Of a stretch of DNA of 41,276 bases, positions 1 to 41,276 are shown piece after piece. This DNA is from a virus: positions 1-41,276 of the IMG/VR virus record IMGVR_UViG_3300022200_000009, one strand, 5' to 3'. Numbering within the stretch: the stretch's first letter is position 1; each line of letters opens with the position of its first letter. Below the pieces are notes generated by a model that searched no databases, was not told the origin of the DNA, and worked only from the letters and a program-made list of their open reading frames with translations. A program made the position numbers and the translations under genes.

Positions 1-127
1 CTTTACACAATCTTTCGTATGATTCAACCCCGCCATTTCTTGCATCAACATCAACAACAAGCAACCCTTGAACAATGACACCATAACCAGTTTCAAATTG
101 CCCCATCTCGTGCATAGTCTCGAATTG
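1..127. repeat. Left copy of the 127-bp terminal overlap
   Basis: These bases are identical to 41150-41276. The length, 127, is a common assembler k-mer size, and the primase-helicase frame continues through the join. The repeat is therefore best read as the overlap of a circular or circularly permuted assembly, not as a biological terminal repeat. Removing one copy gives a 41,149-bp unit. Confidence 0.95.
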
Positions 128-286
128 GTCATCAGACCATTCTGGCGTGTGTTGCCAATTGCTTGAGCGCGGATGCTTATATAAAGCCATACAATCAGCC
201 CTGCCGCACTCGCAGCATCCGCTAGCATCAACCCCGTACAGGCCAAAAACTTTATAGCCAGCGTCGAAAAAATCGTTCTGATTCAT
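1..286 (-). CDS. Primase-polymerase/helicase, N-terminal part (gene crosses the contig ends)
   Basis: This is the start of the gene whose remainder is at 39180-41276; joined across the 127-bp overlap it encodes 751 residues. Translation from the ATG at 286 opens with the AGYKVF(G)L segment, then a Cys-rich stretch (GCCECGRADC, about residues 23-32), then the KHPRSSNW segment typical of the bifunctional primase-polymerase (prim-pol) fold. The start is supported by an ATGA overlap with the stop of the upstream HTH gene, so the two are translationally coupled. The Cys cluster in the first 35 residues could bind a metal, which is an inference. Bases 1-127 are counted twice in this window. Confidence 0.88.
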   Translation of the reverse strand, partial: MNQNDFFDAGYKVFGLYGVDASGCCECGRADCMALYKHPRSSNWQHTPEWSDDQFETMHEMGQFETGYGVIVQGLLVVDVDARNGGVESYERLCK

Positions 287-459
287 ACGTTGTATTTCCC
301 TTCAAAGTAGTCAGATAGCGCCTTGATTGTGGCATAGCTAGGATTTGATCCTTCCTGCATCAAGTTACGAATAGTGTGGTGATTCACCCCAGCAGCTTGC
401 GCTACTGCGTTAATATTCATGTCTTTTAAAAGTAGTCGTATTTTCTCAATTGTTAGCAT
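283..459 (-). CDS. Small Cro/XRE-like helix-turn-helix regulator (58 aa)
   Basis: A probable DNA-binding repressor or regulator. The 58-residue product holds a single compact HTH: NAVAQAAGVNHHTIRNLMQ at about residues 16-34 has the A-x-x-x-G turn, followed by SYATIKALSDYF, the usual closing helix of the Cro/CI (XRE) fold. The start at 459 has a GGAG ribosome-binding site 9-10 bases upstream. Its stop overlaps the start of the primase-helicase (ATGA), so it probably sets the level of that gene. It faces the rightward early operon across a 104-bp gap containing overlapping promoters and a palindrome, the normal arrangement for an autoregulated switch. Full-size CI-type repressors are larger; this one lacks any cleavage or oligomerisation domain. 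Confidence 0.75.
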   Translation of the reverse strand: MLTIEKIRLLLKDMNINAVAQAAGVNHHTIRNLMQEGSNPSYATIKALSDYFEGKYNV

Positions 460-498
460 GGTATTTTGCTCCGCTATAAATAAAGTTTGATTTTGTTG

Positions 499-527
499 TT
501 GACACTATAACGAGCTAAGTATAGGAT
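499..527 (+). promoter_or_regulatory. Rightward early promoter
   Basis: A perfect TTGACA -35 box (499-504), a 17-bp spacer and TAGGAT (522-527) as -10. It lies 37 bp upstream of the first early gene at 564, which has an AAGGAG ribosome-binding site. It fits a host sigma-70 promoter that fires at infection. Confidence 0.65.
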
Positions 528-532
528 TGCAA
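504..532 (-). promoter_or_regulatory. Leftward promoter for the HTH-primase operon
   Basis: On the minus strand TTGCAA (532-527), 17 bp, then TATAGT (509-504). It occupies nearly the same bases as the rightward promoter, so polymerase binding to one should exclude the other. It would drive the HTH gene and the primase-helicase. Confidence 0.5.
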
Positions 533-534
533 TC
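525..534. promoter_or_regulatory. Candidate operator: 10-bp perfect palindrome
   Basis: GATTGCAATC is its own reverse complement. It overlaps the rightward -10 and the leftward -35, where a bound repressor would block both promoters. The adjacent 58-residue HTH protein is the obvious candidate ligand; that link is inference. Confidence 0.4.
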
Positions 535-563
535 GTTGAGTAGAGAAAAGAAGGAGACAAATC

Positions 564-1328
564 ATGTCACTACTATCAACAGTAGCAAAACCGAAAGACC
601 GTCCAATCATTGCGACAATTACTGGCGAGCCAGGTGTTGGTAAAACATCACTGGCCGCAACATTCCCAAAACCTATTTTTATTCGTGCAGAAGATGGCTT
701 ACAGGCTGTACCAGAGGCAACACGCCCTGACGCTTTCCCTGTGCTATCTAGCGTCGATGACTTATGGCAGCAATTGACCGCTTTAATCAAAGAGCCGCAC
801 GAGTACGAAACGCTTGTGATTGACTCTGTGACGCAGCTTGAAACATTCTTTGCTGAACACGTTGTTGACTCAGACCCAAAAAAACCAAAGTCTCTGGCGC
901 AAGCTAACGGCGGTTACGGTGCTGGTTATGGTGCTGTGTCTGCGCTGCATGGTCGAGTACGTAAAGCTGCAAAAGTGCTAAATGAGCAGCGCGGTATGAA
1001 TGTGATCTTTATTGCTCATAGCGAGACAAGTACGGTTGAGCTACCAGACTCAGACCCGTATAGCCGCTATGAATTGCGTCTGCATAAAAAGTCATCACCG
1101 CACTACACAGACAACGTGGATTTAGTGGCTTACATCAAGCTGGAAACTTTTACCACTGGCGATGGCGAGCGCAAAAAAGCAATTAGCAGCGGCAACCGGA
1201 TTGCCATCTGTGATACAGCAGCGAGCCAGGTATCAAAAAACCGCTACGGCATCACTGAGCCATTGCAAGTAAACCACGGCGAAAACCCGTTTGTAGAATT
1301 CATTCCATCATTAAAGGCAGGTAAATAA
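564..1328 (+). CDS. RecA-like AAA ATPase, Sak4-type single-strand annealing/recombination protein
   Basis: Probably an ATP-dependent DNA-binding recombinase of the Sak4 type (AAA_24 family), used in phage homologous recombination and replication. The 254-residue protein has a Walker A loop GEPGVGKTS at residues 21-29 and a Walker B strand ending in LVID (Asp 87), followed by a RecA-core arrangement with FIAHSETS near residue 150 as the sensor segment. An excellent AAGGAG site precedes the ATG. It is first in the rightward early operon, followed 2 bp later by a DUF669-type SSB candidate and then by a YqaJ exonuclease. Sak4, SSB and exonuclease are a well-known gene set, which strengthens the call. 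Confidence 0.85.
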   Translation: MSLLSTVAKPKDRPIIATITGEPGVGKTSLAATFPKPIFIRAEDGLQAVPEATRPDAFPVLSSVDDLWQQLTALIKEPHEYETLVIDSVTQLETFFAEHVVDSDPKKPKSLAQANGGYGAGYGAVSALHGRVRKAAKVLNEQRGMNVIFIAHSETSTVELPDSDPYSRYELRLHKKSSPHYTDNVDLVAYIKLETFTTGDGERKKAISSGNRIAICDTAASQVSKNRYGITEPLQVNHGENPFVEFIPSLKAGK

Positions 1329-1330
1329 TT

Positions 1331-1855
1331 ATGTCATTCTGGAACCTTAACGACCAATCAGAAAAGCTAGACACAACAGGATCTTTCACTTCAAATGTTG
1401 ATTTAGAGCCAATCCCAAACAAGACGCAAGTTAAAGCGGCTATTGATGAAGCGAAGTGGGATGAATACCAGTCTGACGAATACATTAGCCTGCGCTGGAC
1501 TGTGTTAGCGCCTGCCGAATATAAAGGCCGTAAAATATTCCAAAAGGTTAAAGTCATGGAAGCTGACGCAAAGAAAAGCGACAAAGCAAAGAAAATGCTT
1601 GCTGCTATCGCCTCTAACGCTGGCGGTGGATTGCTGAAAGTCGCTGGCAAGCCAACAGATATGGATTTACAAAAGCACTTGTTAAACAAGCCAATGGTAT
1701 TACTGCTGGCGGTTTGGGCAATCGAAGATAAAGAAACGATGGAAGTCAAAAAAGGCAACTGGGTTTCTGCTGTGTCTCCACTTGTTGCCAAGAAAGTTGC
1801 AGAGCCAGATCCTGCACCCGCCGTGGTAGAAAGCGACGACGATATGGGCTTTTAA
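1331..1855 (+). CDS. Putative single-stranded DNA-binding protein, DUF669-like
   Basis: A 174-residue protein directly after the Sak4-like ATPase. Its centre (YISLRWTVLAPAEYKGRKIF at about 51-70) reads like the first strands of an OB-type beta barrel, followed by a Lys-rich helix and VLLLAVWAI. The C-terminus is acidic and ends DDDMGF, which resembles the acidic tail with terminal Phe that SSB proteins use to recruit partners. Family knowledge: DUF669 proteins sit beside Sak4 genes and act as SSBs. The domain assignment is by eye and neighbourhood. A terminator-like hairpin follows within 10 bp of the stop, so this gene and the ATPase may be made in excess over the downstream genes. Confidence 0.65.
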   Translation: MSFWNLNDQSEKLDTTGSFTSNVDLEPIPNKTQVKAAIDEAKWDEYQSDEYISLRWTVLAPAEYKGRKIFQKVKVMEADAKKSDKAKKMLAAIASNAGGGLLKVAGKPTDMDLQKHLLNKPMVLLLAVWAIEDKETMEVKKGNWVSAVSPLVAKKVAEPDPAPAVVESDDDMGF

Positions 1856-1861
1856 TTTTAT

Positions 1862-1885
1862 GGGCGCGTTTGCGCCCTTCTTTTT
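1862..1885 (+). terminator. Intrinsic terminator or attenuator inside the early operon
   Basis: GGGCGC, loop GTTT, GCGCCC, then TTCTTTTT. It follows the SSB-like gene and precedes the exonuclease, whose GAGGTGAG ribosome-binding site starts at the end of the T tract. Genes continue in the same direction, so it must be partial or anti-terminated. Confidence 0.7.
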
Positions 1886-1895
1886 GAGGTGAGAA

Positions 1896-2738
1896 ATGGA
1901 ACAACGCACAGATGAATGGTATCAAGCAAGAAAAGGCAGAATAACTGGCAGCGCAGTTGGTGCAGTGCTTGGCTTGTCACCTTTCGCAACGCCAGAAGAT
2001 GTTATGCGCCGAATGGTGCGAGAATATCACGGACAAGAATCAGAATTTAAAGGTAATGTTGCGACTGAATACGGCACCATCAGCGAGCCTAACGCCTTTG
2101 CTGATTATGAGTTAGAGACTGGCTTTATTGTTCAAGAAGTTGGATTTTTGCAGCATCCAACAATTGAATGGCTTGGTGCATCACCAGATGGTCTTGTTGG
2201 CGCTAACGGTGTTGTAGAGTTTAAATGCCCGTACGGTAAGCGCCACGACTCTGAAGGATTTAAGTCAATCAGCGAACAGCAGCACTATTACGCTCAGATG
2301 CAAGTTGAGATGATGTGTTCTGGCCGCGAGTGGTGCGACTTTTATCAGTGGTCTGCTTATGGCTCGATGCTTGAGCGAGTGAACCTAGACCCTATCTGGA
2401 TTGGCGAAAATATGCCAAAGCTAGAGAAGTTTTACCAGCAATACTTGATTGAGCGCGAGCCGCAAAACGCTTGGCGTTATCTTGACGGCGGCAACTTGGT
2501 ACAGGCATACAAGATGGCACAAGCTGCTGTTGAGGTTGCCAACGCAGAGCTTGAAGAAGCGAAGCAAGCGCTGATTGATGCTGCTGGCGGCAAAAGCTGT
2601 AAAATTGGTGACTTGAATGTAACGCTAGTTGAGCGAAAAGGCTCAGTATCTTACGCGCAAGCAATCAAGGAGCTAGCGCCAGGTGCCGACTTGTCAAAGT
2701 ACGTTGGCAAACCTTCATCCTACTGGCAGATTAAATAA
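1896..2738 (+). CDS. YqaJ/lambda-type exonuclease
   Basis: A 5'-3' double-strand DNA exonuclease that makes 3' overhangs for the annealing protein. The 280-residue protein opens with RTDEWYQARKGRITGSA (4-20), the YqaJ signature. The PD-(D/E)XK active site is visible as ASPDGLV with Asp 98, then VEFKCPY with Glu 108 and Lys 110, and HYYAQMQVEM around Gln 136. The C-terminal third (residues 200-235) is Ala/Glu-rich and helical. The ATG has a strong GAGGTGAG site and the stop abuts the helicase start (TAATG). With the Sak4-like gene upstream it forms a two-component recombination system like lambda Exo/Bet. Confidence 0.88.
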   Translation: MEQRTDEWYQARKGRITGSAVGAVLGLSPFATPEDVMRRMVREYHGQESEFKGNVATEYGTISEPNAFADYELETGFIVQEVGFLQHPTIEWLGASPDGLVGANGVVEFKCPYGKRHDSEGFKSISEQQHYYAQMQVEMMCSGREWCDFYQWSAYGSMLERVNLDPIWIGENMPKLEKFYQQYLIEREPQNAWRYLDGGNLVQAYKMAQAAVEVANAELEEAKQALIDAAGGKSCKIGDLNVTLVERKGSVSYAQAIKELAPGADLSKYVGKPSSYWQIK

Positions 2739-4633
2739 TGAAGCTAAGAGACTACCAAGAGGCGGCAGTTGATGCCGCTAAGGAGTGGATCAAGAAGTGC
2801 ATCGAGCCAGCAGTTCTTGAGCTTGCCACTGGAGCTGGTAAATCAATCATCGTTGCAGAGCTTGCCAAGTGGCTCAACAATGCAAGCGGAAAAAAAGTGC
2901 TGTGCATAGCGCCCAGCAAGGAGCTTGTCGAGCAGAATAGAGCTAAATACCTGCAAACCGGAAATCCAGCAAGCCTGCTATGTGCTAGTGCTGGCAAGAT
3001 TGATTTGCGGCACGATGTTATTTTTGGCTCGCCACAAACAATAAAAAACAACCTTAAAAAGTTTGGCGATAGATTTGCGGCGGTTGTGATTGATGAGTGC
3101 CATGGCATAACAAATACGGTGCAGCATATCGTTGATGAAATGAGGAAAAATAACCCGAAGCTGCGCGTTATCGGGTTAACAGCAACGCCTTACAGGATGA
3201 ATTCTGGCTACATTTACCGCTATGATGAAGATGGCAATCCGGTGCCAGAAACGCAGACGAAAGAGCCTTATTTTGACCGCCTATTGTATCGTGTTGATGC
3301 GCCATTCCTTATAGAGAATGGATATTTGACGCGACCACACGCTGACCCTGAACATATCGAGTCGTATGATACAAGCTTTCTAACTCTCGACAAGATGGGA
3401 AAGTTTGACGCAAGAGGCGTTGAACAAGCATTCGAGGGGAAAGGAAGAAAAACAGCGGCAATCGTTGCTGACATTATCGACAAGAGCGCTTTTCGCCATG
3501 GTGTTATTATCTTTGCCGCAACAGTGCAACACGCTCAAGAAGTTATGGACAGTTTACCAAAAGAGCGAAGCGCGATAGTGCATGGCGGTACCGGAAAGTC
3601 TGAGCGCGAGCGTATTATTGCAGATTTTCAGGACATGAAAATTAAATACCTGGTAAACGTGGCAATACTGACAACTGGCTTTGACGCGCCGCACGTTGAT
3701 GTGGTGGCGATATTAAGAGCAACTGAATCAGTTGGCTTGCTGCAACAGATAGTCGGTCGAGGGCTGCGATTGTTGCGTCCTGATATGGCTGGCGATTTGT
3801 ACGCAATAGCGCATAGCTCGAAACCAGATTGCCTTGTTCTTGATTATGCTGAAAACATAGAGCGCCACTGCCCAGATGGTGACATATTCAACCCGCTAAT
3901 AAAAGCTGGTTTTACTGGTAGCGAAGAAAGCACGGTGCTTGCTGCATGCCCTGATTGTCATACACAAAACATCTTTAGCGGTAGAAAAAACCCAGAGCAA
4001 TTTGAGATAGACGAAAATGGTTATTTTATTGACCTGTCCGGTCACAGAATTTTAACTGATGATGACTTGCCAATGCCTGCTCACTTTGGGCGCAGGTGTT
4101 ACGGGCGCAGCATTGTAAAAGGGTTGAGCGATAGGTGCAGCTATCGGTGGAGCTGCAAAAAGTGCCACGAGTGCGAGCATGAAAACGACATTGCAGCGCG
4201 TTATTGTGAGCAGTGTAAAAGCGAGCTTGTGGATCCAAACACAAAGCTAGTGCTTGAATTTACCAAGATGAAAAAAGACCCGTACAGGGCAACCACTGAC
4301 AAGGTGCTTTCGTGGAGGTGCCAAGAATGGCAAACTCAAAACGGCAATATTACGTTACGCGTTGACTACTCAACAGAGTTTGCATCATTCGCAATATGGT
4401 ACAGACCGCAAGGAAGAAGCAGCAAAGACCAAGCGCAGTGGGCTGGATTGTGCATGGCTTGCGGAGTTTCTGCGGATAGTGCAGAGCAATTCATGGAGTT
4501 TGTGAATTCGTTTGAAATATCTATGCCAAAAACGATAACAGCACAGAAAAATAGAAACACTGGATTTTATGAGGTGTTAGCGCATAACCAACCAGAGGAC
4601 AGACTAGAAAATGAAATTCCCAGATTGGCTTGA
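2738..4633 (+). CDS. Superfamily 2 DEAD/DEAH helicase with C-terminal zinc ribbons
   Basis: An ATP-dependent DNA helicase or translocase of 631 residues. Motif I is ATGAGKS (30-36), motif II DECH (119-122), motif III GLTATPYR (146-153), motif V TTGFDAP (312-318) and motif VI QQIVGRGLR (336-344), the complete SF2 core. The C-terminal half holds CPDC near residue 405 and a Cys-rich cluster (CKKCHECEH...CEQC, about 470-495), which look like paired zinc ribbons for DNA contact. Its start overlaps the exonuclease stop. Similar helicases accompany YqaJ and VRR-NUC genes in many phages and are thought to act in recombination-dependent replication. Confidence 0.88.
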   Translation: MKLRDYQEAAVDAAKEWIKKCIEPAVLELATGAGKSIIVAELAKWLNNASGKKVLCIAPSKELVEQNRAKYLQTGNPASLLCASAGKIDLRHDVIFGSPQTIKNNLKKFGDRFAAVVIDECHGITNTVQHIVDEMRKNNPKLRVIGLTATPYRMNSGYIYRYDEDGNPVPETQTKEPYFDRLLYRVDAPFLIENGYLTRPHADPEHIESYDTSFLTLDKMGKFDARGVEQAFEGKGRKTAAIVADIIDKSAFRHGVIIFAATVQHAQEVMDSLPKERSAIVHGGTGKSERERIIADFQDMKIKYLVNVAILTTGFDAPHVDVVAILRATESVGLLQQIVGRGLRLLRPDMAGDLYAIAHSSKPDCLVLDYAENIERHCPDGDIFNPLIKAGFTGSEESTVLAACPDCHTQNIFSGRKNPEQFEIDENGYFIDLSGHRILTDDDLPMPAHFGRRCYGRSIVKGLSDRCSYRWSCKKCHECEHENDIAARYCEQCKSELVDPNTKLVLEFTKMKKDPYRATTDKVLSWRCQEWQTQNGNITLRVDYSTEFASFAIWYRPQGRSSKDQAQWAGLCMACGVSADSAEQFMEFVNSFEISMPKTITAQKNRNTGFYEVLAHNQPEDRLENEIPRLA

Positions 4634-5018
4634 TTGCTACGGTGACACTGATTACCGCAACAAAAAATGCCCGCATGAAAGTGCTGAGCAAATTACATTT
4701 TTTAACGAGCTAAGGAGGCTTTACCCAGACAGCTACGGGAGGATTGCTATTCATCCGCGAAATGAGGGCAAGCGCACAATGCAACAGGTGCAGAGACAAA
4801 AAGCTGAAGGTATGACGCCAGGCGCAAGTGACATAGTTATACCTGGCAACCCGTCTTTTGTCTGCGAGCTAAAAAGACAAGACCATACCCTATGTTCGTG
4901 GGAGGATGAACAGTTAAATTATCTGAAAGCAGCAAAAGAAAACGGCTCTTTTGTATGCGTTGCACTTGGCTATAAAGCGGCTATGGAGGCGCTAAACGTA
5001 TGGATTGGGAAAAAATAA
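4611..5018 (+). CDS. VRR-NUC domain nuclease
   Basis: A structure-specific nuclease of the PD-(D/E)XK superfamily. The 135-residue protein has HPRNEG (48-53), then GMTPGASDIVIPG with catalytic Asp 74, CELKR with Glu 86 and Lys 88, and the EQLNYL helix with Gln 101, the order seen in stand-alone viral VRR-NUC proteins. It overlaps the helicase end by 23 bp. By family analogy it may resolve branched DNA formed by the upstream recombination enzymes. Confidence 0.85.
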   Translation: MKFPDWLDCYGDTDYRNKKCPHESAEQITFFNELRRLYPDSYGRIAIHPRNEGKRTMQQVQRQKAEGMTPGASDIVIPGNPSFVCELKRQDHTLCSWEDEQLNYLKAAKENGSFVCVALGYKAAMEALNVWIGKK

Positions 5019-5245
5019 AGCGCCATGCTTACCAGCTTGACGCGGTGCTAAAAAAAGAAAAGAAAGCGAGCGAAGTGGATCCAGAAATAGAACACATGAT
5101 GCTTACCTGGTGCTACTGCGATGCTCGATGGATTGCAGGCATGCCAGCAGATGAGCGAAAAGAAGGACTAAACAAAGTGCATGAACTATTCCGCGACGAT
5201 GTGCGCGATATGGCAAAACTAATATTGAAGGGCGATATACCATGA
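5000..5245 (+). CDS. Hypothetical protein, early operon (81 aa)
   Basis: No family recognised. The product is charged and mostly helical, with a Lys-rich segment (LKKEKKASEVD, 17-27) and a WCYCDARW segment (37-44). It overlaps the nuclease end by 19 bp and its own end overlaps the next ATG (ATGA), so it is a translationally coupled member of the early operon. Confidence 0.65.
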   Translation: MDWEKIKRHAYQLDAVLKKEKKASEVDPEIEHMMLTWCYCDARWIAGMPADERKEGLNKVHELFRDDVRDMAKLILKGDIP

Positions 5246-5373
5246 AATCCTACTCCATAACCCTAACATCAGGCCAGCGCTTCACTTGCATAACAGAAAC
5301 ACCAGCAGATTAGGTGCCTGCTGCAATACTAGAACGCTTTAGAGTTTTGCCGGTTAGTGTTGTGGCGTTGTGA
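5242..5373 (+). pseudogene. Small ORF interrupted by an in-frame amber codon
   Basis: The ATG at 5242 overlaps the previous stop (ATGA). The frame reads MKSYSITLTSGQRF..., meets TAG at 5311-5313 after 23 codons, then stays open for 19 more sense codons (VPAAILERFRVLPVSVVAL) to a TGA at 5371. One base change (GAG to TAG) would explain the interruption. TAG is used as a normal stop elsewhere here, for example in the peptidase at 10384. Either a broken 43-residue gene, a genuine 23-residue peptide, or a suppressible amber; the first seems likeliest. Confidence 0.5.
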
Positions 5374-5380
5374 TTATTTA

Positions 5381-5420
5381 ACTGGTCGGAGTTGTACAAT
5401 CAGTAAAACGTAAGTATAGT
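5381..5420 (+). promoter_or_regulatory. Phage promoter with GGTCGG element, copy 1
   Basis: ACTGGTCGGAGTTGT (5381-5395), 19 bp, then TATAGT (5415-5420). An overlapping TTGTAC gives a weak -35 with a 17-bp spacer. It lies 47 bp upstream of the gene at 5467. The same element recurs at 9545, 29422, 32422 and, on the minus strand, 38846. Confidence 0.65.
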
Positions 5421-5466
5421 TACTCCATCGAATCACGGTATGGTGCCGGATGGTGAGGTATATATT

Positions 5467-5910
5467 ATGACTTTATGTTTAAAAGGAAATCTCTTATGGT
5501 TTGCGTTTTCACAGAATAATTCTGGAGGGTTTTTCATTCAAAATGATTCTGTTGATCATTACGTTATGGTGCAAGCTCCTTCAGCAGCCGAGGCGGTTGA
5601 AAAGGCAAATGAGATTTTTTCTGATTACTCAGAATATTGTGAATGCTGCGGTGAGCGGTGGAGCACTTACTTTATCGATGATTCAGATGGTAGTGAGCTT
5701 CCAATGATTTACGGCGAGCCTGTTACTCATGCAGAAAAAGGCATGTTCAGAGAATTTGCAATTCTTCACTTATGGGATGGTCGAGTTGCAAAAGCAAGGC
5801 TTACTGAGGGCGACGATTTGAATGTTGCTGAGTGGGTAACTGGAGGCGGTGATAGCATTCCAGTTTTTAATGAAACTACCAAGTATATAACTGGCTTTCG
5901 AGGTGAGTAA
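5467..5910 (+). CDS. DUF7296-like conserved phage protein
   Basis: A 147-residue soluble protein of unknown function. The WFAFSQNNSGGFF opening, the AEAVEKANEIF helix and the CECCGERW pair of Cys motifs match a widespread phage family I know as DUF7296-like. The CxCC motif could bind zinc. Start choice: the ATG at 5467 has GAGG nine bases upstream, whereas an in-frame ATG at 5440 has no ribosome-binding site. It is the first gene after promoter copy 1. Confidence 0.65.
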   Translation: MTLCLKGNLLWFAFSQNNSGGFFIQNDSVDHYVMVQAPSAAEAVEKANEIFSDYSEYCECCGERWSTYFIDDSDGSELPMIYGEPVTHAEKGMFREFAILHLWDGRVAKARLTEGDDLNVAEWVTGGGDSIPVFNETTKYITGFRGE

Positions 5911-5911
5911 A

Positions 5912-6277
5912 ATGAACACAAAAGAACTATCAGAATTCTACGGCATTACGCAGCATGGCGTGCGCAAATGGTCAGCCAAAACGCGCCAGGATAAAACAAC
6001 CCAAGCCCTAGCAGGCGCAGAGCCAGCGATTTGTGAGCTACTTGCTGACATCAACAAGTTATCCTACATTTTTGATTGCCAGAACTTGCAAGGTGTTGAC
6101 CAAATGAAATGGTGCTGCGTACAGCGTCAACCAACGGCTCTATTCTGCACGATTCACGGCGTTTACGGTGCTCCTGAGTTGTTCCACGCTGAAATAAATA
6201 TGTACTCAGCAGATGCAGAAGCGAAGCTGCGAGTGCTGAAGAACTATTTAACCAAGTTGGTTTTTGATAATAAATAG
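5912..6277 (+). CDS. Hypothetical protein with N-terminal HTH-like segment (121 aa)
   Basis: Unknown function. Residues 1-20 (TKELSEFYGITQHGVRKWS) resemble an HTH with the G-I-T turn, which suggests DNA binding; the rest has no recognisable motif. The ATG at 5912 is preferred over a GTG at 5903 because the GAGGTGAG site is correctly spaced only for the ATG. One base separates it from the previous stop. Confidence 0.6.
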   Translation: MNTKELSEFYGITQHGVRKWSAKTRQDKTTQALAGAEPAICELLADINKLSYIFDCQNLQGVDQMKWCCVQRQPTALFCTIHGVYGAPELFHAEINMYSADAEAKLRVLKNYLTKLVFDNK

Positions 6278-6310
6278 CCGATATGAGCAGTACGGCACCA
6301 AGAGGTGCTT

Positions 6311-6487
6311 ATGAGATACACAAATTACCCACGACAACGCTACGGATATGGAGAGCCACAAATGACTCGTAAGGAAAGTGAGCAAATGAGCGGTGCGGAT
6401 AAAAAGATTGTTGCAGTATGGTCAGTGTTGGTCGCAGCTTTGGTTGTCGCTGCGCTGATAGGATTTAAAATGCGAGGTGTGCTATGA
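6311..6487 (+). CDS. Small single-span membrane protein (58 aa)
   Basis: The N-terminal half is Tyr/Arg-rich and polar. Residues 34-52 (IVAVWSVLVAALVVAALIG) form one transmembrane helix, followed by a short basic tail. An AGAGG site precedes the ATG at 6311. Its stop overlaps the next start (ATGA at 6484). No family recognised; possibly a host-membrane modulator, which is speculation. Confidence 0.6.
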   Translation: MRYTNYPRQRYGYGEPQMTRKESEQMSGADKKIVAVWSVLVAALVVAALIGFKMRGVL

Positions 6488-6726
6488 AAATCGAGAAGCA
6501 ACCTAAAGAAGTAAAAGTGATATTCAAAGGCGAGAGCTGGCTGTCAAAGTACATCAATTTCAAACATGAGCCGTATCATCATTTGACAGAAGATTACTAC
6601 CAACGCACATACGACAAGAAGTTAAGCGAAAAGCTGTTCTGCGCCGCCGTGTGGTCACTTAGCGCAGCATTTTGTATCTGGTGTTGGTTTATGTTTGGTC
6701 GTTTTATTGTGGAGGTAGTTTTATGA
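6484..6726 (+). CDS. Tail-anchored membrane protein (80 aa)
   Basis: Polar Lys/Tyr-rich residues 1-50 are followed by one C-terminal hydrophobic span (LFCAAVWSLSAAFCIWCWFM, about 51-70). The topology suggests a cytoplasmic domain tethered to the inner membrane. It is coupled to its neighbours by ATGA overlaps at both ends and directly follows another small membrane protein. No family recognised. Confidence 0.55.
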   Translation: MKIEKQPKEVKVIFKGESWLSKYINFKHEPYHHLTEDYYQRTYDKKLSEKLFCAAVWSLSAAFCIWCWFMFGRFIVEVVL

Positions 6727-7100
6727 GTCGGGTTATTAAGTTTCGCGCTTGGGATGAGGCGCGCAAGAAAATGCAAAAATCACCTAAATTCGTGTCATTT
6801 AAAATTAATTCTCAAGGTGAGATGTCGGCAGAAAATTACACGCCATCTTACAAGCTTCAACAGATGCCTGTAATGCAATTTACCGGACTTTTAGACGCGA
6901 ATGGCGTTGATGTTTATGAAGGGGATTTGATAGATTGGATGGGCGGTACTTTCTATATCAAGTGGGAAGATTCAGATTCTTCATTTTTTGCTGTACGAAC
7001 TGATGAAGTGATTGCAGAAAGCGGTCAGGAGTGGGCGGGCTCGTGCGTAGTCATCGGAAACATCTACCAAAACAAGGAGCTACTATCATGCGCGGATTAG
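6723..7100 (+). CDS. YopX family protein
   Basis: A 125-residue member of the YopX family, common in phages and of unknown biochemical role. Diagnostic pieces are VIKFRAWDEARKKM at the N-terminus and MQFTGLLDANGVDVYEGDLI in the middle, followed by the expected C-terminal IGNIYQN. The ATG at 6723 has a GGAGG site and overlaps the previous stop; an upstream in-frame ATG at 6672 lies inside the preceding gene and is unlikely. Confidence 0.85.
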   Translation: MSRVIKFRAWDEARKKMQKSPKFVSFKINSQGEMSAENYTPSYKLQQMPVMQFTGLLDANGVDVYEGDLIDWMGGTFYIKWEDSDSSFFAVRTDEVIAESGQEWAGSCVVIGNIYQNKELLSCAD

Positions 7101-7300
7101 CCCACGCCAAAGCAGCCATGCTAGCTGCACGCACAAAAGACGAATTGCGCCAAACGACAGCAGGCTTTTGCTTTACTGGTCGGTTCAGTTTTTCGGATGA
7201 TTTGAGTTATTCTGAAAATGCTTACATTGCCACGCGGCAAAACGAAAACAGTGTGGCTGAACTTTTACGATATGCGGATGAAATTGCGGTGAGATTGTGA
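7088..7300 (+). CDS. Hypothetical protein (70 aa)
   Basis: Unknown function. AAGGAG stands ten bases upstream of the ATG at 7088, inside the YopX gene, which it overlaps by 13 bp. The product starts with an Ala-rich basic helix (GLAHAKAAMLAARTKDEL) followed by an aromatic, Ser-rich middle. Its stop overlaps the GTG start of the next gene. Confidence 0.6.
   Translation: MRGLAHAKAAMLAARTKDELRQTTAGFCFTGRFSFSDDLSYSENAYIATRQNENSVAELLRYADEIAVRL
7175..7213 (+). promoter_or_regulatory. Weak, intragenic match to the GGTCGG promoter element
   Basis: ACTGGTCGGTTCAGT (7175-7189), 18 bp, then TATTCT (7208-7213). The first nine bases and the spacing match the intergenic copies, but it lies inside a coding region and the 3' half of the element is poor. 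It may be chance. Confidence 0.2.
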
Positions 7301-7476
7301 CAGCCACCCAACAACTAGCAGAAGCAATCAAGGATTACGAGCTAATCCACCAGCGCAAGCCAACGCGCCTGATTGTGACATGGGAGGTGCGCGCAGAGCT
7401 TGAGCGAGCGCAGGCGCTACCCGATATGGAAATAATCAACTGTTTGAATCCGTTTAGAACATTGAGGGTTGAGTGA
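7297..7476 (+). CDS. Hypothetical protein, GTG start (59 aa)
   Basis: The GTG at 7297 overlaps the previous TGA (GTGA), and the stop overlaps the next ATG, giving tight coupling on both sides. The product is TQQLAEAIKDYELI then RLIVTWEVRAELERA, a helix-strand-helix pattern with no recognised family. Confidence 0.55.
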   Translation: MTATQQLAEAIKDYELIHQRKPTRLIVTWEVRAELERAQALPDMEIINCLNPFRTLRVE

Positions 7477-7676
7477 TGAAGGCAATAACAAAAGAAGAGT
7501 TAGTAAAATGCCCTTTCTGCAATGAGCCGCCTGATGGTGATGAATACGTTTTTGCAGACTATTTCATACAGCCGCATGTCGCTGGTGATTTGGCGGAAGT
7601 AGAATGCGGAAACTGTTACGGTGAGTTTTCCATCAGGATTAGCAGCGACGATACAGCATCGGTATTTGGTGATTAA
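7476..7676 (+). CDS. Small zinc-ribbon protein, Lar-like (66 aa)
   Basis: CPFC at residues 12-15 and CGNC at about 45-48 form a four-Cys zinc ribbon, the pattern of restriction-alleviation (Lar-like) and related small phage proteins. Similarity is limited to the metal site, so anti-restriction activity is only a possibility. The ATG at 7476 overlaps the upstream TGA. Confidence 0.5.
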   Translation: MKAITKEELVKCPFCNEPPDGDEYVFADYFIQPHVAGDLAEVECGNCYGEFSIRISSDDTASVFGD

Positions 7677-7678
7677 TA

Positions 7679-7750
7679 ATGACCCTACCATGGTTTATCG
7701 CCATCGTAATAATTCTAATACTGGTTTTAGACTCAGGAGAGAAGAAATGA
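7679..7750 (+). CDS. Membrane micropeptide (23 aa)
   Basis: MTLPWFIAIVIILILVL followed by a charged DSGEKK tail: almost the whole peptide is one transmembrane helix. The start lies 2 bp after the previous stop and its own stop overlaps the next ATG (ATGA), which supports real translation. Only a weak ribosome-binding site is visible. Confidence 0.5.
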   Translation: MTLPWFIAIVIILILVLDSGEKK

Positions 7751-7908
7751 AAAAGCCAGAATACAAGCCGCGCCCTGTGTTGATACGCATCAGGGCAACG
7801 CAGAAAGAAGTTAACGCACGTCCAGTTTCAAATGGCTGGGCTTTGGCTAACGGCGACTTTGTGCATAACAGTGCTGCGAAGTTGGTGAAAGTGCTGGAAG
7901 AAGCATGA
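7747..7908 (+). CDS. Hypothetical basic protein (53 aa)
   Basis: A short Arg/Lys-rich product (KKPEYKPRPVLIRIRATQKE) with an Ala/Leu-rich C-terminus. AGGAG stands nine bases upstream of the ATG at 7747. It overlaps both neighbours by ATGA. No family recognised. Confidence 0.55.
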   Translation: MKKPEYKPRPVLIRIRATQKEVNARPVSNGWALANGDFVHNSAAKLVKVLEEA

Positions 7909-8024
7909 ACAACTGGCTAGGCCTATTCATATTCGTCGCATTCGCAATGCCGCTGATTGTAGCGGCCATGCACAACACACCTAAATGCAGGCGCGGCGTT
8001 GTGCCAACTGACAAGGAGTTTTGA
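7905..8024 (+). CDS. Membrane micropeptide (39 aa)
   Basis: The start overlaps the previous stop by ATGA. WLGLFIFVAFAMPLIVAAM forms one hydrophobic span near the N-terminus, followed by a basic Cys-containing tail (KCRRGVV). The ribosome-binding site of the next gene lies inside its last codons. Function unknown. Confidence 0.5.
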   Translation: MNNWLGLFIFVAFAMPLIVAAMHNTPKCRRGVVPTDKEF

Positions 8025-8025
8025 G

Positions 8026-8541
8026 ATGTTTGATAGTAACAATGAATTTGAAGGTGCTGTATATAAATCAGCGCAGCAACAAGCAAGGAACGGTAGACGC
8101 TTTAGCGAAGAAGATGAGCTACTTATCTGCGCTTTGGCGAAAGAGAAAATGATGGCTTACAAAATAGCTATTAAGTTTGATACGACCGCTGAGCGCATAG
8201 CTATTGTTTGCAGAGCTTATGGCGTTGAGCTGATAAGCCGCAAGAATCAGAAAAATAAAAAATCAAAGCAGATTTTAGCATTGCTGCAAAACGGCTATAC
8301 GTCGCATCAGATTATGGACCAAGTTGATTGCGACCAGAATTTGATTAATCAAGTTAGAAATCGCCATGGATTATCAAAGCCGAAAAGCAGCGCTACAATC
8401 CGCGTGATGAAGAGCTACGAACATGCAAAGCGACTTGTTCGAGACGGAATGACAGTTAAAGAAGCGTGTGCCGCGGTAAATATATCTGATAGCAGCTACG
8501 GCAAGTATAAGCGGTTGGAGAATAAAAAAGCCCTGGCGTAA
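8026..8541 (+). CDS. Putative regulator with three HTH-like segments (171 aa)
   Basis: Last gene of the rightward block. AAGGAG precedes the ATG at 8026. Three segments look like successive HTH units: FSEEDELLICALAKEKM with YKIAIKFDTTAERIAI, then ILALLQNGYTSHQIMDQVDC with NLINQVRNRHGL, then AKRLVRDGMTVKEACAAVNI with SSYGKYKRL. Repeated small HTHs of this kind occur in transposase-like and regulator proteins that read long sites. It is rich in Lys/Arg. As the last early-direction gene before the late region, it is a candidate activator of late or accessory promoters. That role is inference. Confidence 0.55.
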   Translation: MFDSNNEFEGAVYKSAQQQARNGRRFSEEDELLICALAKEKMMAYKIAIKFDTTAERIAIVCRAYGVELISRKNQKNKKSKQILALLQNGYTSHQIMDQVDCDQNLINQVRNRHGLSKPKSSATIRVMKSYEHAKRLVRDGMTVKEACAAVNISDSSYGKYKRLENKKALA

Positions 8542-8549
8542 ACTAGGGC
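8524..8549 (-). terminator. Leftward intrinsic terminator after the lysis genes
   Basis: On the minus strand GCCCTAG, loop TTTACG, CCAGGGC (one mismatch), then TTTTTTATT. It ends leftward transcription 38 bp after the Rz stop. It overlaps the stop codon of the convergent gene ending at 8541 and has no T tract on the plus strand. Confidence 0.65.
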
Positions 8550-8587
8550 AAAAGTGGAGGTGAGTTCATGCAAATGTTGAGGTTGCG

Positions 8588-9067
8588 TTATAATCTTAGC
8601 GCATTGTACGCAGCCTCGCAAGCTAATCCTTTTTGTCGGTTTCGGTCAGCAATTCCTGCCAGCTCTTCAGCTCTTTGGATAGTCCAGCCGAGCAACTCGG
8701 CTCGCACGACTGCGTTTGTCGCTCCTGAAGCGCGGAGTCTGGTAACTGTGGAATTTGCGCTTTGTAGCTTGCTGGTTGACAAGGCGAGCTGCTGGCGCAA
8801 CCTGTCAACAGTAACAGATAGCTCATCAGAATCAATTTTAAGCTGTTGTTCACGTAGTTTCGCATCTTTGCTTGCCTCTTCTAGTTTACCCTGCCACAGC
8901 CTTTCCTGATCGCGTATGGCTTCATTAGCGGCTAACACTTGCGCCGCGTCTTGCTCCATATGCTTTGACCATTTAGCTTGCCAATGGTTGTTAGTAATCC
9001 AGTGACCAAAATAAGCAGCAACAAGCAGCGCAACACCCGCAGCAATAATTTTATAAGTCTGATTCAC
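8588..9067 (-). CDS. Rz: Rz-like inner-membrane spanin (i-spanin)
   Basis: Spans the periplasm with Rz1 to disrupt the outer membrane at lysis. The 159-residue protein has an N-terminal transmembrane helix (IIAAGVALLVAAYFGHWI, about 7-24) and a long periplasmic coiled coil rich in Glu, Gln and Ala (about 35-120), the standard i-spanin architecture and length. It overlaps the endolysin end by 17 bp. A second gene, Rz1, is nested in another frame inside it, which is diagnostic for this pair. Confidence 0.85.
   Translation of the reverse strand: MNQTYKIIAAGVALLVAAYFGHWITNNHWQAKWSKHMEQDAAQVLAANEAIRDQERLWQGKLEEASKDAKLREQQLKIDSDELSVTVDRLRQQLALSTSKLQSANSTVTRLRASGATNAVVRAELLGWTIQRAEELAGIADRNRQKGLACEAAYNALRL
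8623..8865 (-). CDS. Rz1: Rz1-like outer-membrane spanin lipoprotein, nested in Rz
   Basis: Wholly inside Rz in a different frame. The 80-residue product has a basic, then hydrophobic N-terminus ending in the lipobox LLTGC, so signal peptidase II would leave a lipidated Cys 23 (LILMSYLLLLTGCASSS). The mature part is short and polar with Pro, Ser and Gln, as in o-spanins. The start at 8865 has GAGG nine bases upstream; an internal Met at 8826 would leave too short a signal sequence. Confidence 0.85.
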   Translation of the reverse strand: MRNYVNNSLKLILMSYLLLLTGCASSSPCQPASYKAQIPQLPDSALQERQTQSCEPSCSAGLSKELKSWQELLTETDKKD

Positions 9068-9515
9068 AAATCACCCGCTCTGCTGCACGACGCTTAACTA
9101 GACCGATGTAAACCTTTCCTTTTGCCGTAGTCCATCGACTAAGCTCGCTGCAAGCTGCTATTCCTTCGCCAGCGTTTACGCGCCTGAGCATTGTTGACTT
9201 ACAAAACGCACCAACGCCGACATTGTACGCAAAACTGACAAACGCTGCTTTCTGTCCTGCTGTGACTGGCACTTTGATGCACTTCATAACGCCTTCCGCG
9301 TGAATCGCCAGGTCTTGCTCTAACAAAATCTGGCACTCTGCGCGGGTGTAAGGCTTGCCAAGTTGGGCAGTTGCCGTATGACCAGCACAAGCCGTTACAA
9401 TGCCAACTGGGTCTTTGTAGCCGCGTAAAATCATACCTTCCATGTCTGGCACGAAATAACTAAGCGTACTAGCTGCGCTGATGCCAACAATGCCGATTAA
9501 CCTCGCTTTGCTCAT
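9051..9515 (-). CDS. Endolysin, T4-type lysozyme (GH24) with signal-anchor N-terminus
   Basis: Cleaves peptidoglycan glycan strands at lysis. The 154-residue protein shows the E-8-D-5-T catalytic triad as Glu 26, Asp 35 and Thr 41 (DMEGMILRGYKDPVG...TACAGHT). The N-terminus (ARLIGIVGISAASTLSYF, 4-21) is weakly hydrophobic and rich in Gly, Ala and Ser without a cleavage site: a signal-anchor-release (SAR) domain as in phage 21 lysozyme. A SAR endolysin is exported by Sec and activated on membrane depolarisation, so it needs only a pinholin. No holin gene is adjacent; a candidate lies at 24945-25238. Confidence 0.9.
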   Translation of the reverse strand: MSKARLIGIVGISAASTLSYFVPDMEGMILRGYKDPVGIVTACAGHTATAQLGKPYTRAECQILLEQDLAIHAEGVMKCIKVPVTAGQKAAFVSFAYNVGVGAFCKSTMLRRVNAGEGIAACSELSRWTTAKGKVYIGLVKRRAAERVICESDL

Positions 9516-9534
9516 ATCACCCCCAAATAAATCC

Positions 9535-9563
9535 AGTATAGCCCACTGGTCGGAGTTGTTGAA
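9535..9563 (-). promoter_or_regulatory. Leftward promoter of the lysis genes
   Basis: TGGGCTATACTG with -10 TATACT at 9540-9535, 20 bp upstream of the endolysin start. The -35 (TTCAAC, 17-bp spacer) is weak and overlaps the GGTCGG element of the divergent island promoter. The same CAGTATAG(C)(C/G)CA core recurs at 32412 and 34856. Confidence 0.55.
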
Positions 9564-9583
9564 GCTGTGATGTGTGATATGTT
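9545..9583 (+). promoter_or_regulatory. Phage promoter with GGTCGG element, copy 2
   Basis: ACTGGTCGGAGTTGT (9545-9559), 18 bp, then an extended -10 TGATATGTT (-10 hexamer 9578-9583). It lies 31 bp upstream of the lone rightward gene at 9614 and back-to-back with the lysis promoter. Confidence 0.65.
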
Positions 9584-9613
9584 TGGATGGAGTTTAATTA
9601 GAGAGGTGAGAAA

Positions 9614-10363
9614 ATGAAAACATTAGATGATGCGGTTATTGAGTTGAATGGAAAATACCCAAGCCCAGTACCAAAGAATATATCAAATCAGCATTGCAGG
9701 CTTTATGTCAACTCCATTGGAACATATATTCCTGCGGATGATGTTTGCGCTCATGATTACGTTTGCACTCGCGATGAGTTTGAACAACGCGCCAAAGAGC
9801 TAGGATTTGTCAATGGCTATCGTTGTGGCGTTGAGTATAAGGCTGATGGCAAGCGCCCTGATTTGCCGGATGATGTTGGAGTGAACGCTATGGGAAAAAC
9901 GTATTACTCTTTCGCAAACAATCCTGTTGGTGGTGTTTTTTGGGATAAAGTAGAAAAATTTATTATTTGCGACCAACGCTATAAGCCAGCCGATACGAGC
10001 TATTTGGAAAAGCCAGCGCTTGAGCCTGTACCTGAAGAGGGATGTTGGTACACGTACGAAATGAATGTTGCCAATCAGCCAGCCCCAGTTGGCACTAAAG
10101 TATTGGTTGATTGTCATCATCAAGGCATGAAAGAAGGTATTGTGATTGGTGCGTTCCAGCGCTGGAACTGGATTGACGTTCAAGGTTTTGCAATAGAAAC
10201 TTTCGATATGATTCTGGTAAAACCGCTAGACCACGACCGCAAAGCCAAAGCCGAGCGCAAGCGGGTTGTTGATGCTGCGATGAAGTACGCCGATGAATTC
10301 ATAGAGCCGCGCCAGATGATTGAGGCACTATACGACAAAGGCTCTCTAAAACTACCAGAGTAA
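9614..10363 (+). CDS. Hypothetical protein in a solitary reversed island (249 aa)
   Basis: No family recognised. The product looks modular: residues 30-80 contain VNSIGTYIPADDVCAHDYVCTRDEFEQRAKELGF, with the C-terminal LDDAVIELNGKYP-type opening seen in small phage modules, and residues 135-200 include GCWYTYEMNVAN..PVGTKVLVDCHHQG, a segment reminiscent of small beta-barrel domains. The C-terminal 45 residues form a charged helix. GAGGTGAG precedes the ATG. The gene reads against the whole late operon, has its own promoter copy and is closed off by a hairpin, the layout of a moron. Confidence 0.65.
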   Translation: MKTLDDAVIELNGKYPSPVPKNISNQHCRLYVNSIGTYIPADDVCAHDYVCTRDEFEQRAKELGFVNGYRCGVEYKADGKRPDLPDDVGVNAMGKTYYSFANNPVGGVFWDKVEKFIICDQRYKPADTSYLEKPALEPVPEEGCWYTYEMNVANQPAPVGTKVLVDCHHQGMKEGIVIGAFQRWNWIDVQGFAIETFDMILVKPLDHDRKAKAERKRVVDAAMKYADEFIEPRQMIEALYDKGSLKLPE

Positions 10364-10384
10364 AACAAAGGGCGCTTAGCGCCC
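10362..10384 (-). terminator. Leftward terminator after the fibre operon
   Basis: GGGCGC, loop TTA, GCGCCC at 10370-10384; on the minus strand it is followed by TTTGTTTTA. It touches the stop codon of the gene ending at 10384 and keeps late transcripts from running into the reversed island. The plus-strand side has no T tract. Confidence 0.7.
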
Positions 10385-10863
10385 TAATACTCGCTCATAG
10401 GTCTAATGATATTGTACCAACTCGACACAGTCACAACGCCAGCGGTAAATGTTCCAGTGTGGGCATTAATCATACTGGCGCAATTTACCGCATGCTTGCA
10501 GTCAACTCTGATTTTAAATAACTGAAACAACCATAGGCTGGTAACGGTTTCAGCAAAGTCATAATCTAGCTTCTTCGCAACCATCTCTTCAGCGCCAGCG
10601 TAAACAGATTCAACTGTTTTACCTGGAGTTAAGTAAATGAACCCCAATCTCCATGCTGAATACCGCTTCTTAAAATCATCAATATGCGTCTTGATAACAC
10701 CCTTGCGCCTACCAAGCCGACCTTTGTAACGTGTACCGACTGCCTCGTACACAATATCACCATTCACAATAGCAACATGACCATAAGGGCAAATATCAAA
10801 AAAGCGGATGAGCAAACCCACCGCTTTATTTGACCGGCCGAATATCAGCGTTAGTTTTTCCAT
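10384..10863 (-). CDS. Putative permuted NlpC/P60-type cysteine amidase/peptidase
   Basis: Last gene of the fibre operon. The 159-residue protein has YGHVAIVNGDIVYEAVGT (27-44), the His-containing strand and Glu typical of permuted papain-fold (YiiX/NlpC-P60-like) enzymes, then a GV segment (GVIKTHIDDFKKR) and a later VDCKHAVN helix where Cys 122 would be the nucleophile. These enzymes hydrolyse peptide or amide bonds in cell walls or lipids. In this position it may act on the cell surface as part of the virion, or after synthesis in the host. The fold call rests on motif order only; Cys 128 is an alternative nucleophile. Confidence 0.55.
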   Translation of the reverse strand: MEKLTLIFGRSNKAVGLLIRFFDICPYGHVAIVNGDIVYEAVGTRYKGRLGRRKGVIKTHIDDFKKRYSAWRLGFIYLTPGKTVESVYAGAEEMVAKKLDYDFAETVTSLWLFQLFKIRVDCKHAVNCASMINAHTGTFTAGVVTVSSWYNIIRPMSEY

Positions 10864-11265
10864 TTACGCCACCGTAAACTTACCTGTCGCCGGATTGAAC
10901 GTAACAGCGTATTTAACCAGCCACATAAGCTGCTCAAGAGCTTCGACCGGAAAGGGCGGCACGTCGGCATCTACCAAGCCAACATGCTTTTTAAGCTTGT
11001 CAGTAGTGCCGTCCAAGAAAGACTGCAAAAACGCCTTATCTTGCTCGATGGTGCCGGTCATTTTGTTTTCTGGGTCAATCAACTGCGCGATTGGCAGCCA
11101 TGTTGTTGAATCACCATCGCTATACTGACCGCCACCCTTAGCGCGCTCAATAACAACATTTAAAAAGTGTCCGGACTCAGGAGCAAACCATACTCCGACA
11201 TAACCTTGAAATCCGTTATACACGAAAGGAGTATCAACGCCTTGCTGTGGTAATGTACCTAACAT
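10864..11265 (-). CDS. Hypothetical protein of the fibre operon (133 aa)
   Basis: No family recognised. It has an aromatic, Gly-rich N-terminal half (VYNGFQGYVGVWFAPESGHF) and an amphipathic C-terminal half (KAFLQSFLDGTTDKLKKHVG). It sits between the fibre-associated genes and the peptidase candidate, 1 bp from the latter, so a virion or fibre-assembly role is plausible. Confidence 0.6.
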   Translation of the reverse strand: MLGTLPQQGVDTPFVYNGFQGYVGVWFAPESGHFLNVVIERAKGGGQYSDGDSTTWLPIAQLIDPENKMTGTIEQDKAFLQSFLDGTTDKLKKHVGLVDADVPPFPVEALEQLMWLVKYAVTFNPATGKFTVA

Positions 11266-11268
11266 AAT

Positions 11269-11685
11269 TTAACCCTCGTATCGTTCGTCATCAGTTACAG
11301 GCGGGCTAAGTATTTCAAGCGCGCGCCCTTCATCAATTAATCCCATCTGCTCAAGCGCGTTAACGCCAGCAATTGTATCTTCGCGCGCAAGGTCTATGTA
11401 TTGCGCTGCGTTAACCTTTGCAACAAAGCGCCTTATTGAGGCTGCCTCAGCAGTAACGCCGATTGATGACAAATCAATTACAATAGCTTCTGCATCAGTG
11501 AATCTGTCCAGAAATCCTAGCCGAGTAATCCGCATATCATCAACAGGCTCACCGCCATAACTATACTCAACAACGCCAAATGTTCCATCATCAAAATAAG
11601 TTGTTTCTCTGACCATCTGCCCTCCAAAGCTGGGCTTCTGAGTCAGCCATTTTCCGTCAATTAATACATCAGTTACAGTGTGCAT
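11269..11685 (-). CDS. Hypothetical protein of the fibre operon (138 aa)
   Basis: The start overlaps the previous stop (TAATG). The product begins with a strand-rich region (DGKWLTQKPSFGGQMVRETTYFDDG) and continues with an Ala-rich helical half (EAASIRRFVAKVNAAQYI). No family recognised. Gene order suggests a fibre chaperone or minor tail protein. Confidence 0.6.
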   Translation of the reverse strand: MHTVTDVLIDGKWLTQKPSFGGQMVRETTYFDDGTFGVVEYSYGGEPVDDMRITRLGFLDRFTDAEAIVIDLSSIGVTAEAASIRRFVAKVNAAQYIDLAREDTIAGVNALEQMGLIDEGRALEILSPPVTDDERYEG

Positions 11686-12092
11686 TATTCACCGTATGCG
11701 TATGAATATGCTATTGCAGCGGCAGTTGAGCCAGTGGTCTTTTGAATGACAATGCTTGATATGCCATCAATATATGGTATATCACCAGCTCCCTGACCAG
11801 TTGAGTTAACCCACGGGGCGCCTACTGAAAAATTACCAGCAGAGCCATTAGTTCCCACTGATAATGTGAGGTTTGTTATTACAGCATTGCCGTCAGCAGT
11901 AATGCTAATGTTTGCCTCTGTTCCTGTAGGCGTAACTATTAATCCGGTAAGTCTAACCTTTTTCCCTGCCGGAGGTGTCAATGTAAGTAGCGTGCCTGAT
12001 GAGGCGCTTGCAATCTGGAGCCTTCCGCTAAAAAATGATGGCTTAAATGAACCGCCACCACCGTAAACCAATTTCAAATCTGCCGTAGCCAT
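11685..12092 (-). CDS. Putative tail-associated beta-rich protein (135 aa)
   Basis: Rich in Gly, Thr, Ser and Ile with alternating beta strands (LLTLTPPAGKKVRLTGLIVT, ISITADGNAVITNLTLSVG), as in fibre or decoration proteins. It begins on the stop of the tail fibre (TAATG) and ends on the start of the next gene in the same way. A C-terminal fibre domain made as a separate subunit is one possibility. Confidence 0.6.
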   Translation of the reverse strand: MATADLKLVYGGGGSFKPSFFSGRLQIASASSGTLLTLTPPAGKKVRLTGLIVTPTGTEANISITADGNAVITNLTLSVGTNGSAGNFSVGAPWVNSTGQGAGDIPYIDGISSIVIQKTTGSTAAAIAYSYAYGE

Positions 12093-12961
12093 TAATTAAG
12101 CTCCCATTCTGTGCCGTCACTCGTCAGCGTTAAACCTGAACCGACCGTGTATAAAAAGTTATCGTACTGAATCCCAAGTATGTTTATCTTTTCACCGACT
12201 TGACAATCAATCTGAGGGTTAATTGACGGGTCCTTGATTAAATAAATAGGCTCACCGACAGTAGCAGTCGCTACTGATGGAAGTGCGAATGGTCCTGCAT
12301 TTGTTAGTCTGTAAAAGTTAGATTTAGCTAAGTTTGCTGGTCCAGCCAAATCAGATGGAACAGTCAACAAATTAAGCTCATCAATGCCATCAACTGCTGG
12401 ACTCCAGAATGCAGATCCAAGCGCAGGAGTAGAACCAGCAGTTAATGCTTTAGCTCTCCACAACTGACCAATTGAGTCTTGCACGACAGCCCCAACCTGA
12501 TAAGTTTCATTTGCGTTGTATACGCGAAGAAGCCTAGTTTCAGTCCAGTAAACAGGAGATGATATCGGGTCGTTATTCAGGTTTGGCTCAACAATAGATA
12601 CGTAATATCTGTCATTGCTTCCAGTTACTATATCGCCAATGTTATAACTAATACCAGAAACCCAATCTTGGTAAGCTAGACGGTCTGAGCTGTCTCCACC
12701 AACAGGGTCTTTATCCCAAATAACATTGTCCGTTGAGTCTTTTAAAATTACTCGATAGACACCGTTTAGCCAGATGTCAACCGCTGGGCTACCACTGGTA
12801 GCCAGAACGACAGGGTTTGTATTGGCTATAGTTAAGGCTGAATCGCTGTAAGTGTCTTTTAAAATAAGCGTTGACGGCTCATAGAAAAATAGCTTTCCGC
12901 CAGTAAGCGGCAACCCTAAATCTGTGAAGTATTGAACTTGCGGGTTTATGTACCTTGGCAT
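12092..12961 (-). CDS. Tail fibre with P22-like head-binding domain and two carbohydrate-binding-like modules
   Basis: A receptor-binding or adaptor fibre of 289 residues. The first 90 residues (YFTDLGLPLTGGKLFFYEP, then DTYSDSALTIANTNPVVL and GVYRVILKD) match the N-terminal virion-binding domain found in many podoviral tailspikes. Two tandem segments follow, WVSGISYNIGDIV...PVYW (about 98-140) and YNANETYQVGAVVQ...SAFW (about 146-188); both have the Y-x-x-G-x-x-V core and closing Trp of CBM5/12-type chitin-binding modules. The C-terminus is a short beta-rich domain with no depolymerase repeat, so it may bind sugar without cutting it. Confidence 0.75.
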   Translation of the reverse strand: MPRYINPQVQYFTDLGLPLTGGKLFFYEPSTLILKDTYSDSALTIANTNPVVLATSGSPAVDIWLNGVYRVILKDSTDNVIWDKDPVGGDSSDRLAYQDWVSGISYNIGDIVTGSNDRYYVSIVEPNLNNDPISSPVYWTETRLLRVYNANETYQVGAVVQDSIGQLWRAKALTAGSTPALGSAFWSPAVDGIDELNLLTVPSDLAGPANLAKSNFYRLTNAGPFALPSVATATVGEPIYLIKDPSINPQIDCQVGEKINILGIQYDNFLYTVGSGLTLTSDGTEWELN

Positions 12962-13023
12962 TATTTGTTTTCCTTAAAGACGCCCAGCAAGGCCAGGAAT
13001 AATACAAAAATTGCAATTGTCAT
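12961..13023 (-). CDS. Hydrophobic micropeptide between ejection protein and fibre (20 aa)
   Basis: MTIAIFVLFLALLGVFKENK is one short membrane span with a charged tail. The start overlaps the stop of the ejection-protein gene (ATGA) and the stop overlaps the start of the fibre gene (TAATG), leaving no free base on either side. That double coupling argues for translation. Role unknown. Confidence 0.55.
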   Translation of the reverse strand: MTIAIFVLFLALLGVFKENK

Positions 13024-14864
13024 TTTTTGTCACCTTCATTGTTTAGCGCCCTCTCAACCCTCTTCCTGAGTGCTCTGTCTTTTATCTTGTCTCGTGAGAA
13101 TTTTAGCACTGATAGCATTGGTGCACCATAAGACATGGACTCTATTGCCGCCAGTATTGCTGTAGATGTATTGCTGTTATTTACTGTTCCAGCTTGGCTA
13201 ACCATTACATCTCTTGCCACGTCATTTAAAAGTTTTAATTGCTCCGCGCCCTTAGCTCCAAATAGGTTAACAAGCTTCCCATTCTTATCAAGCGATGTGA
13301 CAATCCTATTCAATCCTGCAGATGAAATTACTGGGTTCCCATTTTGGTCAACTTGGTTGTTTTTTGTGGCTTCATTTCTTATTTGGCGTAAGGTAGATGC
13401 TTGCATTTCTTTCCATGCCGCCATGCCTTCTTGCCCCTGAGTTTGCAATGTTCTTCTTACCGCCTTCAGGTCATCAACACTGCCGCCAAATACAGCCTTG
13501 TTAACTATATTCTCCGTTGCAATTTTTCTATCGTCAGAACCGCGCTTTTTTCCTAAAATGTCTCTTATGATTCCTGTGTTTTCAAATTGTTTTGCGTACT
13601 GCCTCCGCAGCCCCCTAGCTCTTTTGTAAGCCTCCCCTCCGGCGCCATCAGTTGATGCATCAATAATATTTTTCATCTCAGATGCAACACGTAAATCGTT
13701 TGGGTCGTTATCCTTAGCGAATTTGTTTATTGTCTGCCGCAACTTCTCGGACTGCCCTAAAGTTAACTCACCAAGCTGCAATGTCCCATCATCTAATCTT
13801 CCAGACCCAACTCCTTGCACCTCTAGCTCGTCTGCAATAGTTTTCATTATCGGAGCAGATGTTCTTCCAGCTCTATTTTCATTCAAGTAACTTGCCAGTG
13901 GAGCCATATTTACTGGGGATGACATTTCTCCTGCCGCCTCAGCCTCTTTGTATGCTTTCCTGATTTGATTCTTTGCTACGGCAGCTTTAGACCTAATGGC
14001 GCTATCTACCATGCGGCCGGTCTCAAGCATGAAGTTAGTCTCAGGGAGCTCAGTTCCTGTTTGATCAATAAAAGAATCTAAGTTTTGCTGCAGTTGTAGA
14101 TTCTGCTCTGCATACCTATCTCTTATCGGCTTACCAATATCATTAGACTTTGCCGTTTCCCTCTCAAATCTTTGTTGTTCAAAATCTTTTTCTGCTTGCC
14201 CTTTTGTTAGCTTTATTGGTACTGGCAATTCATTTGCTTGAGCCATTCTGACCTGCCCGACAGGAACTTCTGCAGCGCCTACTGACAGACCTCCCATAAC
14301 TTCTGGCTTGCGCTTAGGAATCATTGACGGCAATTCCTTAGCGGCAAGTGACGACGCTTTTGCAGCTTGCGAGGCACCAGCCATCTGTTGTGGTGAGAAG
14401 CCTGCAACTACAGGAGGCAATGCACCTGCTAGCTCTCCAATTCCTGCAACATATTCTTGCCCAGCCTGAGTCCTTGGAGTGTAGGTTAAGTCAGACGCAC
14501 CTTGCTCTGCCATCTGCTGAGCCTCTTCAGCGGTCATATATCCGGCAGCTTGTCTAGCTAATCCCCTAATAGCTCCAACGCCATAACCTATAGCGCCAGT
14601 TGTTGAGCCAGTTCCCATGGTTAACCCAGCTTCCAGCGCTCCGATTGCCTTGTCTGCAATTGACGGCTCCGGCTGCTTTGTAGGCTGTTGGTTAATGTCG
14701 GCTATAGTCGAATTTTCACCAGTACCTACTGGTATTTGTGTTATTGGCTCATTAACTGAATATTTGCTGAATAGCTCTTCAAGCTCTTGCTCTGTTGGTG
14801 GCGAGTCTCCTTCAAGCTCTAGCGTCATTCCTGTTTTAGGGTCTGTCACTTCATATACTGGCAT
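13020..14864 (-). CDS. Ejected internal virion protein, gp16-like
   Basis: A 614-residue protein in the place of P22 gp16 and of nearly the same length (about 609 in P22). It opens with a small domain (MPVYEVTDPKTGMTLEL, then DSPPTEQELEELF) common on ejected proteins, followed by a Gly/Ala-rich stretch (about 75-190) that could be membrane-active and long coiled-coil helices (about 215-600). In P22 the corresponding protein is ejected with the DNA and helps it cross the inner membrane. Identity rests on order, length and composition. Confidence 0.7.
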   Translation of the reverse strand: MPVYEVTDPKTGMTLELEGDSPPTEQELEELFSKYSVNEPITQIPVGTGENSTIADINQQPTKQPEPSIADKAIGALEAGLTMGTGSTTGAIGYGVGAIRGLARQAAGYMTAEEAQQMAEQGASDLTYTPRTQAGQEYVAGIGELAGALPPVVAGFSPQQMAGASQAAKASSLAAKELPSMIPKRKPEVMGGLSVGAAEVPVGQVRMAQANELPVPIKLTKGQAEKDFEQQRFERETAKSNDIGKPIRDRYAEQNLQLQQNLDSFIDQTGTELPETNFMLETGRMVDSAIRSKAAVAKNQIRKAYKEAEAAGEMSSPVNMAPLASYLNENRAGRTSAPIMKTIADELEVQGVGSGRLDDGTLQLGELTLGQSEKLRQTINKFAKDNDPNDLRVASEMKNIIDASTDGAGGEAYKRARGLRRQYAKQFENTGIIRDILGKKRGSDDRKIATENIVNKAVFGGSVDDLKAVRRTLQTQGQEGMAAWKEMQASTLRQIRNEATKNNQVDQNGNPVISSAGLNRIVTSLDKNGKLVNLFGAKGAEQLKLLNDVARDVMVSQAGTVNNSNTSTAILAAIESMSYGAPMLSVLKFSRDKIKDRALRKRVERALNNEGDKK

Positions 14865-14865
14865 G

Positions 14866-16125
14866 TTATTTAACCTTTACTTTGAAACGACCAATGTTAG
14901 ACTGCTGCTGGGACGTCTGTTGTTCATCGTTAACCTGCTCTGGCGTCAGTAGATTCCCGCTGCCAATCCTTTCTCTGGCTTTCATTAGTGTTCCCTCTAT
15001 GACCTTGAGTTCTCGCTTGAATTCTTCCTTGCTCATGCCAGTGTCTAAAGCAGATAGCGAGGCAGAAACTTTAGCGCCCTCAGAGTTAGATAAAGCGCCC
15101 ATTCCGGATAAGCTAGGAACCATGGCCAAAAACGATTGAGCATCTAACTTTTCAAGTTGCCGCTCAAAGTTGTATGCGTCACCGCCTCTCAGTGATGGGG
15201 CATAGCTGGATATACCAACAGCAGAATCAAGTCCTGGATGTTTTGAAATTGATGCCAACTGCTGAAGTTGTGAGTTAATTGACGCGACTGAATCTGCCTT
15301 CGATTTTTCAGCAGCCTGCATCTCTCTAGTCGATTTTTGAACAGCTTGCTCTTTTGTTTGCAGTTCTGCCTTACCTGTAGCAGTACCCTCTAATGCAGTT
15401 TGTTTTTCTGCTTCCCTGTTTGCCAATATTGGGCTTAACTTCTTCTCAGTCCCAACTTTTACATCAGCCTGAGCCTGCGCTCTTTCGCCAGGTAGGATCA
15501 TCTGTTTAAACTGAGCTGCGTATGGGTCATTATTGGCTTCCATTTCCCGCAGCATTTTTATTTGCTCGCCTGCCACTCCGCCTTGGTTCATCGTTGAAGG
15601 GTCATCAGGGAAAATCCCAGACTTCCGCAGAGTTTTAACAATGCCACTTAATGCTCCAGCTTTTTGCTCATCAGGTAAGTCTTTAATACCTAAAATCATT
15701 TCCGCGGTAGCCGGTGAACTTTTTACAAATACGTTTGCAGCTTCTGTAATAAGACTATTTCTTGACTTATCATCATTGGCAAATAAAGCGCCAAACAAAG
15801 GCATTGCAGCTGATTGCATTGATTGCATGCCAACCTTCTGAGTTAGCGCTTGTATTTCCTGAACTCCACGCTCAAGCGATTGGTCATTCTGCTGCAAAGC
15901 CTGACCACCACCCAGCATGTTCATTAATGACTGAGCGGCCTTAGGGTCTTTAGCCATCAAGCCTTGGATTACTTGCTCACGATTGGCTCCATTCTGGATT
16001 TGCAGTGCAGCTTCTTTTACTGCGTTATTGGCGTTATAGTCGCTAATCATGCCGCCAATTGCAGCGCCAGTTTGCAAGCCAGAGCGCAAGCCGCGCCCTT
16101 GCTGATAAATACTTGTATCAAACAT
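14866..16125 (-). CDS. Ejected internal virion protein, gp20-like (419 aa)
   Basis: Follows the P22 order (gp7, gp20, gp16). The start at 16125 begins MFDTSIYQQGRGLRSG and lies 1 bp after the previous stop; a TTG start four codons upstream would overlap that gene. The product is rich in Gln, Ala and Lys with a long coiled coil (about 220-300). Its first 70 residues are paralogous to the 94-residue protein encoded just upstream. Presumed to be packaged inside the head and delivered with the genome. Confidence 0.65.
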   Translation of the reverse strand: MFDTSIYQQGRGLRSGLQTGAAIGGMISDYNANNAVKEAALQIQNGANREQVIQGLMAKDPKAAQSLMNMLGGGQALQQNDQSLERGVQEIQALTQKVGMQSMQSAAMPLFGALFANDDKSRNSLITEAANVFVKSSPATAEMILGIKDLPDEQKAGALSGIVKTLRKSGIFPDDPSTMNQGGVAGEQIKMLREMEANNDPYAAQFKQMILPGERAQAQADVKVGTEKKLSPILANREAEKQTALEGTATGKAELQTKEQAVQKSTREMQAAEKSKADSVASINSQLQQLASISKHPGLDSAVGISSYAPSLRGGDAYNFERQLEKLDAQSFLAMVPSLSGMGALSNSEGAKVSASLSALDTGMSKEEFKRELKVIEGTLMKARERIGSGNLLTPEQVNDEQQTSQQQSNIGRFKVKVK

Positions 16126-16126
16126 C

Positions 16127-16411
16127 TCAACCCCCAAACATATTAGTCAAGCCAGATGCTACTGAGCTTAACGCATTTGAGCTTGTAGCGCCATCACCCA
16201 TACCAAGCAGCTGTTTTAATCTAGCGCCTATTGTTGGGTTTTTAGCGTCCAGCTCTGCAATAACTTGCATCTTGTCAGCTCCTGATTGTATTTGCTCGAT
16301 AGCCTGCTTTAGCAGCGCGTCATTATCTGCACCATGAAATGCTTGCTGGCCTTGCGCATACCCACCGCGCAATCCGCCTTGTTGTTGATTGTAAAAGCTG
16401 GTATCAAACAA
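16127..16411 (-). CDS. Small paralogue of the following ejection protein (94 aa)
   Basis: MFDTSFYNQQQGGLRGG at the start, and IQSGADKMQVIAELDAKNP with LLGMG later, match the first 70 residues of the next gene (MFDTSIYQQGRGLRSG; IQNGANREQVIQGLMAKDP; MLGGG). This is a tandem duplication in which only the N-terminal module survives here. It may be an independently packaged small virion protein or a decaying copy. The frame is intact, with no early stop. Confidence 0.65.
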   Translation of the reverse strand: MFDTSFYNQQQGGLRGGYAQGQQAFHGADNDALLKQAIEQIQSGADKMQVIAELDAKNPTIGARLKQLLGMGDGATSSNALSSVASGLTNMFGG

Positions 16412-16412
16412 A

Positions 16413-18407
16413 TTAACCTCCGAATATTGAGCCGATGACAGTGCCGACGCCTTCTCTCATGCCAGCAGCTGACCCGACTGTTCCAGCCGCCTGAGCGTTG
16501 CCTTGACCGACAGCGATATTGCCTTGAGTAGAGCCTTGGCCTGTTGCCAAGTTAGCAAGGATTGACGCTAGGTTAGCTTGAGACTGGGCGCCAGATGTAG
16601 CTCCGCCAGTTAGCAGTTGAGCCAACTGAGATGCTGTATTTGTGTCAAGACCTGCCAGCATTTGGCCTAAGTTAAGCTGGTTATTTGAAAGAGCGCCAGT
16701 TGTTTGACCAAGCTGTGTAGCAACATCGCGCCCAGCCTGCGAGCGAAGCCCTGACATTTGCTGGCCTGCATTGCCGTAGGCGTTGCCAACTTGCTGACCT
16801 GTGCCGGTGAACAGTTGAGCTAGATTATTTCCAGCGCTACCGATTGAGCTAGCTTCATTTTGACCAAGTCCAGCGCGCAAACCGCCGATAGTCCCGCCAA
16901 GCTGATTCAATGTATTTCCGGCAAACTGACCACCCTGAGCTGCATAGTTTCCAGCCTGAGCGCCAGCCTGAGCGCCCAAGTTCGCAAGATTTAATCCTGC
17001 ATTTGCCTGCATGCCAGCTTGCTGCCCCATTAGATTTGCTTGCTGCCCAGCAATTTGACCAATCAAGTTAGCACCGCTAATGCCGCCAGTTTGGCTAAAC
17101 TGACCTTGCTGAGTAGCCGCTTGCTGTCCGCGCTGCGCAATATTTCTCATATTTTCAAGTTGCTGCTGCTGATTTTGCGCAGCAATGCCGTAAGCCTGTT
17201 GCTGTAGCGCTGTTTGCGTAGAGCCACCACGCAGCCCGCCAGTTGCAGACGCATTACGCAACAAAGCCTTCTCCTGCTGCTGGCGTAAAAACTGTTGCCC
17301 TGGAGATTCAATAAACTGATTGATGGCGCCCTGCTGGGCTTCTGCGCCTAACGCCCCAGATAAGGCTGCCTCTTGTTGTTGCGCGGCCTGCCCAGTGCTT
17401 GAGTATGGATTGAGATATTCAATTGCTCGACCAGTAGACTGGTCTATTCTACCAAGGCCTTGGTCTTGAGCATTAGCTAGTATACCTACGCCAGCACCAA
17501 TTGACCCGCTAGCCGCATTTATCCCACCAAGTATGTCTGACCTACCAATAGCATTAGCATTCAATACGTCATTTCTTGCCTGCCCAAAGCCTTGATTAGC
17601 TGCACCTAAAGCTTGATATCCGTATTGATTAAGTGCATTCTCCGCACCTCCAACACCAGAGCGTAACGCTCCAAGCTGACCGCCAAGAGATTGCTCAAGC
17701 GCATTTTGCGCCATTCCAGCCCCTTGCATGTAAGAGCCAACCTGTCCCTGCAATCCACCTTGCAAAGCCTGCTCAGCACCAGCTAGACCAATACCTGATG
17801 TGTCAGGAGCCTGAATCGTTTGAGCTGCAGGCAATGGCTGAGATTGAGTTGTTTGCGGCATTGCGGTTGCTTGCTGATTTACTTGCATAGGCTGGTAATT
17901 CTGGTTCGGCACTCCGCCGCCCATGAATGGACCGCCGTCTTGCGCTGATAGCGTTGGGATTCCTTGCATTGACTCAAATGAGCCACCGCCTTTCTGAATG
18001 CCGTACTGCTGTTGTGACTGCATTGGATTGCCAGTAAGTGGTGACATTTGGCGCAGACCGCCAGCCTGCATTGTTTGCGGCTGTTGTGGTAATTGCATTT
18101 GCTGTGGCCTCCCAAGCAGCGCAGACATTACTGCATCATTACCGCTTTGTATTGTTTGATTTGAGTTTGAAAATGATTGGCGAAGAATATCTGAAGCCGA
18201 CGCTTTGCCTTGACTGATTAAGTCGCCAGCCTGAGCGAATGCGTTGCTAATATTCTGGTATGACGGACCCATATATTTAAGGATGTCATCACGCGCCTGA
18301 TTGTAATACTGCTGATTAATCTGCGACGCTTTCTCACCAGCTGCAATCTGCTGTTGAGCTGCCTTCTTTTCAGCACCGCCAAACCATGTGTCTTTAACAA
18401 AGCTCAT
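16413..18407 (-). CDS. Large Gln/Gly/Ala-rich internal virion protein (664 aa)
   Basis: Placed where P22 has gp7 but far longer. The N-terminus (FGGAEKKAAQQQIAAGEKAS, about 9-28, then NQQYYNQARDDIL) matches an N-terminal module shared by many ejected virion proteins. The rest is low-complexity: Gln-rich tracts at 95-190, then repeats of GAQAGNYAAQGGQFAG type with GQQ and Gly/Leu/Ala periodicity to the end. Such sequence favours extended, flexible chains that could unfold to pass through the tail. The C-terminal GTVIGSIFGG is weakly hydrophobic. Biochemical role uncertain. Confidence 0.65.
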   Translation of the reverse strand: MSFVKDTWFGGAEKKAAQQQIAAGEKASQINQQYYNQARDDILKYMGPSYQNISNAFAQAGDLISQGKASASDILRQSFSNSNQTIQSGNDAVMSALLGRPQQMQLPQQPQTMQAGGLRQMSPLTGNPMQSQQQYGIQKGGGSFESMQGIPTLSAQDGGPFMGGGVPNQNYQPMQVNQQATAMPQTTQSQPLPAAQTIQAPDTSGIGLAGAEQALQGGLQGQVGSYMQGAGMAQNALEQSLGGQLGALRSGVGGAENALNQYGYQALGAANQGFGQARNDVLNANAIGRSDILGGINAASGSIGAGVGILANAQDQGLGRIDQSTGRAIEYLNPYSSTGQAAQQQEAALSGALGAEAQQGAINQFIESPGQQFLRQQQEKALLRNASATGGLRGGSTQTALQQQAYGIAAQNQQQQLENMRNIAQRGQQAATQQGQFSQTGGISGANLIGQIAGQQANLMGQQAGMQANAGLNLANLGAQAGAQAGNYAAQGGQFAGNTLNQLGGTIGGLRAGLGQNEASSIGSAGNNLAQLFTGTGQQVGNAYGNAGQQMSGLRSQAGRDVATQLGQTTGALSNNQLNLGQMLAGLDTNTASQLAQLLTGGATSGAQSQANLASILANLATGQGSTQGNIAVGQGNAQAAGTVGSAAGMREGVGTVIGSIFGG

Positions 18408-18870
18408 TGAGCACCTCTTGCTGAGTTGCGCCTAGGTAGATTTGGTCTATTAAGACGCCATCCAGCGCGTAGCTTCTGCGATTGACACCCTCATTAATAA
18501 ACCCAAACTGATGCGCGTATGCAATTACGTTAGGGTAACAAATAGGGATTATCGCGGTTAGTTTGTGTGCCCATGGCGCAATATCGAAAAAGTATCGAAG
18601 AATTTCCGCGCCTATGTCTTTGGAGTGCTGTCTTTTGGCTGGTAATACATGCGCGTGAACATCAACTGTCGCCGCGCCTAATTTGTCAAAAATGAATACT
18701 GCTGATAATTCGTTGTCAACCTTGCACGCGATGAAGCATGTCTTTTCAGGGTTTACGTCAATATCTTGACAGTCACCCTCTGCAATCGTCTTAATTATGG
18801 CTGGATGCCGTAGTATTTCAAGTATTTCTGACTTATCGAAAGTCCGATAAACTACGGTATTATTTTCCAT
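18394..18870 (-). CDS. GNAT acetyltransferase-like protein in the P22 gp14 position
   Basis: A 158-residue protein whose pattern (CFIACKVDNELSAVFIFDKL, VDVHAHVLPAKRQHSKDIGAEIL, then PICYPNVIAYAHQFGFINEG) follows the GNAT fold, including the final strand-helix with N/A-H-x-x-G-F. It lies between the gp10-like gene and the ejection genes, where P22 carries the head assembly protein gp14, which I recall as DUF2824. The acetyl-CoA loop (R/Q-x-x-G-x-G/A) is degenerate here, so catalysis is doubtful and a structural role is likely. It overlaps both neighbours. Confidence 0.6.
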   Translation of the reverse strand: MENNTVVYRTFDKSEILEILRHPAIIKTIAEGDCQDIDVNPEKTCFIACKVDNELSAVFIFDKLGAATVDVHAHVLPAKRQHSKDIGAEILRYFFDIAPWAHKLTAIIPICYPNVIAYAHQFGFINEGVNRRSYALDGVLIDQIYLGATQQEVLNELC

Positions 18871-19106
18871 CCTGTCAAAATTCCGGCGCTTGTTGATTTA
18901 ATATACATTGTATCTGTCAAAACATTGACGCACAAGCTAAACCGTTGAGCGTCTAGCGCGCCTTCTGGCGAGCCTTCAATTTCAAATCCGTTGACTTGCC
19001 TCGTTACACCTTCACACCAAGATGCAAAGCGCTGCTCGGGTAATCCGCCATTAACTATTTGCGTTGTGCGAAATGGTGCAATAATCTTTTTATCTGCCAC
19101 CGCCAA
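18852..19106 (-). CDS. Hypothetical protein (84 aa) between tail and ejection genes
   Basis: No family recognised. Sequence such as FASWCEGVTRQVNGFEIEG and NVLTDTMYIKSTSAG suggests a small beta-rich protein. It overlaps the gp10-like gene by 17 bp and the acetyltransferase-like gene by 19 bp. It occupies the place of the P22 tail needle gp26 but is far too short to be one. Confidence 0.6.
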   Translation of the reverse strand: MAVADKKIIAPFRTTQIVNGGLPEQRFASWCEGVTRQVNGFEIEGSPEGALDAQRFSLCVNVLTDTMYIKSTSAGILTGWKIIP

Positions 19107-20553
19107 AGTCTCCTATCAGCCCGATAATCACCAGCTTGCAGTTATCGGAAAAGTCAAATCGATACACTCGAGCATTGCGGCACATGCCTAGCCTATTCCA
19201 TGTTGGCTGTATTTTGTATTCCCCAATCATACCAACTTCCCGAGTTGATTCGACGCCCCACGTTTTGCCACCATCATCGCTGTAAGACATATCGACAGCG
19301 CCACCACGACCAGCTACGGTATCATTGCCGCCATCAATTATTAATTGAACTGACGACCAAAATGTGCAGCCTCCAGAGTTGTTGAATGGCCCCGCAGTAA
19401 CGCGACGGCGGATATACTCGCCATACTCTGTATGTACTGCGCTGCTTAACTGGCCAATTCGACCAGAAACAAAGTCAGCAGCGAACAATCTGTTGTAAGC
19501 CTGCACAACTGAGTTGACACGCCATCTTGTTTGTTGTCCGTTAATGAATGATTTCCGCTCGTGCCAAACTGGTTTTTGCGACAATGAAGACGCTTTTGCG
19601 TCATACACTAAACAGGTGTCTGGCAATATCCATCCGGCGAACACAGCGCCATCTTGCGAGTATTGAAACCCCACAATTGACTCAACTTGCTCTTGCGAGT
19701 ATTGCAGCAGCAGGTACTCAATCGCAGTTGTTGAAATACGGTCAAAGTTGTTTCCACTAAACTGATAAATTGCAGGCTGTCCGCCAATGTCTGCACCAAC
19801 AAAACCGAATGAGTTGCCGAAAGGTACAATTGAATTCCTAGCTCTTACGCCGACAGGCAATACTGAACCCTGTATCGGCTGAAATGGGAAATTCAGGGCG
19901 CCGACGTTTTGCCAGATTTCTGTTGTTTCAGAGCCGCCAACAAATAGCTGTCCTCGGCTAACATGAATGCCAACAATGTCATCCGGGTCAGATTCCGCCT
20001 CTGCAAAGTCTAACCCATCATAAGATAACCCGTCATTTGGCGCGGAGTTGAACAGCGTTCTCTGCGATTGATGGATAAAGTAACTACCAGCGTAAACAAC
20101 TTGTCGAGATGGGCCTAAATCATAATATGGGGCTGACGTAATCGTCTGCAGCATATCTGATGAGCGAGTATAGATATAACCTTTAATGTCAGGGACAACG
20201 ATGCAAAGCTGGTCGCCATTATCAGCCATTGACACATAATCAGCGCCTTCAATCTCGCCGATATCAACAGGATTAAAAGACTCTACTCCGTCAACTGTGA
20301 CGTTTCGGTCCAACCTGTAAAGGCGCTGCCCACAAACGAAATATGGCACCCCAGCCATCACATGCGCTCCGCGATTTTTCTTCTCGTCACCCACGTTTAA
20401 AATTAGCTGCAATCCTGGAGTTTGGAATAGCTGCGCTTTAGTGTACGCGCTGGTCTCTGGAACCGAAACATACCAGTTCGTACACTCCTGCGCCGCCACA
20501 GGAATAGAGCTTGATACATAGTAACCCGTTGCAATCGGTAGCTCTGTTCTCAT
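19090..20553 (-). CDS. Packaged-DNA stabilisation protein, P22 gp10-like
   Basis: A tail-hub protein that closes the portal channel after packaging. The 487-residue protein has the gp10 opening (ATGYYVSSSIPVAAQECTNW, about 7-26), a beta-rich core with repeated blade-like segments (VMAGVPYFVCGQRLYRLD, YVSMADNGDQLCIVV, VGIHVSRGQLFVGG) and FGNSFGFVGAD in the middle. The length is close to P22 gp10 (about 472). It lies between the gp4-like gene and the gp14 position, as in P22. Confidence 0.8.
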   Translation of the reverse strand: MRTELPIATGYYVSSSIPVAAQECTNWYVSVPETSAYTKAQLFQTPGLQLILNVGDEKKNRGAHVMAGVPYFVCGQRLYRLDRNVTVDGVESFNPVDIGEIEGADYVSMADNGDQLCIVVPDIKGYIYTRSSDMLQTITSAPYYDLGPSRQVVYAGSYFIHQSQRTLFNSAPNDGLSYDGLDFAEAESDPDDIVGIHVSRGQLFVGGSETTEIWQNVGALNFPFQPIQGSVLPVGVRARNSIVPFGNSFGFVGADIGGQPAIYQFSGNNFDRISTTAIEYLLLQYSQEQVESIVGFQYSQDGAVFAGWILPDTCLVYDAKASSLSQKPVWHERKSFINGQQTRWRVNSVVQAYNRLFAADFVSGRIGQLSSAVHTEYGEYIRRRVTAGPFNNSGGCTFWSSVQLIIDGGNDTVAGRGGAVDMSYSDDGGKTWGVESTREVGMIGEYKIQPTWNRLGMCRNARVYRFDFSDNCKLVIIGLIGDFGGGR

Positions 20554-21165
20554 TTAGTTTGCCTTGTGGGTTCGCGAAAAGTTGTATGTCACGCCGTATA
20601 TCGAGCATGATGCATCGCTAACAACCCTAACTGTCCCGCCGTTTAGCTCCCAAGTATTTAGCGTGTAAGCTGAGGGCAGCGCGTACATGATTCCGCGAGC
20701 TATTCCGGCGCCGCGCGGGAAGCTAAAAGACTGACGGTAAAGCTGACCAACTGGCGACCCTATGTCGATCCAAATGTCCATATATTGATTTGGGGCTGAC
20801 GGCACAGCAAAGAAAAAAATCTGCATAGACAAGCCATCGCCATTTCTGCCAGTTATTTTTCCAGCAGTGTAAAATGATGCGATATCAGTCGGCTTTTGAG
20901 TTTCAATCTTTGTTCCGGCGTTATTCGGAAGATTGGTATCTGTAGCAGCAGATAATGAAAATGGAGACCCGACCGTATATTGAGTGTCAACATAGGACGC
21001 CCATCCGCTAGATGTCTCTGTTGTCATGCTAATGGCGCTTGCCAAACTACCATAACCAGTAGGTGCGCCAGCTGTATTCGGCAGGTCTTTTAAGATAATA
21101 TCATCAGACACCATCCTTGGTACTTGGCTATAGTTTTCATTGTTAATGCGTGTTTTAGTAGTCAT
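20554..21165 (-). CDS. Receptor-binding/fibre protein sharing an N-terminal anchor with the tailspike
   Basis: A 203-residue protein. Residues 1-40 (MTTKTRINNENYSQ..., SDDIILKDLPNTAGAP.GYG) are near-identical in pattern to the start of the 485-residue spike-like protein at 22391-23848. The remaining 160 residues are beta-rich (IFFFAVPSAPNQYMDIWIDI) and unrelated to that protein. The common part probably attaches both proteins to the same virion site and the variable part meets the receptor. The start at 21165, 1 bp beyond the gp4-like stop, matches the paralogue's start exactly. Confidence 0.65.
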   Translation of the reverse strand: MTTKTRINNENYSQVPRMVSDDIILKDLPNTAGAPTGYGSLASAISMTTETSSGWASYVDTQYTVGSPFSLSAATDTNLPNNAGTKIETQKPTDIASFYTAGKITGRNGDGLSMQIFFFAVPSAPNQYMDIWIDIGSPVGQLYRQSFSFPRGAGIARGIMYALPSAYTLNTWELNGGTVRVVSDASCSIYGVTYNFSRTHKAN

Positions 21166-21166
21166 G

Positions 21167-22087
21167 TCAATAATACCTATAAACTTCGACCTTGATAGAA
21201 TCGCCGTCGTTATCAAATGCCATGTTGCCAGACAGCAACTCGTCTGCTTTTTGCTTTAACATTGCTTGCCGGTCTTGCTCCAGCCCGTATTCATCCATTA
21301 ATCTCACAGCAAGCAGATACGCCAAAGTCTCTTGCCACTCATCAGGAAAGTCAGGCGCGTCAATATTATTGAGTGCGATTACTAGCGGACGAATGTAGGT
21401 CATGCGCATGACGTTTACATTCGCTTGAGCTGTTGGCCATACGTATAAAACACCACTGTTTAATTGTGGTGAATAGTAGTATTGGCTTACTGAGCCTTGC
21501 GTAGTCTTGTCAGGTTGATTGAAATACTCATCGCGGCTAAACGGGTCAAGCGGGATTTCAGAATCAGTTATGCGATATGCAAACTGAGCGTTGACAATCC
21601 GCAAAGGTCTTTGAATTGTGTCAGTATAAACATAAATTGTATTGCTTGATGCTGCGTCAGATGGTAAAGCATCGGTTAGTGTAATCGTAACACCTGCCGA
21701 TGCTAAAGACGCGGTTGTCCAGTGGAATGCGCCAGAATCAAGCAGCACGCCAACCTTATCTCCAAGCAGCACATTGGTAGCTGCGACAGTGATTGATGTC
21801 GCTCCGGTGATTGCAGCGGCGCTTAATGAGCGACTACGCAAGTCATCACGATTGACTACGCGGTCAGAGTTAGCGCCCATGGTGTAAAACTGCTTGCCTT
21901 GCTCCATCAGAACGATAGCTTGCGTTTCCGTCCAAAGATGGTTGTAGTTAGTTTGAAGCCATAGCACTAGCTCATTCAGTGAGTCTAGCGCATCGTTTCT
22001 ATCTTCTGCCTGCAATGGCTGGTTGCGGTCTAAAACCCGAACCAGTCGCAATGCTCGCTTAATGATGTTTAGTGCAGTAGTCGCCAT
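21167..22087 (-). CDS. Head-tail adaptor, P22 gp4-like
   Basis: Forms the ring under the portal. The first 60 residues (ALNIIKRALRLVRVLDRNQPL, then DALDSLNELVLWLQ) are the helical gp4 signature. The last 60 residues (FPDEWQETLAYLLAVRLMDEYGL) contain the matching closing helices. In between is a 100-residue insertion with Thr/Ala-rich beta sequence (GATSITVAATNVLLGDKV), making it 306 residues against about 166 in P22. The insert resembles an Ig-like or decoration domain. Confidence 0.8.
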   Translation of the reverse strand: MATTALNIIKRALRLVRVLDRNQPLQAEDRNDALDSLNELVLWLQTNYNHLWTETQAIVLMEQGKQFYTMGANSDRVVNRDDLRSRSLSAAAITGATSITVAATNVLLGDKVGVLLDSGAFHWTTASLASAGVTITLTDALPSDAASSNTIYVYTDTIQRPLRIVNAQFAYRITDSEIPLDPFSRDEYFNQPDKTTQGSVSQYYYSPQLNSGVLYVWPTAQANVNVMRMTYIRPLVIALNNIDAPDFPDEWQETLAYLLAVRLMDEYGLEQDRQAMLKQKADELLSGNMAFDNDGDSIKVEVYRYY

Positions 22088-22344
22088 TATAGGTCATCCG
22101 CTGTTGGCACGTAAAAATACAAATCATCGTCGTTTTCTGGCTCAGGTCTGGCAATGTCCACAGTTTGCTTATCGGCTTTAGCTTTGATATTAAGCTGCGG
22201 ATGTTTCGGACTAAAACACTCATTGCACGCAAGCAAGTTATCCCACTGCAGGCGCGTTTCCGAGCGCTTAAAGATAAGAGCGCACAAGTCGCATCTTACC
22301 TTGTGGTCGCCTGCTGTGTATTTACTTGCTTTTGTGCGGGTCAT
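22087..22344 (-). CDS. Conserved zinc-finger phage protein (85 aa)
   Basis: CDLC (about 18-21) and CNEC (about 40-43) around KRSETRLQWDNLLA, then FSPKHPQ. This is a short protein common near head-tail genes of phages, with C-x2-C pairs that should bind zinc and a conserved E/D-P-R/K-H-P-Q segment. Its function is not established. It begins the block that ends in gp4: its stop touches the gp4-like start. Confidence 0.7.
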   Translation of the reverse strand: MTRTKASKYTAGDHKVRCDLCALIFKRSETRLQWDNLLACNECFSPKHPQLNIKAKADKQTVDIARPEPENDDDLYFYVPTADDL

Positions 22345-22390
22345 GTTATGCCTTTGGTTGCTTTGTTGGTGCCATTTTATGCCTCTTTCA

Positions 22391-23848
22391 TTAATAATCA
22401 GTTATGTTGCCAACTCTCTGACCTGTTCCAGTGTGATTTCTGATGTATATGTTTGCATCAAGGCCAGTGTATAGGCCAACCAAGCACCCAACATCTTCGC
22501 AAGAGTCCAAGTACATAGCGCCGTTGCCATTAAATATTCCGTAACCGCCATAGTTTATTGAACCGGCTACGCGCATAGTATCGCCGACCGTGTAGCCAAC
22601 GCGCGCGCCATAATGGTAAACAAGCGTGTCATCATCAACATGACCGGAGCTTGTGCCGTATGAATAGTAATACTCGCCACCAATATCCACTCCAGCAACG
22701 CCCTCATGCAGCGTATATCCGTTATTTGATAGAGAGCTAACAAGAGTTCCATTGTTATAACCTTTACATCTGACAGTTAAAGCAAACGGAATTGTTGAAC
22801 CTTCCTTGTGAACATTAAATCCGTCCTTACTGTTGCTGCTAGCCACGCAATCCCACGCCGCCCAAAGTTTGCAGCCGAGAATTTGAAAGCCATCACGAGC
22901 AGTCATAACAGACCTTGCGCCAGCCGCCCCATACTTTCCTGAGCAATCAACAGTAAGCACCTTGTTGTTAGTGCCACCAGTCACAGTTAGCGGAGCTTTT
23001 CCACCCTCAAAGTCAAATCCAGCTATGTATAAATCGTTGACGGTCGTAAAGTAAGCGCCGTAATTGTCATAATATACGCGAGCATTCTTGTTGCTTACCG
23101 GCGAGCTATCATGAGCATGCACGTAAACTGTGGTGTTGTCGGTATACCAAGAGCCTGGATTGGCATCTACATTGGCTATTGACGACTGATAAGTATACGA
23201 AAGGTAATCCCCGAATTGGTCAGTTAGCAGTGGGTTATATGCAGTCTGCGCAGATGATCTTGCAGCCTCGTACACGTTGACCTGCCCCCCTGTTTTAGCC
23301 CATGTTAAATCATCAAACGCACCAGTTTGAACCCTGCCATATACAGCCTCAATACTTATCTTTTTATTTGGAAATACAGCGGCGTTCGCTGAGCCAAAAG
23401 CTGCAATCTTAGGATATACGCCAGCCATCACAAAGATTCTTGTCGGGCCAGCTTTTGCATTAGCTGCCGTTATAGCCGATGACAAATACTTTTTTGCAGA
23501 GCTCCATTGATTGCCGCTGCCGGCATCATCTGTTCTGGCAATGTTAACGTACACAGTGTCGGTGTATTCGGATATTTCAGATATATCATTTGGCTTTATA
23601 TTACAGTCAAACCTTCCAAGATTAATAATCGGCATTAAACCAGATAGCTCAGCAGGGAGCCTTGCTACAACCTCATTCGGCAGCTCACCCTGACGCCAGC
23701 CAATCAAAGAATTAACAGCCTCGCCCAAATCGCCATACCCATCAGGGGCACCAGCAGTCTGTGGTAAACCTTTTAAAATAATGTCGTCAGATACAACTCT
23801 AGGTAACTGAGTGTAATTCTCACCATTAATGCGCGTTTTAGTGGTCAT
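22391..23848 (-). CDS. Tailspike-like protein with predicted parallel beta-helix
   Basis: A 485-residue receptor-binding candidate. The first 40 residues form the anchor shared with the protein at 20554-21165. Residues 90-160 contain the YVNIARTDDAGSGNQWSSAK segment and IFVMAGVYPK, the usual opening of pectate-lyase-type beta helices, and the rest has short repeated strands with Asn ladders (GFQILGCKLWAAWDCVAS, GYTLHEGVAGVDIGG). Many such spikes cut surface polysaccharide; I cannot point to catalytic residues. The start overlaps the upstream stop (TGATG). Confidence 0.7.
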   Translation of the reverse strand: MTTKTRINGENYTQLPRVVSDDIILKGLPQTAGAPDGYGDLGEAVNSLIGWRQGELPNEVVARLPAELSGLMPIINLGRFDCNIKPNDISEISEYTDTVYVNIARTDDAGSGNQWSSAKKYLSSAITAANAKAGPTRIFVMAGVYPKIAAFGSANAAVFPNKKISIEAVYGRVQTGAFDDLTWAKTGGQVNVYEAARSSAQTAYNPLLTDQFGDYLSYTYQSSIANVDANPGSWYTDNTTVYVHAHDSSPVSNKNARVYYDNYGAYFTTVNDLYIAGFDFEGGKAPLTVTGGTNNKVLTVDCSGKYGAAGARSVMTARDGFQILGCKLWAAWDCVASSNSKDGFNVHKEGSTIPFALTVRCKGYNNGTLVSSLSNNGYTLHEGVAGVDIGGEYYYSYGTSSGHVDDDTLVYHYGARVGYTVGDTMRVAGSINYGGYGIFNGNGAMYLDSCEDVGCLVGLYTGLDANIYIRNHTGTGQRVGNITDY

Positions 23849-24141
23849 CAGTATGCCTCCACGACATTTATCTTGCCAGTCCCAGCGCCGCTAAACTTTG
23901 CGGCAGTCGCAGGCTGCACAAGCGCGCCAACGCTGCCTGCAGTAATCACTAATGCACCAGCCGCTGGAGCTGACCACACTACAGAGCCTGCAGCAACCTT
24001 TTGCACATTTTGCGCAGTAATGGTGACGGTTATGTCTGCCCCTGTATTGTTTTGAATGGTGATGTCGTCAAAGCATGCGCGATGATTTAAAGGGTAAACA
24101 ACTGGATTTGCATCCGGCTTGGTAATTTCGCCTTTAGCCAT
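23848..24141 (-). CDS. Small beta-rich structural protein (97 aa)
   Basis: No family recognised. It is almost all beta strand with Ala, Gly, Val and Thr (ADITVTITAQNVQKVAAGS) and shares its MAK start and composition with the next gene upstream, so it may be a small head or tail decoration protein. It ends on the tailspike start. Confidence 0.55.
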   Translation of the reverse strand: MAKGEITKPDANPVVYPLNHRACFDDITIQNNTGADITVTITAQNVQKVAAGSVVWSAPAAGALVITAGSVGALVQPATAAKFSGAGTGKINVVEAY

Positions 24142-24152
24142 GATTTATCCCC

Positions 24153-24602
24153 TTATAAAACGTCAGAACAAACGGCGGTAACAATTGCAGTGCCGACGAA
24201 TTCAGCGAAGTCTGCGCCTGCTAGCGTGTATGTGAACTTGTTGTTTGCTGTAGTCAGCTTGATTGCAGGAAGCAGTGTAGTGCCAACCGCGCCAGTTGCA
24301 GCAACAGACGTTGCGCCAAGAATGTTAGCCGCAGCGCCGCCAATGCCAACGGTTAGAGTTTTAGTTGCCGCGGTAGCTTCTGCGGTTACAACATCAATAT
24401 AGGCGCTAATAACCTGGATTGATTTACTACCAGCTTCGATGTTGGTTGTTTGCAATGCGCCTGAAGCGACGCGAATCAGTGGGATTTCAAAAGTTTTGAT
24501 GAAAGTATCGCGGGTGTTTGTGCCATTCGATTGTGAATCGCGCTGACCAAATGAACCTTCGAGACTGATAGCATTAAAACGGGTTTGGCGACGTTTAGCC
24601 AT
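24153..24602 (-). CDS. Structural protein, first gene of a late block (149 aa)
   Basis: A hypothetical virion protein. A basic N-terminus (MAKRRQTRFN) is followed by strand-rich, Ala/Thr-rich sequence (TAATKTLTVGIGGAAANILG). It stands 52 bp downstream of the best-looking late promoter in the genome, so it should be made in large amounts, which fits a decoration or head-fibre subunit. No named family. Confidence 0.55.
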   Translation of the reverse strand: MAKRRQTRFNAISLEGSFGQRDSQSNGTNTRDTFIKTFEIPLIRVASGALQTTNIEAGSKSIQVISAYIDVVTAEATAATKTLTVGIGGAAANILGATSVAATGAVGTTLLPAIKLTTANNKFTYTLAGADFAEFVGTAIVTAVCSDVL

Positions 24603-24653
24603 GATTGATACACCTCATTATCCAACACGGCACCATGCCGCAAGGTTTCAATC

Positions 24654-24682
24654 AGTATATACCGTCAATTTTTTGGCGTCAA
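24654..24682 (-). promoter_or_regulatory. Strong leftward late promoter
   Basis: TTGACG (24682-24677), 17 bp, TATACT (24659-24654). A second TTGACG box lies within the spacer (24668-24663). It lies 52 bp upstream of the gene starting at 24602 and would serve the tail block. Confidence 0.75.
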
Positions 24683-24958
24683 AGATTTGGCTTTTCTATT
24701 TAATTTGGCTTGGTTTGGAGTTAGCTTGTAAATTACAGTGGTTACAATGGCATTTACGGCAATAAGAATTATTCCACTCTTTGTTGTGTAAACCCTGTGA
24801 TTATCGACACCAAGGATAAACAAATCCATTTCTGCTTGCTCATCTCGACGTATTTCGCACATCTCACTGTTAAAATCAAACTTAGAGCATCTTTCATCCC
24901 ATCTTTCAGCCGCTCTTCTGCTAAATGTAAAATTTACTTTTGGCTTATTTTGCTTCAT
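24665..24958 (-). CDS. Hypothetical protein, possibly DUF4258-like (97 aa)
   Basis: The pattern RRAAERWDER near the start, VYTTKSGIILIAVNAIVTTVIY near the end, resembles small DUF4258/BrnT-like RNase-fold proteins, but the match is weak. The C-terminus is strongly basic (KLNRKAKSLTPKN). The last codons overlap the late promoter at 24654-24682. It overlaps the holin candidate upstream by 14 bp. Confidence 0.5.
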   Translation of the reverse strand: MKQNKPKVNFTFSRRAAERWDERCSKFDFNSEMCEIRRDEQAEMDLFILGVDNHRVYTTKSGIILIAVNAIVTTVIYKLTPNQAKLNRKAKSLTPKN

Positions 24959-25238
24959 TTGCTGCTTTCTTTTTAGCTGCGCGTCGGTCTAGGATTGAGT
25001 TGATGAAGTCGTAAAGGTGTTTAATGCCGAAGCATACAGAGCCAAATATTGATGCTGCCATGACGTATTCTGGTTTTAGCCATACTTCTGGGTCTGTTTG
25101 TATTGTTGTGACTGAGCTGATTGCGCCAACTGCGGCGCCTGCTCCGATTGATAAGGCTCCAAACGCATTAATGAATTTACCGCTGAACGCGCCTAGGTGG
25201 TCACTTGTGATCATCATTATTTCTAGCAATGGCTTCAT
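24945..25238 (-). CDS. Holin candidate (97 aa, two membrane spans)
   Basis: The only late protein with a clear small-holin layout: two hydrophobic segments (FINAFGALSIGAGAAVGAIS, about 22-41, and YVMAASIFGSVCFGI, about 58-72) and a highly charged basic tail (DRRAAKKKAANEAK). The length suits a class II holin or pinholin, which the SAR endolysin would need. It is not beside the endolysin but lies in the same late direction. The first Met lacks a clear ribosome-binding site; MM at residues 8-9 is an alternative start. Confidence 0.45.
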   Translation of the reverse strand: MKPLLEIMMITSDHLGAFSGKFINAFGALSIGAGAAVGAISSVTTIQTDPEVWLKPEYVMAASIFGSVCFGIKHLYDFINSILDRRAAKKKAANEAK

Positions 25239-25261
25239 TCTTGCGTTTTCTCAGAATTGGT

Positions 25262-25729
25262 TTAATGAATACGTGGTATATGCAGTTTATACCAACGAAT
25301 GCGTTGAATGCAATAATAAACAAGTCCATGTACACCTTGAAGCCTCCCGCCGCCCAATAGGTAAGCCAGCACATAAGCATTGATTATGGTTATCAGATAC
25401 GGCTGGATTCTGTCGAATTTAGTGTCGATGTGCAGATGGGTGTAGCTGAAGTGGTCTATGCTGCCTATTAAGTATATAACACCAAAGGCAATAAATGCCT
25501 TACGATATTCAGATGAAAGCTTGATATTTGACGATGAGAAGTGAAAGTAGAGTATTGAGCAGATAACAAATTTGTCAAAGTCTGTCGGTAGCGTGATGTG
25601 AAGAAGCGTATAAAAAATAAGTGTTGACAGAATGATAAAAGCCCTTACGTTTAAAAGCAGCCCGATTAAGAGCCATATTAAAGCAAGGGCTAGCGTGTAA
25701 TTACTTACTTGTTGGCTTACGAGTTCCAT
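25262..25729 (-). CDS. Polytopic membrane protein (155 aa)
   Basis: Four to five hydrophobic spans (ALALIWLLIGLLLNVRAFII, LIFYTLLHITL, FVICSILYFHF, AFIAFGVIYLIGS, YLITIINAYVLAYLLGG). No family recognised. It overlaps the Lys-rich micropeptide upstream and precedes the holin candidate, so a role in lysis timing or superinfection exclusion is possible but unproven. Confidence 0.55.
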   Translation of the reverse strand: MELVSQQVSNYTLALALIWLLIGLLLNVRAFIILSTLIFYTLLHITLPTDFDKFVICSILYFHFSSSNIKLSSEYRKAFIAFGVIYLIGSIDHFSYTHLHIDTKFDRIQPYLITIINAYVLAYLLGGGRLQGVHGLVYYCIQRIRWYKLHIPRIH

Positions 25730-25772
25730 TTTTCTTTTTGCCGTCTTTGCCTTTAGTGTCTGTGCCTGACAT
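25701..25772 (-). CDS. Lys-rich micropeptide after the capsid gene (23 aa)
   Basis: Begins MSGTDTKGKDGKKKNG and continues basic. GAGG lies nine bases before the ATG at 25772. It overlaps the membrane protein gene by 29 bp in another frame. It resembles in charge the 17-residue peptide at 30191-30244. Confidence 0.45.
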   Translation of the reverse strand: MSGTDTKGKDGKKKNGTRKPTSK

Positions 25773-25793
25773 TGTATACCTCGATTGTTAAAA

Positions 25794-25820
25794 GTAAAGA
25801 AAGGGCGGCCTAAGCCGCCC
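25794..25820 (-). terminator. Terminator after the major capsid gene
   Basis: GGGCGGC, loop CTAA, GCCGCCC (25803-25820); on the minus strand it is followed by TTTCTTTACTTTT. It sits 9 bp after the capsid stop and uncouples the capsid transcript from the membrane-protein genes. Confidence 0.85.
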
Positions 25821-25828
25821 GTTTATTA

Positions 25829-26752
25829 TTACGCAGTACCTTGCGAGCCGTAAGCGCCGCGAGGGTCAGACCAACCCACCGAATAACGCTGAGTCGCTTT
25901 AAAGCGAGCGTTACCAGATAAGAAGGCATTGTCTTCACCGAAACGAACAGCGGTACGGTTGAAGCGTTTTAATCCGTCCATGCAGTCTGTTTTAATGAAC
26001 CAAGCATCATCAGACGTCAGGTAGTTGTTCACAGATACGCCATCGGTGAATACGCCCATGTCTTTTAATGCGTTGATTGCATTGTTTGCAGTGTCATTCT
26101 GTAACGCTGACTTCAGGATGCGCGCAGCTTCATACTGTAAAGCCACAGGCACGATTAAGCGCTTAGGGCGCAGCATGATTTTCAGGCCGCGAGAATCAAC
26201 AGCCTGACCGATTTGGATTGTTAAATCTTCAATCGACGCCTCAGACAAGTCAGCAGCTACAGCTAGGCGGTTGCTGAATGTGCCACCTGACGGGCCTAAG
26301 CCATGGTCAACAGCAAACAGTGCTTTACCGTCGCCGTCGGTCATGGTGAACGCGCCATTAAAGCCGCGGTTCAGAATGTTAGCGCCAACTACTTCTTCAG
26401 TCTGACGCATAGAGAATGCCAGCATGCGAGCTTTTTTGCTCATTAGGCCGTACAGCTCATCCTCTAAAGCCTCTTCAGTAACAACAAAGCCTTTTGCGTA
26501 TGTCAAGTGATTGTACTTAGGCGCATAACCTTGACGGAAATCATCAAACGGAACGTCTGAACCTTCAGGTTTAACGCCAGCCAAGCCCATGCCTTCAACC
26601 TGCTGGTCTAGCTCAAATGCTTTCTTGCTGTTTTCAACGTCTAAAATGTCAGTCCACTGAGTTTTATGCTCGCTGTAGCGCTGACCGAAAACCTTATTAA
26701 TACCCTCTTGTAGGGTGCGTGGAAAATTACCACGTGTAATAGTACCAGCCAT
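25829..26752 (-). CDS. Major capsid protein, Mu gpT-like
   Basis: The shell subunit, 307 residues. Residues 1-110 (GNFPRTLQEGINKVFGQRY, ILDVENSKKAFE, VKPEGSDVPFDDF, AKGFVVTEEALEDELYG) and the middle (AFTMTDGDGKALFAVDHGLG) follow the HK97-fold major heads of the Mu gpT family. The length matches Mu gpT (about 305), not P22 gp5 (430). It sits between decoration protein and a strong terminator, downstream of scaffold, as expected for the most abundant product. Confidence 0.8.
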   Translation of the reverse strand: MAGTITRGNFPRTLQEGINKVFGQRYSEHKTQWTDILDVENSKKAFELDQQVEGMGLAGVKPEGSDVPFDDFRQGYAPKYNHLTYAKGFVVTEEALEDELYGLMSKKARMLAFSMRQTEEVVGANILNRGFNGAFTMTDGDGKALFAVDHGLGPSGGTFSNRLAVAADLSEASIEDLTIQIGQAVDSRGLKIMLRPKRLIVPVALQYEAARILKSALQNDTANNAINALKDMGVFTDGVSVNNYLTSDDAWFIKTDCMDGLKRFNRTAVRFGEDNAFLSGNARFKATQRYSVGWSDPRGAYGSQGTA

Positions 26753-26755
26753 GAT

Positions 26756-27295
26756 TTATACCCCTGTCGCAGATTGGTTGTTGATCCGCACTAATGCAAC
26801 GTTACCCAATACGCCAGCGGCGTCAGGTAATAAGCCTTCAATACGGAATTGCAGCGTCGCAGTTGTTGCTTTGCCTGTAGCGTTCAAGATGTTGTTAGAC
26901 GTATCTAAAACGCCAGAGCGAGTAGACACAGCAAAGTTACTGTTAGCATTCAAGCCAACATCTGTAACAGCTAAAGTTGCCGTGACAGGCACAGTAAACA
27001 ACAAATTAGGGTCGCCATGGATAAACACATAACCAGCAGTGCTTGCTGACAGGCCAGTGTAAGACAGGTTTTCGCCAGCAACGTTGTAATCAACGGCAGC
27101 AACGATACCAGCAACTTGTTGACCAGTAGTTGTTGAGAAGTCAACTTCAGCAACGCCGTCAGCGTTTGAAGTGCCAGTGTAATAAACAACATCGCCAGGA
27201 GCGATAATTGATGCGTGAGCAGCCGCAACTGCTACGCGGCGAACTTTGCCAGCATTTTCTGCTGTGCCGCCTGAATTGTATAGCGTAAATGCCAT
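26756..27295 (-). CDS. Putative capsid decoration/stabilisation protein (179 aa)
   Basis: Immediately before the capsid gene. It is beta-rich with many Ala, Gly, Thr and Val and includes KVRRVAVAAAHASIIAPGDV and GQQVAGIVAAVDYN, as in head-decoration proteins. The start at 27295 (MAFTLYNSGG) has a GAGG site; an in-frame extension to 27352 is unlikely. It would be transcribed from the intragenic promoter at 27672-27700. Confidence 0.6.
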   Translation of the reverse strand: MAFTLYNSGGTAENAGKVRRVAVAAAHASIIAPGDVVYYTGTSNADGVAEVDFSTTTGQQVAGIVAAVDYNVAGENLSYTGLSASTAGYVFIHGDPNLLFTVPVTATLAVTDVGLNANSNFAVSTRSGVLDTSNNILNATGKATTATLQFRIEGLLPDAAGVLGNVALVRINNQSATGV

Positions 27296-27401
27296 GATAG
27301 TAGCCTCGATTAAGTTATCAAAAAGTTTGTTTGTTTTGTTCCCTGATGCCAATAACTCAAGCGAGCGGCTGGGAGATGCGCCAAAAGGCGCTTATGGTCT
27401 T

Positions 27402-27806
27402 TTAGATGACTGAATCGCGGCTTAATACGCCTCGTCCGTCGTGATACTCGTCTTTGCCAAGTCTTTGTTGTTCTGCAACAGCCGCGTCAATTTTCCGCTG
27501 ACCTGCTGCAATGTCTTCTTCATATAGCGGCGTTGGTATTACCATTAGTATGGATTCGCCACCGCCTTTAGTTTTGCGGATTTGATTGCCGTCTGCATCT
27601 AGCAGGAAATCATAACCAGCAGCCTTTAATCTTTCAATCCTACCAGAAATCTGAGGATTGCCCCAATAACCAGTATAGCCTTCTGGAATTTTTACGTCAA
27701 GATTTACACCTTTAGCCATTGACACGCGCTCAATTTTGCGCTCATCGCCTCGTTGCTGGTCTTGTTTTGTGATTGCTTGCTCGCCTAAGCGTGGACGTGT
27801 GCTCAT
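27402..27806 (-). CDS. Hypothetical protein between scaffold and decoration genes (134 aa)
   Basis: Charged and helical with a central module (GYTGYWGNPQISGRIERLKA, GYDFLLDADGNQIRK). Proteins of this type often follow scaffold genes in podoviruses; function is unknown, but a minor head component is likely. It overlaps the scaffold end by 4 bp. A promoter-like sequence is encoded within it. Confidence 0.6.
   Translation of the reverse strand: MSTRPRLGEQAITKQDQQRGDERKIERVSMAKGVNLDVKIPEGYTGYWGNPQISGRIERLKAAGYDFLLDADGNQIRKTKGGGESILMVIPTPLYEEDIAAGQRKIDAAVAEQQRLGKDEYHDGRGVLSRDSVI
27672..27700 (-). promoter_or_regulatory. Strong intragenic promoter for decoration and capsid genes
   Basis: TTGACG (27700-27695), 17 bp, TATACT (27677-27672): the same boxes and spacing as the intergenic promoter at 24654. 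It would give an extra transcript for the genes at 27295 and 26752. Confidence 0.55.
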
Positions 27807-28765
27807 TTTTTGCCTCGTCTAATGTCTGAAACTGTTTGCAGGTATTCGGCTTTGTCTTTGTAAAACGTAGAGCCAAACTTGTTGTAGTCTGATAACTCAC
27901 TAGGTGATAAGTCAGCCCATGTCAGCTTTCCGCTTGGCGCATGGTTGCTTGTCTTGGTATCAGTTAAAGCTGCCTTTTCTCGATTTGGGTTAGCTTTTGG
28001 TGCTTGCGGGAATTTAGCTGCAATTTCGCGCTCTACATAAGCAATGCGCTCTTCTGCAGTCGATGTCGGATACTGTTGCAGTAATTGGCCGTATAAGTTG
28101 CGAGTGTATGCCGCCTTGCCGAACTCTGGAGATGTAGGGTCGTTTACGTTAATCCATTGATTGCTACGCTCCCACTCTGCCTCTTTCGCTAGCTCATCCT
28201 GAGATGGCTGCATTGGTTGCGGCGTATTCGCACCTGCTGCACGCTCAACATTGATCAGGTTGACAGCGTTGCTCATCAGCTCTTTGTCAATGCGCTCAAC
28301 CTCGTCCACTTCACCGTAGCGAATGGCGTCACGCTTAGCTGTTTGCAGGCGTGCGTTTTCAGCCTTTAGCTGATTGGCTTGCGCCTCATACAAAACCTTG
28401 ACATTGTTGATGCGAGTGTCAAACGTTTTCTCAAGCTGCTCAAGCTTGCGAGATTGGCTGATTAGACGCCCTTTCTCGTTGAAGTGCTTGGCGCTTACCC
28501 AATCGTCTGGGTCTTTGCCTGCTGCAATCCACTCTGCTTTTGACGTCCATCCGCGTGAGCGAGCTTCTGTTTCAGACTCGCTTAACTGCTTCGGCGCAGG
28601 TTCTTGCTGTTCGTCTTTAGTTTCTGTTGATTCGTCCTCGGATTCTGATTCGTCAGGCAGCTTTTTTACTTCTTTTTCTGGCTGCGGAGCTTCATCTTCA
28701 AAGCCGACGAACTCAATACCTTCAAAGCTGACTGCTTCTTCGGCTTGCTGTGCTTGTTCAGTCAT
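27803..28765 (-). CDS. Scaffolding protein
   Basis: A 320-residue, highly charged protein (P22 scaffold about 303). The N-terminal 70 residues are very acidic (SFEGIEFVGFEDEAPQPEKE, then Glu/Ser/Asp runs). The middle is a long coiled coil with basic patches (KLEQLEKTFDTRINNVKVLY, 105-150), and the end is short and basic (YLQTVSDIRRGKK). A basic C-terminus contacts the coat in P22. The position between co-chaperonin and capsid genes supports the call. Confidence 0.75.
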   Translation of the reverse strand: MTEQAQQAEEAVSFEGIEFVGFEDEAPQPEKEVKKLPDESESEDESTETKDEQQEPAPKQLSESETEARSRGWTSKAEWIAAGKDPDDWVSAKHFNEKGRLISQSRKLEQLEKTFDTRINNVKVLYEAQANQLKAENARLQTAKRDAIRYGEVDEVERIDKELMSNAVNLINVERAAGANTPQPMQPSQDELAKEAEWERSNQWINVNDPTSPEFGKAAYTRNLYGQLLQQYPTSTAEERIAYVEREIAAKFPQAPKANPNREKAALTDTKTSNHAPSGKLTWADLSPSELSDYNKFGSTFYKDKAEYLQTVSDIRRGKK

Positions 28766-29084
28766 TGATTACTCCAATGATATGCTGGTCTATGATTAAT
28801 CGCTGGCGAGTGTCTGCACCTAGCGCCTTTGGTCGTTTGCCGTCGTATGAGTTAAACTCCACCTTGTCGCCTACTTTCAAGCCCCATTCTTCAGGTGAGT
28901 TGCAGCCGCATTCAAGACCTTTGAAGCACATAGGCCCAAACGCCAGTATAGTTCCGACGCACTGCGCTTCAACTAATCGCTTTTCATCTTTGTGTGTCTC
29001 AATGATAATTCCGCCAGTTGATTTGACGGATACTTCTTCAATCTCGACTAAGACGTAGTAACCTGTTGGTCTAATTGTTGTCAT
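28758..29084 (-). CDS. GroES-like co-chaperonin
   Basis: Probably pairs with the host GroEL to fold the capsid protein. The 108-residue protein runs IRPTGYYVLVEIEEVS, then a mobile-loop region with STGGIII, AQCVGTILAFGP, GLKVGDKVEFNSYDG and RLIIDQHIIGVI, the full order of the Cpn10 barrel. Host GroES is about 97 residues; the extra residues are in the CFKGLECGCNS insert (about 53-63), which has three Cys. The start at 29084 has a GGAGGGTGAG site. Phage co-chaperonins (for example T4 gp31) replace GroES to enlarge the folding chamber for coat protein. Confidence 0.8.
   Translation of the reverse strand: MTTIRPTGYYVLVEIEEVSVKSTGGIIIETHKDEKRLVEAQCVGTILAFGPMCFKGLECGCNSPEEWGLKVGDKVEFNSYDGKRPKALGADTRQRLIIDQHIIGVIND
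28945..28972 (-). promoter_or_regulatory. Possible intragenic promoter for scaffold
   Basis: TTGAAG (28972-28967), 16 bp, TATACT (28950-28945), inside the GroES-like gene and followed by G as in the other late promoters. It could add transcription to the scaffold gene. Confidence 0.35.
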
Positions 29085-29331
29085 GCTCACCCTCCAATAG
29101 CGAATCTTCAATAATCGTATCGTACATGCGAATGACTTCAGCAGATGCGGGAATAGCCACATTAGCTAAGCGCTGATGCTTGTCGATTGCGAGTAGTTGT
29201 TTTAGTCGGATGGTAACTGGGTGTAAATTCCAGTCTTGCAGATGGTCTTCTTGGATAGGATTAATGCTGTGATGCGTCTTCATCGTGCTGATGATTGCTT
29301 CAAAGCCTAGCGGGTCTTTTTCTTTGCTCAT
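29071..29331 (-). CDS. Hypothetical protein upstream of the co-chaperonin (86 aa)
   Basis: No family recognised. A helical, His-containing protein (DPLGFEAIISTMKTHHSI) with an acidic C-terminus (DSLLEGEHDNN). It overlaps the GroES-like gene by 14 bp and is the first gene of the block transcribed from the promoter at 29379-29407. Confidence 0.6.
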   Translation of the reverse strand: MSKEKDPLGFEAIISTMKTHHSINPIQEDHLQDWNLHPVTIRLKQLLAIDKHQRLANVAIPASAEVIRMYDTIIEDSLLEGEHDNN

Positions 29332-29378
29332 TGTGCAAGTCTCTATGTTGTTTGTCTATGTGCGCCGTGCGCGTTATT

Positions 29379-29407
29379 AGTATCTGTCAATTTATTGGCG
29401 GTGTCAA
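29379..29407 (-). promoter_or_regulatory. Leftward late promoter of the co-chaperonin/head block
   Basis: TTGACA (29407-29402), 17 bp, GATACT (29384-29379). A second TTGACA (29390-29385) directly precedes the -10, because the 17-bp unit is duplicated in tandem. Confidence 0.6.
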
Positions 29408-29418
29408 TTTATTGGCGG
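29385..29418. repeat. Perfect 17-bp tandem duplication in the promoter
   Basis: TGTCAATTTATTGGCGG occurs at 29385-29401 and again at 29402-29418 with no gap. One helical-turn-scale duplication here places a TTGACA box exactly 17 bp from the -10. Confidence 0.9.
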
Positions 29419-29421
29419 TTA

Positions 29422-29460
29422 ACTGGTCGGATTTGTTGTTTGATGGTGGTGTGGTATGGT
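29422..29460 (+). promoter_or_regulatory. Phage promoter with GGTCGG element, copy 3
   Basis: ACTGGTCGGATTTGT (29422-29436), 18 bp, then extended -10 TGGTATGGT (hexamer 29455-29460). It lies 28 bp upstream of the three-gene rightward island. Confidence 0.65.
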
Positions 29461-29487
29461 TGGTTTTTGATTTTATTGGAGGTTGCA

Positions 29488-29772
29488 ATGGTTAAGTCAT
29501 TAAGCGTAATTTATAAGGTTGAACTAACAATCACAGTAAAAAACATAAGGCCGAAATCTTGGGGCACAGAAAAATACCCAAAGACATATGAGGATAGGCT
29601 AGCCGATATGGTTGAAGCCCAGCACACAGAGAGCTTAAGGCTTTGCTTCCCTCCAAAAACTAATGTTGAGCAGGTAATTTCGTACTTAAAGGAAAGGTAC
29701 GGAAAAGCGTATCACTCAGTGCAATCTGTTTCAATTGATGGGTATGTTGATGTTATTGAGGAATTAAAATGA
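29488..29772 (+). CDS. Hypothetical protein, first gene of the rightward island (94 aa)
   Basis: No family recognised. It starts with a strand-rich segment (SLSVIYKVELTITVKNI) and ends with a helix and strand (VEQVISYLKERYG, SVSIDGYVDVIEELK), suggesting a small alpha/beta fold. GGAGG precedes the ATG at 29488; in-frame codons further upstream overlap the promoter. The stop overlaps the next start by ATGA. Confidence 0.65.
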   Translation: MVKSLSVIYKVELTITVKNIRPKSWGTEKYPKTYEDRLADMVEAQHTESLRLCFPPKTNVEQVISYLKERYGKAYHSVQSVSIDGYVDVIEELK

Positions 29773-29936
29773 CTAGCAAGATAAAACATAAAATTGATAA
29801 ATACGGCAGAACTTACATTGAAATTGGCAGCCCCGAAAAGATGCGTAAAGTGCTGGATGCAGCTTTTGAAAAGTTCTCAGATGACGTCGTTGCTCAGCTC
29901 TTTCCTGAAACCGATAAGGATAAAAAAGATGAATAA
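29769..29936 (+). CDS. Hypothetical protein, second gene of the island (55 aa)
   Basis: A Lys/Asp-rich product (KIKHKIDKYGRTYIEIGS, then EKMRKVLDAAFEKF) with a charged tail DKDKKDE. It is coupled to both neighbours by overlaps. No family recognised. Confidence 0.55.
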   Translation: MTSKIKHKIDKYGRTYIEIGSPEKMRKVLDAAFEKFSDDVVAQLFPETDKDKKDE

Positions 29937-30165
29937 ATCCTATGATGTTTATATGTGCAGGGGATCTCGCTTGCGAATAGAGGCAGAAAGGCAATTGGCT
30001 GATGCGTGTGGTTCAATTAACAATTATTCTCCGCTTAAGTATTGGGCCGACTGGCAAACGATAAATGGAGGGCGCCCTGCAGCTATAGCCAAGAAAGAAG
30101 TCAATGAAAGCTTCCATGAAAAAGGTGTGACGCAAAAAATTCTTAATTGGTTGCGCTTAAAATAA
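29929..30165 (+). CDS. Hypothetical protein, third gene of the island (78 aa)
   Basis: A soluble, basic product with a Trp/Tyr-rich middle (YSPLKYWADWQTINGG). The ATG at 29929 overlaps the end of the second gene. It is followed by paired terminators facing both ways. No family recognised. Confidence 0.6.
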   Translation: MNKSYDVYMCRGSRLRIEAERQLADACGSINNYSPLKYWADWQTINGGRPAAIAKKEVNESFHEKGVTQKILNWLRLK

Positions 30166-30185
30166 AAAGCCCCAATTAAGGGGCT
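30160..30185 (-). terminator. Leftward terminator after the portal block
   Basis: On the minus strand AGCCCC, loop TTAATT, GGGGCT (30185-30168), then TTTTATTTT. It stops late transcripts before they run antisense through the rightward island. Confidence 0.75.
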
Positions 30186-30190
30186 GTGAT

Positions 30191-30244
30191 TCACTTCTTC
30201 TTAGGTGGCATCTTGCCACCTTTTTTACTGCCTTTGCATGCCAT
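30191..30244 (-). CDS. Lys-rich micropeptide at the portal end (17 aa)
   Basis: MACKGSKKGGKMPPKKK, nine of 17 residues Lys or Gly-adjacent Lys. It starts 20 bp before the portal stop in another frame and ends just before the leftward terminator. Small basic peptides of this type occur beside head genes in other phages; whether this one is translated is unproven. Confidence 0.45.
   Translation of the reverse strand: MACKGSKKGGKMPPKKK
30204..30226 (+). terminator. Rightward terminator of the island at 29488-30165
   Basis: GGTGGCA, loop TCT, TGCCACC (30204-30220), then TTTTTT. It ends the rightward island and lies within the Lys-rich micropeptide read on the other strand. Confidence 0.85.
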
Positions 30245-32384
30245 CTGGTATCGCTCCTATTTTGATGTCAACTTTCGGCGCCATGATTTGATGCGCTTCG
30301 TTAATTGTCTTGATGGTTTGCGCCTCCTTCAGTGAAGTGTCAGCGTTTTTATTATCTGCCTCAGCGTCTAACTTGGCAAGCTCAAGGCCTACTTTGCCCT
30401 CTTGCTCTTTAACCTTCAAGTTAAGCTCTGCAGCTTTCTGCTCTAGCTTCTTCATTTCTAAGTCAAGCATTGCCATCTTGATTTCATGCTGCTGCTTTAG
30501 CAGCTCGTTGTTCTGCTGCTGCAGTTGAGCGTTCATCTGCTCCATTTGCAGGCGCTGATGCTCCATCTGCAATAGTTGCGGGTCTGTTTGTGGTGGCTGC
30601 TGTTGTGATAACTGCATTGCCAGCTCATCCTCACCAATCGCCTGCAGTGACTTAGTAGCAATGGCGATATTAGCGGGTGTCGGATTATCAAACAGTGGCG
30701 CAATCTCAATCAGGACTGACACTGTTTGCATCTTCTGCATTTGGCTTGATTTGGTGGCATCTGCAACTGGCTCAATGTCATAGCCTTGGCGTGTAAAGTC
30801 TTGAGCATAATCAGCTTGCTGGTCGTCCAGCACTTGCAGGTAGATTTGCGGGTCGGTGTACTTGGCGTTTAAGTCAAACATCTTGCTGAACTCTTCAGAC
30901 ATTGAGCGCAAGACTCGGCCAATCAGAGTTGACGTCGGCATCATCTTTTCTTGCAGGATGCCAAGCGTCGTAGCTGCTGGCGCATTAGGTGCAATCATGC
31001 CTTCCATTTGGATGACTGCTGACATGTTACGAGCTTCAGCTTTTGCCGTCTCATTCATCTGCATAAGTGCTGGAGACGGTTCTTTAAAAATGTGTGGCAA
31101 GATGCCGCTTTTAAGTGTTTCTGCGTCTACGTCTAATTGTGTGTATTCTCCAGGCTTAACGACCATTGGCTTTTTGTTTTGCCGGAACTCTTTTGACTTC
31201 CAGCCGCCTTGCAAGTTAGCAAGCGTACCTGAGTCGATTAGCTGGTTTGTGGTCGTGTTGATTAGCTCGCAAGCTCCGGCCAGCAAGTGACAGTAACCCC
31301 AATTTAAAAATGTGCCATCAGGGGCAACGACAAAGCCATACTTGGTGATTAATCCTACTGGTTTAATCTTGACAATCGTCATGCCTTTGTATGCTTTCGA
31401 CTTCAACTCTTCAACAAACTTTTCTTGGTCTACTGCATCAGCCTCTTCTGGCGTCATTGCCGCTACGTTTTTCAGCTCTTCAGTAGCTACGCTGGCAATT
31501 GCTTGTTGCTCAACCTGAGATAGTGGCGCGACTATGCCTTCCCCAACCTTAACTAAGATTGACGACTTATCAAATCGAGCAACGATGCGCACAACCTTTC
31601 CTGTCGGCTTGTGTACTGTTACAATGTACGGCTCTGCATACCCATCCTCGTCTAAGTCAATAGCTGTGCACTGCTCAAGGAAATCATCAGTGACTTCAAC
31701 TTCTTCGCTTTCGTCGCCGTCCTCGTTGTCGTCTTCATCTTCTTTGTCCATCTCAATATCTAGCCAGATACCGGCAGAGATGCGCTCTTTAATTTCATTA
31801 TCAGAGTAGTTTTTGCACTCAGTGAAGCGAGTCATTGCAGACATGCTGCGCTCGTTTTGGTTAACTGCAAAGTTAGGATAAAAGATTGGAACTGAAATGT
31901 TCTTTCCTTCTGTCGGGTCAAAGAATGTTTTTTTGAAGAACACACCAACAGACGCCAAGGCATAAAGCGCCTGCTCCTGCTCGTCTCGCCACTCTTTCAT
32001 CTCATAGTTAAATTGCCAGTTCATAAACTTAGCGACACGGGTCATGCGCATCTGTTTATCTGGAGTGTCTGCGCCAGTAATGCAGCCGCGCACTAGGTTC
32101 TTTTCGGTGAGGATTTCAGATGAAGCCCTATCACCAAATGCAATGACGGCTTCATAAATCATTGGAGATTTGTAGTTGCTTGCGCCGTCCCACGGAAACG
32201 ATTTAGAGCCTTTCGCTGGTTCGGCCACTTTCATGCCTTTCTCTACAGCCTCAGACCATGACGACATGCTATCGCGGTCTTTTCCGTAGTCTTCACAGAC
32301 TTTCTTGCCAATCTCTTCTAATTCTTCTTCATCAAGCAATTCTGCAATGTTTGGATTGTCGATATAAGATAATAACTTTTGCAT
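30225..32384 (-). CDS. Portal protein, P22-like
   Basis: The dodecameric gate for DNA packaging and exit. Its 719 residues are close to the P22 portal (725). Typical stretches are SFPWDGASNYKSPMIYEAVI near 60-80, TRFTECKNYSDNEIK, and LITKYGFVVAPDGTFLNWGY with GACELINTTTNQLIDSGTL in the core. An acidic insert lies near 215-235. The C-terminal 170 residues are a Gln/Lys/Glu-rich helical barrel (QLLQMEHQRLQMEQMNAQLQ), as in the P22 crown. It follows terL apart from a reversed gene at 32489-32773. Confidence 0.85.
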   Translation of the reverse strand: MQKLLSYIDNPNIAELLDEEELEEIGKKVCEDYGKDRDSMSSWSEAVEKGMKVAEPAKGSKSFPWDGASNYKSPMIYEAVIAFGDRASSEILTEKNLVRGCITGADTPDKQMRMTRVAKFMNWQFNYEMKEWRDEQEQALYALASVGVFFKKTFFDPTEGKNISVPIFYPNFAVNQNERSMSAMTRFTECKNYSDNEIKERISAGIWLDIEMDKEDEDDNEDGDESEEVEVTDDFLEQCTAIDLDEDGYAEPYIVTVHKPTGKVVRIVARFDKSSILVKVGEGIVAPLSQVEQQAIASVATEELKNVAAMTPEEADAVDQEKFVEELKSKAYKGMTIVKIKPVGLITKYGFVVAPDGTFLNWGYCHLLAGACELINTTTNQLIDSGTLANLQGGWKSKEFRQNKKPMVVKPGEYTQLDVDAETLKSGILPHIFKEPSPALMQMNETAKAEARNMSAVIQMEGMIAPNAPAATTLGILQEKMMPTSTLIGRVLRSMSEEFSKMFDLNAKYTDPQIYLQVLDDQQADYAQDFTRQGYDIEPVADATKSSQMQKMQTVSVLIEIAPLFDNPTPANIAIATKSLQAIGEDELAMQLSQQQPPQTDPQLLQMEHQRLQMEQMNAQLQQQNNELLKQQHEIKMAMLDLEMKKLEQKAAELNLKVKEQEGKVGLELAKLDAEADNKNADTSLKEAQTIKTINEAHQIMAPKVDIKIGAIPDGMQRQ

Positions 32385-32411
32385 TTGTCAAGCCCCTTAG
32401 AGTATTGGCAC

Positions 32412-32440
32412 AGTATAGCGCAGTGGTCGGAGCAGTGAAA
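32412..32440 (-). promoter_or_regulatory. Leftward promoter of the portal gene
   Basis: TGCGCTATACTG with -10 at 32417-32412, 28 bp upstream of the portal start. The -35 (TTTCAC, 17-bp spacer) is weak and overlaps the GGTCGG element of the divergent promoter. The layout is identical to 9535-9583. Confidence 0.55.
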
Positions 32441-32461
32441 GTGCGAGACTTACTGTATACT
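32422..32461 (+). promoter_or_regulatory. Phage promoter with GGTCGG element, copy 4
   Basis: AGTGGTCGGAGCAGT (32422-32436), 19 bp, then TATACT (32456-32461). It lies 28 bp upstream of the single rightward gene at 32489 and back-to-back with the portal promoter. Confidence 0.65.
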
Positions 32462-32488
32462 GCTATCTACAATAAATAGGAGATTATC

Positions 32489-32773
32489 ATGGAATACGAA
32501 GATCAAATAGATGCGCTGGAAAATGAGATTGAACATATTGAAAAGCAAATACTGTCATTAATGGAAAAGCAGTACGCCGAAACTCACGCAAAAGACATTG
32601 ACGTTGGCGATAAGGTTGTATTTAAAGCAACTGACATTCTAGCCACGGTCGAAAGTTCTAGTTTTGTAGCCGCAAACTTTCATGGCGATAGATACGTACG
32701 CTACATCTTGGTGTGCAAAACAAAAAGTGGAAAAACATACACAATGCAGCGCTGCGAGGTTGAAAAGCTTTAA
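32489..32773 (+). CDS. Hypothetical protein, solitary rightward island (94 aa)
   Basis: An N-terminal coiled coil (DQIDALENEIEHIEKQILSL, about 5-24) is joined to a small beta domain (DIDVGDKVVFKATDILATVE, YILVCKTKSGKTYTMQRCEV). The second half reads like a KOW/SH3-type barrel, which is an impression only. AGGAG precedes the ATG. It lies between terL and portal, against their direction, with its own promoter; no plus-strand terminator is visible. Confidence 0.65.
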   Translation: MEYEDQIDALENEIEHIEKQILSLMEKQYAETHAKDIDVGDKVVFKATDILATVESSSFVAANFHGDRYVRYILVCKTKSGKTYTMQRCEVEKL

Positions 32774-32779
32774 TTCTAA

Positions 32780-34213
32780 TCAATATCCTAGACTGCCGCG
32801 CTCGCTATAGTTGTTGTCGTAATCGTCATCATCTTGTGATAGGTGGTATTTGCTTTCAGCGTAGCGCCGCATCATGTATGCGTATCGAACACAGCTTATT
32901 GCATCATCAGCGACTTTAACAATCTTTCCGTTATCATCCCTGTGGTACTGCATAACCTCATCTAAAAATTCTTGGCAAGTGTCGAATACAATCATCTTGC
33001 CAGTTTTAAATCTGTCGTACATCTCCATGATACCCTGTTCGACGCTGTTTGACCCATCCGGCCATTTAGCGTGATTGCTGAGCATGTTCCAGCCAGCTTC
33101 TTTGTAATAGCTCATCTGCGTACGACCAGAGCCTTTCTCTGTCTGTAGTCCGTCATGCGGCCATGCTGTCGGTACGTTGCTAGCCCATGATTTTACACGG
33201 TGCCATACTTCATAAGGCTGCTGCTTTTGCGCCCTATACAAATGAGCGACATAGCAAACGTCTTCATCTGGGTCAACCCATAATTGACAATGAGCCTGAG
33301 GGTGATCCCACCCAAAGTCCATGGCGTTTATCATCAGCCAATGGTCAGGCATTTTGAATGGCTTGCATGTTGGTATTTTGATATCGAATATTAGGCCAGT
33401 GCCAAGAAGAGGCAAGCCCTTAGTGCGCATATCACGCTGCCACTCAGGAAATCCAGCAAGCAACTGCTCTTTTGTTTCTTGCGTAAGGTGAAGTGCATCA
33501 TCCCATGTTGCACGCTGGATATACTGTCCGGCGCCTGGTGAATCCATGAATTGCACAACCAATTCTGTTCTGCCGTTTTCTGGTGTAAATGTGAGGATTC
33601 CACGGCCGCCACGACCTTTATCGCCAGTGGCAGTTCGAGTTAATACCTGCGGGTATATTGCCCTATCTCTTGGCTCTTCATCGATGTGATACCAATCAAC
33701 TGAGTCTCCCATTAAAGCATGAGCGCCCTGACTATAAGACCAGAACTGGCAAATGGACTCGCCACCAGATTTGTGCTTTACCCTAATTTCCCTCATAGCT
33801 CCAGAAGTGCCCTGCGCCGAGTAATATCCTGCCAGTCTTTCTTTGTGAATTAATCCGCCCATGAACTCGCCGCCTTCCATGCGGCCGAACATTGGTAGCT
33901 GTAGCAAGTCTCTAGTTTTTTCCATTGAAAAGCCAAGCAACCAAACCCTAGGTGGATGATCAAACATGTGCCCGCTCCAATCGTCGGGATAATCGCCTGT
34001 TAAATGATATGCATCAATTGTCAATCCAGTCCTTGTCTTTCCAACCCTGTTTGCAGCCATTAGCATGCAAGACCTATTTGCGTTGGTGGCTCCTATAAAC
34101 TTTTTTTGCCACTCATAAAGCCCAGAGTATTGGTTGATAAGCTGATTCATTTCGGCTCTTCTTGCTTTTTCCTCAAGCAGTCGGATTAGCTCAATCTTTG
34201 CAGCTCTACTCAT
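32780..34213 (-). CDS. Terminase large subunit
   Basis: The packaging motor and nuclease, 477 residues. The ATPase domain has Walker A ANRVGKT (54-60) and a HIDEEP Walker B/catalytic Glu motif (about residue 190). The nuclease domain has AMDFGWDHP (first catalytic Asp, about residue 300) and a late VADDAISCVRY (second acidic site). Length and motif order fit headful-type terminases of the P22-related group. It overlaps terS by 4 bp. Confidence 0.9.
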   Translation of the reverse strand: MSRAAKIELIRLLEEKARRAEMNQLINQYSGLYEWQKKFIGATNANRSCMLMAANRVGKTRTGLTIDAYHLTGDYPDDWSGHMFDHPPRVWLLGFSMEKTRDLLQLPMFGRMEGGEFMGGLIHKERLAGYYSAQGTSGAMREIRVKHKSGGESICQFWSYSQGAHALMGDSVDWYHIDEEPRDRAIYPQVLTRTATGDKGRGGRGILTFTPENGRTELVVQFMDSPGAGQYIQRATWDDALHLTQETKEQLLAGFPEWQRDMRTKGLPLLGTGLIFDIKIPTCKPFKMPDHWLMINAMDFGWDHPQAHCQLWVDPDEDVCYVAHLYRAQKQQPYEVWHRVKSWASNVPTAWPHDGLQTEKGSGRTQMSYYKEAGWNMLSNHAKWPDGSNSVEQGIMEMYDRFKTGKMIVFDTCQEFLDEVMQYHRDDNGKIVKVADDAISCVRYAYMMRRYAESKYHLSQDDDDYDNNYSERGSLGY

Positions 34214-34695
34214 TGCTTAGACAATTCTCTAATGCGCTGGTCTAATTCTTCGTCGCTCGCCTTGTTGATGTCGATTGAGCCAGAGTGTTCAGTTTGAGTT
34301 TTATCAGACAAGCCCAAGTCTCGAGCTATGATGTTGGCGTTTAACAGGTCTGCCGCTGCTCCTGCAAACTTTTGCTGGTATATGACTTGCTCGGCCTCGT
34401 ATACGACCCTGCGAAAATCTTCATCTCCGCAGTCCTTATATCTATTAAATGTTGTATCATCTACGCCCAAAAAGAAGCACAATCCAGCCTTAGTCATTGC
34501 GCGCATCTTAGCAACTGGCATGTCAATGACGCCACCTTGAAACTGAGATACTTTATTCTCCCACAAGGGATTATCTTCTACCCATTGAAAGTATTCTTGG
34601 CATGATTCCCACAGTAGCTCGGCAGACGAAAACGCCTTATCTCTCCCGTGCGTAGCCCTTGCTTTCCAGAACTGATTTCCTTTCGGGGCTGGCAT
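34210..34695 (-). CDS. Terminase small subunit, P22 gp3-like
   Basis: Recognises the packaging site and feeds DNA to the large subunit. The 161-residue protein matches P22 gp3 (162) in length and in sequence pattern throughout: APKGNQFWKARATHGRDKAF at the start, EYFQWVEDNPLWE, PVAKMRAMTKAGLCFFLGVD and FAGAAADLLNANIIARDLGL. P22 gp3 sets a headful pac mechanism, which agrees with a circularly permuted genome. The start overlaps the preceding stop (TAATG). Confidence 0.92.
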   Translation of the reverse strand: MPAPKGNQFWKARATHGRDKAFSSAELLWESCQEYFQWVEDNPLWENKVSQFQGGVIDMPVAKMRAMTKAGLCFFLGVDDTTFNRYKDCGDEDFRRVVYEAEQVIYQQKFAGAAADLLNANIIARDLGLSDKTQTEHSGSIDINKASDEELDQRIRELSKQ

Positions 34696-34823
34696 TACTC
34701 ACTCTCCGCTTTAGCCTTAGCTTCTGCGTATTCTGCAGAGTTCTCGCCGAAGTGCTCAAGGATTTGTTGCAGCTCGTTATTTATTGGAGCCTCAGTGGGT
34801 GTAGGTTTCTTTTTTGCGGTCAT
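34695..34823 (-). CDS. Small protein leading the terminase operon (42 aa)
   Basis: MTAKKKPTPTEAPINN, then a helix with Gln, Glu and Ala (ELQQILEHFGENSAEYAEAK). GAGG precedes the ATG at 34823 and its stop overlaps terS (TAATG), so it couples terS translation. No family recognised. Confidence 0.55.
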   Translation of the reverse strand: MTAKKKPTPTEAPINNELQQILEHFGENSAEYAEAKAKAESE

Positions 34824-34855
34824 GGTCTTTGCCTCTAAGGTTGTCTATTGGTTTC

Positions 34856-34884
34856 AGTATAGCCCATATGCAGAAATGAAAAAA
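34856..34884 (-). promoter_or_regulatory. Leftward promoter of the terminase genes
   Basis: TGGGCTATACTG with -10 TATACT at 34861-34856. The -35 position is TTTTTT, the T tract of the preceding terminator, so this promoter likely needs an activator. It shares the CAGTATAGCCCA core with 9535. Confidence 0.5.
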
Positions 34885-34900
34885 GCCCCGTAGTGGGGCT
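34879..34900 (-). terminator. Terminator of the right-hand accessory cluster
   Basis: On the minus strand AGCCCC, loop ACTAC, GGGGCT, then TTTTTT. It ends the leftward accessory cluster just before the terminase promoter. Confidence 0.85.
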
Positions 34901-34988
34901 AGTTTATGAGTAAGGCGACGAGCAGAATTAATGCAATCATAAAAATAAATGCAATCAACTGAGCTATTTCATCGTGAGGAAACTTCAT
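34899..34988 (-). CDS. Membrane micropeptide, last gene of the accessory cluster (29 aa)
   Basis: MKFPHDEIAQ followed by one hydrophobic span (LIAFIFMIALILLVALLIN). The ATG at 34988 overlaps the previous stop (ATGA); an ATG two codons upstream is also possible. Its stop lies at the foot of the terminator stem. Function unknown. Confidence 0.5.
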   Translation of the reverse strand: MKFPHDEIAQLIAFIFMIALILLVALLIN

Positions 34989-35233
34989 TCGCATTTAACT
35001 CCCGCCGCATCAAGCTGTTTTTTAAAATCATCTATGCACTCTAATGATTTATCTCCAAGCCAGAACTTAACTTCTGGCAACTTAACCACTAGCGACTGGC
35101 GGGATGCTTGCCAAACGTTCCAGTCGTGGCTAACGCATTCATTTGAATAAACTCCGTTGCTCATTCCAATTCTTGCGACACCGTGATATCTGCTAGCCCA
35201 GTCCTCAAACTCTTTCCGCATCTGCTCAATCAT
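34985..35233 (-). CDS. Conserved small phage protein (82 aa)
   Basis: IEQMRKEFEDWASRYHG, then NGVYSNECVSHDWNVWQASR and SLVVKLP: a recurring domain in phage and prophage hypothetical proteins, whose role is not known. The ATG at 35233 overlaps the end of the upstream gene by 8 bp; an in-frame extension would lie inside that gene. Confidence 0.6.
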   Translation of the reverse strand: MIEQMRKEFEDWASRYHGVARIGMSNGVYSNECVSHDWNVWQASRQSLVVKLPEVKFWLGDKSLECIDDFKKQLDAAGVKCE

Positions 35234-35567
35234 GCCATATCTCCGCATTTTTAATAAACTCAATCCCGTCAACAATCTCCAACAACGCATCCTTGCGCTT
35301 ATCGTCAGGCGCTACATCAGCACAATGCTTTAGCTTGTTGATTGCTTCGCTTAGGCAGAATGCGTAGTCGCTGCTTGGTTGATTTGAGCACTCTTGGTAG
35401 TCTGACGCTCTTAAAATATCTACCGTTGTATATCTATCTATGCACCAGACTCCATCAATTAGCGCCCTTGGAAAATCAAACTTTGATGTATCTCTAAACT
35501 TTCCATATGCGAAGCAGTTTGCTCTAGCAGGAGCCTCAACGCCGTTTACTGTCCATTTGTTTGTCAT
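35226..35567 (-). CDS. Hypothetical protein (113 aa)
   Basis: A soluble protein with a compact first half (NGVEAPARANCFAYGKFRDT) and a helical second half (CLSEAINKLKHCADVAPDDK). No family recognised. It overlaps both neighbours by a few bases. Confidence 0.6.
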   Translation of the reverse strand: MTNKWTVNGVEAPARANCFAYGKFRDTSKFDFPRALIDGVWCIDRYTTVDILRASDYQECSNQPSSDYAFCLSEAINKLKHCADVAPDDKRKDALLEIVDGIEFIKNAEIWHD

Positions 35568-35794
35568 TTTGTGCGCTCCAGTTCTGCTAGTAATGCGTCT
35601 GCGTGTGCCACTGCGCTAATTGCGGCCACGTTAGTAAACTCCGAATTATCGCAAGACAAAATACCCTGCAATGCCGCCATTGCAAACATTTCGCGCTTGT
35701 TGAGGCCGCCAGCAGAATGGCACTCTGCAATATCTCCAATCTGCTGAAATATCGTTGTTGGCATTGCCGGTAAATCACCATTTTTAATAGTCAT
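35564..35794 (-). CDS. Conserved phage protein with GLNKREMFAM motif (76 aa)
   Basis: The NGDLPAMP opening, GLNKREMFAMAALQGIL core and VAHADALLAELE end match a short protein common in phages of enteric and related bacteria. Function unknown. The ATG at 35794 has a GGAG site; a GTG two codons upstream is less likely. Confidence 0.65.
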   Translation of the reverse strand: MTIKNGDLPAMPTTIFQQIGDIAECHSAGGLNKREMFAMAALQGILSCDNSEFTNVAAISAVAHADALLAELERTK

Positions 35795-35796
35795 AT

Positions 35797-35985
35797 TCAC
35801 TCTCCAGTTAATACAAGTTGATCAGCAGCTCTTGCAAGCTCTGCAACGCCAACGCAAACCACATAAAACAAATCAGGCTTGTGATGGTGCCAGTTTGTTA
35901 GCGTCTGCAATGACGTGCCTGTCTTGTCGGTTATTTGCTTCAGGCTTTTGCAGCCTAATTGTTTGGCTAGTTGGGAGGCTGTCAT
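35797..35985 (-). CDS. Small HTH protein (62 aa)
   Basis: TASQLAKQLGCKSLKQITDKTG then SLQTLTNWHHHKPDLF is a bent HTH of the kind seen in excisionase-like and Cro-like proteins; the rest is one helix. It could be the local regulator of the accessory cluster. The start at Met 35985 is preferred to an upstream TTG. Confidence 0.55.
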   Translation of the reverse strand: MTASQLAKQLGCKSLKQITDKTGTSLQTLTNWHHHKPDLFYVVCVGVAELARAADQLVLTGE

Positions 35986-35999
35986 TTTATTTCTCAAAG

Positions 36000-36749
36000 T
36001 TAAAACATATCCAATTGAATTTCAGATTTTAAATTGTATTGCTTTATTAAATTTATAGAGTCGGTTGAATTTAGCTGCTCTATCCTCTCAGTTAAAACGG
36101 CAGCCCTAGTTTCTTTGCTTGCTGGCTGGTACGTGCCTTTCCATGCGCTATCAATGCCAATATTTCTTGCTACGTTTGTGCTGTCAGCAGATGACAATGG
36201 TAATCTTGAAAAAACAGCAGGGTTTAACATTCTTAATCCATGTAATTTGCAAACTGGCCTGCCGTATGTGTCGCATATATGCGGCAGAACATCAGCCATT
36301 CGATCAATCAATTTTTCAGGCTTCGAAACGTCATACTCACCAGAGCTTCCAATTGCCACTATCGGCCATTCATTGGCCAGCATAACCAAGCGATCAATTG
36401 ATTCGTTAGTATGCCAAACAGCGGCCGCCTGATGCTTTTTAAAAGGCCATAAATTTAGCAGTTCATTATTTTCTTTTTCTGTACCTTCTATAACATCAGG
36501 AACAACGGCAAAGTCAAATCCTGGATGATTACGCCACATATCAACCCAATTAAAATATAATGACCAATCAATTGTCTTTCCTGATTTCCAGAAGCTAAAT
36601 GCGCCGTTATCAAGTGAAAAACTTTGGCAAATCTCAGCAGCTAATCCGAGTTGCCGGAAATCAGCAAAGCTGACAAATGCGTGCCTCCCTTTCCATGTTT
36701 TTATGGCGCATGGGTCTGGAGTAATTGGGCCTCCATGGTAATGAATCAT
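36000..36749 (-). CDS. TGT/DpdA-like TIM-barrel protein
   Basis: A 249-residue protein resembling tRNA-guanine transglycosylase-like enzymes, including phage DpdA, which exchange guanine for a 7-deazaguanine. Key segments: SLDNGAF with Asp 47 (compare the DSGGF general-base motif of TGT), FDFAVVPDVIEG with Asp 79 and Asp 85, AVWHTNES, AIGSSG (132-137), CKLHGLRML (167-175) and SSADSTN (186-192). The pattern is one I know from uncharacterised phage proteins. The length is shorter than classical TGT or DpdA (about 350-400). No preQ0 synthesis or transport genes are visible, so any base would be host-derived. The start overlaps the previous stop (ATGA); an upstream GTG is less likely. Confidence 0.5.
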   Translation of the reverse strand: MIHYHGGPITPDPCAIKTWKGRHAFVSFADFRQLGLAAEICQSFSLDNGAFSFWKSGKTIDWSLYFNWVDMWRNHPGFDFAVVPDVIEGTEKENNELLNLWPFKKHQAAAVWHTNESIDRLVMLANEWPIVAIGSSGEYDVSKPEKLIDRMADVLPHICDTYGRPVCKLHGLRMLNPAVFSRLPLSSADSTNVARNIGIDSAWKGTYQPASKETRAAVLTERIEQLNSTDSINLIKQYNLKSEIQLDMF

Positions 36750-36985
36750 AAAAACAACTCTCGCCACGCGGCCTCAAAATAACACTCCTCAGCCTCATCT
36801 AAGCATCCAAAATTTTTAAATCCATTTTCCCAAATTTCAATATTTGCATTTTCTAAAGCGCATTGCAGATCAGACACTTGATTGTGGCTATCCACCATGC
36901 TAATAGAGCAATTAAGATTCGGATATTTTTTAGACATGCGTTCTATGTAGTCTCTCACGTTTTCGTAGTTGTAGAAAATATTCAT
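36746..36985 (-). CDS. Hypothetical protein (79 aa)
   Basis: An aromatic, acidic protein (FYNYENVRDYIERMSKKYPN, then GCLDEAEECYFEAAWREL). No family recognised. Coupled to the TGT-like gene by ATGA and preceded by a sigma-70-like promoter at 37017-37044. Confidence 0.55.
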   Translation of the reverse strand: MNIFYNYENVRDYIERMSKKYPNLNCSISMVDSHNQVSDLQCALENANIEIWENGFKNFGCLDEAEECYFEAAWRELFL

Positions 36986-37016
36986 TTTTTATCCAGTAAA
37001 ATTAACTCTCCCAATC

Positions 37017-37044
37017 ATCATAGCAAGCTATTTTATCTTTGCAA
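37017..37044 (-). promoter_or_regulatory. Leftward promoter inside the accessory cluster
   Basis: TTGCAA (37044-37039), 16 bp, TATGAT (37022-37017), 32 bp upstream of the gene at 36985. It would allow the TGT-like gene to be expressed separately from the cluster's first half. Confidence 0.5.
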
Positions 37045-37275
37045 GCATTTAATCAAATTATTTAAAATTAATCGCTCAGCAACATTCAATATTTGCTGTC
37101 TATCACCAGGACTCGCCGCAATCAAATCAAGCAGCGACGCCTTAGTCAGTTGGTCGCTCGTTTGTTGCAGCAGTCTTGCTGCGGTTTGCACGATGACAGC
37201 CTGTTGCGGCTGCTTGTCTTGTTGTGCTATGCGCCTGGCTAGGCACAATGTAAGTGTTTCGCTTATGGCTTTCAT
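37033..37275 (-). CDS. Hypothetical helical protein (80 aa)
   Basis: Ala/Gln/Leu-rich and fully helical (AVIVQTAARLLQQTSDQLTK, then AERLILNNLIKCL). The start overlaps the previous stop (ATGA). No family recognised. Confidence 0.55.
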   Translation of the reverse strand: MKAISETLTLCLARRIAQQDKQPQQAVIVQTAARLLQQTSDQLTKASLLDLIAASPGDRQQILNVAERLILNNLIKCLQR

Positions 37276-37433
37276 TTTCTAATCTCATGCCACTTGTAAC
37301 CGCCGCCACTAGCCACAAGCTCACCGTTCGCAATCATGCGCTTGGCAACTTCCCTGCTATTCGGCTTTAAGTCCGCCAGCTTTAGAAGGCCGTTTTGGGA
37401 TTTCTTTTTTATCGCTTGGTGTAATCCGGTCAT
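37272..37433 (-). CDS. Small winged-helix-like protein (53 aa)
   Basis: QAIKKKSQNGLLKLADLKPN, SREVAKRMIANGELVASGGG and YKWHEI fit a mini winged-helix used in phage regulators and primase-associated domains. The stop of the upstream gene touches its start. It is coupled to the next gene by ATGA. Confidence 0.55.
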   Translation of the reverse strand: MTGLHQAIKKKSQNGLLKLADLKPNSREVAKRMIANGELVASGGGYKWHEIRK

Positions 37434-37613
37434 TCAGCACTCCCTACCATTTTCTAACCATCTTTTATGGCTTTCACCAAATTGTTGTGCCGGAGACTTT
37501 GTTCGCTTATGGTTTGGGTTGACGCGCATAAAAGCCTCGTCAAGCTCTCGAACAACTCTCTCTACGCTGCATTTTGTTAGGAGCGTTAAGCGCCATGCAC
37601 CAGGATTACTCAT
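37434..37613 (-). CDS. Hypothetical basic protein (59 aa)
   Basis: MSNPGAWRLTLLTKCSVERV followed by a Lys/His-rich half (NPNHKRTKSPAQQFGESHKR). It overlaps the upstream gene by 8 bp, and its stop directly precedes the next ATG. No family recognised. Confidence 0.55.
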   Translation of the reverse strand: MSNPGAWRLTLLTKCSVERVVRELDEAFMRVNPNHKRTKSPAQQFGESHKRWLENGREC

Positions 37614-37878
37614 AATCAGGAGCCTCTAAAGCATCCAACCATTTGTCATTGTATTTCCTAACCAACACCGCCGCAGAAGCCTCACAGCGCATCCTAGCAG
37701 CGTGTTTAATCAAACCCTGTAGGTTTGCTTGCCTACCCTCCATAAAATCAGACAGCGCTGAATCTAGAGCGCTATGCGTGATACTTAACTGCTCCATCAG
37801 TGCTGACATGTTCACGCGATAGTCGAAACGCTCGAAAAGATACTTCGAGCAGGCTGTTTGGTTGTTGTTATCAGTCAT
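37606..37878 (-). CDS. Hypothetical helical protein (90 aa)
   Basis: MTDNNNQTACSKYLFERF, then Ala/Leu-rich helices (ALMEQLSITHSALDSALSDF, LIKHAARMRCEASAAVLVRK). The ATG at 37878 overlaps the previous stop (ATGA). No family recognised. Confidence 0.55.
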   Translation of the reverse strand: MTDNNNQTACSKYLFERFDYRVNMSALMEQLSITHSALDSALSDFMEGRQANLQGLIKHAARMRCEASAAVLVRKYNDKWLDALEAPDYE

Positions 37879-38066
37879 AGCGCAATCTCCACATTTTCGC
37901 AGCGAACCCATATTAAATCATCATCGTAATCACCATCAGATGACCAAATAGATAACCCAAAAAGACGCTCATAATAATTCACAGTTTTAATTCTGTACTT
38001 AGAGCCTCTGTAGATGACGATATCTTTTGAAGAAAATCTTGATTGGTCAAATTCTTGCTGTGTCAT
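37875..38066 (-). CDS. Hypothetical protein, small beta-barrel-like (63 aa)
   Basis: KDIVIYRGSKYRIKTVNYYE and DDDLIWVRCENVEIAL alternate strands as in small SH3-like barrels. The start and stop both overlap neighbours. Function unknown. Confidence 0.55.
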   Translation of the reverse strand: MTQQEFDQSRFSSKDIVIYRGSKYRIKTVNYYERLFGLSIWSSDGDYDDDLIWVRCENVEIAL

Positions 38067-38344
38067 TTCTCACCTCGATAGTCATCAAGCACAGCTCTAA
38101 GCTTAGCAATTACAGGGTCATCAATACCGGTGCCGTAATGCAGGTTATACGCTATGAATAGCATTGCTAAAGACTCTTCCAAAGCATCCGCCAGTTTATC
38201 GACATTGTTGATGGCATGTGCTGCCGCCTTTAAATGAACCTCTAAAGCATCAAAGCCATCAATTAATGTTCTGTTGCTTGCATCATTAAGTCCGTATTTG
38301 TCAATACCGACAGGCAACAAAAATACCTCGTTCATTCGTTTCAT
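38063..38344 (-). CDS. Hypothetical protein (93 aa)
   Basis: A helical, Ala/Leu/Asp-rich protein (ALEVHLKAAAHAINNVDKLA, ALEESLAMLFIAYNLHYG). The ATG at 38344 is chosen because it overlaps the upstream stop (ATGA); ATG at 38335 is an alternative. No family recognised. Confidence 0.55.
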   Translation of the reverse strand: MKRMNEVFLLPVGIDKYGLNDASNRTLIDGFDALEVHLKAAAHAINNVDKLADALEESLAMLFIAYNLHYGTGIDDPVIAKLRAVLDDYRGEK

Positions 38345-38460
38345 CTCTCGCAACCCTCACTCCAGCGCTTTTTAAAAGCCATGTAGCCAGCGACTAAAGA
38401 CGCCTGCCACAACCAACGATAAGTTTTATCGACACCCCAAACGCAATAATGTTTTTTCAT
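38341..38460 (-). CDS. Hypothetical basic, Trp-rich peptide (39 aa)
   Basis: MKKHYCVWGVDKTYRWLWQA then SLVAGYMAFKKRWSEGCER: four Trp and many basic residues around a short hydrophobic stretch that may associate with membrane. The stop overlaps the next start by ATGA. No clear ribosome-binding site. Confidence 0.45.
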   Translation of the reverse strand: MKKHYCVWGVDKTYRWLWQASLVAGYMAFKKRWSEGCER

Positions 38461-38488
38461 AATTTATTTTCCTTGAAAGTAATTTTTA

Positions 38489-38629
38489 TTACCGAACCAA
38501 ATACCCGTAAGCGTTTGCAAGTTTTACAGCTTCAAGTTCAGAATCTTGAAGCCTTCCAATTTGCCGCCCATTGTCATCAACAATCATCCAGTATCCGGTT
38601 TTATCTTGGTAAACTTGTGCAGTTTTCAT
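38489..38629 (-). CDS. Hypothetical protein (46 aa)
   Basis: MKTAQVYQDKTGYWMIVDDN, GRQIGRLQDSELEAVKLANA and a Tyr-rich end: a short beta-hairpin-plus-helix module. GGTGAT directly precedes the ATG, adjacent to the upstream stop. No family recognised. Confidence 0.5.
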   Translation of the reverse strand: MKTAQVYQDKTGYWMIVDDNGRQIGRLQDSELEAVKLANAYGYLVR

Positions 38630-38630
38630 A

Positions 38631-38789
38631 TCACCAATCCTCGCTTAACGAATCATATTCTTCGCGCTCTGCAATATCACCTTCCATACCGTCCAGGCAG
38701 GCGTCGCAAAAGCAACCGTATTTACTATCTCCGAATGGGCTTGATAAAAACCCAACAAATTCGCATGAGTCACACTTTTCTTTTTTCAT
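38631..38789 (-). CDS. Small zinc-binding protein, first gene of the accessory cluster (52 aa)
   Basis: CDSC at residues 6-9 and CFCDAC at 26-31 give up to five Cys for a zinc site, followed by a very acidic tail (GDIAEREEYDSLSED). GGAGG precedes the ATG. It is the first gene downstream of the minus-strand GGTCGG-type promoter. Confidence 0.55.
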   Translation of the reverse strand: MKKEKCDSCEFVGFLSSPFGDSKYGCFCDACLDGMEGDIAEREEYDSLSEDW

Positions 38790-38821
38790 CTCTCAAGCCC
38801 TCCAATTAATCACCTGCCAGA

Positions 38822-38859
38822 ATAGTAGCACTTGTTTTTGGTTTAACTGCTCCGATGAG
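38822..38859 (-). promoter_or_regulatory. Phage promoter with GGTCGG-type element, minus-strand copy
   Basis: On the minus strand CTCATCGGAGCAGT (38859-38846), 18 bp, then TGC and TACTAT (38827-38822), an extended -10. TCGGAGCAGT equals the same bases of copy 4. It lies 33 bp upstream of the leftward accessory cluster. Confidence 0.55.
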
Positions 38860-39063
38860 TTAGCGTAGTGAGAATAGTTGAGTCTACAACTAAGCTAAAA
38901 CCCATAAGCCATAAGGCTTTAAGACCTTAAATATAAGTTAGTTGAATAGTTGTATATATTGTTTTAATAGATTTCTGAAAAATACCTTTATAGCTATTTA
39001 TACTAATTACTATTTAGTTGTATTTGAGTGTATATATCTCTAAGGAGCTACTAACTAACTAAC

Positions 39064-39093
39064 TAAGCTATTTACTTTAAAATCAACAACTTA
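39064..39093. repeat. Iteron-like 30-bp repeat, copy A
   Basis: Matches 39125-39154 at 27 of 30 positions, with a period of 61 bp. It begins TAAGCTATTTACTTTAAAAT and ends AACTTA. Confidence 0.85.
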
Positions 39094-39124
39094 CGTCAAA
39101 ATTAGCTTAGTAGGCCTCACTATT

Positions 39125-39154
39125 TAAGCTATCTAGTTTAAAATCAATAACTTA
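39125..39154. repeat. Iteron-like 30-bp repeat, copy B
   Basis: Second copy, beginning TAAGCTATCTAGTTTAAAAT. The three differences from copy A are single substitutions. It lies just before the primase-helicase terminator. Confidence 0.85.
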
Positions 39155-39157
39155 GCA

Positions 39158-39181
39158 ATAAAAAACCCGCCGAAGCGGGTT
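39158..39181 (-). terminator. Terminator of the primase-helicase gene
   Basis: On the minus strand AACCCGC, UUCG tetraloop, GCGGGTT (39181-39164), then TTTATTG. It overlaps the stop codon and is among the strongest hairpins in the genome. Confidence 0.9.
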
Positions 39182-41276
39182 ATATAGTGTATTTTTTAGC
39201 GTTTCTCTCGCTTAAATGCTCTTTTATTCGTCCAGTTGAGACTAATTCGTCAATGACTTTTTCGACGTCTGGCTTTTTTGCTGGCCTGCACCTGTTGACC
39301 AGAACGCCGCGAGTGATTTGGTTTTCTGAGTCTGACAGTATCGACTGTATTTTTGCGCCGATGGAGTTTGCCGGACTTTCCTTTTCTTCCATGTTTGCAT
39401 AAGCAAGCCGCATCTTTCTGTTAATGTCAGACTTAGCAAGAGCAAAAGCCCACCGCACATGCTCAACTGTTCTGACGCCTTCAGGTATTGCCAGAATAAA
39501 ACTAACCTTCGCGCAAAGCTCATAACCGCGCCGTGGGATGGCCTCCAATCCGTTTTCTTTTGCATCCTCAGCCATACGCCAAAAATAATCTAAAACTCCG
39601 TCTAGCGCTTCTGATGCGTCTTTGCGCGTCTGTATTTGTGACCGTTCGCCGTAATACTCAACTCTGGTATCTTCGATAACGCTAAACTCACCAGGACGCC
39701 ACAGGTTAGCCAATTGACACATAAGCGAGTCTGGCAGCGGCGGTACTTTATGATTATGTTTTATTTTCGGGTTTGTTTCAGGCTCGTCGAATATCATGGC
39801 GCGTGATAAAAAACCGTTTGTTGCGTTTTCGAAGTCTACTAAGCCGTTGAATGTGACAGGTGTGGTAAACCCAATAAGCGACAAGAATGGACGCTCAAGC
39901 CCTTGGTCAATATTAGCAAGCTGCCTTGTTATCTGGTCAGCCCTGCGCTTTGCTATGCCGTTTCTATCCTCGTTGTTGTCAATAATTTTCATGGCTGCTG
40001 ACAGTTCATTTTTTAGGTCTGTTTTGATGCCTTCTTTCAGGTCGCCACCAACAGGCAAAAATGATGTTGCTTTACTGTATGTTGACATAATGGTGCCAAC
40101 AACGCCCTCTAGGTATGACGCGCCAGACTTTGCGCCGGAGTTTAATATCTTTTTGAGTACGATACCCATCTCATCAATGACATAAAAAGCCGCTTGGTTG
40201 CGGGTTAGGTTGCGTAAAATTTCTTGCTCAGACTTGATAGCGCCATGCACAGCAGATGCAACCCCTGCGGCTTTCAGGCAGTCTGCAAGCGCTTGCTGTA
40301 CAGCTTCTTTCCCTGTTGATGAGCCAGCAACGCAAAACGACATAAGATTTGCAGACATATTGTCGCGGCCATCTTGATAGCGTAGCCCGCCAATGTTGCC
40401 AACTGCGGTAAGTGCTGCGGCAACTGATAGCGACTCTCTAGGGTATCTGCACTGGCTGTTAATCCACTTTGTTAGTTCACCTACAAAGCCTGGCGGTCTT
40501 TTTAAGTCAATGCCGCTTGTGTCTAGCAGGTCTGGCTGCTCGTCATCAATAAAGTCAGAAACGAACTCGACATTGACTGCTTGCTGATAGCCGTTCTGCT
40601 CTGCGTAGTGGATGATAGTTCCTAGCGTCACAGGTGTTGAACTTTTTCCGAATGAGTGCCAATGCTTTTCTAATTGTGGGTAGCCCGGGTATTTCTTGCC
40701 TTGCTTGCTCCAATCGTCCCAAACGTCGAAGCCGTCACCATTAAGCGTGTGGTTGATGGCCATGCCTGCGCGGATCCAAGTGTCATAATCACAATCAGCA
40801 TCAACGTAGGATAAAATCGCACGAACATCATCAATGCTGACGTCAATGCTACCCATAGATGTGGTGGCGCGGTATTGCTCTGGCTTTTTCAGTAGCTCAA
40901 CAAGTGCGGATGGCGCTGATGTGATATTGTCTGGGTGACCTGAAATAACCTCATAGGTGTTGCCTGACTTGTGCATGGAGCCAGCACCAACGACAAAGCC
41001 GCTAGTTTTAAAATCAATACCTGGATATTGCGGAAGCGACTGTGCGAGCGACTGGCTTTTTTCTAACTTAAAATAAACGTGTAGCGAGCCGTTGCCTGAG
41101 CCAGTGGCAACAACTAAGCCAGCAGCGCTTGATAGGTCTATTGATAACTCTTTACACAATCTTTCGTATGATTCAACCCCGCCATTTCTTGCATCAACAT
41201 CAACAACAAGCAACCCTTGAACAATGACACCATAACCAGTTTCAAATTGCCCCATCTCGTGCATAGTCTCGAATTG
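39180..41276 (-). CDS. Primase-polymerase/helicase, main part (continues at 1-286)
   Basis: Makes primers and unwinds DNA for replication. Numbered on the joined 751-residue protein: the prim-pol domain (about 1-195) has DVD (Asp 79, Asp 81), LHVYFKLE with His 119 and IDFKTSGFVVGAGS; a PriCT-type segment (about 200-280) has YDTWIRAGMAINHTLNGDGF; the helicase domain has Walker A GSSTGK (371-376) and YVIDEMG with Asp 421 and Glu 422, in a DUF3987-like context. The C-terminal 60 residues (NQITRGVLVNRCRPAKKPDV) resemble a winged helix. The gene is open to the last base of the window and resumes at base 127 of the other end. Confidence 0.88.
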   Translation of the reverse strand, partial: QFETMHEMGQFETGYGVIVQGLLVVDVDARNGGVESYERLCKELSIDLSSAAGLVVATGSGNGSLHVYFKLEKSQSLAQSLPQYPGIDFKTSGFVVGAGSMHKSGNTYEVISGHPDNITSAPSALVELLKKPEQYRATTSMGSIDVSIDDVRAILSYVDADCDYDTWIRAGMAINHTLNGDGFDVWDDWSKQGKKYPGYPQLEKHWHSFGKSSTPVTLGTIIHYAEQNGYQQAVNVEFVSDFIDDEQPDLLDTSGIDLKRPPGFVGELTKWINSQCRYPRESLSVAAALTAVGNIGGLRYQDGRDNMSANLMSFCVAGSSTGKEAVQQALADCLKAAGVASAVHGAIKSEQEILRNLTRNQAAFYVIDEMGIVLKKILNSGAKSGASYLEGVVGTIMSTYSKATSFLPVGGDLKEGIKTDLKNELSAAMKIIDNNEDRNGIAKRRADQITRQLANIDQGLERPFLSLIGFTTPVTFNGLVDFENATNGFLSRAMIFDEPETNPKIKHNHKVPPLPDSLMCQLANLWRPGEFSVIEDTRVEYYGERSQIQTRKDASEALDGVLDYFWRMAEDAKENGLEAIPRRGYELCAKVSFILAIPEGVRTVEHVRWAFALAKSDINRKMRLAYANMEEKESPANSIGAKIQSILSDSENQITRGVLVNRCRPAKKPDVEKVIDELVSTGRIKEHLSERNAKKYTI
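41150..41276. repeat. Right copy of the 127-bp terminal overlap
   Basis: Identical to 1-127. It lies inside the primase-helicase gene, where a real terminal repeat would be unusual. Confidence 0.95.

Follow-up and report, generated by a model that had tools for sequence, protein, structure and literature searches.

A repeated promoter element of marine phages is almost certainly a binding site for the host fatty-acid regulator FadR

Five intergenic sites in a 41,276-nucleotide stretch of viral DNA (IMG/VR record IMGVR_UViG_3300022200_000009, the whole of which is referred to here as the window) carry copies of one element, ACTGGTCGGAGTTGT, upstream of a -10 box, which raises the question of which protein reads these promoters. 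A sequence-only reading of the window had taken the element to be phage-specific and undescribed, and had proposed a regulon read through a dedicated activator, a phage sigma-like factor or an altered polymerase. The promoter class, with an activator site at the -35 position, proved to be real, but an activator made by the phage is disfavored. Judged by its sequence, the element is almost certainly a binding site for FadR, an acyl-CoA-responsive host transcription factor of the GntR family. Each copy very probably represents a host FadR operator from which FadR helps the σ70 polymerase, as at fabA and fabB.

All five intergenic copies were recovered (Table 1), as were a TANNNT box 18 or 19 bp downstream of every copy and an extended TGN at three of them. 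At up to 3 mismatches, ACTGGTCGGAGTTGT has 4 matches in the window compared to 0.49 expected, and none of 100 shuffles of the window reached 4 matches. When the symmetric published half-site of the FadR palindrome was combined with a -10 box, 6 sites were found in the window, compared to 0.07 in shuffles. A palindrome at 7175-7189 (+), the FadR-like ACTGGTCGGTTCAGT with TATTCT at 18 bp, has a geometry equal to that of the other sites; it is located inside a gene, is probably due to chance, and was left out of the count as a sixth promoter. Operators 4 and 5 are weaker variants, off the consensus. Operator 4 is symmetric and represents the GGAGCAGT variant, which predominates in phages HS2 and BS5. 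This operator may also be shared with a leftward promoter (TACTCT, 32404-32399, 17 bp off), with the large, portal-like gene at 30225-32384 just downstream. The earlier statement that these promoters have no normal -35 is correct for a TTGACA-like hexamer, but the copies with GTTGT hold a weak -35-like hexamer, TTGTNN, made up of the right half and the next bases, at 16-17 bp from the -10. The same arrangement is found in fabA (TTGTTC, 17 bp, TATCCT), and the element can therefore be placed across the -35 region.

Table 1. Predicted FadR-type operators of the window, their -10 boxes and the genes that follow them
Feature	Position	Strand	Sequence or product	Remark
Operator 1	5381..5395	+	ACTGGTCGGAGTTGT	exact copy; 17-bp form AACTGGTCGGAGTTGTA
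-10 of operator 1	5415..5420	+	TATAGT	spacer 19 bp
Gene after operator 1	start 5440 (or 5467, better Shine-Dalgarno)	+	DUF7296 protein	right-reading accessory run
Operator 2	9545..9559	+	ACTGGTCGGAGTTGT	exact copy
-10 of operator 2	9578..9583	+	TATGTT	extended TGA; spacer 18 bp
Gene after operator 2	9614-10363	+	249 aa	no family
Operator 3	29422..29436	+	ACTGGTCGGATTTGT	1 mismatch to ACTGGTCGGAGTTGT
-10 of operator 3	29455..29460	+	TATGGT	extended TGG; spacer 18 bp
Gene after operator 3	29488-29772	+	94 aa	
Operator 4	32422..32436	+	AGTGGTCGGAGCAGT	3 mismatches to ACTGGTCGGAGTTGT
-10 of operator 4	32456..32461	+	TATACT	spacer 19 bp
Gene after operator 4	32489-32773	+	94 aa	
Operator 5	38846..38860	-	ACTCATCGGAGCAGT	4 mismatches to ACTGGTCGGAGTTGT
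-10 of operator 5	38822..38827	-	TACTAT	extended TGC; spacer 18 bp
Gene after operator 5	38631-38789	-	52 aa	first in left-reading accessory cluster (from 38789)

The element matches the published consensus of the FadR operator, aaCTGGTCnGACC(T/A)Gtt (PMC9329746), and can therefore not be considered undescribed; the window sites fit either this 17-bp palindrome or the lineage form GGAGTTGT. In E. coli K-12, fabA and fabB share [A/G]CTGATCGGACTTGT followed after exactly 19 bp by the -10, with aACTGATCGGACTTGTt (also written as ACTGATCGGACTTGT) and TATCCT in fabA and gGCTGATCGGACTTGTt (also written as GCTGATCGGACTTGT) and TATTGT in fabB. Approximately 30 host fabA promoters from Shewanella, Pseudoalteromonas and the wider order, gathered by protein search without use of the motif, showed NSTGATCGGAGTTGTT (NSTGATCGGA[G/C]TTGTT), 19 bp and TANNNT, and the right half of these operators, GGAGTTGT, is the phage form. 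The distance of 19 bp was invariant across these promoters, with the FabR palindrome in between. A scoring matrix built only from 22 distinct 17-mers of host fabA and fabB, with no phage sites, ranked 9545 (24.6 bits), 29422 (19.1 bits), 5381 (18.7 bits) and 38860 (12.9 bits) as the top 4 of all positions in the 41-kb window. All four of these sites have a -10 at 18 or 19 bp, compared to 0.02 expected; site 32422 scored low (4.5 bits) with this matrix of fabA and fabB sites only.

The element was also found in bacterial chromosomes. When 85,000 genomes of bacteria and archaea were searched for the 15-mer with its -10, 32 stretches were identified, more than half of them titled Shewanella, and in 12 of the 12 Shewanella stretches that were read through it is located upstream of a protein with the N-terminal sequence of FadL. 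Shewanella fadL, which carries two tandem FadR sites, is a described FadR target (PMC4537474). A large chromosomal contig of Pseudoalteromonas sp. EB27 carries an exact copy of the 15-mer, followed at 18 bp by a -10, before a small gene other than fadL. With matching FadR operators upstream of host fabA, fabB and fadL, the element is not specific to phages.

The phage promoters share with fabA and fabB the operator, its place over the -35 region and a σ70 -10 at 19 bp (18-19 bp in the phages), and with Shewanella fadL the identical 15-mer and 19 bp to TANNNT. By comparison to fabA, which has TGATC and always 19 bp, the phages have TGGTC and mostly 18 bp, and their promoters often show a TGTGN extended -10 that sets them apart from fabA and fabB. 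The FabR palindrome, which fills the fabA spacer, is absent from the phage promoters, where its best match was 6-10 of 16 positions (13-16 in most host promoters, approximately 8 in random sequence). Moreover, the fabA-type operator TGATCGGASTTGT showed no enrichment in viral contigs, with 30 occurrences compared to 26 at the control spacing. This result, together with the TGGTC and 18-bp differences, indicates that the phage promoters are not plain copies of fabA.

The opposite sign of regulation has to be considered, as most fad genes are repressed by FadR; host FadR could keep the phage genes off, and an increase in acyl-CoA, either late in infection or in cells rich in fatty acids, would then turn them on. 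Shewanella fadL, with the same operator upstream, has a second operator near its start, downstream of the first, which is expected to repress, but the window promoters are without one. FadR activates from the -35 region, whereas repressing sites overlap the -10 and +1 (PMC9329746); the phage sites are found at the activating position, in promoters without a good -35, and repression is hence quite unlikely.

Further analysis showed that the element, with its spacing, is found in other phages. Spaced patterns (operator plus -10) were counted in IMG/VR against control spacings; the GGA[G/T]TTGT form was found in 46 stretches at the correct spacing compared to 6 at the control, and the GGAGCAGT variant in 58 compared to 1. 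Among 117 distinct IMG/VR occurrences, TANNNT was located at 18 bp in 31 and at 19 bp in 12, with 0-10 at other distances. The GGAGCAGT loci had 18 bp in 54 of 57 cases, but these loci were fetched for 18 or 19 bp, so the 58 vs 1 comparison is the unbiased figure. A set of 91 distinct phage sites showed two conserved blocks, aACTGGTCGGA...GTT and TGTGNTANNNT, separated by poorly conserved sequence; as these sites were preselected for operator-likeness and TANNNT, the independent part of this pattern is the extended TGTGN. When a 44-nt consensus was searched against 50,697 named phages, matches that began at the element's left end were confined to Pseudoalteromonas phages HS2 (9 promoters), BS5 (7) and H6/1 (4) and Alteromonas phages XX1924 (8) and PB15 (5), and seven IMG/VR records have 5-11 such promoters each. 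The nine HS2 promoters (KF302036) are located at 6784, 8269, 11279 and 16411 (+) and at 36311, 23010, 18286, 16425 and 6798 (-). The named carriers all infect Alteromonadales (Alteromonas or Pseudoalteromonas), so the element may help to suggest hosts of uncultured phages.

No such promoters were found in H103, pYD21-A, phiHSIC, vB_VnaS-L3 or DDSR119; H103, a phage of Pseudoalteromonas marina, is the nearest named relative of the window by primase (53% identity). They were also absent from HP1 and HS6, from 36 of the 37 kb of HS1 and from a 50-kb portion of HM1. HP1 and HS6, with 0 promoters, and HS2, with 9, were all isolated on a single strain of Pseudoalteromonas; the element is therefore a property of certain phages and not of host DNA composition. 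A spread on plasmids was rejected, as the element had 0 matches in 72,556 plasmids at BLAST sensitivity.

As to the protein that reads the element, the window was found to lack a GntR domain, and 38 element-bearing records, the window among them, lacked a FadR_C domain; a phage-encoded FadR was therefore rejected. FadR was present in 15 of the 15 host genomes tested. The DNA-contact residues named in PMC4259882 (R35, T44, R45, T46, T47, R49 and H65) were identical in ten aligned FadR proteins, from E. coli, Pseudoalteromonas EB27, three Shewanella and five other genomes, a set that may not include the host of the window.

An activator, sigma-like factor or modifier of the polymerase made by the phage itself, as favored by the sequence-only reading, would account for several copies per phage genome at a fixed spacing to the -10, and helix-turn-helix proteins are present in the phages. 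The two window proteins that had been put forward for binding (283-459 and 8026-8541) are ordinary helix-turn-helix proteins, and nothing ties either to the element. Among 13 element-bearing genomes, no protein family was common to all, the broadest being found in 9, and the window has no detectable gene in common with three of them (G072, G080 and G101). The element is moreover present in host promoters, with the exact 15-mer at Shewanella fadL and a close form at fabA; that host fabA and fadL have this operator in an identical arrangement argues against a phage factor. In BS5, two divergent genes start 51 and 52 bp away from one palindrome (2634-2648), which has a -10 at 18 bp on either side, and the same operator at 16411-16425 of HS2 again has a -10 at 18 bp on either side. 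Since divergent cases over all sites were only slightly above chance expectation, weight is given only to these two symmetric ones; promoters that diverge from one palindrome fit a symmetric dimer and not a sigma factor. A phage-made reader is thus very unlikely. A σ54 promoter was rejected as well, because the spacing between the halves does not fit the σ54 consensus.

Phage middle promoters of the T4 MotA type have the box of an activator where the -35 would otherwise be. The promoters described here resemble them in that an activator site replaces the -35 beside a good -10, but the proposed activator is host-encoded, symmetric and metabolite-controlled, and no phage factor was found.

The genes behind the element are mostly short and without family assignment, and the predicted leaders mostly measure 18-27 nt. 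One of the H6/1 promoters is located ahead of an operon annotated for double-strand break repair. From these data, we infer binding, activation, early timing and a response to fatty acids. The predicted operator is centered approximately 38-39 bp upstream of the transcription start, over a weak or absent -35, with TANNNT, usually with an extended TGN, downstream. FadR free of long-chain acyl-CoA would bind there and aid initiation by host σ70 RNA polymerase, as at fabA and fabB, so that several separate accessory cassettes could be read early from incoming DNA by host machinery without a phage-made activator; long-chain acyl-CoA would release FadR and turn the accessory genes down. In the HS2 transcriptome, 67% of the genes are early and structural genes are late (PMC7082346), a pattern that is compatible with early reading, although it is not at the level of the element-served genes. 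As time-resolved transcriptomes of PSA-HS2 on Pseudoalteromonas exist (PMC7082346), this phage represents a ready test system.

The number of operators per genome, multiplied by replication, could also suggest a decoy that mainly titrates FadR and shifts host lipid metabolism towards degradation, and fatty-acid degradation proteins are up in HS2 virocells at low phosphate (PMC11170926), but a decoy would not depend on a fixed distance to a -10 and start codon, and HP1, without such promoters, shows a larger rise in these proteins (PMC11170926), which leaves this the least probable explanation. G085 and G107 carry approximately 16-18 FadR-like operators each (32-36 matches over both strands); 11 in G085 and 8 in G107 have a -10 at 18 or 19 bp, and a good part are without one.

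Phages are known to borrow host regulators. A search of the literature on phages and FadR found no report of phage FadR promoters, and a literal text search for CTGGTCGGA gave only unrelated papers among the matches listed; activation by host FadR would thus place a known operator in a setting for which no report was found, a phage regulon driven by host FadR. FadR is a central lipid regulator, and its predicted site recurs in phages with few or no genes in common. The match to the FadR operator, at the position from which FadR activates, suggests that in a whole group of marine phages accessory genes are coupled to a lipid sensor of the host. From the element one can predict, in a testable way, which phage genes are read together and, if the FadR reading is true, it links host lipid state to infection. 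More tentatively, a widespread marine phage regulon of accessory, possibly early takeover, genes might sense the acyl-CoA pool through FadR, with an infection strategy that would differ between cells that synthesize fatty acids and cells that consume them, and the many operators might divert FadR from host genes.

Two further genes of the window's accessory regions gave matches to known families. The gene at 7473-7676 (+), in the right-reading accessory run, has a weak match to Lar (restriction alleviation) with an E value of 5e-4, below the cut-off. The gene at 36000-36767 (-), in the left-reading cluster, has a strong match to phrog_887 (phage queuine tRNA-ribosyltransferase, 2e-77) and no Pfam match; its product could be an enzyme for 7-deazaguanine modification of DNA or tRNA.
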